Positions 1 through 64,000 of a stretch of DNA of 64,000 nucleotides are shown piece after piece. The position numbers were made by a program, and so were the translations under genes. Below the pieces are notes generated by a model. That model saw only the letters and a list, made by a program, of their open reading frames with translations, was not told where the DNA came from and ran no database searches. The DNA comes from Prorocentrum cordatum (taxonomy: Eukaryota > Sar > Dinophyceae > Prorocentrales > Prorocentraceae). The stretch's first letter is position 1. Every line of letters starts with the position of its first letter. The stretch is taken from contig CAUYUJ010003952.1 in NCBI GenBank assembly GCA_963575745.1, positions 10,001 through 74,000 of the forward strand, in the 5' to 3' direction.

Positions 1-345
1 GTGCATGTGTGTGCGTGAGGGGTGCCGGTGCGTGAGTGAGCGCGCGTGGTTGTGAGTGCGTGCGCGCGTGAGATTGTATTTATTCGCGTGCGCGCGTATG
101 TGCGTGCGCGCGCTCGTGCCCGGTGCGTTGCCGCGCCGGCTGACGTCAATCCTATTTTCGCATGCTTGTCCATCTGTACATGTCTACATACAGGTGCGCT
201 GCCACGGAAGCATCGCTCTCGCGCGCTGGAAGACGCCTTGAAACTCATACATGTATGTGTTCATTCTATTATTGGAAATAAATTCACCGTGCGCATTCCA
301 GAGATATGCATGGACTTATGACACGTGGCTAGGAGCTCTACGAGG
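1..345 (+). repeat. TG-rich 3' end of an upstream Helitron-like copy
   Basis: This stretch aligns almost base for base with 51583-51929, which is the 3' end of the giant Helitron-like element in this window. It runs from TG/CG-alternating sequence through a less repetitive tail into GAGCTCTACGAGG (333-345), the 3' terminal repeat seen at the end of M1 units, and then into the left arm of the terminal hairpin (to about 354). It is therefore read as the 3' end of a second copy of the same element, whose body lies to the left of the window. Short open frames here are translations of the dinucleotide repeat and are not counted as genes. Confidence 0.7.
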
Positions 346-354
346 TCCCCGGCG

Positions 355-712
355 AGCTTGAGAATGACACGCACGACTTGAAGCAAGTCACTCCCATCCT
401 GGCCAACAAGCGTCTCGGCGTATCCTGTGAACCAGCACCCTGGAAGCAGCCACATGTTTCTGCCGTGGGTCGTTGTCAAGCTATCTTTGCTACTCTCAGG
501 AGTGGATCCAGTGGCTGAAGGGTGAGATGGGTCCTCCTGTCAGCTATGTGTGGGGCTACCCTTCGGCCACGACGCCGAAGACGGATGGAGTATGCATTGC
601 CGTGTTTGATCCTAACTTGGGGTGGAAGGTTGACGCCGAGCTGCTGCGTAAGGTCGATGACAAGTTGGATTGCGAGGTCTTTCTGGCCAAGCTCAACTTT
701 CGTACCTGGTGA
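355..712 (+). pseudogene. LINE A ORF1 remnant (C-terminal part)
   Basis: Two frames (about 355-530, then 473-712) encode pieces that match the C-terminal end of ORF1 of LINE B and LINE D: a tryptophan-lysine segment (A-P-W-K-Q-P-H-V), an A-V-G-R motif and the strongly shared G-E-M-G-P-P motif. The rest of ORF1 is missing because of the 5' truncation, and a frame change separates the two pieces. In related elements ORF1 is an RNA-binding or chaperone-like protein; no known domain can be named from the residues left here. Confidence 0.65.
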
Positions 713-730
713 AGGTGCCATGGCGCCATC

Positions 731-1717
731 GTGGGCACGTATAACGTGAGGCGCTGTGGCAGCATGAACAGCCACGACATGCTTGCTCAGATCAAGACCT
801 CGAATTCGGAAGTTCTCGCTTTGCAGGAGTGCCAGTTCCTTGGAATAGGTAGGTGCTCTGAGCATGGTTTCACCTTAACTCTTTCTAATGATGGGAAGGC
901 CGGGGTTCTCTACAAGAGGGTGTGGAGAGCCTCCATACGTGAATGCATCAGGGGTAATCGTTATGTCATTCTCGTGTTTCAATCGTTGATTGTTGCCAGC
1001 TTGTACTTACCACATGCGCCGAAAAAAGGGGATCACAATATCTTATTCACACAAACATTGCAGTCGTTTCGAAAGGATTTGGATACGCTCCGAGTTAGGT
1101 TTCCCAAGGAAGGGTGGGACTTGTTCATCGGGATGGATGCTAACGTTGAGCTTCTGCCTCACACGGTATTTGGAGATGTTGCTTTGACTGGTTCTGCAGT
1201 GCAGGGTGAGAGATTTGAAGAAGGGGACAATGCAGGAGGAGGTGGACGTGGAGGTTTCCAGCAGGGTAGGAGGAGGATGCAACAATACATGTGTGACGAG
1301 CTCTGTGAATGTATGTGGCATTATGATTTGGTTTTCTCGAATTCTTTTGGGACCCGTCGTACGACCTGGAAGGCCAGGGAGGAGACGGAGGAGGAGGACA
1401 AGGTTCTTGATTACCTGTGTATTCCGAGCTCCTGGGAAAGGCCTCAGTGGGAGGTGTCGTGGTTAAGGCCAACACTCAGGGGCTCCGTGGACCCCAGAAA
1501 GACCCGCCTGTCGGACCATGCCCTGCTCACCTTGCTTGTCCCCGAATCGGCCGCTCCGACTCGACGTTGGAGAACGAAGCCACGACAAACGTTCACTCAT
1601 TGGTGCTGCGACGAAGCCTCGGAATTGCAAGTTTCGGCTAACCTTGATCGTCGTTTGCATGCTGCAGCTCGTTACCCATCTGGTCTCTGCCCGGATGAAT
1701 TGGCTCCTGTTATCTGA
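731..1717 (+). pseudogene. LINE A ORF2, APE-type endonuclease part
   Basis: An apurinic-endonuclease-like domain that would nick target DNA to prime reverse transcription. The visible motifs follow the family order: an N-terminal Y-N-V-R strand, L-A-L-Q-E with the catalytic Glu, A-S-L-Y-L-P, M-D-A-N-V-E-L (Asp and Asn pair), T-T-W-K, V-L-D-Y-L, and the closing S-D-H. All catalytic positions appear intact. The frame has no clear ATG; it follows the ORF1 remnant. It ends at a stop, after which the next part of ORF2 continues in another frame, so the copy is broken. Confidence 0.8.
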
Positions 1718-1764
1718 ATGCATGTACACAGGACAAGGAGTCATACACCAATGTCCCAAAGAAA

Positions 1765-4173
1765 ATGCAGATCCCCAAAAAGACAGATCGTCATAAGGAA
1801 CTTGATGATGAATATCGCCGACTGCGTCGTGAAGGAGGGGAGGAGGAGGAGCTCATCAGGGTTATGAAAGAGAGAAGGAAGGAGATGCGTGCACACACTC
1901 GTCGTCGACTCGAATACGATCATCGTGACGGGAAGCTCGCTCGGACGGTGGTGGACAAATTGAGTTATGACGATGTGCTCACGGAGGATAGGGAGTTGTG
2001 GGAGAAGGCGCTCTATGCTCACGGGTTCGCCAAGTACCACTGTGCTGCGCAAGGGATACGTAACGTGGAGTGTATCGAGGAGAGGAGGAGGAGGAGGTTG
2101 CAGGACACGAACACAGTGGACGTCTCCCCCATTTCCATGTCCGTATTGTTACAGGCACGATCACGCATTAAAGTGTGGTAAGGCGGTGGGTAAGGACGGA
2201 GTTTCTCCTTCTATGTTGAAACGTATCACGTGGGTAGGTTTGCGTCATATTCTTCGGTTATTCCAAGACCTGTATCTTCAACGGTATCCTACTCCTCGGA
2301 TTTGGTCTGAGTTGCTTGTGGTGTTGATGCCGAAAGCTAAAGATATCACTAAGTTGTCTGATACTCGTGCTCTCGTCTTACTTAGCAGCCTAAGCAAATG
2401 GTATACTTCATGTTTGGTTGAGATTGCTGAAGGTTATCTGAAAAGGGTCCCACAATATCTACATAACTACGGATTTTGCAAGGGAAGGCGCACGCACGAG
2501 ATCACTGCCATGCTTAAGCATGCCACCACACACGCTCTGGAGTGGGGGAAAGATGAGACCCTGCACCTCGCGTCATTAGATGTGCAGACTGCCTTTGATA
2601 ACGTCACGGTTGAGAAGGCCAGTCGGGCCTTGGATGCCATCCCTGGGTTCCCCAATGACCTTGCGTTGGCGCTACTCGCTCCCAGTATCCTGGACACAGC
2701 GGACTTTACCTTTCAGGACTCCACGGCGACGGGTATTCCCTGGGATGCATGTGTACGTACTGGTAGTGTGGAGGCCCCCTTCCTGTGGAAGTGTGTGACA
2801 CTACTGATGGGGATAGGATTGTACTGAATTGGGAGGAGGAGAAGTTGGGGTACGATTTGGGGGTGGAGGCTGGTGGGAGGTATCTTACTCATGCGCTCTG
2901 GGCCGATAACATTTTGCTTTTCTCGAAATCAAAGACTGAGCTCACACGTATGGTGGGGGACTTCTCGGCTCAGCTGTATACGCACGGTTTCAGATGGAAA
3001 GATTCCTCACTACACTATCTTGCCTTTGGGGAGGACTCTGAAGGCGCCTCGACGGGGAACCTCGTTGTCCAGGTGAACGATCTCGGTACCCTGTGTCTTC
3101 CGCGATGCTCTGAAATGGAGTGCCTGGGTTGCCTGGTCACGACCAAGACTGACAAACACCATGATGTGGCTTGGAAATTGGCTCGGGGTTGGAAGCGATT
3201 TAACCAGTTCCGCAAGTTTTATACGAATCGTGCTGTACCCTTCCAGAAGAAAATCAAGCATTATGAATCTAGGTTGCGTAGTTTTGTACTTTTCGGTGTT
3301 GAAGGCATGCCAGCGGACCACCACACTTTGAAACAGTTGCACACGTGGGAAGGTAAAATATTGTGTTCTATGGTACGCCGCCCGAAACCTGCCGACATGG
3401 ATTGGAGTATATACTTATGCAACTTGTACAAACGTGGGCGGCGTATGCTCCTGGAATTGGGACGGCCGTCTCTTGTGCAGCTATTCTTGTTTCGTCAGTG
3501 GCAGTGGGCTCAGGACTGTACGTTTACTGTGAAACGCCTGAACCCAACACCCGCACAGATTCCTCCAGGTACTTTTGATTCTTCAGGCAAGCCTGGCCCC
3601 AACGTCTTTGCTGCGTGTGAGCCACCGCCGGCCAAGAGACAACGTCAGGATGAACCCATGTATGTGCTACCAAGTATTGCGTGCTCGACATCAATGGGAT
3701 GTCATCCTGACGTGTGTGAGACGATGCATGCTGTTGATTCCTTTGAGCTCCCTGGTTCTCAGACACAATTACCCGCGCATCGGCGCAATCTGATTTCCCA
3801 GATGCATAAGCGTGCAAAGACATTCCATCCATCTCAGGATTCTCTGTCGCAAAAGCGTTCCTCTGTTGAGTTGCCGTCGCAGGAAATCGCTGCAAACAAG
3901 CGGCGACGGGTGGCTCCACCTCAGCATCGTAGTACAGGGGACTCGCATATGCAGGCTAGAGAATGTATTTTTGCATGGTCGGGGGAGTGGACTGACCGAC
4001 GGCAGGCCTTCATTGCATCGCTGCCTTGGAAAGAACGCCCATTAATGACGCGTCGGCATGAGGGGGGGAGACCACTGGCGTTGAGAAACTCCATTACATT
4101 TTCGAGTTGGTATCAGGGAAGGATTGGTATCACACGTTATCCTTTTCACGTCAGGGATGGAAAGAATTTCTGA
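1765..4173 (+). pseudogene. LINE A ORF2, reverse transcriptase part
   Basis: Reverse transcriptase spread over three frames (1765-2181, about 2160-2827, 2785-4173). Palm motif A is visible (L-D-V-Q-T-A-F-D). The catalytic box that is normally F/Y-A-D-D reads W-A-D-N (2899-2910), as it does in LINEs B and D. The segment that in B and D reads G-G-P-E-G-P is degraded here (G-S-V-E-A-P) and is followed by a stop, a sign of decay. The thumb and connection region runs to about 3560, then a poorly conserved linker leads to the RNase H part. Frame changes near 2160, 2800 and 4150 make the copy inactive. Confidence 0.8.
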
Positions 4174-4889
4174 AGCGGGCACTGGATGTTACTAACATGG
4201 AGGAGGCGTGGGGGTACTGTTACTTTAAACATGCACAACCTGCGGGATATGCTAGGGAGGAGGAGGAGAGGGAGAAGACGGAGGAGCAGCAAAGGAAGGA
4301 GGACGAGAAGATGGAGAAACGACTTGCGTACATTAATGAACATGCATCGGAGTGGAATGCGGAGCCTCGGGACTCGATACCGATGGAATTGATTGGGGAC
4401 TCCGCCACAGGGGTGAATTGGATTAACGGTCTCTGGGCAACATCCAATATTATCTACAAGCACATTCTTGGCGACATTCAAAATAGGCTGGAGCATATCT
4501 CTGTGTTGTATGGTATGAGGCCTCCGAGTTGGGGCCACAATATGTTCAAGTGGATCTATCGAGAAGGAAACGAAAGAGCTGACAGGCTGACATGGTTGGC
4601 CAGAACCAAAAATAGTTACGTTACGTTCCATACCTCACTCATTGAACATGCGAGTAAAACAAAACTAGACGGCCTCCGTGGATTCTTCGACGGAGGTCGC
4701 TCTGTGGAGGGATGTGCTGCAGGATGGTGTATAGATTTGTGTGTACACGGGACGTGGCAGTTGGTGGCGGAGGAAGCTGTCTCGCTTGATGCCTCTGCTT
4801 CTGTCATGTTTTGTGAGATGATTGCAGCACAACGGCTCTGTATGGCCGTGGAGCACATTTTGGGTAGCATCTTTCATCCAAGCAGCTGA
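4107..4889 (+). pseudogene. LINE A ORF2, permuted RNase H part
   Basis: One open frame holds both halves of an RNase H, in permuted order. First comes G-D-S (Asp codon 4398) followed by W-I-N-G-L-W, like the beta-4 strand of RNase H; then R-E-G-N-E-R-A-D-R-L (Asp 4581), like the C-terminal helix. Only after these come F-F-D-G-G (Asp 4689) with a downstream G-C-A-A-G-W, like strand beta-1, and F-C-E-M-I-A-A (Glu 4815), like helix A. A normal RNase H has the last two first. The same order is seen in LINEs B, C and D. All four acidic positions are present in this copy. Confidence 0.7.
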
Positions 4890-5333
4890 CTCACTTCATC
4901 TTGCTTGGAGCTCTCCAACACCTTTACAATTTCACATGTTGTATTGCATCCTTTTCCTTGTTCCTGCATCCTATTCCGTTTCCTATGCCTCAGTGGCTCG
5001 GCAGTGTGATGATAAGAGTTGCCCTCTCCAGCTACCCTGTGCTCCGTTTGGGAGTCTTAGGGCTCAGCTGTCACAGCTGTCCGCGCCCTGACTCAAACTC
5101 AAAAACCAGGTTGACTCATTTCATCTTGCTTGGAGCTCTCCAACACCTTTACATTTTCACATGTTGTATTGCATCCTTTTCCTTGTTCCTGCATCCTATT
5201 CCGTTGCCTATGCCTCAGTGGCTCGGCAGTGTGATGATAAGAGTTGCCCTCTCAAGCTACCCTGTGCTCCGTTTGGGAGTCTTAGGGCTCAGCTGTCACA
5301 GCTGTCCGCGCCCTGACTCAAACTCAAAAAACC
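4887..5333 (+). repeat. Tandem duplication of the LINE A 3' UTR (224-bp period)
   Basis: The 3' UTR is present twice, 4887-5110 and 5111 to about 5333, with only a few differences between copies. Each copy carries GATAAGAGTTGCCCTCT and ends in an A-rich run just before CCAG. An ATAAGAGT motif also occurs in the 3' UTRs of LINE B (twice) and LINE D, so it may be a 3' recognition element for the reverse transcriptase. The open frame 4901-5401 is the translation of this duplicated UTR and is not a gene. Confidence 0.85.
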
Positions 5334-5363
5334 AGATTGACGGTTTACCGCCGGCGGCCCAGT
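5334..5363 (+). repeat. Right arm of the terminal hairpin split by LINE A
   Basis: The sequence has the layout of the distal part of the repeat hairpin (loop end, then TTTACCGCCGG, then CCCAGT). Its left arm lies at about 346-354, on the other side of LINE A. The right arm is of the M2 type although the left terminal repeat is of the M1 type. Confidence 0.75.
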
Positions 5364-5701
5364 CCGCCACCCGGCAGAAAGGACCAAAGTTAAATGGGTA
5401 ACTTTTTGGGGGTTGTGCGTTATTTTTTGAAAGATATTTGACAATTCATTTTGAAAAAGCAGATTTTTACGCCGAGCATTGGCATATGAACTTCACTCTG
5501 ACAGCAGCTCAGCTCTCTCGATGCTTTTTTGCATGAGCTGACTTCCGGGAACTGAGCGAACATCAACATCGAAAAAATCGAATTTCAAGATTTTCGAAAA
5601 ATCTTCATTTTTCTGACTGTGTGTCGATTCTCTGCAATGTGAGAGGAGCTCTACGAGGTTCCCGGCGGTGACCAGGTTGACGGTTCACCGCCGGCGCCAG
5701 T
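5364..5701 (+). repeat. M1-type unit, 5' ragged
   Basis: A repeat unit that starts without a 5' terminal repeat directly after the CAGT end of the previous one. The body has GATATTTGACAATTCATTTT and related phrases. It ends in GAGCTCTACGAGGTT, then the hairpin 5662-5694 (CCGGCGGTGA, 13-nt loop, TCACCGCCGG) and CAGT. 5702-5776 is a further short body fragment before the next complete unit. No gene is seen. Confidence 0.75.
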
Positions 5702-5776
5702 TGGTCGACCCGGCCAGAAAGGACAAAGTGGTAACTTTTGGGTGGTTTTGCGATTTTTTGAAAGATATTTGACAAT

Positions 5777-6868
5777 ACCTCGTAGAGCTCTTCGTCGAGA
5801 TGAGCTAAGAGGAATTCGGGCGCAGGGTGGAGCTAGTTGGCCGACCCGACCAAAAGAGACAATGTGTTAACCTGGGGTCGGTTTTTGAATCTTTGTGCAA
5901 GATTTGACAATTCGTTTTCAGAAAACGGATTTTTCTCACATACAGTAAGCTATGGCGCACCTGCTGGTAAAATTTTCAGGGCTCTAGGGGCAATATTACT
6001 GTCAAAAGACTTGCAGGAACCGACTTTGCCTGCAGTGCAGTTTGGCAGGTGACGGTGGTTGGCTTTACTTAACTCGAGCTGTCAGCAAGCTGCAGACCTC
6101 TCACGCACACCAGTCGATGCAGAATGATCTGGCGCGTCACACTGGAAGCTCGAGAGTTCCTAGAAATGGCTGAGTCAGGAGTTATGCTCGAAATACTGTC
6201 TCTATGTATGCGTGTTGCGAACGGTGTTTCGATGATAACTCGAGCTGAGTGCATGCTATGCATGCCAGGTACATTCCAATCGAAGTAGCGACATGCGAGA
6301 CATCGAATGGGAGCCTCGAGAGTGCCCAAATTGATTAGAATTTTCAAAATCAATGAAAAATATCGATTTGTACAATTTTGTATTTTTTGTGTCGGATGAT
6401 TTTTTTTCTAATTTATATCGATCTATGGGTGACCTAGAGAGTTCTGGTGCATGTTTGTCGACGCAGAATGGTCTCGCGCTCTCACTGAGAGCGCGAGACT
6501 TCATATGAATAGCTTCGCTGGAGTGAGAACTTTGGTCCAGCCGGCCGAGGCGGACAATGTGACAACTTTTGGGTGGTTTTGCAATTTTTTGAAAGATATT
6601 TGACAATTCATTTTGAAAAAGCAGATTTTTACTCCGAGCATTGAGATATAAACTTCGTTCCCTGATCAGCTCGGCCATCTAGAGTCATTTTCAGTACCCG
6701 TTCACTTGAAGGAACCGACTTCATTGACTCCGAAAAAATCTCAACTTGAAGTTTTTGTAGAAAAGCTCCCAGAAGCTCCCGCTTTGATGCTGAGCTTTCT
6801 CACGGATTCAAGGAGCTCTACGAGGTTCCCGGCGGTGACCAGGTTGACGGTTCACCGCCGGCGCCAGT
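5777..6868 (+). repeat. M1-type unit with both terminal repeats (long form)
   Basis: Begins with ACCTCGTAGAGCTC and ends with its exact reverse complement GAGCTCTACGAGGT (6813-6826), followed by the hairpin 6829-6861 and CAGT at 6868. At about 1.1 kb it is longer than the roughly 360-400-bp units at 8151, 53436 and 53999, and its middle has sequence not seen in them, so it may be a composite of more than one unit. The short open frames inside are not conserved between units. Confidence 0.75.
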
Positions 6869-7464
6869 GATAACTTCTGGGTGGTTTTGCATTTTTTTGA
6901 AAGATATTTGACAATTCATTTTGAGAAAGCAGATTTTTCGCATCTGTAAACAACTATGAGGGCCTCTCTGTCTTAGTATGAGCTCTGTAGCCGTACTTTT
7001 TCTATCAAAACACTTGGAGGAACCATTTTCATGTCGACACGAAAAAAAAACAATTTTTCTCTTTTTCAAGAAATGCTTCCAGAAACCTTCTCTTTCGACT
7101 CCAAGCACTCTTACGCGTGGAATGAGCTCTACGAGGTCCCCGGCGTTGACCAGGTTGACGGTTCACCGCCGGCGCCAGTTTTTGAGAGATATTTGACCAT
7201 TTATTTTGAGAAAGCAGATTTTTTGCACCTGTAAACGACTTCGAGGGACTCTTCGTCTTAATATGAGCTCTCTAGATGCACTTTTACTATCAAAACACTT
7301 GGCGCAACCATCTTTATGTCGACATCAAAAAAAAATCATGTTTTCTCTTTATCGAGAAATGCTTCCAGAAGCTCTCTCTTTTGATGCTGAGCACCCTTAC
7401 GTGTGCTGGGAGCTCTACGAGGTTCCCGGCGGTAACCAGGTTGACGGTTCACCGCCGGCGCCAT
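6869..7464 (+). repeat. Two 5'-ragged M1 units in tandem
   Basis: Units 6869-7179 and 7180-7464, each lacking a 5' terminal repeat, joined directly to the previous unit's end. The hairpins are 7140-7172 (one mismatch in the left arm, GGCGTTGA) and 7426-7458 (left arm GTAA against right arm TCAC, so one weakened pair). The second unit ends in CCAT in place of CCAGT. The shared body includes GAGAAATGCTTCCAGAA. Confidence 0.75.
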
Positions 7465-8150
7465 TTCCAGCGCCTCCACGCACGGTAAACCCCGTGAGTG
7501 AGGCCGCCCCCGCACGCATGAGGACCCGGGGTTGGCGCTGGCGCGGCCCGGGAAGCGAGACCCCGGGCGCGTGCGTTTGCAAAGAGGGGGAGAGAAAGCA
7601 GTAGAGGAGAGAGGCAAGAAAGGAGAAAACAGGAGGAGGGAAACAAAAAGCGGAGAAAGCGGGATGAAGAGGGAGAGCAGAGGAGACAGAAAACGAGAGG
7701 GGGGGGGGGGGAAAGGGGCGGCGGCGAAGACGACGACGACGAACGCCCGCGCCGCCGGCTCGCGAGCGCCGTGTCCCGCCCCGCGTGACCGGGAACCCAG
7801 GGGTCGGGCCCGGGGGACCAGACCAGGGGCCGGGGCCAGGGGCAGGGGCGGGGCCCAGGACGCAGGGGGTGCGCGCTGGAAGGGGGAAACGCTGGCGAAT
7901 TTTTCCCGGATAGCTCCTGGGAGAGCTGAGGGTTTCAGACAAGAAGCCGGAGGTGGGTGGTGAGGGGGACACGCCCACCTCCGCCGGTCCACGATCGTCG
8001 CAGCAGCTTGCCGGAGTTCGCAGCGTGTCCGGGAGCGCTCCAGGCACGCGTCCACGCGTGCTAGCACTCGTGCAGGCACGCGTGCACGCGTCGCTGGCAG
8101 CGGTTCAGGAGCGCTTCAGGAGAGCTCTCCAGAGCCCTTCAGGGAATTTT
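7465..8150 (+). repeat. GC-rich fragment resembling the 5' region of the giant Helitron-like element
   Basis: A GC-rich block between two M1 units. The phrase GGGGGAAACGCTGGCGAA (near 7880) and the preceding run of GGGGC-type repeats resemble 24640-24800 in the giant element, including the peptide motif G-E-T-L-A-N-F-S. It contains a homopolymer run of G (about 7700) and GAC/GAA repeats, and GCACGCGT repeats near 8040-8090. Long open frames on both strands follow from the base composition. I read it as a truncated, non-coding relative of the giant element. Confidence 0.5.
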
Positions 8151-8509
8151 ACCTCGTAGAGCTCTTCGGCATCGATGAGCTAGAGGAATTCCGGCGCGGG
8201 GTGCAGCTAGTTGGCCGCTCGGCCTTAAGATATTTGACAATTCATTTTGAGAAAGCAGATTTTTCGTACCTGCAAACGATTATGAGGGCCTCTCTGTCTT
8301 AGTATGAGCTCTGTAGGCGCACTTTTACTATCAAAACACTTGGCGGAACCATCTTCATGTCGACACGAAAAAATCAAGTTTCCTTTTTTTTTTTTTCGAG
8401 AAATGCTTCCAGAAGCTCTCTCTTTCGACTCCGAGCACTCTTACGCGTGAAATGAGCTCTACGAGGTTCCCGGCGGTGATCAGGTTGACGGTTCACCGCC
8501 GGCGCCAGT
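8151..8509 (+). repeat. M1 unit with both terminal repeats (359 bp)
   Basis: ACCTCGTAGAGCTC at the start and GAGCTCTACGAGGT at 8454-8467 are exact reverse complements. The hairpin is 8470-8502 and the unit ends in CAGT at 8509. It lies within GC-rich sequence: TCCAGCG resumes on the right and matches the start of the block at 7465, so the unit appears to have inserted into that GC-rich family. Confidence 0.8.
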
Positions 8510-8762
8510 TCCAGCGTCCCCAGAGCTCCTTCGCGCGAGGTCTCCAGCGTCTCCACGCACGGTAAACCGCGTGAGTCAGGGCGCTCCCGCACGTAAACCA
8601 CGCGCGTGAGCGGCCCGGGGGGCGAGACTCCGGGCGCGCGCGGCCCCGGGGCGAGGACCCGGGGTTGGCGCTTGCGCGGCCCGGGGGGCGAGACCTCGGG
8701 CGCGCGCGTTCTCGCCCTGATCAGGGCGTTAAAAAGCTCCGACCTGAGCAGGTCGTTAAACT
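8510..8762 (+). repeat. GC-rich fragment
   Basis: Related to 7465-7560: both carry CTCCACGCACGGTAAACC and repeated GGCCCGGG blocks. It has no terminal repeat, hairpin or credible gene. Confidence 0.5.
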
Positions 8763-9832
8763 AACTCGTAGAGCTTCCCTCAGCAAGTTATTGCTGGAAG
8801 CTTAAGAGTAATTCCGGGGAGCTGGAGAGCTAGTTCGCAAGAAAAATCTCGACGGACCTTTTGCTGACTTTTGGTCGGTTGAAAATTTTGTTCTCGAAAT
8901 TTGACCATTCGTTAGAGCTCTAGTATTTTTTCCCATGATATTCGATTCCCGCTCGCCATCTTGATCTCAGCTCGATCGGGTAACTTTGAAGGCCAAAAAG
9001 CAGGCAGGCGGGAACAACCGTTTCGAGTCATCTTGATACGCGCTGTGGGTTTTCTCAACGTAATTCGAGCTTGAGGAGAACTACAGAGCTTGTCAGCACA
9101 GCTAATATTCAGAATGATGAGGCGCGTTCGCCCGTTAAATCCAGAGGTCTGAAATCGGCCTGGTAGTCGAGCTAGGATCGGAAAGCTATTCGTATTATTC
9201 GAGTCATTGTAGCACGCTCTCGGTTTTTCGTACTTAACTCGATCTGTAGGGCAGCCACAGAGCTGATAATCACAGGAATCGATTGATAATCATCAGGCGC
9301 GTTCGTATGTTGATCAAGAGCTCTCAACTCGGCCTGCTTCCCGAGCTAGGTTCGCGAACCTATTCGTATTGTTCGAGTCATCTTGAGAATTGATCTCGGT
9401 TTTGCTGTACTTAAATCGTGCTGGGGGAGGGCTACAGTGCTGCTGGTTACAGGAATCGATTTCGAGACATGAGGCGCGTCCGTTCGTCGAACCGAGAGCT
9501 CAGAACTCGGTCTGCAAAACTGTTGTATTATTCGAGTCATCCTGAGAGGTACTCTCTGTTTTCTGCACTTAACTCAGGCTGTATGGGAGGCTGCAGAGCT
9601 GGTAATTACAGAAATCGATCTGCAGACATCAGACGCGTCCGCCTGTCGCATTCAGAGGTCTGAACTCGGTTTCATACTCGAGCTCGATTGGAAAACTGTT
9701 TGTTTGTTTCCTATCGCTTGGGCTGAAAAACTAGTCGTTCTCTGAAATTCTCTTCGACATTATATATTGTCAGGAAGCCCTACGAGTCCCCCGGCGGTAA
9801 GAAAGGTTGACGGTGTACCGCCGGCGCCCAGT
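8763..9832 (+). repeat. M2 unit with both terminal repeats
   Basis: Starts with AACTCGTAGAGCTTCC and ends with GGAAGCCCTACGAGT (9773-9787; one mismatch to the inverted repeat), then the hairpin 9791-9824 (left arm CCGGCGGTAA) and CCCAGT. The body consists largely of degenerate repeats of roughly 160-180 bp that share phrases such as CTTAACTCGAGCTGTAGGG and GGTCTGAACTCGGTCTGC. These phrases recur at about 9230, 9410 and 9570. No conserved coding frame is seen. Confidence 0.75.
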
Positions 9833-10144
9833 AACTCGTAGAGCTTTCCTTAGCTAGTTATAGCTGGAAGCTAAAAGTAAGTCCGGCGCGCTGGAGAGCT
9901 AGTAACTCGTAGAGCTTCCCTTAGCTAGTGATAGCTGGAAGCCAAGAGTAATTCCGGCGCGCTAGAGAGCTAGTAACTCGCAGAGCTTCCCTTAGCTAGT
10001 TGCAGCTGGTAGCTACGAGTAACTCGTAGAGCTTCCCTTAGCAAGTTATTGCTGGAAGCTAAAGAGTAATTCCGGAGCGCTGGAGAGCTAGTTGGCAAGA
10101 AAAATCTCGACGGACCTTTTGGTGACTTTTGGTCGGTTGAAAAT
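9833..10144 (+). repeat. Tandem copies of the M2 5' head
   Basis: The first roughly 70 bp of M2 (AACTCGTAGAGCTTCC through GAGAGCTAGT) is repeated, with copies starting at 9833, 9904, 9975 and 10021 and the next full unit starting at 10145. Each copy holds its own small palindrome around TAGCTGGAAGCTA. Repeated heads without tails fit abortive or tandem insertion at the same junction. Confidence 0.8.
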
Positions 10145-11326
10145 AACTCGTAGAGCTTCCCTTAGCTAGTTATAGCTGGAAGCTAAGAGTAATTCCGGCG
10201 CGCTGGTGAGCTAGTTGGCAAGAAAAAATCTCGACGGAACTTTTGGTGACTTTTGCTCGGTTGAAAATTTTGTTCTCGGAATTTGACCATTCGTTAGAGC
10301 TCTAGTATTTTTTCCCGTGATATTCGATATTATTCCCGCTCGCCATCTTGATCTCAGCTCGATCGGGTAACTTTGAAGGCCAAAAAGCACTCTGGCGGGA
10401 TCGGCCGTTTCGAGTCATCTTGATATGCGCTGACGGTTTTATGAACATCACTCGAGCTCTAGGGCAAGATTACAGAGCTGGTAAGCACAGCTTATGCATG
10501 CAGAATGATCGGGCGCGTTCGCCTGTTGAACCCAGAGGTCTGAACTCGGTCTGTGAGCCGAGCTAGGTCTGGAAACCTGTTCGTATTATTCGAGTCATCT
10601 TGACAGACACTCTCGGTTTTCTGGTCTCAACTCGAGCTGTAAGACAGCTACAGAGCTGGCAAGCACATCTATCGCAGTCAGAATCATTAGGCGCGTTCAC
10701 CTGTTAAATCTAGAGGTCTGAACTCGGTCTGCTAGCCGAGCTAGGTTCGCAAACCTATTCGTATTATTTGGGTCATCTTGATAGGTGCCCTCGGTTTCCT
10801 GTACTCAACTCGAGCCGTAGGGCAGCTACAGAGCTCGTACTCACAGAAATCAATTGGAAAGCACCAGGCGCCTTTGTTCGTTGACTCGAGAGCACTGAAC
10901 TTGGCCTGCTGTCCGAGCTAGGTTCGCAAAACTATTCGTATTGTTCGAGTCATCCTGAGAAGTGCTGTCGGTATTTCGTGCTGGGGACAGCAATCGATTT
11001 GGAGACATCAGGCGCATCCGCCTGCGGGGACCAGAGCTCGGAACTCGTCTGCTGCCTGAATTAGGTCTGCGAAACTACTGCATTGCTGAGAGGTGCTGTC
11101 AGTTTTCTTCACTTAACTCGGGCTGTAGGGGGGCTGCAGGGCCGGTAATGATAGAAGTCGACTCGCAGACGTCAGACGCGTCCGCCTGTCGCATTGAGAG
11201 GACACAAAATATTTACTATGAGTCGGAATGTTGGTAGGTCCTCGGTGTTCTCAACTTCGTCGAGCTGGAAGCTCTACGAGTCTCCCGGCGTAACCAAGGT
11301 TGACGGTTTACCGCCGGCGCACCAGT
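10145..11326 (+). repeat. M2 unit with perfect 15-bp terminal inverted repeats
   Basis: ACTCGTAGAGCTTCC (10146-10160) is the exact reverse complement of GGAAGCTCTACGAGT (11267-11281). The hairpin follows at 11285-11317 (one base missing in the left arm), then the end at 11326. The body again consists of degenerate 160-180-bp repeats. No gene is seen. Confidence 0.8.
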
Positions 11327-11870
11327 TTGTACTCGATATTTGAACAATTTCGTTTGAGCTCTAGTATTTTTTCCCGTGATTATCGATCTTATTCCCGCTC
11401 GCATCTTGATTCTGCTCGTCGGGTGTACTTTGATGGCCAAAAAGCGTCCCGGCGTGAAAAGACGTTTCGAGTTCAATCTTGATTACGCGCTGTCGGTATT
11501 TTGTACTTAACTCAAGCTGTAGCTGCTTACAGAGCTGGTAAGCACAGCTATCGCACTCAGAATTATCAGGCGCGTTCGCCTGTTGAATCCAGAGGTCTGA
11601 ACTCGGTCTGCCAGCCGAGCTAGGTCCGCAAACCTATTCGTATTATTCGAGTGATCTTGATAGACACTCTCGGTTTTCTGTACTTAATTCGAGCTTTAGG
11701 GCAGCTAAAGTGCTGGTAAGCACACCTATCCAGAATCATCACGCGCGTTCGCCTGTTTAATCCAGAGGTCTGAACTCGGTCTGCTAGCCGAGGTAGGTCC
11801 GCAAACCTATTCGTATTATTCGAGTGATCTTGATAGACGCTCTCGGTTTTCTGTACTTAACTCGAGCTGT
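11327..11870 (+). repeat. M2 body (5' ragged), left part of the unit split by the LTR retrotransposon
   Basis: Starts right after the previous unit's end without a head. Copies of the internal repeat restart about every 170-176 bp (CTTAACTC phrases near 11507, 11683 and 11857). The unit continues at 23160 after the LTR element. No gene is seen. Confidence 0.75.
11867..11870 (+). repeat. 4-bp target site duplication CTGT, left copy
   Basis: CTGT precedes the 5' LTR and is repeated directly after the 3' LTR (23160-23163). The uninterrupted phrase ctcgagCTGTagggcagc occurs elsewhere in M2 (for example near 60906), which confirms the empty site. Confidence 0.85.
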
Positions 11871-12341
11871 TGGGCGTGAAACTTACCCCAAGCGTGTTCC
11901 CCTCACTTCTGTAAATGATATCCTTCACCTGTGTCATTCCGTACTAATGCACCAAATTCTGCCTTACAGTAAAAGCTCATTGTAGGTGAGTGTTTCGGGC
12001 AGTCTAGTGAGCCATGGGGCCCATAATCGAACGGGACAGGTCCCACAGTTTAGGTCTGTCCTAGTCTGAGCCCTGTAGGTCCACTACAGCCCGCCGACAG
12101 ACCATTTGAGCACATGTGCACAAATGGTTCTTTGCCTTTTGAATGTGCATTGTAGTGTAGCAGAGCATTTGCGCATGCACGAGCGTAGAGCGCAGCAGGT
12201 GCACGAGAGGACTGTGGACTGTAACCACTTTGGCTCAAGACCGAGGCAAAATAATTACTGTCATCGAACCGCCCATCGATTCGTCACTGTCAGTATTGTT
12301 CTAATACCTTTCCAAACCAGTATTGCTTGGAATATTGGGCA
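11871..12341 (+). repeat. 5' LTR
   Basis: A 471-bp direct repeat of 22689-23159, starting TGGGCG and ending GGGCA. The differences from the 3' LTR are three substitutions (in CTTCACCTG, CGTAGAGCG and ATTACTGTC). It contains an SL-like sequence at 12219-12239. No TATA box was recognised. Confidence 0.95.
12219..12239 (+). other. Relict dinoflagellate spliced-leader-like sequence in the 5' LTR
   Basis: GTAACCACTTTGGCTCAAG (12221-12239) matches the dinoflagellate SL (GTAGCCATTTTGGCTCAAG) at 17 of 19 positions, and at 18 of 21 when the two preceding bases are included. It lies 102 bases before the LTR end, which would suit the start of the R region if a trans-spliced RNA had once been reverse transcribed. 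The role is inference. Confidence 0.5.
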
Positions 12342-12345
12342 AATT

Positions 12346-12363
12346 TGGTGGACACACTGGGGA
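12346..12363 (+). other. Candidate tRNA primer-binding site
   Basis: TGGTGGACACACTGGGGA starts five bases after the LTR. Its reverse complement ends in CCA, as a tRNA 3' end would. The tRNA was not identified. Confidence 0.4.
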
Positions 12364-12395
12364 GCATTTCATCAGTCGAGGTGCTCTCCAGAGGA

Positions 12396-13492
12396 ATGAA
12401 TCCAGACAGAAACGCCCCTGCCGGAGGATCAGGGCCTGCACGAGCGGGATCGGCGTCCAGGCGCCGGGAGCCGTACCGAGTGGGCTCGCCGGCGCGGCTG
12501 GCCCTGCCAAGTCCCGGGCGGCCGATGGACGTCGCCAGCCTGGCCGTCGCAGCTCAGGGTGGTCCAGGTTCGCGTGAGCCATTGGCCAGAGGCGAGGGAA
12601 GCGCTGGGCTGGCAGCGCCGCCGGTCTTCGGTGGCGAGCCAGCAGAGAGATGGCGTTTCGCCGAGATCCAGACCGTGGAGCGCCGAATCGTGCAGGTTGG
12701 CGTCGAGCGCCGCAACGATGTGGAGCTCCAGCAGCAGATCAGCACCTATGTGGCCGGCATCGTTGACCTCCAGCAGGGCAGGCACGAGCTGGAGACCGTA
12801 GGTATGCGCTTGAGGGTCACTGAGGCAGAGCTCGAGACGGCGAGGGACGGCCTCAGGCTCGAGTACGACGAGGCCAAGCAGTACTTGAACCACGAGAAGA
12901 GCGAGTACGAGCAGCAGATCCGTCGTGCTCGGCATGCGGCTACCACCCACATCCAGCAGGAGTTGCAGCAGTGCGTCGTGGAGCGCGACGCTGCGATGGT
13001 GCGGTCCAGGGATGTCCACAATGCCGAGATGCGGGTATTGGATGCCGAGGCCAATCACGTCTTGGTTACAGGTCGTGCTGAGAACGAGCTGCGGTCTGAA
13101 GTCGGAGCGATTAAGAGGGCGCGAGACACGCTTCAGGCCGAGTGGACCGAGGCGACCGAGCAGGTCCAGAGCGCCGAGGCGAAGGTGCAGCAGAGAGGCA
13201 TCGCAAAGGACCAGGACTTCGAGCGTCTCAAGGCGGAGGCGAGCGACTTGAATTTCAAGTCGCAGGAGGAGTCCGAGATCGCGCAGTTGGCGCGTCGGCG
13301 GCTGACTACACGTGCCCAGTCGTCGGACGCCCAGCTGCGCGGGGAGCTCAACGACGGGGCCATGAAGTGCGAGATGGTGGAGGCCGACGCGTCCAGGCAG
13401 ATCGCGGCTGCGTGGGCCGAGTGCGACATGAAGGTCGAATCAGCTCGGCACGAGGAGCGGGAACAGAAGCGAGGCGCAGATTCGGCCAGGGT
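12396..13492 (+). CDS. Gag-like protein, N-terminal coiled-coil part
   Basis: An ATG at 12396 opens a frame that begins with a Pro/Arg/Gly-rich segment and then, from about residue 85 on, a long coiled coil rich in Glu, Gln, Arg and Ala with heptad-like spacing (for example Q-E-L-Q-Q-C-V-V-E-R). It has no resemblance to a known enzyme. Its position straight after the 5' LTR makes it the structural Gag part. The frame is lost near 13492, where a run of G (CCAGGGT) precedes a continuation one frame back; restoring one G would join the two parts. Whether this is a sequencing deletion, a mutation or programmed shifting cannot be told. Confidence 0.65.
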
Positions 13493-14212
13493 AAATTCTA
13501 CGCAAGCCAGGCTTTGCACAACACCGAGAAGGAATACTACGAGCACGAGGTCGACGAGTTGCGCGCCGAGTCCCGCGAGCTGAGGGACGAGAAGGCGGCC
13601 TTGGCGAGGGCGGCCCAGGAGCTGATGGACATCCAAGCTCCAGGACCGCATGAGCATGAGTACGCCGAAGGCCATTGGGAGCAGCAGGACGACATGGATT
13701 TCGTCAGTCGGACTGGACCAGTCGATCCAGGACCTGCGGTCCCACCAGGACTCTCGAGGCAGTCGGCGGCAACGCCGGGTGCGTCGTCCCAGGACGCTGG
13801 CATCGCCGCAGCCATGATGGAGTTCATGCGCCAGATGGCCGACCAGCAGCGTGCTGGGGTCGAGGAGCAGAGCGCGCTGCTGAGGGGGCTTACGCGCGCC
13901 CAGGAGAGCTTGGCCGAGGCACAGCGCGAATCCCAGTCGAAGCTGAAGCCAGCGAAGCCTTCGCTCACGGGCAAGGATGCGAGCACCTTGAAAGTCGAGC
14001 TTGAGAAGTTCCGCACCTACCAGAACGAAGCGCGCCAGAACAGCAAGGCGATCTGGTTCGAGGGCGCGAGGGCCATCGCTGAGGGCACCGCGAAGATCGA
14101 GCTCGAAGACATGATCGTTACCGAGATGGGTGGCGAGGAGGCCTTCCAGAAGCTGGTTCGTGTTCGGGACGATCCGCGATGGGACCTCTACTGGTCTCGC
14201 TACGGTGCAGTA
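13493..14212 (+). CDS. Gag-like protein, middle part
   Basis: Continues the coiled coil (E-Y-Y-E-H-E-V-D-E-L) in the next frame, then a Pro-rich stretch, then a helical segment (M-M-E-F-M-R-Q-M-A-D-Q-Q) and a basic region with K-P-S-L-T-G-K. After this comes a compact region ending W-D-L-Y-W-S-R-Y-G that probably belongs to the capsid-like fold. The frame runs into the T-rich tract at 14216, where it encodes only Phe-rich sequence. I see no catalytic motif. Confidence rests on continuity with the part before and after the tract. Confidence 0.6.
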
Positions 14213-14215
14213 GGC

Positions 14216-14615
14216 TTTTTTTTTTTTTTTTTTTTTATTTTTTTTTTTTTTTGTTGTTTTTTTTTGATTTTTTTTGATTTTTTTTTTTTTTTTTTGTGTT
14301 GATTTGTGTTTTTTTTTTTTTTTTTTTTTTATTTTTTTTTTTTGTTTTTGATTTTTTTTTTTTTTTTTTTATTTTTTTGTTTTTTTTTTTTTTTTTTTTG
14401 ATTCTTTGGTTTTTTTGTTTTTTTTTTTGTTTGTTTTTTTTATATTTGTTTTTTTTTTTTGTTTGATTTTTTTGTTTTTTTTGTTTTGTTTGTGACTTTT
14501 TGATTGATGATTGATTTTTTGAATTTTTTTTGATTTTTTTTTTTTGATTGTTGTTGTTTTGAATTGATTTTGTTTATTTTTTTTTTTTTTTGTTGTTTTT
14601 TTTGTGCTTTGTGTT
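14216..14615 (+). repeat. T-rich low-complexity tract (about 400 bp) inside gag
   Basis: Almost only T with scattered G and A. It interrupts gag between W-S-R-Y-G and A-V-L-L-D-D-E. It could be a late insertion of low-complexity DNA, an intron with an extreme pyrimidine tract (it ends TTGAAG), or an assembly or sequencing artefact. Confidence 0.9.
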
Positions 14616-16205
14616 GAAGCGGGCCGTCCTCCTCGACGACGAACACGAGTCCAACGAGGCGGTCCGGCGCTACAGCAGGTTGTCCTTGCCCAAGGACGCG
14701 AACCCGGAGGGCGTTGCCAAGTTCTTGAACGAGTACACGGGCGTCAGGACCGACATGCTGAGGTACGGCCTCCTGACCGATGACGCGGAGAGCCCGATGT
14801 TGATGAGGGAGATCGAAGAGTTCAAGACGAAGATCGAAGGCAGCGCTCTGTTGATCTACTTGATGGACCTCCCTACCTTCCCGAGGCGCATGGCCATCCG
14901 CGAGGACGAGGACAGCAGCATGACCATCCTGGGCCGGTGCCGCCAGTACGTCAGGGCACGAGCTCGAGTGGGGCTCCAGTCGTCCGAGACGAAGCCGGGG
15001 CAGCTGCTGAACACTTCGGCCGAGCCGAACGCGAAGCAGTCGGCCGCGGCCAAGAAGGAGGCCAAGAAGCAGGAGGAGGCGAAGGTGGCGAAGGCCAAAC
15101 AGATCATCGAGAGCCTGCAAGGTGCTTCAGCGGCCTCGTCGGGTTTCCCGCTCCCGCCGACTCCGACGGCGCAGCAGCTGGACAGCCGGTGGAGGGCGGC
15201 CCGCGAGCCAGACAAGGGCAGGTCGAAGGCCGAGGCCGCGCCGCGGGCCGGCACAGGCGACTGCCCGCGTTGCAAGGGCACGCACCCCGAGTGCTCGGTC
15301 TGCCCGAATCAGAAGGCCAGCGAGGAGCAGGGCTGGGACGTGACCAAGGCGGTGAAGGACGCCATCCCATGCTGGTACAAGCATTTGAACAAGGGCCAGG
15401 CTTGCGGAGGCATGGGTCACCTCAGTCGCCACCACGCCCTCTGCTACACCGAGAAGGGCGCCAAGGAGGCGGAGGAGTACCTCAAGCAGAAGGCCGACAA
15501 GGGTGGTGGCAAAGGACGAGGTAAAGGTGGCGAGCAGGGCGGTGGTAAAGCGAAGTCCAAGGGCAGAGGCGGAAATGCCCGCTTGCTCACGTTCGAGGGC
15601 TCGCACGCCACTGACCAACAAGAGCGGACGGACCGTGCCGCGAGGCTCCTGGCGTCGTTGGTGACGATGGAGACCGACAACGACATCGACAGCATCGGGG
15701 GCGAGGCCAAGTCCAAGAAGCTGTCTGATATGAATCTTAATTCGAGCGAGACCTTCGACTCGGACTTGTGGGGCCCAGCTCGCCCGCGCAGCTGGCTTAG
15801 GCGTACTTTGTCTCAGGTGCGCTATTTCACGGGGAAGGCCGTCATGTTCCTCCTTGGGTTCGCAGCCCTCCTGATGGTGATCGGGGTCATCGCTTGCGGC
15901 ATTGAGAGCAGAGTTGCCAATTCGCCCTCTCCGCTGATGGCAGCAGCGGCGAACCACGAGCTCGTTCGCAAGGTCGGTCATCTTTCAAGCGGCGGCTCCA
16001 AGCATATGGTCTTGCAGGTGTCGGGCGGATACAATTGTCGAGCCTTCACGTGGATAGGGGAAGCGAGAACTGAAACAGTCTTCGATACCGGAGCTACTCG
16101 CAACTCCATAGACCGCGACTTCCTGAAGGCACTGCTCGAGGAGCCCCGGACGTCCAACTTCGTCGAGGACGTAGAGGCCATCGAGCCAATCACCTGCCGC
16201 TCTTT
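14616..16205 (+). CDS. Gag C-terminus, zinc-binding region, membrane segment and start of aspartic protease
   Basis: The frame resumes with A-V-L-L-D-D-E and a helical capsid-like segment, then an Ala/Lys/Glu-rich region. From about 15260 it has a Cys/His cluster (C-P-R-C-K-G-T-H, C-S-V-C, then C-W-Y-K-H and H-H-A-L-C) that probably binds zinc and nucleic acid in place of a standard knuckle. A basic Gly-Lys stretch follows (about 15500-15570). About 15838-15903 encodes a hydrophobic run long enough to span a membrane, which is unusual here. Near 16080 V-F-D-T-G-A-T-R-N-S is the retropepsin active site. The frame breaks at about 16205 within the protease. Confidence 0.75.
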
Positions 16206-18178
16206 CGAGCGCGGCCAGACACGGTGGTGGTGAACCGACTCGCTACATTGAAGGTCTCTTTTCGCGAGAACGGTGCTGTCGCCTGCGAGACGGTCAGCAT
16301 GGGGTTCCTTGTCGTGCCGAATTGCACCGAAGATTTGCTCATCGGGAAGCCATCCTTGGACAGGTGCGGGTTTGTCTCCGACCGTGACTCCATCGAGCTC
16401 AGGTCGCTCGGGGTTCGCTTCCCGACCGTGCTGCCAGGCGAGCAGGACGACCCGAATACGCATACCTTCCTGCGGTGCTCGGACCACATTGTCGTGGAGG
16501 CGCCGCCTGGCCAGAGCATCGTGAAGACGATCTCGATGCGCGCCCCGCTGGAGGCTTGCTCGAGCAGCCTTTGGATCGAGCCAGGTCCTGATCTACCCGA
16601 CCATTGCCAGGTCATCGAGGGGCCGCTGATAGTCCAGAACGGCACCTACAACGTGGACCTGATCGTGCACGATCGCGTGCATCTTGGCCCTGGTCAACGA
16701 CTACTTCGCGCCCGTGATGCCACCCAGCGCGACTTGGACGTCCTCAACGCTCTCGGCAGGGAGGAGTCCAGACGGGCGGCGGAGATTTATTCATTGTGGC
16801 AGGCTCGAAGCGAGGCCTACTGCGACTCAGAGGTCGAGACAAGTGCCAACGCTGCTACGTCGGCAAGTACTGCGACAGAGGCCCAGATGCTGAAGACGTC
16901 CTACAAGACTCGTGGAAAGAAGGAGCGCCACGAGGTCCTCTTCCCCGACCTGGTGAAAGAGATCGAGGAGGACAAGAAGAAGCCCGCGTCGGAGGTCAGC
17001 TGGCCGAACCAGGAGTCCGAGGCCTACAAGGACGAGGCTGAGAGGCAGGCAGGCCCTCTCCTGGGGCCGCAGCTCACGGGGAAGCAGAAACGCCGCTTCC
17101 TCACCAAGGTCGTGCGTGCATTTACGTGCTGTCTGTGGCTGCCTGGCTGCAACCCGCCGAGGGTCAAAGACTTCGTAGCCGACATCAAGGTCAGGCCAGA
17201 TGCGGTGCCGAAGGTCACGCAGCCGTTCCCCCTCAGCAAGTTCGACGAGCTCCGTTTGCGCTACCACGAGGACGTCGAGGTCGAGGAGGGCAAGGCACGT
17301 TGGCTACTTCCAGGTGAGCGTTCAGAGTGGGGATCTCCTTCGTTCGTAGTGGACCAAGACAGCAAGGGTCTCCTCGGGCGCCCTGTCAGGGACTACCGAT
17401 ACCCCAACAGCTGCACCGAGGAAGAGGCGTGGCCGAGCTCGCGCGCCGACGAGTGCCTCGCACGAGCTCAACAAGGAGCTTTACATACGCAGCTGGACTG
17501 CATCTGGGGCTTCACGCAGATCGAGCTTGCCCCCGAGGCGCAGAGGGCTTTTACGTTGCTTACCAAGCGCGGAATGCTCCGACCTTTGGTCTTGTTCTTC
17601 GGCGCCAAGCAGGGGCCCGCGATTTTCCAGAAGTTGATGGACTGGACGTTCGGGGACCTTCGCGGCAAGGACGACGAGGAGTTCCACTCGGTGTTCATGG
17701 ACGACTGCACTTTGTCTACCGAGGCGTACGAGCACGACGCCGACGACGACGTGGTGGACCGCCACATCGACCATTGCATTCGTTTCTTGCAGGCGGCCAA
17801 GGGCAGGAACATTCAGTTCAAACTCACGAAGTCCAAGTTCGCGCACGAGTTCATCCATCTCTTGGGTTTCAAGCTTGGGCGTGGCCTTCGTTACGTGGAC
17901 CCAGGCAAGGCTGACAAGATCGAGAAGTGGCCGGAGCCCAAAAGCATCGACGATCTGGTCAGTTTCAGGGCTTACTGCAACTTCGTGCGCGAGTTTATCC
18001 CGAACTTCAGCTCGTTAGAGACGCCGCTCAAGAAGTTTATGAAGAAAGGGGCTAAGTTCGTGGACTACCAGAAGGACGCAGAGGCACAGAAGGCTTTCAA
18101 CGTGCTCAAGCGCTCGCTCGCCCGTGAGGTGGGTCTTGCCACGCTGGATTACTCCGCGGCAGCCGACCCGAACTCGGT
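16206..18178 (+). CDS. Protease end, reverse transcriptase and start of RNase H
   Basis: The first 330 bases encode the rest of the protease, with D-L-L-I-G-K-P-S-L-D as the equivalent of the family's flap-end strand. After a linker of about 200 residues, reverse transcriptase starts near 17180. Visible motifs are P-F-P-L-S-K, a W-G-S-P-S-F-V-V segment, L-D-C-I-W-G-F-T-Q-I (motif A with catalytic Asp), F-F-G-A-K-Q-G-P-A-I-F-Q (motif B) and F-M-D-D (near 17693, motif C). The pattern L-L-G-F-K-L and the following F-R-A-Y-C-N-F-V-R-E-F-I-P is typical of Ty3/gypsy connection regions. The frame is lost near 18178, just before the first RNase H Asp. Confidence 0.85.
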
Positions 18179-21100
18179 CGCCCCATCGAGCTGTACGTCG
18201 ACGCCTCGGACATCGCATGGGCGGCTACCCTAGCTCAGCGGCGCGAGAAAGACGGTCCCTTGCGCCCAGTGGCCGTAGTCGGCCGCGGCTTCAACGCCAC
18301 CGAGCAGGGCTGGAGCACGTTCGAGCGAGAGCTCTGTGGCCTCAGGGAGGCTTTGTCTGCCACCCATCATTTGACAAAAGGGTTCGTTGTAATAGTCTAC
18401 ACGGACCATCGGAATAATATCTTCACCGACTCGCTGTTCGCCAACAAGCGTATCTCCAAGAAGCTGTTGCGCTGGGCCCTCGACCTGGAGGACTTGGGCT
18501 CGCGGGTCGTTCGAGTTTGGCTGCGAGGTGAAGACAACGTTCTGGGCGACGCCCCTAGTCGCAACCCCGAGGACAGGGACATTTTGCATACTCTCCGAGT
18601 TCCTGGTGGACCTGTTCGTCGAGTCATAGAACAGATGTTCACGGCGCCCACGAGCGCAGAGGAGCAGGCGCAGATGGATCGGTTTCTCGAGGAGATCGAT
18701 GGCGCCCCAGTCAAGCCGAAGTCCGGCAAGGTCGACGACAAGACCCAGAAGGCGAAGTTCGCCAAGGTAAAGCCTGCCGAGACCGATGACGCGGTCCCAG
18801 CCACAGAACGGATGGCTGCTCCCTCTACTTCCTCTTCTACCAGGTCGAAGTACCATGTCGGTACAGCGGGCCCGATGTCGCGTGGCACCGCTCCAGAGTA
18901 TCCTGATCGAGCTGCAGACGTCGCTGGCATGGGGGATGCCGAGGCTGATGATCAAGTCACGTGGCCTTCCTCGCTCGATCAGATTGGCACCGACGGCGCG
19001 GACTTGGAGTACTCTGATTCTGAGCCGGAGGCTTACGCCGGCCTTCGGCAGTCCGTGCGCGCCTACGCGGAGGGCGACCCCCAGGTCGAGGCGAACCTCT
19101 GCAAGTTGGTGGCCAGCGTCGTGGACCCCGAGCGCGACCCGCTCGAGGTTCGCCCTGTTTTTGTCGACACGCACTCGTGGGACGGGTCTTATCCGCGTCA
19201 CCCCCTGGTGACATTCCTGCCAGCGGCCTCGTCCGCCGCGGCCGGGCCTGAGGAGGATCCTCGACTCCCACGAAACCCGCGAGTTCTACCTTACCGCATC
19301 ACCTATGTCAAGGACGAGCGCGGCGAGAATTTCACCGTCCAGTACCGGGCGCCGCAGGTCTGCAATGACGGAGTGTGCAGGAAGACCATCTGGTACAGGT
19401 GCAAGCCGAACGGGGTCGCCGACGGCTCCGAAGAGGCGCTTGCTGGGCGGAAGAAGGCAGAGAACCAAGCATGGGCTCATGTCGAGGCTGTGCTTGCGCG
19501 TCCCACCGAGTCCGTGGAGGTGGAGCCCGCTGTCGGTTCAGGGCCGTTGTCCGGGACGGGTTTCTTCCGGCGGCGCGGCGATCCTTTCGAGGGCTTCCAG
19601 TTCCACGTCCACCCGCGCAGGCCGGACTTCCTGACTCGCACCGTCTGGAGGCCGCTGCGCGACACTTTGCGGCCGTCTCACGAGTTCTGCCGCGCCGCCG
19701 AGTTCGTGAGGCGCTTACCCAACGGCACCGAGGTCTACAGGTGCAAGGGCCACGAGATTCTCGGGAGTGGAGGTGAGGTGCTACCTGCCGAACTCCGCGA
19801 CCGCCCTCTGAAGGGCAAGAGGCTGTGCGAGGTGTTCAGCGGCGTGGAGTCTGAGAAGGAGGCCGGTGCGATGCTATCCAGAGTTTGGGAGGCAGCTGGG
19901 GGATCAGCGGAGCGCTACGACAGGCGGCTCGACGAGCGGATGGACTTCCGCGGCCCTCACACACGCCAGTGGATGCAGGGCCACCTGGACGACCCTTGCG
20001 ACGTCTACCACTTCGCAATCCCGTGCACGAGCTTCAGCATCGCCAAGACAACCCCGGTCAAGACCCGCAGCTTGGACAACCCATACGGCGACGAGACCGA
20101 CGAGGAGATCGTGTATTTCAACAAGTTGGCGCAGTCTGTCTTTATCTTCGCATTGGGGTTGATGCAGAGAGGCGTGGTGGCCATGTTCGAGAACCCCCTG
20201 ATGAGTTACCTTTTCTTCCTGATGGAGTGCTCCTGTATTCTGGGCTTCGACGGTTTCCACGTGGCCAGGAGCGATCACTGTCAGGACGGCGCGCCTTATC
20301 AGAAGCCGCAGGTCTTCGCAGGGAACACCGACGCGCTGACGGACATCGGGAGGTTGTGCAACCACGTCAAGCACCAGGTGATGCTGACCGGCGCAGCAAC
20401 GCGACGTTCAGCTCCGTACCCGAGGGCGCTGTGCGAGAGGATTGTCGCAGGCTTCGCGACTGTCTTGAAAGCCACTGGCAGGCTGGGCAACGACTGCTCG
20501 AAGCAGGCCGGCGACTGCTTGGACAGGAACGCCATGAAAGTCAGCGTCGACGCTTTCCCTTCAGGGCCGAGCTTTACCTCGCGCGTTGCGGAGGGCATCC
20601 GAAGAATCACTCAGCTGCGACATGGGGCTGCTCGGGCGACGCCAGCGTCGTCGGACCCTCCAGCACCAGCCCCAGTACCCGAAGGTCGCGAGCAGGCGCC
20701 GCATCTTCGAGTGGAGGTTAAGCGCGCCGAGGAGTTCTTCGTTCCAGACGACAAACGGCTCATGAAGAAGCGTCGCACCAGGGACGCCAGGACCGGCGAG
20801 ATCTTGGAGGATATAGATATCGACCAGGACACTACTACTAAGTACCTGCAGCGCGGCCTTGACAAACGCCGCGACCTCGTGGTGGAGGTGTGGTTTGATG
20901 ACACGGAGGTGTCTGCCGAGGAGCCAGCGGCTGCCCCGCCAGTACCAAAGGCTTTCGACGAGTTGACTGAGCTGATCCCGTCAAGTCCTTCATCGATCCA
21001 GAGGGCACAGGTCGTCAACCTCCTGCAGCAGGACGAGGACTTCTCCGACATCTACGCGGCACATGTACTCCTACGGCGTTTTGAGGACACGAACCAGAGC

Positions 21101-21950
21101 ATCCAGAACGAGCAGATGTACAAGGGCTTGAAGACCGAGCTCGCTGCACGCGGAGTCGGAGGACGCCAGGCTTCGCGACGTGCTTCGGTGGCGTTGAGGA
21201 TGAGGGGAGGCTACAGCTATCGTGAGGGACTGCTCTATAAGGACGAGTGGGACCCGATCGCATTGAGTTTCGCGCCGAAGGTGGTGGTCCCGAAGGGCGG
21301 CCTTCGCGCGTTTCGGTACAATGGTCGCATGTACCGGCTGCCTCTCAGGCGCCAGCTGCTCCTGTACTACCACGACTCCGAGTCGATGGGCATGCACAGC
21401 AGCGCCGAGGACACCTTGTGCAAATTGAGCAAGCAGTTCTTCTGGCCGGGCATGGAGCACGATGTCCAGAAGTGGGTCAATTCATGCAGTGTCTGCAGGT
21501 TGGTCAAGCCCGCCCGCGGCCTCACGGCCGACGCCCGCATGGAGCTTTACGATCGACCATTTCGAGTTCTGGGGATCGACGATCTCGGACCTATCTCGCC
21601 TGAGAGTGCGGGCTGCTCCGACATCTTGCACGCCGAGTGCGCGTTCTCCCACTACGCGTGGCTCAAGGCTGCTCCAGACAATTCTGCGGCTACCTGGGCC
21701 AAGTTCCTGCTTGAGGACGTGATGTTCGACTTGGCTGGTTTTCCTCCAGTACTTCGCAGTGATCGAGGTGCAGCTTTCACCAGCGAGATCGTGGCGCAGA
21801 ATGTCACCCACAGCCTCGGCTCCGCCTACCATCCGGAGTCGCAGGGCTTCGTGGAGGCGAGGCACCAGAAGGTGAACAGGATCCTGGCGAGCTACTGCAG
21901 CGCGCACCCGGAGAACTGGGCGCGCTGGGTGCCCTTGTGCCAGTGGTGCC
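18179..21950 (+). CDS. RNase H, methyltransferase-like domain and integrase
   Basis: RNase H comes first: L-Y-V-D-A-S-D, F-E-R-E-L-C, V-Y-T-D-H-R and L-G-D-A-P-S supply the four acidic positions. A linker of about 400 residues follows. From about 19815 to 20490 lies a cytosine-5-methyltransferase-like domain: C-E-V-F-S-G near its start, I-P-C-T-S-F-S with the Pro-Cys of motif IV (Cys codon 20024), and F-E-N-P of motif VI. Integrase fills the end: an H-H-C-C zinc region (about 21363-21500, closing C-S-V-C), then G-I-D-D-L, R-S-D-R-G and F-V-E-A-R as the D-D-E triad. The spacing from the last Asp to Glu is 30 residues, somewhat short. The frame is lost near 21950. Confidence 0.8.
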
Positions 21951-22658
21951 TGCGAGCGACTCCGATGCCATATCGTTCGGGTCGATCGTGACGGGCATGC
22001 TGCCGCAGGGCCCGATCGAAGAGGTCTTCAGGCGTCTCGAGCCCGGGAAGATGCTGGACCCCGGGCACTACGTCAAGGACTTAGTTGAGCACCTGGAGCG
22101 ACGCACAAGACCGTGGCGAACGAGCTCAAGGCGCAGCACGACGAGGAGGCGCACGCCAGGGCTTTGCAGGAGCCAGGCGAACGGGCATTTCAGGCAGGAG
22201 ACGTTGTCTTTCTTCGTGCTCCTCCTCAGCAGGTCGCTCGTGCAGTCGGCGCCGTAGACGGCACCAGCACGAGGCTCTTGCCACGCTTTCGCCCACAGAT
22301 TTTCAAGATCCACAAGATGGCGGGGCCCCAGTCGGCGATCCTCGCCGACCCTGACAGCGGCTCGACTACGTTGGGCTTCAGCCAGCCAGTGCACGTGAGC
22401 CGGCTTCGCCTTTTCGACCTGGCCGAGCTCGACGTGCCGATCAAGGACGAGTCCTTGCAGCTGGAGCTGATGCGCGGCTCGTCGTGGGTCAAGGCGGACA
22501 TCGTCAGCCAGTCTGCGACAGGCAGGTTGGAGGTCGTTTTCGCCGACACGCCGAACGAGAGCACGTGGCTGGACTTGGCCAGCGAGGAGTACCGCTGGCT
22601 CTACCCTTTGAGCGGAGCGGCAGCAGGCCAGGCACGCCGGCGCGTGCGACTTGCTTGA
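21951..22658 (+). CDS. Integrase C-terminal region
   Basis: Two frames (to about 22095, then 22096-22658) continue the polyprotein. The second contains G-D-V-V-F-L-R-A-P, a typical start of the C-terminal DNA-binding beta barrel of retroviral-type integrases, then F-K-I-H-K-M and a final Arg-rich tail before the stop at 22656. The region after the barrel has no recognised domain. Both joins need the same kind of one-base shift as elsewhere in this element. Confidence 0.6.
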
Positions 22659-22670
22659 TCGGTCACAGGA

Positions 22671-22688
22671 TGAAGGCTAGGGGGATGC
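22671..22688 (+). other. Weak candidate polypurine tract
   Basis: A purine-rich run containing AGGGGGA (about 22679-22685) lies directly before the 3' LTR, where second-strand priming is expected. It is short and imperfect. Confidence 0.35.
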
Positions 22689-23159
22689 TGGGCGTGAAAC
22701 TTACCCCAAGCGTGTTCCCCTCACTTCTGTAAATGATATCCTTCGCCTGTGTCATTCCGTACTAATGCACCAAATTCTGCCTTACAGTAAAAGCTCATTG
22801 TAGGTGAGTGTTTCGGGCAGTCTAGTGAGCCATGGGGCCCATAATCGAACGGGACAGGTCCCACAGTTTAGGTCTGTCCTAGTCTGAGCCCTGTAGGTCC
22901 ACTACAGCCCGCCGACAGACCATTTGAGCACATGTGCACAAATGGTTCTTTGCCTTTTGAATGTGCATTGTAGTGTAGCAGAGCATTTGCGCATGCACGA
23001 GCGTAGGGCGCAGCAGGTGCACGAGAGGACTGTGGACTGTAACCACTTTGGCTCAAGACCGAGGCAAAATAATTATTGTCATCGAACCGCCCATCGATTC
23101 GTCACTGTCAGTATTGTTCTAATACCTTTCCAAACCAGTATTGCTTGGAATATTGGGCA
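22689..23159 (+). repeat. 3' LTR
   Basis: 471 bp, 468 identical to the 5' LTR. The SL-like sequence recurs at 23037-23057. It is followed by the CTGT target duplication. Confidence 0.95.
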
Positions 23160-23777
23160 CTGTAGGGCAGCTACAGGGCTCATTGTGACAGACATCGATG
23201 GGAAATCATCAGTCGCGTTCGTCTATTGAACCGAGAGCTCCGAACTCGGCCTGCTGCCCAAGCTAGGTTCGCGAAACTGTTCGTATTGTCCGAATGATCT
23301 TGAGACGTGCTCTCAATTTTCTGCACTCAACTCGTGCTGGGGCAGGGCTACAGTGCTGCAGGTCACATATATCAATTTGCACACATCAGGCGCGTCTTTC
23401 GGTCGATTCGAGAGCTCGGAACTCGGTCTGCTGCTCGAACTAGGTTCGCAAAACTATTATATTATTCGAGTCGATACTGTCGGTTTTCTGCACTTGACTC
23501 GGGCTGTAGGGGGGCTTTAGGGCTAGAATCACATGAGTGGTTTCGCAGACATCAGACGCGCCCGCCTGTCCCATTCAGAGGTCTGAACTCGGTTTGATAC
23601 TCGAACTGGGTTGCGAAACTGTTTGTTTTTTTGTAAGCGTTATCTTGAGAGGTCTGAAATCGCTTGGGCTTAAAAATAGTCGTTCTTTGGAGTTTTTTCC
23701 CACAGTATATATTGTCAGGAAGCTCTACGAGTCCCCCGGCGGTAAGAAAGGTTGACGGTTTACCGCCGGCGCCCAGT
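23160..23777 (+). repeat. M2 unit, right part after the LTR element
   Basis: Resumes the internal repeat at CTGTAGGGCAGC and ends with GGAAGCTCTACGAGT (23718-23732), the hairpin 23736-23769 (CCGGCGGTAA, 14-nt loop, TTACCGCCGG) and CCCAGT at 23777. No gene is seen. Confidence 0.8.
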
Positions 23778-24393
23778 GCTCCAGGGGGGGGAAGGGGCTT
23801 CCGGCACTGGTGGAAACCTCTTCCCCGGGCAGGGGGTGGAGGGAGGAAGAGGCTTCCGAATCCGGGGGAAACCTCCCCCGGGGGGGCAGACACCCGGGGC
23901 GAAGCCTGGGGGGTCCGGAGGGAGCCTAGGGGGCCTCTTCCGGATCCATCCCACCCAAACTGCCGGGAAACGAAAAAAACGCTGAAAAGAAAACCGCGGA
24001 CGGGAGGGAAGGGAAAGAAAGGAGAAGAAAGCAGGAGAGAGGGGAGGGGCAGGAAGGAGAACACGGGAGGAGGAGCAGAAGGAGAGGAAAGCAGGAGAGA
24101 GGGAGGAAGAGCACGGAGAGGGGAGGAAGACGGCGGCGGCGACGACGACGACGAACCGCCCGCGCCGCCGGCTCGCCAGCGCCGCGCCCCGCCCCGCGCG
24201 GCCGCCCCGGGACCCCTGCGCGCGCGCGTGGGGGCGGGGGCGCGCCGGGCGGGCGGGCGCGGGCGCTTGGCCGGCCGCGGCGCGCACACACACGCGCGCC
24301 ACACACACCATACACACACGCACACGCGCGCACGCACGCGCACACACCGGATTGGACGGTCGCCCCCAAGGCGGCCGTCCTTTCCTCCGGGGG
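23778..24393 (+). other. GC-rich leader of the giant element
   Basis: G-rich repeats (GGAAACCTC, GGGGGAAACC), then purine-rich GGAGAGGAAAGCAGG-type repeats and a CA/CG-rich stretch (24288-24347) just before the first ATG. No promoter motif was recognised. Confidence 0.5.
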
Positions 24394-27300
24394 ATGGCGG
24401 TTCTTCTCAATCCCATGAGAGACCGTCGTCCCAGTCCATGCATCCCCCCGGATGGCTTCGTGGCGCAAGGCGCAGGCTCAAGGAGCATACTTCCCTCCCC
24501 GACGGCTGGGTTTTCCCCCAGCCAGCCCGGGGGTGTGACGGGGAATGAGGTAGTACTTGGTGAACTGCCGGTGAGACTGGGTATCCCCCAGTCTCATTTC
24601 AGCCTGGGCGCAAGGCGCAATTCGAGCCTCCGGGCAAGAAATGTTGTTGTGGGTTTGGGGGCGGGGGCGGGGCCGGGGGCCGGGCCGGGGCCTGGGGCCG
24701 CGGGGCCGGGGCCGGGGACCCAGGGGCCAGGGGCCGGGGCGGGGTCCTGGACGCAGCGAACTGCGCGTTGGGAGGGGGAAACGCTCGCGATTTTTTCGCG
24801 GGCGTTTTCTTGTCCGGCGCGCGGCTTTCCGAGTGACACGAAGGTTTCTGGAAAAGAGCGCTTGGAGGGGGAAACCCTCGCGAAATTTTCGCAGGCGTTT
24901 TCCTGTCCGGCGCCCGTTTCCCGGATTGGCGCACCGTTTTCTGGAAAACCGGGCTGTGAGGGGGAAACTAACGCGGATTTTCCGTATGAGTTTCCCGCTC
25001 CGGCGCGTCTTTTCTCGGAGAATTCGGCCGCGGGCGGCGGCGGCGGCAGCAGAAACGGGCCGGGAGGCGTTAAAAATCGTCCCCGGGGCGTCAAAAATCG
25101 CTCCGGAGGCGTGCGAAAACGGCTTGCGCACGAGGAGGAAAAGAAGCAGGAGGACGACGAGCAGAAAATGGAGGTCTCGGCCCCGGGCGGCGGCGGCGTC
25201 GAAAACCGGCTCGGAGGCGGTCCGAAACGTTCCCCCAGAGGCGTCCGAAATGATGTCTCGGAGGCGTCTCACATGGTTGCCCCAGAGGCCTCCGAAATGA
25301 TCCCCCAGAGGCGTCCGAAACGGTCCTCCAGAGGCTCGGAGGCGTCCGAAATGATTCCCCGGAAGGGTATCCCGGAGGCGTCCGAAACGGTCCCCCAGAG
25401 GCGTCTGAAATGGTCTCCCGGAGGCGTCAGAAACGGCGGTTCAAAATGGGGTTCCGGAGGCGTCGAAAAACGGTTGGGGGGCAATGATTTTTATGAGCGT
25501 GTTCTCGCCGGGGAAATCTCCGCGTTCGCTGCTAGCGACGACGACGGCGACGACGACGTCTGCCGCGTCCCTGTCCGGGTTTCCGCTATAGCCATGGCTT
25601 TGGCGGACATGGAGGAGGAGAAGGAGGAGGAGGACGAGGGGGAGGAGGAAAGAAAGAGGAGGAGGAGGAGGAGGATGAGGAGGAGGAGGAGGAAGAGGAG
25701 GAGGAGGGGGAGGAGGAGGAAGAGGAAGAGGAGGAGGAGGAGGAGGAGGAGGAGGAGGAGGACGAGGACGAGGAGGGGGGCGGCGCCGACGACGACGACG
25801 ACGACGACCGACGACCGGGACCGGGACCGGGACGGGGACCGGGGCCGGGGCCGGGACCGGGGCCGGGACCGGGACGAAGACGGGGACGGGGACGGGACCC
25901 GGGCGGGGGGCGGTCCCGGATCTCGGGGGCGGTGCGCGGAGCGCTCGGCGCCGGCCCGGGAGTCGCGCGCGTGGGATGTCCGGGTGCAGGAGTGTTTGCT
26001 CGCAGAGCACGACGTGATCCATGAGGAGGTCGTCGATGATTCCGCGCTGGAGGCGGCGGAGCGCGAGCAGAAATCGCTCCGGAAAGCGTGCCGCGCGTCG
26101 TGCCGGCGGGCTCGGTGTGCGCGGCGGGAGGCGGAGTGGGCGCGGCGGACGGAGGCGGCGGCCGAGCGGAACTGGCACCTTGCACACCGTGTGCTGCTCC
26201 CCGTCGTGCCGCGCCCCCTGTTGCGCGACGCGTCGCCAGAGCGGCTTTCGTCTGGGCGCAGCGCGCGGGGGGTGGTTTGCAAGAACGGGCGCGTGGCGGA
26301 GTTCCTGACCGCGCGCGCGGCACGTGCCGTCGACCCGGAACAGCCGCCGGCGCGCGCTCCCCGCGCCGCTGCCGAGGCTGCGCCCGACGCGTTGTCGTGG
26401 ACCGTGGGCGACGCGGCCCTGCGCGCAGCCTGCGTTCTGGTCGCTCTCGGCGTGTGCCCACCACAAGAAGACAGCAGAGTGGTGATGACGAGGAAGATCG
26501 CGGCGGCGCGCTGGTGGCGGCAGCGGGATGTGTTCGCGCGGGAGCTCCCGGACGCGCCCGAGCTGGCCGATCGTGCAGCCGCGGTCGTCACCGCCAGGTG
26601 GTTCTGCTGCGCGCTCTACGGTCTCTCGGCGCGGACGTGCGGCGGCCGCCGCGTCTGTGCGCGCCGGTTCTCGCCGGGCGTCGGGATTGGCGGAGCGAAG
26701 TGCCGGGCTGCGCGGGAGTCCAAGGACTTCGTCGGGGACATGGCCGTGCGCGCTGCCTGCGCCATGATCGCGCTCGGAGCGTGTCCGGCGGGGCTCAGCG
26801 GGGCGACGCAGGACGGCGCCGTGCCCACGTCTGTGGGTGCATTCGGTGCCGCGCGCCCGCTTCGCCCGCGGCCGCGCGGCGGACGCGGGCGGGGGAACCG
26901 CCGCGCGCGCGGGAGTTGTCCAGTCGAGTGGCGTGGGAAGTGTCTGCAGAGCGCAGTGGCTGAGCTTGTCGGGGGCGACGCTGCGCGGCATTTCGGCCGC
27001 GCGTGCCAGAACCACGAGGGTTCCGGCGCTTGTGGGTCGGTGGTGGAGCGCTGCAATCTTGAGGTCGTGGTCCAGCACTTGCGCTCCCGCTTCTTGCGCG
27101 TGCGTGTGTTCTCTGCGGAATCTGTGGAAGCGTTCGGAGCGCAGGAGGGAGGGCGCGTGGCGTGGTCGCTGGGGCACGCGACGGGTTTCTGCGCTGGTGC
27201 TCTGCTGTGGCTTGACGGCGGTCATGTGTGCGCGGTGGAGGAGTCGGTGGGTTCTGGTGACGTGGAGTGGGGGGAAGCCGAGAGCGCGCCGTGGTGTCGC

Positions 27301-30300
27301 GTCGTCGCGCACGGGCGTTCGGGCTCGGCGTCGCGGTCGCCGCGCGCGGGTGCGGGGCGTGGCGCGCTGCGGGGCGGGGCGCCGAAGCGCCGTGTGGAGC
27401 AGGGTGCCGCAGGGGCGCAGGGCGCTCGCGGGGGCGCGCGCGATGGGGTGGACGCGGCGGCGTTGGCCCGGATGAGTTTCGCTGAATTGGAAAAATTGGC
27501 TGCGCGATTGCGGGGCGACCGCGAGACTGGGGTGCCGTCTTCGCGGCGCTGGGATGGCCCGGACCGCAAGCGATTGGACATTGAGGTGTACAGGGCTGCG
27601 CTCGCGGCGCACCTGGGCATCGACATGAGCGGTGTGCAGCGTGCTGGCGCGGAGGCGCGATCGCGGGACCACTCGGAGGAGATGCTGGGCGAGCTGGCGA
27701 GGCACGTGGCTGAGCACGACCGCGTTCCAGCGCAGAAGGAGTCCGCCCTTGGGACATGGGTGCACAACGTGAGCACGGGGCATTTCCCGTTGACGCCCGA
27801 GCGGCGCGCGCGGTTCGACGGGCTCGTGGACCGGCGGGAGGAGAGGCGCGCGCGCGCCCGCGCGATGCTGGACCGCATCGAGGAGCACGTGGAGGTGCTC
27901 GACGAGCTGCCGAAGCAGGGGGCAGAGGACGAGGAGGAGAAGAAGCTCGCGAAGTGGATCCACAATGTCACCACTGGCCAGAACAAGCTGGATGATGACA
28001 ACCAGGAGAGGTTCGATCGTTTGGTGAACAGGGGCATGTGGCAGCGGCGGACGGCGCAGCAGCGTGTGCTCGAGGTAAAGCTTTTCGTGGAGACACACGG
28101 GCGCGCGCCCAGGAGCGGCGGTCATGACGACGATGCGCGGGAGCGTCTGCTCGCGATGTGGATCGGCAACGTGCGCGCGCACGGCCGCCAGGGCCTGGAC
28201 GAGCACTGGCGAGCGCAGTTGGAGGCGGCGCTGGACGCGGATCTCATCCAGGTCCAGGCGCTGGAGGCGTGGTGCGAGAAGAACCAGAGGATGCCGGTGG
28301 AGAAGGCGGAGGATGACGAGGAGCGCAGGCTGGCGAACTTCATCGCGAACCACGAGCGGAAGGGCCGCGCGGCGTCCTTCAACGCGCCCGCGACCTTCGA
28401 CGCGCTGCGGCAGAAGTACGCGCAGGCGGCCGCCGCGCGGCGCGATGCCGAGAGCAGGGGGGCGGAGGCGCGGGCGCTCGAGGCGCAGCGGCTGGAGCTG
28501 CTGCGGCGCGCGGCCGAGGAGGAGGAGGAGGCATTCGGCGAGGAGGAGGAGGAGCAGGAAGAGGAGGACCCGGCCGACTGCCTCGCGGAGGAGCGGCGCG
28601 CGGAGGTCACGCCGGATATGTTCGCTAGGTTCCAGAGGGCAGACAGGGCGCTGGCTCGGCGGGTGAAGACCGCGCTCGTGGCCGCCCTGCTGGAGCACGT
28701 GGACGCGCTGCAGGGCGCCGCGCTCGGGCTCGACGTCTTCGTTGCCCTGGCCAAAGACAGGCGGGTCCGCGAAGCCTTGGCCGCCCCGGCGGCCGAAGAG
28801 CCGCGCCGCGAGGCGCTCGGGGAGGAGGATGAGGAGGAGGAGGAAGAAGAGGAGCAGGAGGAAGAGGAGCAGGAAGAGGAGGAGCAGGAGCAGGGGGAGC
28901 AGGAGCAGGAGCAGGGCGACGAGGAGCGGAGGGAGCAGGAGGAGGGGGACGCAGAGATGGCGGACGCGGAGGAGGAGCCGCGGGGCATGGCGGACGAGGA
29001 GGAGCTCCCCACGGGCATCGACGAGGAGCACGAGGATTTCGTGCGGTACGTGCTGGCGACCTGCATGCTGTCGTATGTGCCCGTCGCGCCCAGGTTCTTC
29101 GCGGGGGAGGCCCCGGACGCGGAGCTGCAGCGGCAGGTGGCGGAGCTGGAGCGGCTGCGGGACGTCGCCCTGGGGCTCGACGCGGCCACGGCGCAGGACA
29201 ACGTGGCGCGGTCGCAGGCGATCCGGCGCCTGCGCAGGGCCGACCCCGAGCTGCTGCGCCGCACGCCCGTGCCCAATTCGGACGTGCGGGAGCCCTGGGA
29301 GCAGTGGCAGCGCCTGCTCCAACGGCTCGAACAGGAGGGCGTGGAGCGCGAGGTCTGGGTCTGCTGCCGTCGCGAGCCGCTGCGCTGGCGCGCGTCGCTC
29401 CGCGACGACGGCAAGCCGGGGCCGGTCCGCGCGCCGCTGCTGCCGTCGCTGGACGCCGCCGAGGGCGAGGTCTGGAGGCCGGGGGAGGTGCGCGAGGCGA
29501 CGCGCCAGGCGCGGTACGCAGAGCAGGCGCGGCTGGACGGCGCTCCTGGCGCCCCGGTGCACGGCAGCGTGCTCTTGCGCCTGCCCTCTGATTTCCTCTG
29601 CTACAAGTGCCAGCAGGATTTCGAGAGCGCGCGGGAGCTGACCGACGGAGAGGTCGATGGTTGGTGTAAGAGGTTGCATTTCGCGCCGAAGAAGCTGCCT
29701 AGCCAGGCGGTGATGAAGCGCGAGGCGGTGGAGGCGGAGCGCGCCCGCGCCAGGAAGCGCGCGCAGGCGGCCCGGTGCGCGGCGGGGGGGGAGAACGGAT
29801 TCGCTGAGTTCCGTGGTCTGCTGCTGGAGGACGAGTGCTTCCACCAGGACAACTGCGAAGCGAGCGTGCAGCTGGACCAGCGACACGCTCTGGAGCCGTG
29901 GTACCAGCGCGCGGGGCCCGACGGGAGCAGGCTGGCGCCCTGGCCGCGCGTCTTCGGTATCCCGAAAGCGTGGGCCGGCCCTGGCCGTGCGTTCTTCTCC
30001 GAGGCCGTGGAGTCGGGTTTCGCCGCCGACACGTTCCCCCAGGGGCGGCGCGGCTACTACACGGGCGAGCCGGGCGACGTGCCCGCGGAGCTCTGGCTGT
30101 TGCGGGCCTGGTGCCGCGCGCGCGGCGGCGTCGCTCGCATGGGCGACGCCCTGGCCGCGCGCTTGCAGCAGCTCGAGGGCGACCGCGACATAATGTACAG
30201 GGTGGAGGCCGCCGAGGGCGCGCGGCGGTCCCCGAGTGGCGACCTGAAGCCGCCCGTGTACTTGGCGGACCTGAAGCCGCAGGCGATCCCCGAGTGGCCC

Positions 30301-33300
30301 GTCTGGCAGCAGCTCCTCAAGCTGAAGCCTCAGGCGGCGCGGCAGGTGGCGGCTTTCGTGCGCCGGGAGCGGGCGGGCGTGGGCTTGACGTGGAACCTCG
30401 CCGCGGGGCACTGGGACCTGGACCAGCAGCGCCTGCTCGCTGCGCTCGAGAGGGATCCCGCGTTGCTCGCCGCGGTGGAGAAGGACGACGCGGCCGCAAA
30501 GAATGATAAGGACGTTCTGATTGCCCTCGACGATTTCCGTGCCCGTCACGGCGGTGTCTGGCCGGACGCGTTCGCCGATCGGCGCGGGGAGCCCGATTTC
30601 AAGGAAGCGAAGCTCGCGCGGGGTGTTGCAAGGGTGGCGACGAAGTATTCGCAGGAATTCGTGCGCATCTGGTTGGACCGGACATGCAGCCAATGGCTGC
30701 GGCTGGCGGGGTGCGGGGATGAGGTGGTGGGAGGAGGGGGCGGCGGCGACGACTCTTCCGGGGGCGGCGGCGGCGGCGGCGGCGGGTCCTCTTCGGGCAG
30801 CGGTGCGAACGGTGGACCAGCGTCGGGGTCGGGCTCTGGTGCGCAGGGGCCGGGCGACGGTGGCGCGGGCGGCGACGGCGACGGGGGCGCGGGCGGGGGC
30901 GCGGGTCGGCTGCTCGGCGGCGGACCCAAGAGGCAAGCCCCCGAGGGCCCAGGGCCGCGGACTCGCGGGGCGGCGAGAAGGGACCAGGAGCGGTTGCAGC
31001 AGGAGCGGCTGCGGAAGGAAGAGGAGGAGCGTCTCAGAGGGAAGACAGTGAAGGCAGGGGACGTGGAGGTGAACGTGGCTCTGGATGACCCCCACGTGAG
31101 CGAGGAGGGCACCTTGCCGGCCTGGCTCCTGGACCCCGCGCCGTGCGTCGCTGGCAGGTGCGTCGCGCGCGTCTGGCACCCGCACCGGGGCGTGCACGTG
31201 CTCGGGCAGTGCCGGCATTCTTGCAAAGGCGAAGGGCAGTTCTGTGGGAGCCACGGCAGACCCGAGCAGCGACCTTTTGGGGAGTGGGACCCGGACCAGC
31301 GCCACAGTTCCCTGACGCGCGAGTGCCCGGAACGGTATGGCTTGGCCGTGAAGGAGGCGCGGAAGCGCGAGACGGATGCCGGCGGCGCCCCGCCCGCGCC
31401 GACCCCGGCCATCGCTGCCGCTCGCAAGGCGCGCGTGCCCAGGCTCCAGCCCGAGTATGTGGCCCTCCCGTGTGGCGAGCGCCGTCCTCTGCGGGCATTT
31501 AAAGAGGCCCCGGAGGCTCTCCCGCCGTTCCCGTGCCGCCTCTGCGACAAGAACTTCGCCACGCATGCCGGCTTCATGACGCACGTGCACGAAAAGCACC
31601 ACGGGTGGCCGGAGTATAGGAAGCGCTTGTTCTACCTGGCCGAGCAGTGGCCCCAGCAGGACGACGACGTGCGGCCCGTGAGGCCCCAGGAGTGGCGGCA
31701 GTGCGTGGAGGCCTTCTCTGAGCACCTCGTCACGGGGTCTCACGACTGGCCGGCCTGCGCAGCGCCCGCCGATTCGGGGGAGGCCGCCGCCGCCGCTGCC
31801 GCGCCGGACGCGCCGCGCGCCTGGTGGAAGCCGCCAGGCGCGGACGGGGCCGTGCCGCCCGCGGGCGTGGACATGCCGCCCGTGGACTTGGACGCGCTGG
31901 GCGCTGCGCCGGCGGCGTCGGACGTCGAGGGGCCCGAGCCCGGGCAGAGTCGCCGCGCCGTGCGCTCGAGGGTCGCGTGCTGCGTCTGCGCTCGTCTCCA
32001 CTGGGCGGACGAGCTGCAGCGCGTGCACTTCTGGCAGCAGCCGGACGGCGCCGGGGAGCGTTCGCTGCTCTGCGACCAGGTGCCGAAGCCGCCCGCGCGC
32101 GCCGAGCTCGAGGCGGCGAGGGGAGAGGCATCCGAGGCCGCGGGCGCGCAGGCGCAGGCCATGCGCCTGACGCAGCGGCAGCGCGCCCACGCGCTGCTGG
32201 ACCCGGCACGGTACCACGCTCGGTGGCGCTTCGTGCGCGAGGGCCCCAACGGCGTCGAGCGCCCGGGCGGCATCCCCCTCGAGGAGCTGGAGGCGTCCGC
32301 AGTGCGCGACCCTGGCCCAGACGGGAAGCTGTGGCTCTTGCACAAGAAGTGCTTCAAGATTGACAGGCGCCAGTCAGACGGGGTGCTCGTGGCCGACGCG
32401 AAGCAGAAGGTGCCCATCTGCGCAGGGTGTCACGGCGCGCTCTCCAAGAGGTTGCCCACGATGCCGCCCTGCGCGCTGGCCAACGATCTCTGGATCGGTC
32501 GGCTGCCACCGCCGCTGCGGAATCTCACGCTGGGCGCGAAGCTTCTGCTGCCCATCGCGCGGGGCATCGTGCGGCGGTTCAACTGCAAGGCCGACTCTGG
32601 TGAGTGGGCTCCGATCGACCAGAAGATCAAGGCGTACGTGGGGAACTTCGTGGCGTTCCCGCAGGCGGACGGCGGCCGGCAGGTGCTGTCGCTGCCGCCG
32701 CGGGAGAGCGACCTCGTCGAGTTCGTGCAGATTGTCTTCGCGGGGTCCGACCCCGCCACCCTGCAGAAGGCGCTATTGGAGGAGCTCGGCGTGCCCCTCG
32801 CCGATTTCAAGCGCGCTTACGAGTACCTCCGCGACACGAACGAGCAGTACGCCGCGGTGCGGTGGGACGAAGAGGCCGCGCAAAACTTTGCGGACCCCGA
32901 GGGCGACGGCGATGGCGACGGCTCCTCGCTCCTGGGCCTGCCTCGCTGTCTCGCGGCGTGCGTGGCCGTGGGGGGTAAGGGCGGCGACGCTCGCCAGGAG
33001 GGCCCGGCCGATGCCGTGCAGCCCGGCGCGGGCTCGGCCCCGCCGAAGCGGACGAGTGCAGGCGCAGCGAGCGCGGAGGGCGAAGCGAACGCGGCGGCTG
33101 ACGGCGGGGGCGAGGCAGGGGGCGGGTGCGGGGATCCCACCGGTGAGGACGCGGCTGGCGCTGGCGGGGAGGATTCAGAGGGCGACGAGGGCGAGGCTGG
33201 TGAGGGAGAGGGCGGCGAGGGTGTCGAGGAGGGCGAGTACTGCGCCGCCGTCGCGGACGCCGACATGCTGGCCGATCTGGACAAGCAGTGGCAGACCGTG

Positions 33301-35790
33301 CACCTCAGCCTCCAGAAGGCGGAGGTGATTGCGCGCGAGAAGCGGCGTGTGGAGGCACTGACGCGGCAGTTCGACGACATGGAGAATTTCCAGGACCGAG
33401 ATTCCGACCTGCGCTTGGCGGAAGCCGCGAAAGAGGCCCACAAGGCTGCGAAGGCGCTCACCAACTGCAACAAGGAGGCGCTCACGAAGAAGCTGGAGCA
33501 GACGGAGCAGAAGATTCAGGCCACGCGGCCTCCTCCGGGAGTCGCCGGGAAGCGCGCGGCCGGTGGCGGCGGCGGCGGCGGCGGCGCGCCGGCCGGGGGC
33601 GCTGAGGGCGGGGGGGCGAGGCGCGCGGTGCGGGTCGTCGTGCCCACTGGAACCGAGCCTGTCAGCATGTTCTCCCCCGGTTTCTGGAGTGCTTTCGACC
33701 CCGTCGCGTTTCCCTACGGCGACGGCGTCTTCGGACTCGACAGGGAGGCGAAGTTGACGTACGACGAGTGGTGCAGGTGCCTCATGGCTCGCGAGGAGCT
33801 CGAGTACGAGGTCCCCGACGACGTCTCGGCGCCCGACGCTGCGCGGGCGCCCGCGCCCGACGCTGCGCGGGCGCCCGCCGCGTCTGAGTCGCCCGTGCCG
33901 CGCTGGCGTCGCCACGCGGACCTGCTCACGGCCCAGTATTGCCTCTGGCGCAGAAAGGCTATCATTCAGTCGGCTAGGTTATTCGTGCGCAAGCAGCGTC
34001 TGGGGGAAAGCATCGCGGACCTCGCCGCACTGACGCCGGAGGATCTGGCGCAGGTCGTGGCCGTGCTCGGCAGGGGGGCGGGCATCAAGGAGGCCCTGGG
34101 CCTCGAGGGCTTGCCCCGGAACGTCAAGAGCGCGCTGCGCAGCATGCTGCTCAGCAACCGTGATGTCGTCGGGTCCGACGCGCACCGGACCACGCTGCGG
34201 CACATCAGTACCAGCTACACCCGGCTCTTCGGGCCGCCCCTGGTGTTCACGACGCCGAACATCGCGGACACTCGGAACCTGATGGTGTCCCTGATGTACG
34301 AGGGCGCCTCCGTACAGCGATGGCGGCTGCTGGAGGAGACTGCTCCTGTGATGCCCTCAACGCGGGACATGCTGCGGCGGGTGGCCGCTGACCCGGTGTC
34401 GCAGGCCATGGTCACGAACCTCATGCTGGAACTGTTCCTGGAGCATGTCGTCGGCGTCACGCGGCAGCGCGGGGCCACGGGCGTCTCCGACGGCGTGGCC
34501 GCCACGGGGGCGTGTGGAGCGTTCGGGCTCGTCCGCGCGTTCTTCGGACCCGTGGAGTCGCAGGGGCGCGGCGGCATCCATCCGCACATCCACCTGTGGC
34601 GCCTGCACCCGATGACCGGCGCGTTCCTCGCGAAGCTGCGCGCGGGGGACGTCGAAGGCCTCGAGGAGCGTCTGAGGAGGTGGAGGGAGGCCGTGCTCGC
34701 CAGGGTCGGCAGCGTGCAGTTCGACGCGGCGGAGGAGGTGGGCCGGCAGCTGGGCTTGGACGGGCCGGACCGTCTGCCGCCGCTTCCGCTCGGCCCGCGG
34801 GATCGACGTCTCGCGTTCGCGGACGGGAAGCGAGAGGAGAGCGACCTCCAATTGAAGTACGATACCATCGCTGGCGCCTCGCGTCGTCAGCTCGGGAAGT
34901 TGTGCAAGAGGGCGTACGAAGAGGGCCGCCGCTCCGTCCGTGCTGACAACCAACTGTCCACAGAAGAGCTGCGGAATCAGGTTGCGGCCATGATGAACGT
35001 CGATCTCGTGGAGGAGCGGGCGATGCTGGAGCAGCAGCCCGCAATAGAGGGTCCGCTCCGGCAGCGACCGTTCGCGCCGCTGGCAGATCCAGAGCCCGAT
35101 CCCCATGAGCAGCGGGCACAGTACCCGGCGGTATTTGGAGAGCCTCTCACGGGTGCGCACGTGACGCTGCAGCCGCAGTACCGCCGCAAGCCTGCGTACC
35201 GCGTGGTGCGCGCGGACGGCGCCGCGGCCATGCACTTTGCTGAGTGCCCGGGGGATGAGGCGCGGACCTGGGCGCGCTGCTTCGCGCGGGACGCGCGCAA
35301 GTGTATCATCCGTGGCCACCTGCACAGGTGCGGTCCCACGTGCTGGAAGCACAAGACGAACGACGATGTGCCTCAGCACTGCAAGGTGTGCCGGCTCGGC
35401 TTCTACCACGAGTACGAGACTGCGGTCTACAGCCACCCGTCCAGGAAGCGTCCTGCCGCCGCCTTCGTCTGGCGGCGCCTGCGCAAGGGGAAGGATTTGG
35501 TGCTTCCGGAAGATGCGAAGGTTCAGTACGCGTGCGGTCCGTTGGAGGAGGGGGAGTGGAACCCTCCTGGCGAGCGCCTGGATCTGGACGACGTTCCGGC
35601 TGAAGGCTACGGCCCGTGGCCGCACCGCTGCAACAGGTACGGCAGAGCTGGTCGCGTCGACGTGGTGCGGTACCACCCGTACCACGGGAGCACGAACCCT
35701 GTGGGCCAGGTGTGTCTGCGGAGCAACCTGGACGTCCAGTGCCTGGACCGCGTGGTGCTCGACCTGCCGGGCGACGACAGCGTCGGGGCG
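24394..35790 (+). CDS. Helitron-like Rep/helicase polyprotein, N-terminal part (through the HUH nuclease)
   Basis: The first ATG of the open frame is at 24394. The N-terminal third is low-complexity: three in-frame 31-residue repeats (E-G-E-T-L-A; 24772-25020), E-A-S-E-M-I-P repeats, and Arg-, Glu- and Asp-rich tracts. A segment around V-G-D-A-A-L-R-A-A-C is duplicated (26406, 26735). 26930-27240 has a Cys (K-C-L-Q-S-A-V) and a His (G-G-H-V-C-A-V) that might form a cysteine protease. 27670-28420 holds four helicase-associated-type repeats. Later come a Cys/His cluster (31140-31260), a C2H2 finger (31527-31605), a DUF6570-like region (32390-32700), and the Rep domain with H-P-H-I-H (34579-34593) and a Y-H-P-Y strand motif (35671). 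The frame must shift near 35790 to continue. The exact start and the reality of the low-complexity part are uncertain. Confidence 0.7.
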
Positions 35791-38700
35791 CGCCCGCCAG
35801 CGACCCTGTTGTGCCGCCGCCTCCGGAGCCCGGTGCGTTCGCCGAGCCTGTCGGCGAGGCATCGGACGCGCTGGCTGGCGCCGGGACTGGCGGCACCGGT
35901 TGCGACGAGGGCACTGGGCAGAGCGGAGGTTCCACGGGTTCCGGGGCGTCGGCCGCAGCGCAGGGCGGGGGCGGGGCGGCCGAGGGGGCGGCGCGCGCGG
36001 CTGCGGCGGGGGGCGGGCGCGTGCCCGTGGGGCGCCGCCTCGGCCTGCCCAGGGGAGGAGGTTTGCTCGGCGGGGCGCCGACCACGATGGACGATCCGAA
36101 CGCGGGGGATATCTGGGGCTTCAGAGAAGAGGATGACGAGCCGTGGGATTTGGCCGATGCGTATGGCTTGGATCCGCCGCCTCCGCCGACGCCGGAATTC
36201 GAGGACATCGCTGGGTTCAGCGCGGCTTCGTGTTACGACGGCAGCCGGCCCGGGTTCGTGTTCAAGAAGGGGGAGCAGGGCCTGGGCTACTACAGCGACC
36301 GGCGCGCGGAGCGCGAGCTGCCAGAATCAGCCGTCGAGACAGAGCCGAGGTCGCGGGCGCCAGGCCGCGCCGCGTCGCGCGCGGCGGCGTCTGGCAGCCC
36401 TGCATCGAGCGCGCCCGCGTCGCCCGCCGCCGCCGCAGCTGCTGGCGCGAGCGGCAGCGGTCCGCCCGGCAGCCTGCGGGAGCACGTGTTGCACTCGCTG
36501 GAGGCCGTGTTCATGGACGCCATCAATATGGCGCACTACCAGACGGACTACACGACCAAGGCGGGGCCGATCGCGGGAGACCTCGGAGTGCTGCACGCGC
36601 AGAGCACCGGGTTGGAGTGGCTCCGACTCCAGCAGAAGGCGGAGCGGGAGGCGGATGAGGCGGCGGAGGCGGAGGGCGAGGAGGACGTCGACGGGGCCCG
36701 GGCCGCTGCTGCCGCTCGTCGCAGCGGCTGGGGCGGAGTGCTCGACTCTGCCAGGCGAACTGTCATCAAGCTCACGACCAGCTCGCACCGGGCGCTCCTG
36801 AAGAAGCTGCCCGAGATGATGTTCCAGATGCAGTATGGCCACGAGTGCTATTGCTCCCATGACACCTGGACTCTGTATTGCAAGGGGATCGTGGCGCTGG
36901 CGTTCCAGGCAAGCTCCGCCGTTCATCAGAAAAAGGACGACTTCTGGACCGACCCGCGCGCAGACCACATCGAGGTGGACCAGCCGGCCGCGGGAGAAGT
37001 GGACGGCGAGGGGGGCGGCGGTGTCATGGATGCGCTGGACGAGGCGCGCGCAACGCTGCACGCCCGTGTCGTCGACGGCGTTGTCGGGGAGGGCGCGGCT
37101 GCCGGTGCTGCTGGGGGGGGGCAGCCCGAGCAGGAGCAGCAGCAGGGTGTCGAATACAGCGCGCGGCTGGACCACGACATGAAGATGGACTGGCTGCATC
37201 GCGGCGACAGGGAGCCCCTGAAGTCCATGGGCATGTACCATTACGCCATGTACGTGTACACCGCGCAGGCCAACCCGCTCCACTTCGACCCGCAGGACTT
37301 CGAGACGTACGCGTTCGCGGACACGCACCCGGCCGCCGCCTCCCGAGTGCAGAAGCTCCGCGTCGGCGCGCCGTTCAGGGTGCCCAAGTTCTTCGGCTTC
37401 ACGATGCCTTCGAAGGAGAAAGACCCAGAGGTGAACGCGCTGTTCAAGTCTGTGATTTTCCGTCCGTTGCAGCCGGCTGAGAAGGGGGCTGCGGCCTGGG
37501 CGCCCTACAGGGCCGGTGTCAACGCGGTCGGGAAGCATCGGCCTGCCTGGGAGGAGTGGTGGGCGAAGCAGGTGGCGTTGTCCAGGCAGTACGAGGAGTG
37601 CGAGCGGCGAGCTGGAAAGTGGTTCACGATCGAGGACATTGATCTGAAACGCGGCTCAGAGGAGGGCCCGGGCCATTTTGCACAGCAACCCAGCGCCGCC
37701 GAGTTCATGGCACGCTGGACCGTCCAGGTCGCGACGAACCTCGACGTGGAGGCGGAGGCGAAAGGGCGGCCGCGAATCAAGATCCGTCCGGAGGCCAAGG
37801 ATTTCGAGGAGTCTGCTGAGCTGCAGGCAGTGGGGAATCGGCCTGCCGGGGAGGCGGACGAGGAGGAGGGGGCGGGCGCCGGCGGCGGAGCGCCTGACGG
37901 TTTGGCTCAGGAGGTGGACGAGGGCGAGGCGGACGAAGCGTGGGCGGCGCACCGACAGATGCCCGCGTTCGCCGTGCCGGATAGCCAGGTGCCCGCGGTG
38001 GCCCAGTTGGAGCAGATTCGTGGGTCGTCGCAAAGCTTGGTCTATAAGAATATCTTCCTTGAGGGCTATGCGAAAGACCATAAGCCTCAGCCTGCTGCCG
38101 CGAGTACTGGAACGCAGACGGGCTTCTGCGGTCTCGACTTGGGCGACTCTCAGTTCGAGGAGGGCAAAGCACAGCAGAAGGAGGCGTTCCGATACAGGAA
38201 AAAGGGAGCTGAGGGCTTGCCTGGGGATGGCGACGGGCGGAGCGGCCTCGCGGGTTCGGCGCCTGCCGTGCTCGTGCCTGGTCGGCCGCCGCCGCCCGCG
38301 GTTGCCGGCGACGCGGAGCCTCCGCGGCGGGCGCGCGACATCGCGGAGGGGCTGTTTAACGAGTGGGCGACCAGGGCGGACAACCCCGTGACGTTCAATA
38401 AGGAGCAGAAGGCGGTGGTCGCCCTGGTCGTGGGCCAGGTGGAGGCCATCGTGGCATACCAGCAAGATGTGGACAGCGGAAAAAGCCCCAAGCCGGTGGA
38501 GCAGATGGCTCTCCTGCTGCACGGGGAGGGCGGGACGGGGAAGACGGAGGTGGTGAAACTGCTGCGACGTCTGCTCAACGAGGTGTTCGGCGCGGGATCG
38601 GAGATCGCCGTGGCCTCGTCGAACAGCGCTGCGCGCGTCATCGGGGGGGAGACGATCCACAGCGGCTTCGGGCTGAGCGGCCAGCAGGCCATGACCATCG

Positions 38701-41700
38701 CTAGGCTTTCGGGGCAGAAAGTCGATGACATCGTGGACCGCATGAACGACCTCAAGGCCGTCATCGTGGAGGAGGTGTCCATGGTGCCGCCCCAGCTTCT
38801 CGGCGCTGCATCGTTTCGCATGTGCAAAGCCCGTAAGGCTAAGTATAATTGCGATGTGAACCTGTACATGGCGCGGGGGCACATGTTCGGGAAGGTTCCG
38901 ATTGTCATGTTCCTGGGGGATTTTTATCAGCTGGGGCCGGTGAGCGGCAAGGGCAGAAGGTCTTCCTTGCTGCAGCGTGAGTCGCCCGAGGCGCCGATTC
39001 ACGTCCGCAATGGGCAGTCCATGTTCCTGGACGGTGTCACCCACGCCATGTTTCTGTACGAGACGCACCGCTTCAAGGACCGTCTCGTTACTCCGCACGC
39101 GCCCTGCCCCTTCATGCCCGGGTTCTTGAAGACCATGAGGCAGGGCAAGAAGTTTACGGCCGAGCAGAAAATGGTGGTGCAAGGGTGGGTGGTCCGACCC
39201 GGTAAGAACGACAAGCGGCTGCAGGACCCCCATGTCAAGGACGGGTTCGAGATGGGCATCGCCTGGGAGGCCGTGCACAGGCAGATGCAGTATCGGGCCG
39301 TGCGAGAGGCCAGGGATAAAGGGCAGATGCTGCTGTACGTGCAGGCCGTGGACCTGCCTCCAAACAGGGACTTCGTTGAGGAGCATTACAAGGCCATGCT
39401 GCAGGTGCCGAACGTGAACAACACTGGTCACCTCATCGGCATGTGCCCGCTGTACATCGGCATGCGTGTGCGGCTGAACGTGAAGTTGTCGGCGAAGCAC
39501 CAGATCGTGCAGGACGCCGTGGGGGTAGTCAAGGACGTGAGGTTCCACCCGCAGGAGTTCGAGACGCCGGACGCGGATTGGCGCGAAAAGAAGCTTCACG
39601 ACGCCCACCGGCTCGGTTATTATCGATGCAAGCGTTTGCCGCGCGGTGTCCTCGTCGAGTTTGATGGCCTCAAGAAGGACTTTGGGTTCGGGCAAGGGGT
39701 CGTGCAGATCGCGCCGCACAGGGCGTCCTGGGAGTGGAATCATCACTACGACGACGATGGCGAGCGAAAGCTTCGGAAGGTGAAGGTTACGATGTACCAG
39801 ATCCCGTTGCTGCCAGAGAAAGTTCGCACCGTGCAGACTGCGCAGGGCCTGGGTATGGATGCGGCCACCATGGTGCTCCAGAAGCCCATGAACATGGGCG
39901 CCGATGACTGGTGGCTGCACCTGTACGTCATGCTCAGTCGCGTTCGCGTGGCCCACCGCGTGCTCGTCTACAACCTGCCGCCCTGGGACATCCTGCAGCG
40001 GGGCCCGCCGCAGTACGTCCGCGAAGGGGTCCAACGCTTTGAGAAAAAGATGGGGGAGAGTTTCGAAATCGCGAAGCAATGGGCGCAGGATTACGGCTGG
40101 GACGTGGGGGATGGGCCCGCCGCACGGGGCGCCCAGGAGTCGAGCTCGGCGCCCGCGCCGCCGCCGGTGCCGCCGCCGTCGCCGCTGGGCCCGTCTCGTG
40201 ACGCGGGGAGCTCGGCGGGCGTCGGTGAGGGGGCGGGCGACGACGACGACGACGACGGATCAGCTCCTTCGGACGGGGAGGCGGCCCCTGCGGCGTCTGT
40301 GCATACGCCTCTGCCCTCGCACGCGCTGCGCCCGGGCCAGGCTCTGACGGTGCCGCCGGCATACATTGCGCCGGACGCTGGGCCTGCGGGGCGGGGCAGG
40401 GGCCGCGGCCGCGGCGGCGACGCGACGGGGACCGGAGATGCGGCGGCGGCATCGTCGACGGGGAGCGCTGTTTCGCGGGGGCGCGGGCGCGCGGGTGGCG
40501 GCCGCGGTGCTGGTAGGGGCGCCGTAGTGCCGAGGGATCTTTGGGGGGACATGTTTCGCACGGCGGCGACTGTTGGCGATGGTGCAGAGCCGCCAGAGCT
40601 GCTCCCGCTGGACCGGGATCTGTGCATGGCAGCCTACGGCGTGTCCCAGGAGGATGTCACCAGGGAGCTGCAGTGGCACTGCGGCCACGGCTCTGGCGTG
40701 GGCATCGCAAACCTCGGCAATACTTGCTTCGTGAGCGCAGTCGCGCAGGTGCTGCTGCGCCTGGCTCCCTTCCGTCGGCTTCTCCACGAGCACGGCCAGA
40801 ATTGCCCTGTGAACACAGAAACTTGCCCGGTGTGTGCGCTCGGAGCTCAGGCCGCGGCTCTCTCTGTCCAGGGCGTGGGGGTCGACGCCGTCGCGCCGCT
40901 CGCTACTGCCGCGCGCGCGGGGCTTTTCGGTCAGCGAGAATTCACAGAATTCGATCAGCAAGGGAGACCGAAGCAATGCGACGCGTCAGAGTTCTTCCTG
41001 GCCGCCCTTCGTGCTGTCACCGAGGCTGGATATCAGGTACCGACACCGCATCACGGTGCGCGCACTGCGCTCCAGCAGCACGTTTGCGGCATTGCGTTGC
41101 GGCAGCGGAGGCGATGCGACGTGTGCCGGGCAAGTTCGGACACGGGGGTGATTGATTCGCGCTTGAAGCTGGTCCCTTCCGAATTGCTCGGCCCCGACCA
41201 CCGGGGGGCCTGCGATCTGGAGGATTTGATCCGACTGGAATTGAGGCATATTGGCGGGCCAGGTCAAGGATGTCCGGCGCACGCACACCTCAGTCGTGCG
41301 CAGAGGGAGGCGGCCGGGGTCTGTCAAGGCATCAGGGTGTATACGGGCAATCGCTGGGAGCGATCGCCGCCGGTGCTCTTCGTGACCGTGGAGCGGGTGG
41401 TCACGCGCGCTGATCGGAGCGAGTGGTACGACAGACGCCCTGTGCGCTTTCCTCAGATTCTGCGGCCTGTGGATGCCGAGTGCGAGTACGATTTCTCTGG
41501 GGTCGTTGTGCATCAGGGCGAAAGCGCGAAGAGCGGCCATTATTATGCGTGTGCAGCCGTGGGTGTGAACGAATACGCCAAATTCGACGACGAAGCTGTT
41601 CAGCCCAGGACTTGGGCGCAGATTGCCAGAGACCACCAGGTGCACGTTGGCGCCTATGTGTTTGCGTATGTGCGCAGGGCGGGTCCGCGGGGCGGAGGCG

Positions 41701-43034
41701 GCGGGCGCGCGGCGGCGGGGTCTCCGGGGGGCGCCAGCGGCAGCGGTGGTGCGGGACCCTCTGGGGCGCCGCCGGCTCCGCCGACTGCGCCTCTCGGGCA
41801 TGCAGGCGGGCGCGCGGAGGGGTCTGCGGGGAGCGGCGATGGCGGCGGCGGCGCTGCTTCCAGCGCCCCTGCCGCGCCGTCTGCGCCGCCGAGTGCGCCC
41901 GCCGGGCAGCAGGCGTCGGGGGGCGAGCCACCGGGCAAGCGGCGTCGGGCGGGTGGCGGGGATCCTGGCGCTGGCGACGGGGGCCCCGGCGCTTCGGGGC
42001 AGCCGCAGCAGCCATTGCGCAGGGGCAAGAAGCGCGGGCTGTCCCCGCCGGCTCTGGGCAGCACGGGCGACGAGGACGACGACGCTGGCAGGGCCGCTGG
42101 CGTTCCGTCCGCGGACCCGGCTCCTGCTGGAGTCCAGCCAGGCGCGGGGGCGTCGCTCGCGGGGGACGAATGGCGTCGCTTTACGCCAGAAAACATTGAC
42201 ACCGCGAAGTGCATGGCTCGTACCTGGGCGGACGGAGCTGGCGGGCAATGCCGGAGCGCGCCAAAGCAGGGATGCGGGGATCTGTGCGGGCAGCATTTCA
42301 AGCAGCAGCACAAGGATGGTTGGCATGGGCGTGTGGACGGGCCCATCCCGGAGGGAAAGTTGAAGGTGTTCAAGGAGAAGAACGCAGGCAAGGCCCCGCG
42401 TGCGGCGCCCGCGGCTGAGGCTGGCGCGACTGGCGAGGGCGCGGGGCGGGCCGCGGTCGTCACGCGAGCAGGTGCTGGGTCTGCCAGCGGAAGCGGGCGG
42501 GGGGGGGCGGCGCGTGCAGAGGCGGCTCCGGGGGGAGGGCATGCAGGCAAGGCCCCGCGCGCGGCGCCCGCGGCCGAGGCTGGCGCGAGTGGCGCGCCCG
42601 CGGGGGGGCCCGCGGAGGGGCGATCCGCCAAGGTGCCCGCCAGCGATGGCGTCGCCGCGAGGGCGCCGACAGGGGGCGGCGACGGTGCTGGAGGGGCTGG
42701 CGCGCCCAGTGCGGCTTCGGCCCTGTCGTCGGGCGAAGAGCGCGGGGAGCGTGGCAGCCGCGCGAGCACGCGGGATATCGCTGCCGCTGCTGCGGAGGAT
42801 CGCGCGCGGCAGGAGGATCCTGATGAGAGGCGGCAGCGCCTGGCCATCGCCGAGCACAACCAGCGGCAGGACTTGATCGGCGAAGTCGTTGGAGCTTTCG
42901 TGGCGCGTCGGGAGGGCGTGCCCGTCGGAATTGGCAGGTGGACTGAGGAGAGGCTGCGACAGACGTTGCGCCGCCTGCGCGGGGGCGGAGATGACGAGCC
43001 AACGATCGTGGCGGTGTCGGACGCGGCTCTCTGA
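35791..43034 (+). CDS. Helitron-like polyprotein, C-terminal part: Rep tyrosines, Pif1 helicase and USP deubiquitinase domain
   Basis: Follows one frame back from the previous part. H-Y-Q-T-D-Y-T-T-K (Tyr codons 36537 and 36549) is the two-tyrosine motif of Helitron Rep. 38385-40040 is a Pif1-type helicase: G-E-G-G-T-G-K-T (38523), V-E-E-V-S-M, G-D-F-Y-Q-L-G-P-V, Q-T-A-Q-G-L-G and M-L-S-R-V-R-V. An Arg/Gly-rich linker (40380-40530) leads to a ubiquitin-specific protease domain at about 40690-41680: N-L-G-N-T-C-F (catalytic Cys codon 40725), two C-x-x-C pairs in the middle (C-P-V-C; C-D-V-C) and S-G-H-Y-Y (His 41538) followed by K-F-D-D-E. The tail has a second Cys/His motif (42211-42330) like the one at 31147, and ends at TGA 43032. 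All catalytic USP residues are present. Confidence 0.8.
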
Positions 43035-43552
43035 GAGCTGCGCCTCGTGTGCAGCGGCGCTCGCCGGCCCTGGGTGTGCCGTTGACAGAGCTCTGCCGTT
43101 CAAGCGCACCGGGCGCTTGGGCTGCCACTGGAGGTTGGCACGGGCGCCCTGTAGGCGCGTCCGTCTTGCATGTGTGTTCTTGTGTGCCTGTGTGCATGAG
43201 GATGTTTTGTCAGTGCGTGAGTGTGTGTGCGCTGGCGTGTGTTTGTGTTTGCCTGTGTGTCTGCTGGCGTGTGTGTGTAAGTGTGTGTGTGGGTGTCTTT
43301 GTGTCTGTGTGTTTGTGGCTCTGTTTGTGTGTCTGTCTGTGTGTCTGTCTGTGTGTCCGTGGGTATGTGTGTGTGTTTGTCTGTGTGTCTGTATGCATCT
43401 CTGTTTGTATCTCTTTTTGTGCGCGTGTCTGTTCGTGTGTGTGTGTGTGTGTGTGTAAGAGTGGGCGCGTGTGGATGTGAGTGTGCTCGAGCGTGTGTGT
43501 GTATCTGTGTGTGTGTGTGTCAGTGTGTTTGTGTGTGTCTGGTGTGTTTGCG

Positions 43553-43597
<45 letters not shown>

Positions 43598-45140
43598 GCG
43601 GTGTGTGTGTGTGTGATATGTGTTGTGTGTTTGTGTTTGCGCGTTTGCGCGTGGGTGTCGACCTTTGCGTGTGGATGTGTGTGTGTGCGTGTGTGTGGAG
43701 CATGCTTGCGTACGTGTGCGACACTGCGCGCTCCCTGAGGAAAATTGCGTGTGTGCCCGTGTGCGTGCGTGTGTGTGTGTGTGTGTGGGCGCATGGCGCT
43801 GGCACCCCCGCCCCTTCCTGCCCCCCCCTCTCCCCCTCCACCCCTCTCCCCGGCGCTCCGCGAGGGCGGAGTGGCTGGAGTGGAGGGAGGGCCGGCCCCA
43901 AAATGGGGCGGTGCCTCCCCTCTCCGGAGCGCCGGCGGGGAGGGCGGGGGCGCGTGGGGGGGGCTTGGGGGCGCGGTGGAAGAGTGCGCTGACCAGTCGG
44001 GGAATGAGTCTGTCACAACGTTGTCGTCTGTGCGTGGTTATCCGTGGGTGTTCGCCATTGCGTCTATGTGTGCGCTTGTGCGTGTGTGTGTATGTGTGTG
44101 TGTGTGGGGGTGGGTGGGTGGGTGGGTGGGGGGGGGGCGCGTGTGTCTCGTATGTGTGTGTGTGTGTGTGTGTGCCCCTGCGTGTGTCTGGGTGCACATG
44201 CGCGTGTGTGTGTGTGAGTGTGTGTGCGTTTGCGTGTGGACGTGTGTGCGCTCGTGTGTGTATGTGTGTATGTGTGCGTGTGTGTGGAGCATGCTGGCGT
44301 GCGTGCGTGCTCTTGTGTATGTATGGATTTGAGTTTGTCCGTGTGTGTACGCGTGTGCGTGCTTATGCGCGTGTGCTTGCGTGTGTGATTGGTTCTTTGC
44401 TATCCTGCGTCTGTGTTCGTCTGCGCATGTGCCGCCGTCCGCGCGCCCCCTCCTCCCCCCTCGCCCCCCTCGGGCGCTCCGCGAGGGCGGAGTGGTTGGA
44501 GTGGAGGAAGGGCGGGCCACAGAATGGGGCGGTGCCTCCCCCCTCTGGAGCGCCGGCGGGGAGGGCGGGGGCGCTCCGTGCCCCCCGTGTGTGTGTGTAC
44601 TCTTGTGATCCGCGTGCGTGTGCGTGTCCGTGTGTGTGTGTGATATGTTGTGTGTTTGTGTGTGCGCGTTTGCGCGTGTGTTTTGACCTTTGCGTGTGGA
44701 TGTGTGTCTGTCTGCGTGTGTGTGTATTTGTGCGTGTGTGTGTGGAGCATGCTGGCGTATGTGTGTTCTTGTGTATGTATGTGTGTTTGTGTGTTCGCGT
44801 TTGCGCGTGTGTGTGGACGTTCGCGTGTGGATGTGTGTGTGCGTGTGTGTGTATGTGTGTGTGTATGTGCGCATGTGTGTGGAACATGCTGGCGTACGTG
44901 TGTACTCTTTTGTATTAGTCTGTGTGTCTCCGTGTGTGCGTGCCTATGTGCGTGTGCTTGCTTGTGTGACTGCCTGTTTGCTATCCTGCGTCTGTGTTCG
45001 TATGCGCATGTGCGTGTGCGCGTGCGCGCGCGGTGTGGTGCCGCCGTCCGCGCGCCCCCCCTCCCCCCTCCCCCCTCCCCCCCCCGGCGCTCCGCGAGGG
45101 CGGAGTGGTTGGAGCGGAGGGAGGGCCGGCCCCAAAATGG
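43035..45140 (+). repeat. TG-rich 3' region of the giant element, left part
   Basis: After about 120 bases of ordinary sequence, long (TG)n-type runs alternate with a GC-rich unit of about 105 bp that begins GCGCTCCGCGAGGGCGGAG and contains GCCCCAAAATGGGGC. Units start near 43852, 44472 and 45086, so the period is about 620 bp. GGAGCATGCTGGCG also recurs. Open frames rich in Cys and Val on + and Thr and His on - are translations of the repeat. Confidence 0.9.
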
Positions 45141-45161
45141 GGCTCAAGGCTCAAGGCTCAA
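45141..45161 (+). other. Three tandem GGCTCAA at the 5' end of LINE B
   Basis: GGCTCAA three times, then GG. GGCTCAAG is the last eight bases of the dinoflagellate SL; LINE D also starts with GGCTCAAG (54416-54423). This fits an SL-capped or trans-spliced LINE RNA, though the match is short. Confidence 0.4.
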
Positions 45162-45521
45162 GGCGTCGCCAAAAGGCTCGCAGAATACTGCCTGGGGAAC
45201 CTCCTCTTCTGCGAACCTTGTGTGCCTGCTTTCCAATTTTGCTCCACACCTATCACTATTGTGTACGGTATCCTCTTTGTATTGTTGCTGCTCTTCCAAT
45301 ATAGTCGTATCAAAGGGAGCCTGATCGAGTGAGAAACGATTCATTGAAGAAGTGGAAGAATATTGTTGTTCTCTCTTGACAATCACGTCGTATCTAGGGG
45401 AGCCTGATCGTGGGTGGAATCGATTCATTGAAGTAGTGGACAAATATTATTGGCGAGTGTGCATAAGAGAAGCACGAAAGTGCTGGCGTAGACGTAGACA
45501 CAGGACTCAGCAGGTGTTAAA

Positions 45522-46571
45522 ATGGCGTCGGTCCCTCATTCTCAAATGTCGGCTGCAGAGGGTGCTGAACATGTATCAGACGAGGAATTCGAGAGGAATG
45601 TTAAACATCGAGGCGATGATCTACGGAGAGAGAGGGAGGAACTGATCTCGAAGGAGACAAACCCATCCCTTGCGGCTCTTCTTCGACTTGGTTTCACGAA
45701 TGAGGAGAGAACCACGTCTCTTGTCAAGCAGTGTGAGGCCACAGAGAAGAAACTGGCACAGATTGATGAAAAAGTCCAGACACAAGACGAACGTATACAA
45801 AAGCTAGAGCAGATGATGATGTATCCGCCTCAACCTCCTCCTGGTTTAGTGGGCACCGGTAATGCATCTAATGCTTCTCAGGTGTCAGAGCGTAGTTTTT
45901 CGGGAGATTCTGAGAATATGAAGATGGCGAGGAGAATGTGGAAGCCAGAATTCTTGGAAATCAAAGGTTGGGTGAAAAACTGGAGCAATCCCAAGAAACG
46001 CAGTGAGGAAATGCTGGGCCAGAAAGATCTTCAGACATTGGTATCGAATATGGTTGATGCCCTACCAGAGGATACGAAGATGTGTGTGGACAAAGATCGT
46101 ACTATTCGGCTCAATGCTGGACGAACGTTGTATGGTCAGGGGAGGGTGGGGGTTCGAACAGGCACAACTGGTGATATTCTATGGTTATGGAAGAAACACT
46201 TGGATGAGCTGCTCACCTCCCCAGAGGCTGACAAAATACTTGCAGGGATGGACCAGCAAATCGTACCAAGCAAAATCAAGATTTTGGTTGATGCCCCCCC
46301 ATGGAAACGTCCACACATCAAGCAGGTTAGCCGATTTCAGGGTATATTCAAAACGCTTGCCCATCCGAGCTTTGTTCCTCTGCGTGGTGAAATGGGCCCC
46401 CCACGTTCCTCGATCTATGTGCATTCGGTAGATTCTAAACCATTTCTCCTGGCGGAATGGAAGGGTGAGTCTTGGGAGATCTTCGAAGAACAATGGGCGA
46501 CAATGTGTGCTAAATATGATATCAAAGACGTAACGATCACGAAAATGAAAGAGGAGTTAAGTAAAAACTGA
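45522..46571 (+). CDS. LINE B ORF1 protein
   Basis: 349 codons from ATG 45522. The N-terminal half has a charged coiled coil (about residues 65-105, including K-L-A-Q-I-D-E-K-V-Q) followed by a proline cluster (Y-P-P-Q-P-P-P-G). The C-terminal half is shared with LINE D ORF1: W-V-K-N-W-S, I-R-L-N-A-G-R-T, and R-G-E-M-G-P-P. Coiled coil plus conserved C-terminal domain is typical of non-LTR ORF1 proteins that bind the element RNA, but no named RNA-binding domain is recognisable. It ends in TGA, and ORF2 follows in the same frame. Confidence 0.8.
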   Translation: MASVPHSQMSAAEGAEHVSDEEFERNVKHRGDDLRREREELISKETNPSLAALLRLGFTNEERTTSLVKQCEATEKKLAQIDEKVQTQDERIQKLEQMMMYPPQPPPGLVGTGNASNASQVSERSFSGDSENMKMARRMWKPEFLEIKGWVKNWSNPKKRSEEMLGQKDLQTLVSNMVDALPEDTKMCVDKDRTIRLNAGRTLYGQGRVGVRTGTTGDILWLWKKHLDELLTSPEADKILAGMDQQIVPSKIKILVDAPPWKRPHIKQVSRFQGIFKTLAHPSFVPLRGEMGPPRSSIYVHSVDSKPFLLAEWKGESWEIFEEQWATMCAKYDIKDVTITKMKEELSKN

Positions 46572-49500
46572 GGACGTGCTCGACGGAAAAACCTGACTAT
46601 CATTTCTTGGAATATCCAGAAGGCAGGAGTGAGGAACTGTAGAGGAGCTGAGATTTTGGGACAACTTCGTAGCTGTCACGGAGGCTTGTTCGCATTGCAA
46701 GTGAGTGATTTTCTTCCCAGAGCCGAGATTGCACGTCTAGGATGGGACCAGAGAGTTTCATCATGTGGGAAAGCTGCCCTAGTGTTCGACAATGCATGGA
46801 AATGTTGTATCAAAGAATTCGTTTGCTCGTATCCTCGTTTCGTCGTAGGAGGCTTCAAGACTGCTACTTCGAGGCTGGTGATCACCAGCATGTACCTTCC
46901 AGATGTTTCGATCCCGAATGCTTTTGATATGTGGCAGCAAACCCTGACCAACCTCAATATGGTCCTCAGGGAGATGGTTGCCACGAAGCTGCCAGGTGCC
47001 TGCATCATTGTTTGCGTGGATGCTAATGTGGAATTGGTGGGGAGGAGTACGGGAGTTCATCGAGGAGTTGAATATATTATGACAGGAAGTGGTGTGGATG
47101 GAAAGGAGGAAGGAGGCGACAGCACGGCGGAGAGGAGGAGGGAGAACGACAGATGGAGGATGAGGCATGCGCTGGAATGCTTTATGCAATCGTACGGGCT
47201 CTGTGCTGCCAACACTTTCGGCGACCGTGCAGTGACGTGGGAGAGCTACGCGCGAGCACACTGTCGCCTTGCTAGAGCACCAGAGCTGCGGCCACGAGTA
47301 TTAGATTAGGTTCTGGTCCCTCATGGTTGGGAAATTATTGAATGTAAGGCATCCTTTCGTTTGCATAGAGGAGGGAAGACTCAGCGATCCCGTCTGAGTG
47401 AACATAAACTCTTGGAAGTTTGTGTTCGTTCCCCTGTCGTCCATTGTCCCCGTTTCTCCGCTAAACCCCGTGATAAAAGCTATGTGGGATATGAGCCAAA
47501 CACGTTCACGGATGAGATGATCGCGAGAGCTTCGATGGACTCGTTTGTTGACAATGCCAGGTGTTCCTCAGTAAGTGGTAATCCTCTGGGGGCCAGCTGT
47601 TTGTCACGACAGATCAAATCGAGCTTTACTCGGGATGAGGTGGAATATAAGACAAGAGATGACAATGGTATTAAACAGCCTGTGCGCCCTTATAGACTCC
47701 AGAGGTTGATTGAACTCCGTAGGGGAACCCCACCTGGGCCAGAAAGGAAACAGATCACAAAAGTTTTGAATGGCTATCGCCGTCTATACCGCCGTCTTCG
47801 TTTGGAGTATGAATTACCACCGTCAAGGAAAAGGAAGAGAAACCGTCTCTATAACCTGGAAGGAGTGGAGGACAGAGAGATATGGAACAAAGTTATCTGG
47901 CAGATGCTCAAGAATAAGGTATCGTGTGCCCAGACTCGTGTTGCCAATCTAGAGGTGCTGCAGTCTCTCAGACAGGCTGCGGAGCTGGAGGCTCCACCAT
48001 GCACCATCACGCTGGCGAATATGCTTTGCTGCAGGGGAAGAATGCAGCGTAACCGCGCGACGGGGACTGGTGGAGTGCCTGCAGAGATGCTCCTTCGATT
48101 GTCGTGGAAAACGTTGAGAGAGGTGCGAAGGATATTCGAGGCTGTATTTCATAGACAGATTCCGTGCCCTGATTGCTGGAGGGAGATCATAGTGAGTGTG
48201 ATGCCTAAAAGTCAAAACACCACGGATGCAAAGGAAACGAGACTACTGTGTATTCAAAACGCGTTATCTAAACTTTATTCTATGTGTGTGGTCAAGTTAG
48301 CGGAGGATTATATGGAGGAGGTGGGGATGTTTCGGAGATTTGGTGTGTATGGATTTGTGAAAGGACGGAGGCCATATGAGATTACGACTGCATTGAAACA
48401 CTTAGGTCAACATGCTAGCAAATATCAGCACGCAGATGATCAATTACATGTTGCTCTCGCAGATGTTTATCAAGCTTTTGATCATTGTACGGTTGCTAAC
48501 TTCAGTTCTGCCATGGCATATTGTAGTATACCATATGTTATCCAACATGCGATGATTGAGTCCCTGGTCTATAGTGATGTGGAGATCTCGTGTGAGAATC
48601 TCGACTTCGAGCGGTTCTCAAAGGTGTCCTGGGATCGCTGTATACGTACGGGTGGACCTGAAGGACCGTTTGCCTTTAATTTTATTGCCGTGGCGATGTG
48701 GGGGGAACTGTTCGAGAAATGGGATGAACAGAAGTTGGGGTATAGGGTCGAGTTTCGAGCGAGTGCGAGGGACGAAAACGGGAGCGTCGAAACGGTGTCG
48801 ATTTACTTGAATCATGCCTTATGGGCTGATAACATCGTTGTCCTGGCGAACTCGGCGTCGGATTTGGCTCAGATGATGCTGGCAATGACACACTCACTTG
48901 AGAAATACAGTATGCGATGGAAAGAGGCGTCTCTGGAGTATTTAGTTTTCGGTGAACCTCTAGAGTATGATGAGAATGAACACATCGTTCCGACCATGGA
49001 CCTGGTGATCAAAGGATTTCAGGACCCAGAACGTGAATTGAGATTTCGCAGAAGGGCTGAGGTTCATCTCCTAGGAGTCTGTATTCCAGCTATATTTCCT
49101 CGATATCATGCGGATGTAGCGTACAGATTGGACAAAGGAAGACAGGCCTTCTATGTTGACATCAAGTTCTATACCAGCAGATGTATACCATTGAGGGAAA
49201 AGTATTCTAGATATCAACAGCTTGTTCAGTCGACAGTATTGTATGGATTAGATGGAGTAGCAGCAGATGAAAGTTCGATTGAGAGACTTCATGTGTTTGA
49301 GGGAGAGTGCTTGCTCAGAATATTGAGAACGAGACATCTTCCTGATGAGCCGTGGGACGAGTATACACATCGGAAGTACAGCCGATGTAGGAAAGCTTTT
49401 CATGATCATGGGTATCAGTCGCTGGTGCAAAAATTCTTGTATCGTCAGTGGTTGCTTGCATTGGATGTGGTGTCGTTTGCAAAATATCTACCTCATGACA

Positions 49501-50303
49501 TGCCGCAGAGTGACAGAGCATGGAGGGACTCAAGGTTGGCAATGCTTGCATACGGAATCCGATATGATGAATGGCGGCAGAATTTTGGGGATATCATGCA
49601 CAGATATAACTCGAAAAGAAAACGGTCAGAGGAGGGAAGCTACCGCAAAAGGAAAAGAGGGATTGACGCGACGGGTCTACATACATGGCACTATCCTTTC
49701 GAAAAATATTGGGGTGATCAGTGGTGGAGAGATTTCCAGCCTGATAGCTGGAGAGAGTTTGCAATATCTACGGTGGGTGAGGAGAAGTTCAGCTTGTTCC
49801 AATCAAATGTTAAAGGATCAGGAGGGAGACGTACTGTGTATGATATGGAAGAGGAGGGTGGAAATGAGGCAACACGTAAACGAAGGAGGAAGGAGGAGGA
49901 GGTCCAGAATGAAATCATCACCAGACGTTTAGCAATAACAAACATGAAAGCAACAGAATGGGATTTCAAAACACATGGTTTTGGAGTGGAGATCTGTGGG
50001 GATTCTCTTCTTATCATATCTTGGCTCCTAGGGAGGTGGGCGATAACTGACTACACGTATCGAAAAAGAATAGGCTATATCATTGACATCATGAGCGGTC
50101 TGACGGAGATCTATGGAGTTCGGGCACCTTCGAATGGCTGGGATCCTTTTAAGCATGAGTTTCGGGAAGTAAATGAGCATGCGGATCGACTCACACATGA
50201 TGCCCGCGAGGGCAGATCACACGAATGGAAGCGCTCTTTTTGCATGACACACACATGGACATATAACACCTATCGCATTGAGGGGGTCCTTCGATGGCGG
50301 TAA
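46572..50303 (+). pseudogene. LINE B ORF2: endonuclease, reverse transcriptase, first half of RNase H
   Basis: Open in the ORF1 frame directly after its stop, with no good ATG before the endonuclease strand I-S-W-N-I-Q. The endonuclease has V-D-A-N-V-E-L and T-W-E-S-Y, but the catalytic Glu of the L-Q-E motif is Val (A-L-Q-V-S-D) and the final S-D-H is S-E-H, so it may be inactive. A single in-frame TAG lies at 47307-47309. RT (about 48000-48950) shows D-V-Y-Q-A-F-D, G-G-P-E-G-P-F and W-A-D-N (48822-48833). The end has G-D-S-L-L-I-I-S-W (Asp 50001) and N-E-H-A-D-R-L (Asp 50184). A stop follows at 50301 because of a one-base shift in a run of G near 50285. Confidence 0.85.
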
Positions 50304-50529
50304 ATCTGAGGATGGAGTAGGATGTGGTGCATGGCTCGAGGCGGCGTTCATATCCAGGTCCGACAGGATCGAAGGAAAGTTTTCGACCGTGTCCTGGCAA
50401 CTCGTCTGGGAAAAAGCATGGTTGATTCCGTCGGAGAGCGCAGTCACACAGGCTGAATTATCCGCAGCAGAGTGTACGGTACACAACATCGTTCGTTTGC
50501 TTGGTGAGTTTGAGTCTTACTTTACTTGA
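50278..50529 (+). pseudogene. LINE B ORF2, second half of the permuted RNase H
   Basis: One frame forward of the main ORF2. S-F-D-G-G (Asp 50293) with G-V-G-C-G-A-W resembles RNase H strands 1-2, and T-Q-A-E-L-S-A-A-E (Glu 50455) resembles helix A. In LINE A both halves lie in one frame, so this part belongs to ORF2. It ends at TGA 50527. Confidence 0.7.
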
Positions 50530-50753
50530 TCGTGGATTGTTAAAGATTGTGCTCACACGGATGAATAAGAGTTTGGTTTCTCGTGTACTGCCCGCGTGTT
50601 TGACGCGGATGATATCTCATGAGCTTCGCTCTTGTCATCTGTCCGTGTGCTTGGCACAGTTTTGACTCGCATGATCATGCAAATAAGAGTCTCTGCCGAG
50701 ACGGACACTGCGACTGGGCCGTCAGGCCCGTGAGTGTCGTTGCCAGACAGCCA
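50530..50753 (+). other. LINE B 3' UTR
   Basis: Contains GAATAAGAGTTTGG (about 50562) and CAAATAAGAGTC (about 50680). The same ATAAGAGT core is present in LINEs A and D. There is no poly(A). Confidence 0.7.
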
Positions 50754-51494
50754 GCCTCCCCCCTCCGGAGCGCCGGCGGGAAGAGCAGGGGGGGCGGGGC
50801 GCGCAGGGGCGGCAGGGGGGTGGCGGGGGCGGAGAGCGCTGACCAGTGTGGGGATGGGTGTGTAAGTGCGACGTCGTCAGTGTGTCCGTGTCTGTGGATT
50901 GTGTGTGTGTGTGTGTGTGCGTGTGTGTGTGCGTGTGCGTGTGCGTGTCTGGCAGGTGGTGTGTGTGGGGGCGCGTGTGTGTGTGTGTGTGTGTGTGTGG
51001 CTGTGTCTGCGTTTGTCTGTTTGTGTGTGTGTGTGCGTGTGTGCGTGCGTGTGTGTGTGTATGTGTGTGTGTGTGTGTGCGTTTGCGTGCGTGTGTGCGC
51101 GCGCGGTGCAGGCGCCGCCCGCGCCCCCCCCCCCCATCCCCCCCCCAGCGCTCCGCGAGGGCGGAGTGGATGGAGTGGAGGGAGGGCCGGCCCCGACATG
51201 GGGCGGTGCCTCCCCCCTCCGGAGCGCCGGCGGAAATGGGGGGGGCGGGGTGCGCGGGGTCGCGAGGATTTCGCGGGGGAATGAGGGCGCTGAGCAGCGG
51301 GGGATCGGTTTGTGAGTGCGAGGGCGTCGGTTCGTCTGTATCTGTAGATGTTTGCGTTTGTGTGTGTGTGTGTGTCTGGCAGGCAGGTGTGTGTGTGTGT
51401 GTGTGCGTGTGTGTGGCCGCGTCTGTGTGTGTGTGTGTGCGTGTGCGTGCGGGTGTGTCTGTGTCTGTGTCTGTGTTCGTGTCTTTCTGCGCGC

Positions 51495-51530
<36 letters not shown>

Positions 51531-51929
51531 GATTTTTTGTTGGTGCGTGTGTGTGTGTGTGTTTGTGTGCGTGTGTGTGTGCGTGTGTGTGTGTGCGTGA
51601 GGGGGTGCCCGCGCGCGAGTGAGCGCGCGTGGTTGTGAGTGCGTGCCCGCGTGAGATTTTGTGTATATTCGCGTGCGCGCGCATGTGCGTGCGCGCGCTC
51701 GTGCCCGGTGCGTTGCCGCGCTTGCTGACGTCGATTGTATTTTCGCATGCTTGTCCATCTGTACATGTCTACCTACATGTTCGCTTCCGCGGCAGCATCG
51801 CTCTCGCGCGCTGAAAGACGCACTACAACTCGTACATGTATGTGTCCATTTTATTATTCGAAATATTTCACCGTGCGCACTCCAGAGATACGCGTGGACT
51901 TATGACACGTGGCTAGGAGCTCTACGAGG
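50754..51929 (+). repeat. TG-rich 3' region and terminal repeat of the giant element, right part
   Basis: Continues the GC-rich unit cut by LINE B, then TG-rich runs with one more unit near 51149, and from about 51583 the tail shared with 1-345. It ends in GAGCTCTACGAGG (51917-51929), the M1-type 3' terminal repeat. Confidence 0.85.
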
Positions 51930-52676
51930 GACGTTGGCGTTGTCATAATCGTGCATATCGTGAGCGTGTACACAGGTGTGTCAATGACATGTACGCACTT
52001 AGCCTTTCACACCGAGCACGGGCATCGAACGTTGGGAGAGACATATTTGTACATGAATTTCGTGAAGCAAACACCCGAGCAGACGAACTTACTCATTTGG
52101 CCAGGGATGGCCACACATTTCATCAAAACTATTGCCATCGATATCCTTTCGAACGAGATTCTTTGAAGGTAGTCGACTGTCGTGGAGGGTACGACGGGGG
52201 AGTGTGCAGCAAGGGCAGTGCATGCGGTTACTGGATGCAGGTTGGCTATCTCAACATGTCCTCACGGGCGTCTCGGCATGGAGTGTGTTCTTCACGATAC
52301 TCCCCCTACCCGACCTCTTCCTCTCTACATTATCATGCTGACACACCGTTGATTTGGAGAGACGCTGCTGCTGCGGCCTGGCTGGAGCCAGGCGCCACGA
52401 TCACCGAATGTGAGTTGTCCGCTGCCGAAGCATTGACACGTGCCATACGCATACAGCTACAGCAATTTGATGACAGTGATTTTGCTTCTTGATGATGTTA
52501 TCCCTACGCCCTCCTGGGCTCGGGAATCGTCTTCAAGTTTAGCAATGTTATATGACACCTCAGCCCGCCTCCGTGGGTAGGTGCTCGTTTCACTGCTGCT
52601 CAGTTGCCAGGCTGCGTAGCTGACACGGGCTGCGCTGAAGACCAGCGCCTCGCCAGCCCGCGTAAACACAAAAACC
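51930..52676 (+). mobile_element. LINE C: 3' fragment of a non-LTR retrotransposon
   Basis: A strongly 5'-truncated copy that keeps only the RNase H end and 3' UTR. The frame from about 51989 to 52492 reads R-E-A-N-T-R-A-D-E-L (Asp 52082), then G-G-Y-D-G-G (Asp 52191), then T-E-C-E-L-S-A-A-E (Glu 52411), in the permuted order seen in the other LINEs. Flanks: GAGCTCTACGAGG on the left, AGGTTGACGG and the hairpin right arm on the right. The 3' end is A-rich (CACAAAAACC), as in LINE A. Confidence 0.8.
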
Positions 52677-52705
52677 AGGTTGACGGTTTACCGCCGGCGC
52701 CCAGT
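52677..52705 (+). repeat. Right arm of the giant element's terminal hairpin
   Basis: AGGTTGACGG, TTTACCGCCGG and CCCAGT. The left arm was displaced or lost at the LINE C insertion; only the terminal repeat remains on the left. Confidence 0.75.
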
Positions 52706-53435
52706 TCCGGCGCGCTGGAGAGCTAGTTGGCTTGAAAAAAGAACTGAACTTTTCACAACTTTTGGTCGGTTGAAAATTTTGTTCTCGGAATTCAACAATT
52801 CGTTTGTGCTCTAGTATTTTTTGCCGTGATATTCGATCTTATTCCCGCTCGTCATCTTGATCTCAGCTCGATCGGGTGTCTTTTACTGCAGAAAGCACAC
52901 TGGCGGGATCGGCCGTTTCGAGTCATCTTGATACGCGTTGTCGGTATTTTGTACTTAACTCGAGCTGTGGGGGACAGCGACAGAGCTGGTAAGCACAGCT
53001 AATTGATGTAGAATGATTAGGTGCGTTCCCCTGTTGAATCCAGAGCTCTAAACTCGGTTTGCTAGCCGAGCTAGATCCGCAAACCTATTCGTATTATTCA
53101 AGTCATCTTGATTCGCACTGTCGGTATTCTGAACTTAACTCGAGATATAGGACAGCTACAGAGCTGGTAAGCACGCCTGATCGACTCAGAACCATCAGGC
53201 GCGTTCGGCTGGTCCAACCAGATGTCTGAACTCGGTCTGCTAGCCGACCAGCCAGGTCCGTAAACCTATTCGTATTATTTGAATAATCTTGATAGGCGCT
53301 CTCGGTTTGCTCTACTTAACTCGAGCTATAGGACAGCTACAGGGCTGATAGTTACAGAAACCGATTCAGAATCATCAGTCGCGTTTGTCTGTCGACTCCA
53401 GAGATCTGAACTCGGTCTGCTGCGCGATCCAGAAT
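52706..53435 (+). repeat. M2 unit, 5' ragged, first part
   Basis: Starts TCCGGCGCGCTGGAGAGC, which is inside the M2 head, directly after CAGT. It carries the internal 160-180-bp repeats and is interrupted at 53435 by an M1 unit. It continues at 53835-53998, 54393-54415 and, after LINE D, 60147-60175. Confidence 0.75.
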
Positions 53436-53834
53436 ACCTCGTAGAGCTCTTCGGCATCCATGAGCTAGAGGAATTCGGGCGCGGGGTGGAGCTAGTTGGC
53501 CCACCCGGCCGAGGCGGACAATGTGACAACTTTTGGGTGGTTTTGCGAATTTTTGAAAGATATTTGACAATTCATTTTGAGAAAGCAGATTTTTCGCACC
53601 TGTAAACGAATATGAGGGCCTCCCTGTCTTAATATGAGCTTCCTAGGCGCACTTTTACTATCAAAACACTTGGCGCAACCATCTTCGTATCGACATGAAA
53701 AAAATCATGTCTTCTCTTTTTCGAGAAATGCTTCCAGAAGCCCTCTCTTTTGATGCTGAGCACTCCTACGCGTGCTAGGAGCTCTACGAGGTTCCCGGCG
53801 GTGACCAGGTTGACGGTTCACCGCCGGCGCCAGT
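53436..53834 (+). repeat. Complete M1 unit inserted in M2 (399 bp)
   Basis: ACCTCGTAGAGCTC at the start, GAGCTCTACGAGGT at 53779-53792, the hairpin 53795-53827 and CAGT at the end. The flanks join as GATCCAGAAT and CACGAACC, matching uninterrupted M2 near 63045, so the insertion is precise and without a target duplication. Confidence 0.85.
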
Positions 53835-53998
53835 CACGAACCTGTTCGTATTCTTCCAGTCATCTTGAGAGCTACTGTCGGTTCGGAGACATCAGACGCG
53901 TCCGTCTGTCGCATTCAGAGGTCTTAACTGGGTCTGATACTCGAGTTGGGATGAAAAACTATTTGTTCTCTGCAATTTTTCTCGACATTATATGTTGT
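53835..53998 (+). repeat. M2 segment between two M1 insertions
   Basis: An internal M2 repeat ending in TTCTCGACATTATATGTTGT, the phrase that comes directly before the 3' terminal repeat in other M2 units (for example 62399-62413). No gene is seen. Confidence 0.75.
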
Positions 53999-54392
53999 AC
54001 CTCGTAGAGCTCTTCGGCATCGATGAGCTAGAGGAATTCTGGCGCGGGGTGGAGCTAGTTGGCCCACCCGGCCGAGGCGGACAATGTGACAACTTTTGGG
54101 TGGTTTTGCATTTTTTTGAAAGATATTTGGCAATTCATTTTAAGAAAGCAGATTTTTCGCACCTGTGAACGAATATGAGGGCCTCTCTCTCTTAATATGA
54201 GCTCTGTAGGCGCACTTTTACTATCAAAACACTTGGCGAAACCATCTTCATCTCGACACGAAAAAAAATTTTCCTTTTTCGAGAAATGCTTCGAGAAGCT
54301 CTCTCTTTCGAGTCTGAGCACTTTCACGCGTGCTAGGAGCTCTACGAGGTTTCCGGCGGTGACCAGGTTGACGGTTCACCGCCGGCGCCAGT
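53999..54392 (+). repeat. Complete M1 unit inserted in M2 (394 bp)
   Basis: ACCTCGTAGAGCTC at the start, GAGCTCTACGAGGT at 54337-54350, the hairpin 54353-54385 and CAGT at the end. Removing it rejoins TATGTTGT with CAGGAAGCTC exactly as in intact M2, which defines both ends of M1 to within one base. Confidence 0.9.
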
Positions 54393-54415
54393 CAGGAAGC
54401 TCTACGAGTCCCCCC
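54393..54415 (+). repeat. M2 3' terminal repeat and start of the left hairpin arm, cut by LINE D
   Basis: GGAAGCTCTACGAGT (54395-54409), then a C run. The right hairpin arm lies at 60147-60175. Confidence 0.8.
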
Positions 54416-54918
54416 GGCTCAAGACATCTCGGCTCCAGGGCTCCAGGACCCCACTGGGGCTCAGGGGGTGCCGGCGTCGCGGGGAGACGGCGCGGCAGCC
54501 ATCGCTGCCATCGACGGGTACGGCATCTTCGAGGTCAGCTAGGCTGCTTTCTTTGTTTGCTGCGCTTGTTATCTTTTGTTGTACGTGCGTGACGACGGAC
54601 GGATGCGACTTTTCGGTTCTGGCGAGAAGGTTTCAGCTGGAGGATATATCACCGACAGTGCCATATTTGCAGTACTCACAGGATTACGGTCAAAAGCCAG
54701 ATACTGCTGTCGAGCGAGCTTCTCGTAAAAGACAACTTCAGGATATTGAGAAGAGCCCAGGTGACTACCCATTGGACGGAAGATTGAATACTGCCGACTC
54801 TACTCCAGATTGTGAATCTGCTGTACGTCTCAGTGAACGGACGGTGACACGACAGTGGTTGCACTCGTGGGGATGCGGACTTCAGTGTATCGACACACTG
54901 CCCGAGCATGCAGATAAC

Positions 54919-55974
54919 ATGACGGTGGATGGCGAAGCCCCCCCTGTGAAGCGTAGTCGTGAGGAGGTTCTGGCTGAAAGGAAGGCCGCCTTGGAGGGGA
55001 AGGATGGGATGCAGAGTTTACTATTGCAGATGATGCACAAGATGGATGATAACACTGAAAGGATCCAGGATGCCATAGGAGTTCAGGGGACCAAAATCGA
55101 CGACGTTCAGGCCCAGGTCCAGAAGCAGGGTGTTACGATTTCTAATTTGGAGACGAGCGTTCAAGGGCTTGAGAATAAACATAATCGACTCGAGACGATC
55201 GTCCAGGGGCTCCAGGGACAGGTTCGTGCGGGTTCAGTTGCCAGTGACGCTTCGACGAGGCCCGAGAATACCAGGACGGGAAGATACCAGGCTCCTGGAA
55301 CCACCTACTTCTCTCCAACGTATGTTGAACGCAAGGGATGGGTCACCAACTGGAGTGACAGGGATAGGAGGTCGCAGGAAATGCTCATGTGGGAGGATGT
55401 GAAGGTGCTCATAGATAACATTACAAATCATTGTCTTTCGGAGGATGATCGTGTGCACGTGTGTGTTGACGGTGCTGAGCGCATTAACGCTGGCCGTTAC
55501 ATGTTCGGATCGGCCAAAATCAAATTCAAGCCAGGAACCGACAGGGATATTATCTGGAGGGTCAAACGGTGCATCGACCTTGTGACGGTACCCCCTGCTA
55601 AACGCCCCGCGCCTCCTCCAGGAATCCAGATCGCTGCACCACAGTGCCTCATTGAGAATATGAAGCAGGTTATCAACCCTGAGTCGATCAAAGTCAGTGT
55701 CGAATGCCCAGAGTGGAAGAGGGACCACGTGAAGGCGGTGGGGAGATTCTGCGGCACTATTCGGAGCATGTGTACACAGATTGGTATCGAGGTTATCGCT
55801 GTGCGAGGGGAAATGGGACCGCCCAAGTCGACCATGTGGACAGTGCCCACGACGGCCGCTCCTAGGCCGATGCTTCTGGCCGAGTTTACCACGACGCGGG
55901 CGACATGGGAGGTGTCGAGTGAGACCGTCGACAGGTTGCACCAACTCATACCTGCGTTTAAAGACGAAGGCTGA
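54919..55974 (+). CDS. LINE D ORF1 protein
   Basis: The first ATG of the open frame is at 54919, giving 351 codons, close to the 349 of LINE B. It starts with K-R-S-R-E-E, then a coiled coil (about residues 35-105, with V-Q-G-L-E-N-K-H and repeated hydrophobic spacing). The C-terminal half shares W-V-T-N-W-S, R-I-N-A-G-R-Y and R-G-E-M-G-P-P with LINE B. It is probably the RNA-binding partner of the element. The frame is open for another 366 bases upstream, but without Met. The end overlaps the start of the open ORF2 frame by about 19 bases. Confidence 0.8.
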   Translation: MTVDGEAPPVKRSREEVLAERKAALEGKDGMQSLLLQMMHKMDDNTERIQDAIGVQGTKIDDVQAQVQKQGVTISNLETSVQGLENKHNRLETIVQGLQGQVRAGSVASDASTRPENTRTGRYQAPGTTYFSPTYVERKGWVTNWSDRDRRSQEMLMWEDVKVLIDNITNHCLSEDDRVHVCVDGAERINAGRYMFGSAKIKFKPGTDRDIIWRVKRCIDLVTVPPAKRPAPPPGIQIAAPQCLIENMKQVINPESIKVSVECPEWKRDHVKAVGRFCGTIRSMCTQIGIEVIAVRGEMGPPKSTMWTVPTTAAPRPMLLAEFTTTRATWEVSSETVDRLHQLIPAFKDEG

Positions 55975-58900
55975 TATCGAGACGGAAGTCAACGGGAGGG
56001 TGTGACGACGACGACGCCGGTAGCTGGAACCTCAATCGGGCGGGGTCGGCCAATTTCAAGGGGAATGAGATTCTGAGGTGCCTGTCAATGCGGGATTGCA
56101 TCTGGGGTGTCCAGGAATGCCAGAATCTTTTTGGAGGCAAATTCGATGCATATATCAGACGGTGTGGTCTATCATATCGTGTGAGTTGTGGCGGTAAGTG
56201 TGGGTTATTATTTAACAAAGAGTGGAGTACGTGTGTGCGTGAATCAATATGTCAATATGGACGGTTCTGTGTGGTGGTCTTTGGTAGTGGAAGTGCACCT
56301 GTGATAGTTGCCTCTGCGTATCTTCCTGACCCCGGCGTCGAGAACGCCGTAGATGTGCAGTGCGTGGTGTTGGACGCGCTCGAGTCAGTTATTCCCACTC
56401 TGCGCAGCCGCTGGAAGGGGGCGACTGTCTCTGTGCTGCTCGACGCCAACGTTGAGCTATCCCCATCAACTCAGCTGCAGTGCTCACGCACTGGGACTGT
56501 CTATGAGGCGGTGGGAAGTGCTACCAAGGAGGAGAGGAGGACTTGCGAGGAGGGAGGTGCACAGCGGGTGAGGAGGGACGTGCGACAACAGTTGCGCGAG
56601 CGTGTTCTTTGCTTTCTAGGGCGCCTGGGGATGAAGGCTGCCAATTCGTTCTTGCCACGACGACTACACACATGGGAGAGCTACGGAGTATCTCGGTGGG
56701 GGACGTGTAAGAAGGTTCTTGATTGCATTTTTGTTCCCAGGACGTGGGGGATCGATGAGATGACGGTCGAAACGATCATGAGTAATGGGGGGAAGACAAA
56801 TCGTAGTCGTCTCAGCGACCATGGCCTGCTTCAGGGGACTTTTAGTGACACAGGTGCTGAGCTGGTCAAACGTAGTATCCCGACGGCAGCTCGTGAAAAG
56901 AGTTTGGTGGGTTATAAGACGGTGAATTGGGGGGACCTCAATATGGCGCGAAAGGAAATCGATCGGGTCTTGGGAGATGCCAATACTACTTGTTCTCCAG
57001 GGGACCTTGTGTCGACCACTATTCGGGCCTGTACTGAGCAGGAGGATATCAAATTCACGACTGCCACCACGGGACGGGGACTACCGCCAATTAGGCCTGC
57101 AGGTCTCACGGCCTGCCAGGAGATTTTGCGACGGAAGCCTCTGCCAGCGTCAGTGGATGTGCCCAGCTTGCGCAGACGTGCCAACGGACTGCGGAGGGAG
57201 TATCGTGCGGCGTTTGCCGCGTGGACCTCTCCTGCCTCCAGGCGCAAAGAGCGTCATGGTATCAAGCACCTCATTGTGCAGGGACGGATATCTGAGGACA
57301 GGGAGGAGTGGGTGGAGGAGATCAGAGCACATACCAGACAGAAGTATACTTCGGAGGAGGTCAGAGGAAGGGATATGGCGATGTTGGAGGAGTTGAGGAG
57401 GGATGCACAACAGAACCTATGTGACGGGTACTGCACTGAGGGACTGACAATGGCGGTGGTATGCCAGGCACGGTCACGTCTCAAGTCCAAGCGTGCCACC
57501 GGCCCCGACAGGCTGCCTTGTGAAATCCTCAAGGCATTGCCGTGGGCGACTTTGCGTGGCGTTGCTCGGATGTTTGATGAGATATTTCGCTTGGCGCGGC
57601 AGTATCCGCAGGATTGGAGGCAGATTTTGATCGCCTTCATGCCCAAGCTGCCGAGCTTGACATCGCTGACAGATGCGCGGTACCTCTGTCTGCAAAACAG
57701 TCTCAGCCGTTGGTATTCCGCATGCGTGGTGATCTTGGTCGAACAATTTGTGTCTCGGGCTGGCCTCATGGGACCCCTGGGCATCTACGGCTTCCAGGAG
57801 GGACGTAAGACGGTGGAAATTGTGGGGGCCCTCAAGGCTCTGGCTCAACACGGGGACATCTGGGGAAAAGATCAGACGGTCCATATAGCTAACGCCGATA
57901 TCAAACAAGCGTTCGACCACTGCAGCCTTCTAAACGCCAAACGAGCTATGTGCCATGCCAATATTCCTGCCTATCTCCAGTATGCTTTGCTATCACCGCT
58001 GGTTTGCACTACGGGGTCTTTAGTTGTCGAGGGTATGGCCATTCACGACATCAACTGGGACGTCTGCATACGGACGGGCGGCCCTGAGGGGCCTCTTCTA
58101 TTTAATCTTATCATTTGTGCCATGTGGGGACCTATATTTCGGGATTGGGACAGTAGAGGTGTGGGGTATGTGCTGGAGGGCGTCTGTGGTGAGTATGAGC
58201 GACGGACAACTGTGAACCACTTTGTGTGGGCGGACAACTGCTACCTTGTCTCTGCCTCCTCAACTATGTTGGATCAGATGATGCACGATCTAACACTACC
58301 ACTACATGACTGGGGGATGAGATGGAAGGATAGCAGCCTGTTGTACATGACATGTGGGGAGAATGCTAAAGTGGACGGTGACGGACATATACTTACCAGC
58401 GAGGATTTGTGTATACCTGCGTGCTCGAGATATCAGGGCTTTAGACTTCGACGTGTTTGCAGTATGAAAGTATTGGGTCATGAGATTTTCTCCACATACT
58501 TAGTGCCCGCTCATCCTGATGTTGAATATCGCATCAAGGAGGCTCGAGCTTGTTTCATTGGACAGTCGAATTTCTTTCGTAACAGAGCGGTAGCTGTTCG
58601 TGATAAGTTTTGTCGTTATCAAGACAAGGTGCAGAGTATGGCGTTGTATTGTCTAGAGACATGTACTGCGGATGCTTCCTCGCTACACATGCTCAATGCC
58701 TTCGAGGGATGGTGTTTGTGCCGTATGTTTCGACGGCCGAGGAGAGAGGAGGAGACTATGGCGGACTGGAACCGACGACGGTACCACGAGGCCAGAGAGC
58801 AATTTCGATCTTATGGATTTGCGAGTTTGGTGCAGAGATTTCTTCGTATGGTGTGGAACTCCGCGAAGGATGCTGCTGATTTCATTTCTATGATGTGTAC

Positions 58901-59951
58901 TGCTTCTCATGAGGAAATATCTTCGACGCAACGTACGTGGAGAGATCACCACATGACTACGGTTGCGTATGGCCCACTGTGGGACAGACTCAGGACGGAT
59001 GCGTCTGAGTGCTTGCGGGGTATGTTTCACTTCCAAGAGGCTTCGCAGCTAAAAAGGAGACATGTTAGTTCAGGTCGAGCTGTCGGCCAGAGATGCTGGC
59101 TATTTTCTTTCTGCGAATTTTACGGACTCAAATGGTGGGAGTCCTTTGTGCCGACAGATGCTGCGTATGTTCAGTTCTGCGAACACATGTGTACACGGAC
59201 GATGCTGAGTTATTTTCAGAAAAGAAAAGGGTACGGTACAACAGGTGGGGCCCCGCAGGAGGTACTTACTATCACACAAAACGACCTACGCACCTATGGG
59301 GCCCAAGAGGGTACTGCGGCTTTCAACGACAAACTGGCCAAACGTATTGCGTTACAAAATATGAAGGAGGTTGAGTACGACCTCGACTCATTTGGGATCC
59401 CTGTGTATATTTCTGGGGACAGTCTTCTGGTGGTGTCTTGGCTGCAGGGTGTCTGGAGGGTGATAGATCGTACGTATCAAGATAGGATCAACAGAATGAT
59501 AAACCAACTCGACAACATGTGTCAAAGATATGGAATTAGGCCCGCCTGTCACGGGAGGGAAATTATTGACCACACATATAGGGAATGGAACACACGTGCA
59601 GATGTACTCACTCATACGGCCCGCGTCGGGCCACCAGTGATTCGAGATAGGAAAGGGCTTCACGCCCCTCAGTTACAACAGGTGTTTCGCGTTTGTGCCA
59701 TCAGAGCTGGATTCGATGGTGGTGTCTCTTGCGACGGCGTGTGAGTCGGGTGCTGGATAGATGTTGGACGGGTATCGAGGCTCTCAAGGCAGCCACTCAG
59801 CCATGAGATTATTTGGACGGAGGTGTACAGTGCGGCACTCTCGATTGATCCAACTTCAACAGTGACTGATGCCGAGGTCTCGGCCGTTGAGCATACGATT
59901 ATGATCTTGCCGCGGGTTGTACAAGCGTATTTCGGACAGGATATGATGTGA
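55956..59951 (+). CDS. LINE D ORF2: APE endonuclease, reverse transcriptase and permuted RNase H (one in-frame TGA)
   Basis: Open from 55956; the first ATG (56088) is already inside the endonuclease, so translation must start without a normal ATG or by frameshift or reinitiation after ORF1. Endonuclease motifs are all present: S-W-N-L-N-R, V-Q-E-C-Q, D-A-N-V-E-L, T-W-E-S-Y, V-L-D-C-I-F and S-D-H. RT (about 57480-58350) has N-A-D-I-K-Q-A-F-D, G-G-P-E-G-P-L and W-A-D-N (58227-58238). The RNase H motifs come in the order G-D-S (Asp 59418), T-R-A-D-V-L (Asp 59601), F-D-G-G (Asp 59715), D-A-E-V-S-A-V-E (Glu 59874). TGA at 59742-59744 interrupts the last quarter, in the same frame. It ends at TGA 59949. 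Confidence 0.85.
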
Positions 59952-60146
59952 TTTTGATTGTGCTCACTCACGCCATGCCCTCGTTTGTCGTGTGTGTGTG
60001 CTTGACCTCTCATCCTCCTAATAAGAGTTGGCTTTCGCTTCTGATCGTTTGGATCGGTGAGGCTTCCGCCTACTCCCGATGCGCCCGCTCCTTGCTTCCG
60101 ACTAGGCTGGAAAGCCTGCACAGTCGACCGCAAAGTCCGCAAATAA

Positions 60147-60175
60147 AGGTTGACGGTTTACCGCCGGCGCCCAGT
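60147..60175 (+). repeat. Right arm of the hairpin split by LINE D
   Basis: AGGTTGACGG, TTTACCGCCGG and CCCAGT, matching the intact M2 hairpins. Confidence 0.8.
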
Positions 60176-60422
60176 AATACCTCGTAGAGCTCGTCGGTAT
60201 CGATGAGCTAGAGGAATTCCGGCGCGAGGTGGAGCTAGTACCTCGTAGAGCTCTTCGGCATCGATGAGCTAGAGGAATTCGGGCGCGGGGTGGAGCTAGT
60301 AACTCGTAGAGCTCCCCTTAGCAAGTAACTCGTAGAGCTTCCCTTAGCAAGTTATTGCTGGAAGCTAAGAGTAATTCCGGCGCGCTGGAGAGCTAGTTGA
60401 CTCGAAAAAAAAGAACTGAACT
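60176..60422 (+). repeat. Tandem heads of M1 and M2 units
   Basis: M1 heads start at 60179 and 60240 (ACCTCGTAGAGCTC), followed by M2 heads at 60301 and 60327 (AACTCGTAGAGCTTCC in the second). These are truncated units joined head to head in series, like 9833-10144. Confidence 0.8.
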
Positions 60423-61526
60423 GACTCGTAGAGCTTCCCCAAGCTAGTCGCTGGAAGCTTAAGAGTAATTCCGGAGCGCTCGAGAGCTAGTTGGCTCGAA
60501 AAAAAAGAACTGAACTTTTCACAACTTTTGGTCGGTTGAAAATTTTGTTCTCGAAATTCAACAATTCGTTTATGCTCTAGTATTTTTCCCCGTGATATTC
60601 GATCTTATTCCCGCTCATCATCTTGATATCAGCTCAATCGGGTACCTTTTACTGCCAAAAAGCACACTGGCGGGATCGGCCGTTTCGAGTCATCTTGATA
60701 CGCGTTGTCGGTATGTTGTACTTAACTCGAGCTGCAGGACAGCTACAGAGCTGGTAAGCACAGCTATCGCATTCAGAATTATCAGGCGCGTTCGCCTGTT
60801 GAATCCAGAGGTCTGAACTCGGTCTGCTAGCCGAGCTAGGTCCGCAAATCTATTCGTATTATTGGAGTCATCTTGACAGACGCTCTCAGTTTTCTGTATT
60901 TAACTCGAGCTGTAGGGCAGCTACAGGGCTCATTGTCACAGATATCGATGGGAAAACATCAGTCGCGTTCGTCTATTCAACCAAGAGCTCTGAACTCGGC
61001 CTGCTGCCTGAGCTAGGTTCGCGAAACTATTTGTATTGTCCGAATCATCTTGAGAAGTGCTCTCGATTTTCTGCACTCAACTCGTGCTGGGCAGGGCTAC
61101 AGTGCTGCGGGTCACAGATACCGATTTGCACACATCAGGCGCGTCTGTCTGTCGATTCCAGAGCTTGGAACTCGGTCTGCTGCTCAAACTAGGTCCGCGA
61201 AACTATTCTATTATTCGAGTCGATACTGTCGGTTTTCTGCACTTAACTCGGGCTGTAGGGGGGCTGCAGGGCTGGGAATCACATGAGTGGATTCGCAGAC
61301 ATCAGACGCGCCCGCCTGTCGCATTCAGAGGTCTGAACTCGGTTCGATACTCGAACTGGATTGCGAAACTGTTTGTTTTTTTCTTAGAGTCATCTTGAGA
61401 GGTGTGAAATCGCTTGGGCTGAAAAACTGGTCGTCCTTTGGAGTTTTTTTCCACGCTATATACTGTCAGGAAGCTCTACGAGTCCCGGCGGTAAGAAAGG
61501 TTGACGGTTTACCGTCGGCGCCCAGT
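60423..61526 (+). repeat. M2 unit
   Basis: The head at 60423 has a variant first base (GACTCGTAGAGCTTCC). The 3' terminal repeat GGAAGCTCTACGAGT is at 61469-61483, the hairpin at 61485-61518 (right arm has one mismatch, GTCGG), and the end at 61526. The body contains the 160-180-bp repeats. Confidence 0.75.
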
Positions 61527-62475
61527 TTTCACAACTTTGGCTCGGTTGAAAATTTTGTTATCGAAATTCAACAATTCGTTTCAGCTCTACTATTTTTTCC
61601 CGTGATATTCGATCTTATTCCCGCTCGCCATCTCGATCTCAGCTCGATCGGCTGAATATTACTATCGAAAAGCACTGTGGCGGGATCGGCCGTTCCGAGT
61701 CATCTTGTCACGCGATGTCGGGTTTCTCAAGATAACTCGAGCTTCAGGACAGCTAAAGAGCTGGTAAGCACAGCTAATCGATCCAGAATGATCAGGTGCG
61801 TTTGGCTGTTCAAGTCAGAGGTCGGAATTCGGTCTGCTAGCCGAGCTAGGTGCGCAAACCTGTTCGTATTATTCGAGTCATCTTGACAGGCGATGCTGTC
61901 GGTTCTCTGCACTAAACTCGGGCTCTAGGGGGGCTGCAGAGCTGGTAATCACTGGAATCGATTCGAAGACATCAGGAGCGTTCGCCTGCGGAATCCAGAG
62001 CTCCAAACTCGGTCTGTTGCCCGAACTGGGTTCGCGAAACTATTCGTATTGTTCGAGTCATCCTGAGAGGTGCTGTCGGTTTCCTGCACTTAACTCGGCT
62101 GCAGGGGGCTTCAGGGCTGGTAATCACAGGGATCGATTCGAAGAGGTGAGACGCGTCCGCCTGTCGCATGAAGAGGTCTGAACTCGGTTTGATACTCGAA
62201 CTAGGTTTGCCAAACTATTCGTATTGTTCGAGTCATCTTGAGAGATGCTGTCGATTTACGCACGTAACTCGGGCTGTAGGAGAGCCAGAGAGCTCGTGCA
62301 GAAGACAATCTAGAAGCATCGGGGGCGTTTGGCTGTTGTATCCGAGAGGTCTCAAATTGCCTGGGCTGAAAAACTATTTTTTCTGTGTAATTTCTTTCGA
62401 CATTATATGTTGTCAGGAAGCTCTACGAGTCCCCCGGCGGTAACAAAGGTTGACGGCTTACCGCCGGCGCCCAGT
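61527..62475 (+). repeat. M2 unit, 5' ragged
   Basis: Begins inside the body (TTTTCACAACTTTGG) straight after the previous CAGT. The 3' terminal repeat is 62416-62430, the hairpin 62434-62467, and the end 62475. Confidence 0.75.
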
Positions 62476-63499
62476 TATTGCTGGAAGCTAAGAGTAATTC
62501 CGGCGCGCTGGAGAGCTAGTTGGCAAGAAAAATCTCGACGGAACTTTTGGTGACTTTTGGTCGGTTGAACATTTTGTTCTCGAAGTTCAACAATTCGTTA
62601 GAGCTCCAGTATTTTTTCCCGTGATATTCGATCTTATTCACGCTCGCCGTCTTGATCTCAGCTCGATCGCGTGAATATTACTATCGAAAAACACTCTGGC
62701 GGGATCGGCCGTTTTAAGTCCTCTTGGTATGCGCTGACGGTTTTCTGAACATAACTCGAGCTCTAGGGCAGCTACAGACCTGGTAAGCACAGCTAATGCA
62801 TGCAGAATGATCAGGCGCGTTCGCCTGTTGAACCCAGAGGTCTGAACTCGGTCTGCTAGCCGAGCTAGGTCCGCAAACCTGTTCGTATTAGTCGAGTCAT
62901 CTTGACATAAACTCTCGGTTTTCTACACTTAACTCGAGCTGTAGGACAGCTACAGAGCTGATATTTACATGCATCAATCCAGAATCATCAGTTGCGTTTG
63001 TCTGTCGAATCCAGAGCTCTGAACTCGGTCTCCTGCCCGATCTAGAATCGCGAAACTATTCGTATCGTTCGAGTCGCTTGCGAGATGCTGTCGGTTATCT
63101 GGACTTAACTCGGGCTGTAGGGGGGCTGCATGGCTGGTAATCACTGGAATCGATTTGAAGACATCAGGGGCGTCCGCCTGTCGAATAAAGAGCCCTGAAC
63201 TCTGTCTGCTGCCCGAACTAGGTCCGCGAAACTATTCCTATTGTTCGAGTCATCCTGGGAGGTGCTGTCGGTTTTCTGCACTTAACTCGGGCTGTAGGGG
63301 GGCTGCAGGGCTGGTAATGACAGGAGTCGATTCGCAGACATCAGACGCGTTCGTCTGTCGCACTCAGAGGTCAAAAACTATTGACTAGAAGTCAGATTGT
63401 TGGTAAGTGCTGTCTGTTTTCTCAACTCAAGTCGAGCTAGGAAGCTCTACGAGTCTCCTGGCGGTAACCAAGGTTGACGGTTTACCGCCGGCGCCCAGT
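62476..63499 (+). repeat. M2 unit, 5' ragged
   Basis: Begins TATTGCTGGAAGCTAAGAG, about 30 bases into the M2 head. The 3' terminal repeat is 63440-63454; the hairpin left arm has CTGGCGGTAA, giving a G-T pair; the end is 63499. Confidence 0.75.
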
Positions 63500-63657
63500 T
63501 GGCCGACCCGGCCCCGACGGACAATGTGCGAACTTCGGGTCGGTTGGACGAACTTTGTTAGAGATTTGAGCATTCGTTTTAACAACCGGTATTTTTCGCA
63601 CCTGCAGTGGGTTGTGCCGCGTCTCCCAACGAATTTTCAGGTCCGTAGCTGTTGTAT
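63500..63657 (+). repeat. M1-like body fragment
   Basis: TGGCCGACCCGGCC and AATGTGCGAACTTCGGGT match the M1 body after its head, without either end. No gene is seen. Confidence 0.6.
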
Positions 63658-64000
63658 AACTCGTAGAGCTTCCCCTAGCAAGCTATTGCTGGAAGCTAAG
63701 AGTAATTCCGGGGCGCTGGAGAGCTAGTTGGCAAGACAAATCTCGACGGACCTTTTGGTGACTTTTGGTCGGTTGAAATTTTTTTCTCGAAATTCAACAA
63801 TTCGTTAGAGCTCCAGTATTTTTTCCAGTGATATTCGATCTTATTCCCGCTCGCCATCTTGATCGCAGCTCGATCGGGTACCTTTTACTGCCAAAAAGCG
63901 CTCCGGCGGGATCGGCCGTTTCGAGTCATCTTGACACGCGGTGACGGTTTTCTCAAGAACTCGAGGGTCAGCACAGCCTATGGATTCAGAATGATCAGGC
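63658..64000 (+). repeat. Start of another M2 unit, cut by the window end
   Basis: AACTCGTAGAGCTTCC at 63658, then the usual head (GAGAGCTAGTTGGCAAGA) and body. The 3' end lies outside. Confidence 0.75.

Follow-up and report, generated by a model that had tools for sequence, protein, structure and literature searches.

Helitrons whose coding region includes a deubiquitinase are already known from two unrelated domain classes, OTU and VTD. The VTD (viral tegument-like) Helitrons and Helentrons, as the available text of PMC9741609 describes them, are animal elements that carry an AP endonuclease and a papain-fold deubiquitinase within the ORF of a rolling-circle RepHel, and three zebrafish VTD domains have been shown to be active on ubiquitin. 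In the available text of PMC4067079, Helentron families of diverse species carry a deubiquitinase-class cysteine protease of OTU fold together with an AP endonuclease and RPA ORFs; the same text describes Helitron2 as having a Rep/helicase without an endonuclease and a palindromic sequence near an end, and mentions no USP. The element that we describe here resembles each of these in part. Like the VTD elements, it has a predicted papain-fold deubiquitinase in the ORF of a rolling-circle RepHel; like the OTU Helentrons, a cysteine protease of a deubiquitinase class; and like Helitron2, a Rep/helicase without a detected endonuclease and a palindrome near an end. Unlike all three as described there, it carries a USP, which lies behind the helicase, and the OTU fold, AP endonuclease and RPA ORFs of the Helentrons were not found. 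The initial annotation had taken Helentrons as the closest frame, which we rejected because an AP endonuclease was absent from both ORFs of our copy (P0001 and P0002, E ≤ 1) and from its 14 nearest relatives (E ≤ 0.001); no OTU or VTD profile was found in the same set. We found no Helitron with a USP in a search of the full-text literature other than subscription papers, preprints and Repbase, including the available text of PMC9741609, PMC4067079 and PMC7928374, and the pairing, as read from sequence, appears not to have been described before.

The locus lies in a 64,000-nucleotide stretch of the genome of the dinoflagellate Prorocentrum cordatum (assembly GCA_963575745.1, contig CAUYUJ010003952.1, positions 10,001 to 74,000), hereafter the window. 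We consider it likely that the window contains one 3′-damaged copy of a high-copy dinoflagellate Helitron family whose giant Rep-helicase protein ends in a USP, and that this USP removes ubiquitin from the protein itself or from host proteins. The encoded order is an N-terminal region, DUF6570, an HUH Rep with two tyrosines, a Pif1 helicase and a USP-class cysteine peptidase, followed in some family members only by a Cys/His motif (Table 1), whose pattern was unmatched C-terminal to the USP in the remaining relatives. The motifs cited in the initial annotation, HPHIH, YQTDYTTK and GEGGTGKT (Walker A), together with the Cys box CFVSA, the His box HYYAC and the DD pair of the USP, were all confirmed in the sequence at their bases.

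Table 1. Features of the window copy; positions count from the first base of the window.
Feature	Position	Strand	Evidence or remarks
Helitron 5′ end, T before the first base, then GCTCCAGGGG..., GC-rich hairpin just inside	23778..23867	+	common to C15489 (L042) and C15325 (L051)
N-terminal and Rep part of giant ORF	25582..35800	+	frame mod 3 = 1; coding signal and GC3 from ~25.8 kb
Helicase-associated (HA) repeat, best of four stretches	27676..27822	+	PF03457 E 9.5e-6, 26.3 bits, below cut-off 28.4
DUF6570	32458..32877	+	PF20209 E 2.1e-18
Rep, Helitron_like_N, HUH motif HPHIH at 34579	34018..34590	+	PF14214 E 9e-10
Frame change between Rep and helicase-USP, bounds approximate	35800..36080	+	frame-resolved homology, coding signal
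Two-tyrosine motif YQTDYTTK	36537..36560	+	motif
Pif1-type helicase	38508..39947	+	PF05970 E 2.5e-14; Walker A 38523, RTVQTAQG 39825, YVMLSRVR 39924
USP (UCH) domain	40698..41669	+	Cys 40725, His 41538, [DN]D 41586/41589
Further invariant USP positions	Asn 40710; Cys 41115, 41124, 41271, 41322	+	Cys: presumed finger cysteines
C-terminal Cys/His motif CMARTW...QC...CGQH	42210..42296	+	also C-terminal to USP in P0005, P0006, P0008, P0010
Stop codon, helicase-USP ORF	43032..43034	+	
GT-rich 3′ part of Helitron, true 3′ end missing	43035..45054	+	96% identical to C15489 over 42912-45143
LINE in place of Helitron 3′ end	45055..52705	+	open frames 45498-46571, 46572-47309, 47310-50303

The domain order is that of a Helitron, with an HUH Rep bearing two tyrosines and a Pif1-family helicase C-terminal to it in one protein, which is split between frames in the window copy. 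Here the Rep frame is open from 23986 to 36801 (ORF 24352-36801, with DUF6570 and Helitron_like_N by Pfam), and the two-tyrosine motif, helicase and USP lie in another frame, open from 35604 to 43034 (ORF 35616-43034, with PIF1 and UCH by Pfam). At about 70% G+C long open frames are easily formed, and one of 2,300 codons occurs on the reverse strand; G+C over the window averages about 59%. Codon bias supports the named frames, beginning at about 25.8 kb and continuing almost to the stop at 43034; because the scan had been trained with pieces of these very ORFs, we rely for independent evidence on the N-terminal part, which is homologous to relatives between about 30.0 and 35.8 kb. Pfam and PDB searches matched nothing to a Cys/His-bearing stretch at 26.9-27.4 kb, whose model (pLDDT 41) was useless.

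Searching the assembly (4,128,499,153 bases in 21,875 contigs) with the USP protein gave at least 116 matches (116 scored of 1,017 candidates). Judged by length alone, 60 of the 116 have open frames that could extend upstream from the stop as far as the helicase Walker A, and 39 have frames that could take in the Rep HUH motif as well; nine reach at least 5,000 codons, the longest 5,931. The single polyprotein proposed in the initial annotation is not what the window copy encodes; other copies have these long frames around the USP, and in six relatives Rep, helicase motifs and USP all lie within one ORF. Such very long frames would suit a USP that works as a protease on the giant protein, separating Rep, helicase and other parts, a role that had also been suggested at the outset and for which no positive evidence emerged. 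Neither P0001 nor P0002 contains a ubiquitin-like domain at E ≤ 1, the consensus of 14 relatives reveals no conserved block in the linker between helicase and USP, and the cleavage site of USPs in general follows a ubiquitin tail. We therefore regard processing as unlikely; deubiquitination of Rep or of host factors would be the better guess.

Profile searches of the C-terminal part placed it in the USP class. The Pfam UCH profile matched at E 9e-23 over positions 1-254 of 254, with the Cys, His and Asp/Asn of peptidase family C19, and a profile built from nine family USPs retrieved USP36 (E 3e-33) and many other USPs from the PDB. The AlphaFold2 model of the domain (pLDDT 83.5, pTM 0.85) is predicted to adopt the USP fold: the 50 Foldseek matches listed of 644 are, by title, all USP structures or chains of deubiquitinase complexes, among them USP14 (E 3.9e-21) and USP46 (TM 0.80 by target length). 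Nine aligned members show no variation at the catalytic Cys and His, at the Asn of the Cys box, at the second Asp of [DN]D or at six other cysteines; in a wider set all 15 sequences retain the catalytic Cys, and 14 of 14 retain both the His and the last Asp of [DN]D, the fifteenth relative being cut at its end. We take the roles of these Asn, Cys, His and Asp residues to be those assigned in other USPs. The catalytic set and predicted fold are shared with cellular USPs (USP36, Ubp8, USP14, USP46), whereas identity to the Foldseek matches listed is 15-22% and the fusion to a RepHel sets the domain apart. It might instead act on a ubiquitin-like modifier, or bind ubiquitin without removing it: the middle of the domain (around residues 1800-1920 of P0002), presumably the fingers, is its most variable part, and the Foldseek matches listed include USP18 bound to ISG15. 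Retention of the catalytic set and of the further invariant cysteines argues against this, and we judge it quite improbable.

The USP is co-inherited with the helicase. Using helicase residues 905-1510 only as the query, and candidates of 0.55-1.75 times the length of the window ORF, we obtained 43 matches. PF00443 is present in all of the 14 nearest (37-70% identity) and, by precomputed Pfam, in none of the other 29 (23-33% identity). A direct profile scan of the 14, several of which look truncated, detected UCH in 14, PIF1 in 12 and Helitron_like_N in 6, and the USP is C-terminal to the helicase motifs in every one. In P0021 the tail is divergent and the Cys box alone aligns. Searches for relatives in viral contigs and in bacterial and archaeal genome contigs led nowhere. 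When compared with 11 other USPs, none of them labelled as a dinoflagellate gene, the 17 family rows (14 Helitron proteins and 3 close USP fragments) fell on one side with support of 99/98, in a tree that does not settle donor or timing.

Helicase and USP trees of 13 members each, from which P0007 and P0018 were left out as incomplete, largely agree. Both contain the window with P0005, that pair with P0006, and P0013 with P0014, as well as P0016 with P0017 at lower support; the USP tree leaves 6 of its 10 inner branches unresolved and differs from the helicase tree in the positions of P0010 and P0011. Over 78 pairs, helicase and USP identities correlate (Mantel r 0.79, p 0.0001), with USP identity the lower in 78 of 78 and a median ratio of change of 1.5; as an alternative, this faster change of the USP could reflect relaxed constraint.

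When eight diverged copies are compared with the window, dN/dS of the USP is below 1 throughout (0.33-0.72). The most diverged copy, C17306, has a value of 0.43; of its 113 differences 66 are non-synonymous, where site counts predict 75%, and the test against neutrality from these counts gives p 6e-5. These ratios were taken between whole copies, some of them dead, and the copies are not independent. As the values of the control pieces from the same eight comparisons overlap with those of the USP (0.19-0.80 for the linker and 0.36-1.40 for the helicase piece, some of them based on few differences), the USP is not exceptional and the dN/dS evidence is weak. Modules within a copy also differ in divergence: the identity of C17306 to the window, as aligned, is 64% in the helicase, 94% in the linker and 83% in the USP, and in the database protein P0052 the USP is 79.7% (173/217) and the following tail 97.9% (278/284) identical to the window. 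Recombination between copies, faster USP change, or both would explain these differences.

Host gene fragments are often captured by Helitrons, and the USP could be such a passenger, useless to the element, a reading with which a USP dN/dS no lower than that of the linker would agree. The USP is, on the other hand, present in all 14 nearest relatives, its catalytic residues persist while USP identity averages 31% over the pairs, and the trees are largely congruent; we therefore disfavour this reading strongly and consider it very unlikely.

The initial annotation had drawn the element from 23778 to 52705. Its left boundary stands, as two other copies share the same first base; the right one is the end of a LINE. 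C15489 and C15325 have one identical 5′ flank, unlike that of the window, and the 90 bases at 23778..23867 fold to -43 kcal/mol with RNA parameters, a value given without a shuffle control. The 5′ end was not seen in 8 of the 10 fetched 5′ regions (no start is seen in L043 and L045-L050, and L044 is 5′-rearranged). Of the 10 fetched 3′ regions, 8 contain GCCTCTTTGCTATCCGGGTTTTGGACGCTACCAAR or a close form and then continue into flanks that differ, and the 3′ terminus of these eight other copies reads ...GGACGCTACCAAR or a close form, with T as the next base; the end was not seen in L058, L040 runs into the LINE, and the 3′ terminal sequence is absent from the window. The family is thus a mobile repeat with fixed ends and different flanks. 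Flanks of the Helitron copies consist of array sequence.

Canonical Helitron ends are 5′ TC and 3′ CTRR, with insertion between A and T. The ends here depart from those of Helitron1: the 5′ end is GCTCC preceded by T, and the 3′ end is ...AAR, with R in seven of the eight and T as the next base in seven of the eight.

The LINE that replaces the 3′ end in the window has an RVT_1 match at E 3e-6, just below its cut-off, and is 33% identical over 1,004 aa to a LINE ORF at 55962. Its 28-nt tail also closes two other LINEs and occurs 16 times on the plus strand of the window (≤5 mismatches). We rejected an extent of the Helitron to 52705, since this base is the LINE tail and the true 3′ end is seen in other copies. 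The 28-nt tail, present at 23750 and 52678, might have marked the ends of the Helitron or a duplicated target, but its occurrence at the ends of three LINEs and of small array units argues against both readings. In copy C17578 the same LINE adjoins the GT-rich part (99.1% identical over 3.1 kb), so that either the composite was copied or the LINE prefers the GT-rich stretch. A spliced-leader-like 21-mer lies in an LTR element of the window and fits a dinoflagellate.

The copies in the genome are close to one another. Besides the window, 46 of the other 115 matches are at 100% (rounded) over residues 1-351 of the USP protein; 45 of the 46 share one score slightly below that of the window and so probably differ from it by a residue. 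Thirty loci were fetched, that of the window included; 29 hold helicase and USP, 27 of them in one frame. The best-stretch identity of the other 29 loci to the window, 98.96-99.90%, indicates that the family spread recently. The Rep loci L001-L008 showed no USP or family-type helicase; at about 3.5 kb each they are too short to tell. The proposal of a Helitron-like element with a USP was borne out, since other copies and distant relatives have the domain at the corresponding position; it is not confined to a single copy, flanked by host-gene sequence or assigned to another protease family. In the window copy alone, a frame change and a LINE junction might point to an assembly chimera or to a host USP gene that happens to adjoin a Helitron; both are ruled out by the genome copies, the fetched loci with helicase and USP together, and the relatives from other sources.

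In the reading that we prefer, the element would be moved through rolling-circle transfer by its Rep-helicase, and the USP fused to this would strip ubiquitin from the protein itself or from host proteins at the donor or target site; the complex would thereby escape degradation or ubiquitin-dependent silencing. Because it is fused to Rep, the USP would act where Rep acts, and our preference is for deubiquitination in cis, where transposition takes place. Tentatively, one may go further: the USP of the giant dinoflagellate RepHel could be a third, independently acquired class of deubiquitinase that has become a fixed working part of Helitrons, is needed for their spread, counters ubiquitin-dependent control by the host, and has been re-sorted and diversified by recombination.

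The finding extends the known contents of a dinoflagellate genome by a large element family and points to an open frame of almost 6,000 codons in a transposon. The USP, as a further class, makes the repeated recruitment of deubiquitination by Helitrons look like a rule, and suggests that ubiquitin may be a general checkpoint for rolling-circle transposition. Since the family is recent and present in many copies, near-identical copies that do or do not have an intact active site offer a way to test this idea.

Three LINEs in the window and the array units of about 1 kb are closed at their 3′ ends by the same 28-nt tail, GGTTGACGGTTTACCGCCGGCGCCCAGT, which occurs at 16 places (+ strand only, ≤5 mismatches). 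A tail common to LINEs and array units is the pattern expected of LINEs with SINE-like partners that share their 3′ tail. At the start of the LINE (45100-45190), tandem GGCTCAAG repeats adjoin CCCCAAAATGGGG, an arrangement that resembles relict spliced-leader ends. Both LTRs of the retrotransposon upstream of the Helitron (474 bp each, 99.2% identical to one another) contain CTGTAACCACTTTGGCTCAAG, which differs from the dinoflagellate spliced leader by three mismatches.

Features and their positions (window coordinates unless a region is named)
Feature	Position	Content
28-nt tail	5335-63499 (16 places)	GGTTGACGGTTTACCGCCGGCGCCCAGT
1-kb unit	7467-8510	
LTR retrotransposon	11868-23159	RT, RNase H, integrase ORFs
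LTR motif	12219; 23037	CTGTAACCACTTTGGCTCAAG
Helitron 5′ region	24021-24204; 24695-24801 (parts similar to the 1-kb unit)	
Helitron N-terminal stretch	26899-27438	GKCLQSAVAEL...GGHVCAVE
USP and tail	40.2-42.9 kb	
LINE start	45100-45190	GGCTCAAG, CCCCAAAATGGGG
Array units flanking other copies (element orientation)	L041:3783; L053:965; L055:795	CTATCCGGGTTTTGGACGCTTACAAG or close form

Two parts of the Helitron 5′ region are 75-79% similar to stretches of a 1-kb unit, which is perhaps chimeric or non-autonomous. The same unit ends in the kind of tail described for the LINEs. In three fetched regions of the same genome, the array units flanking other Helitron copies hold CTATCCGGGTTTTGGACGCTTACAAG or a close form, near in sequence to the Helitron 3′ end; judged on this resemblance, they are possible non-autonomous partners of the Helitron.

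On visual inspection, the Helitron N-terminal stretch resembles a further domain of cysteine-protease-like type, a reading to which profile searches (Pfam, PDB) gave no support. Among the related Helitron proteins, an ASCH domain was found in one of 14 members (Pfam), and P0014 and P0015 have stretches that resemble it on visual inspection. P0011 has DUF4116 as an additional module, and P0018 has an additional USP-like domain, its second.

A USP from EukProt, P0048, is 69% identical to that of the window and is labeled as coming from Pyramimonas sp., a green alga, a label that reflects either contamination or transfer between hosts. In the GC3 scan, the USP and tail gave values of 0.68-0.76, lower than those of Rep and the helicase (mostly 0.80-0.93), as if the USP and tail had a history separate from that of Rep and the helicase.
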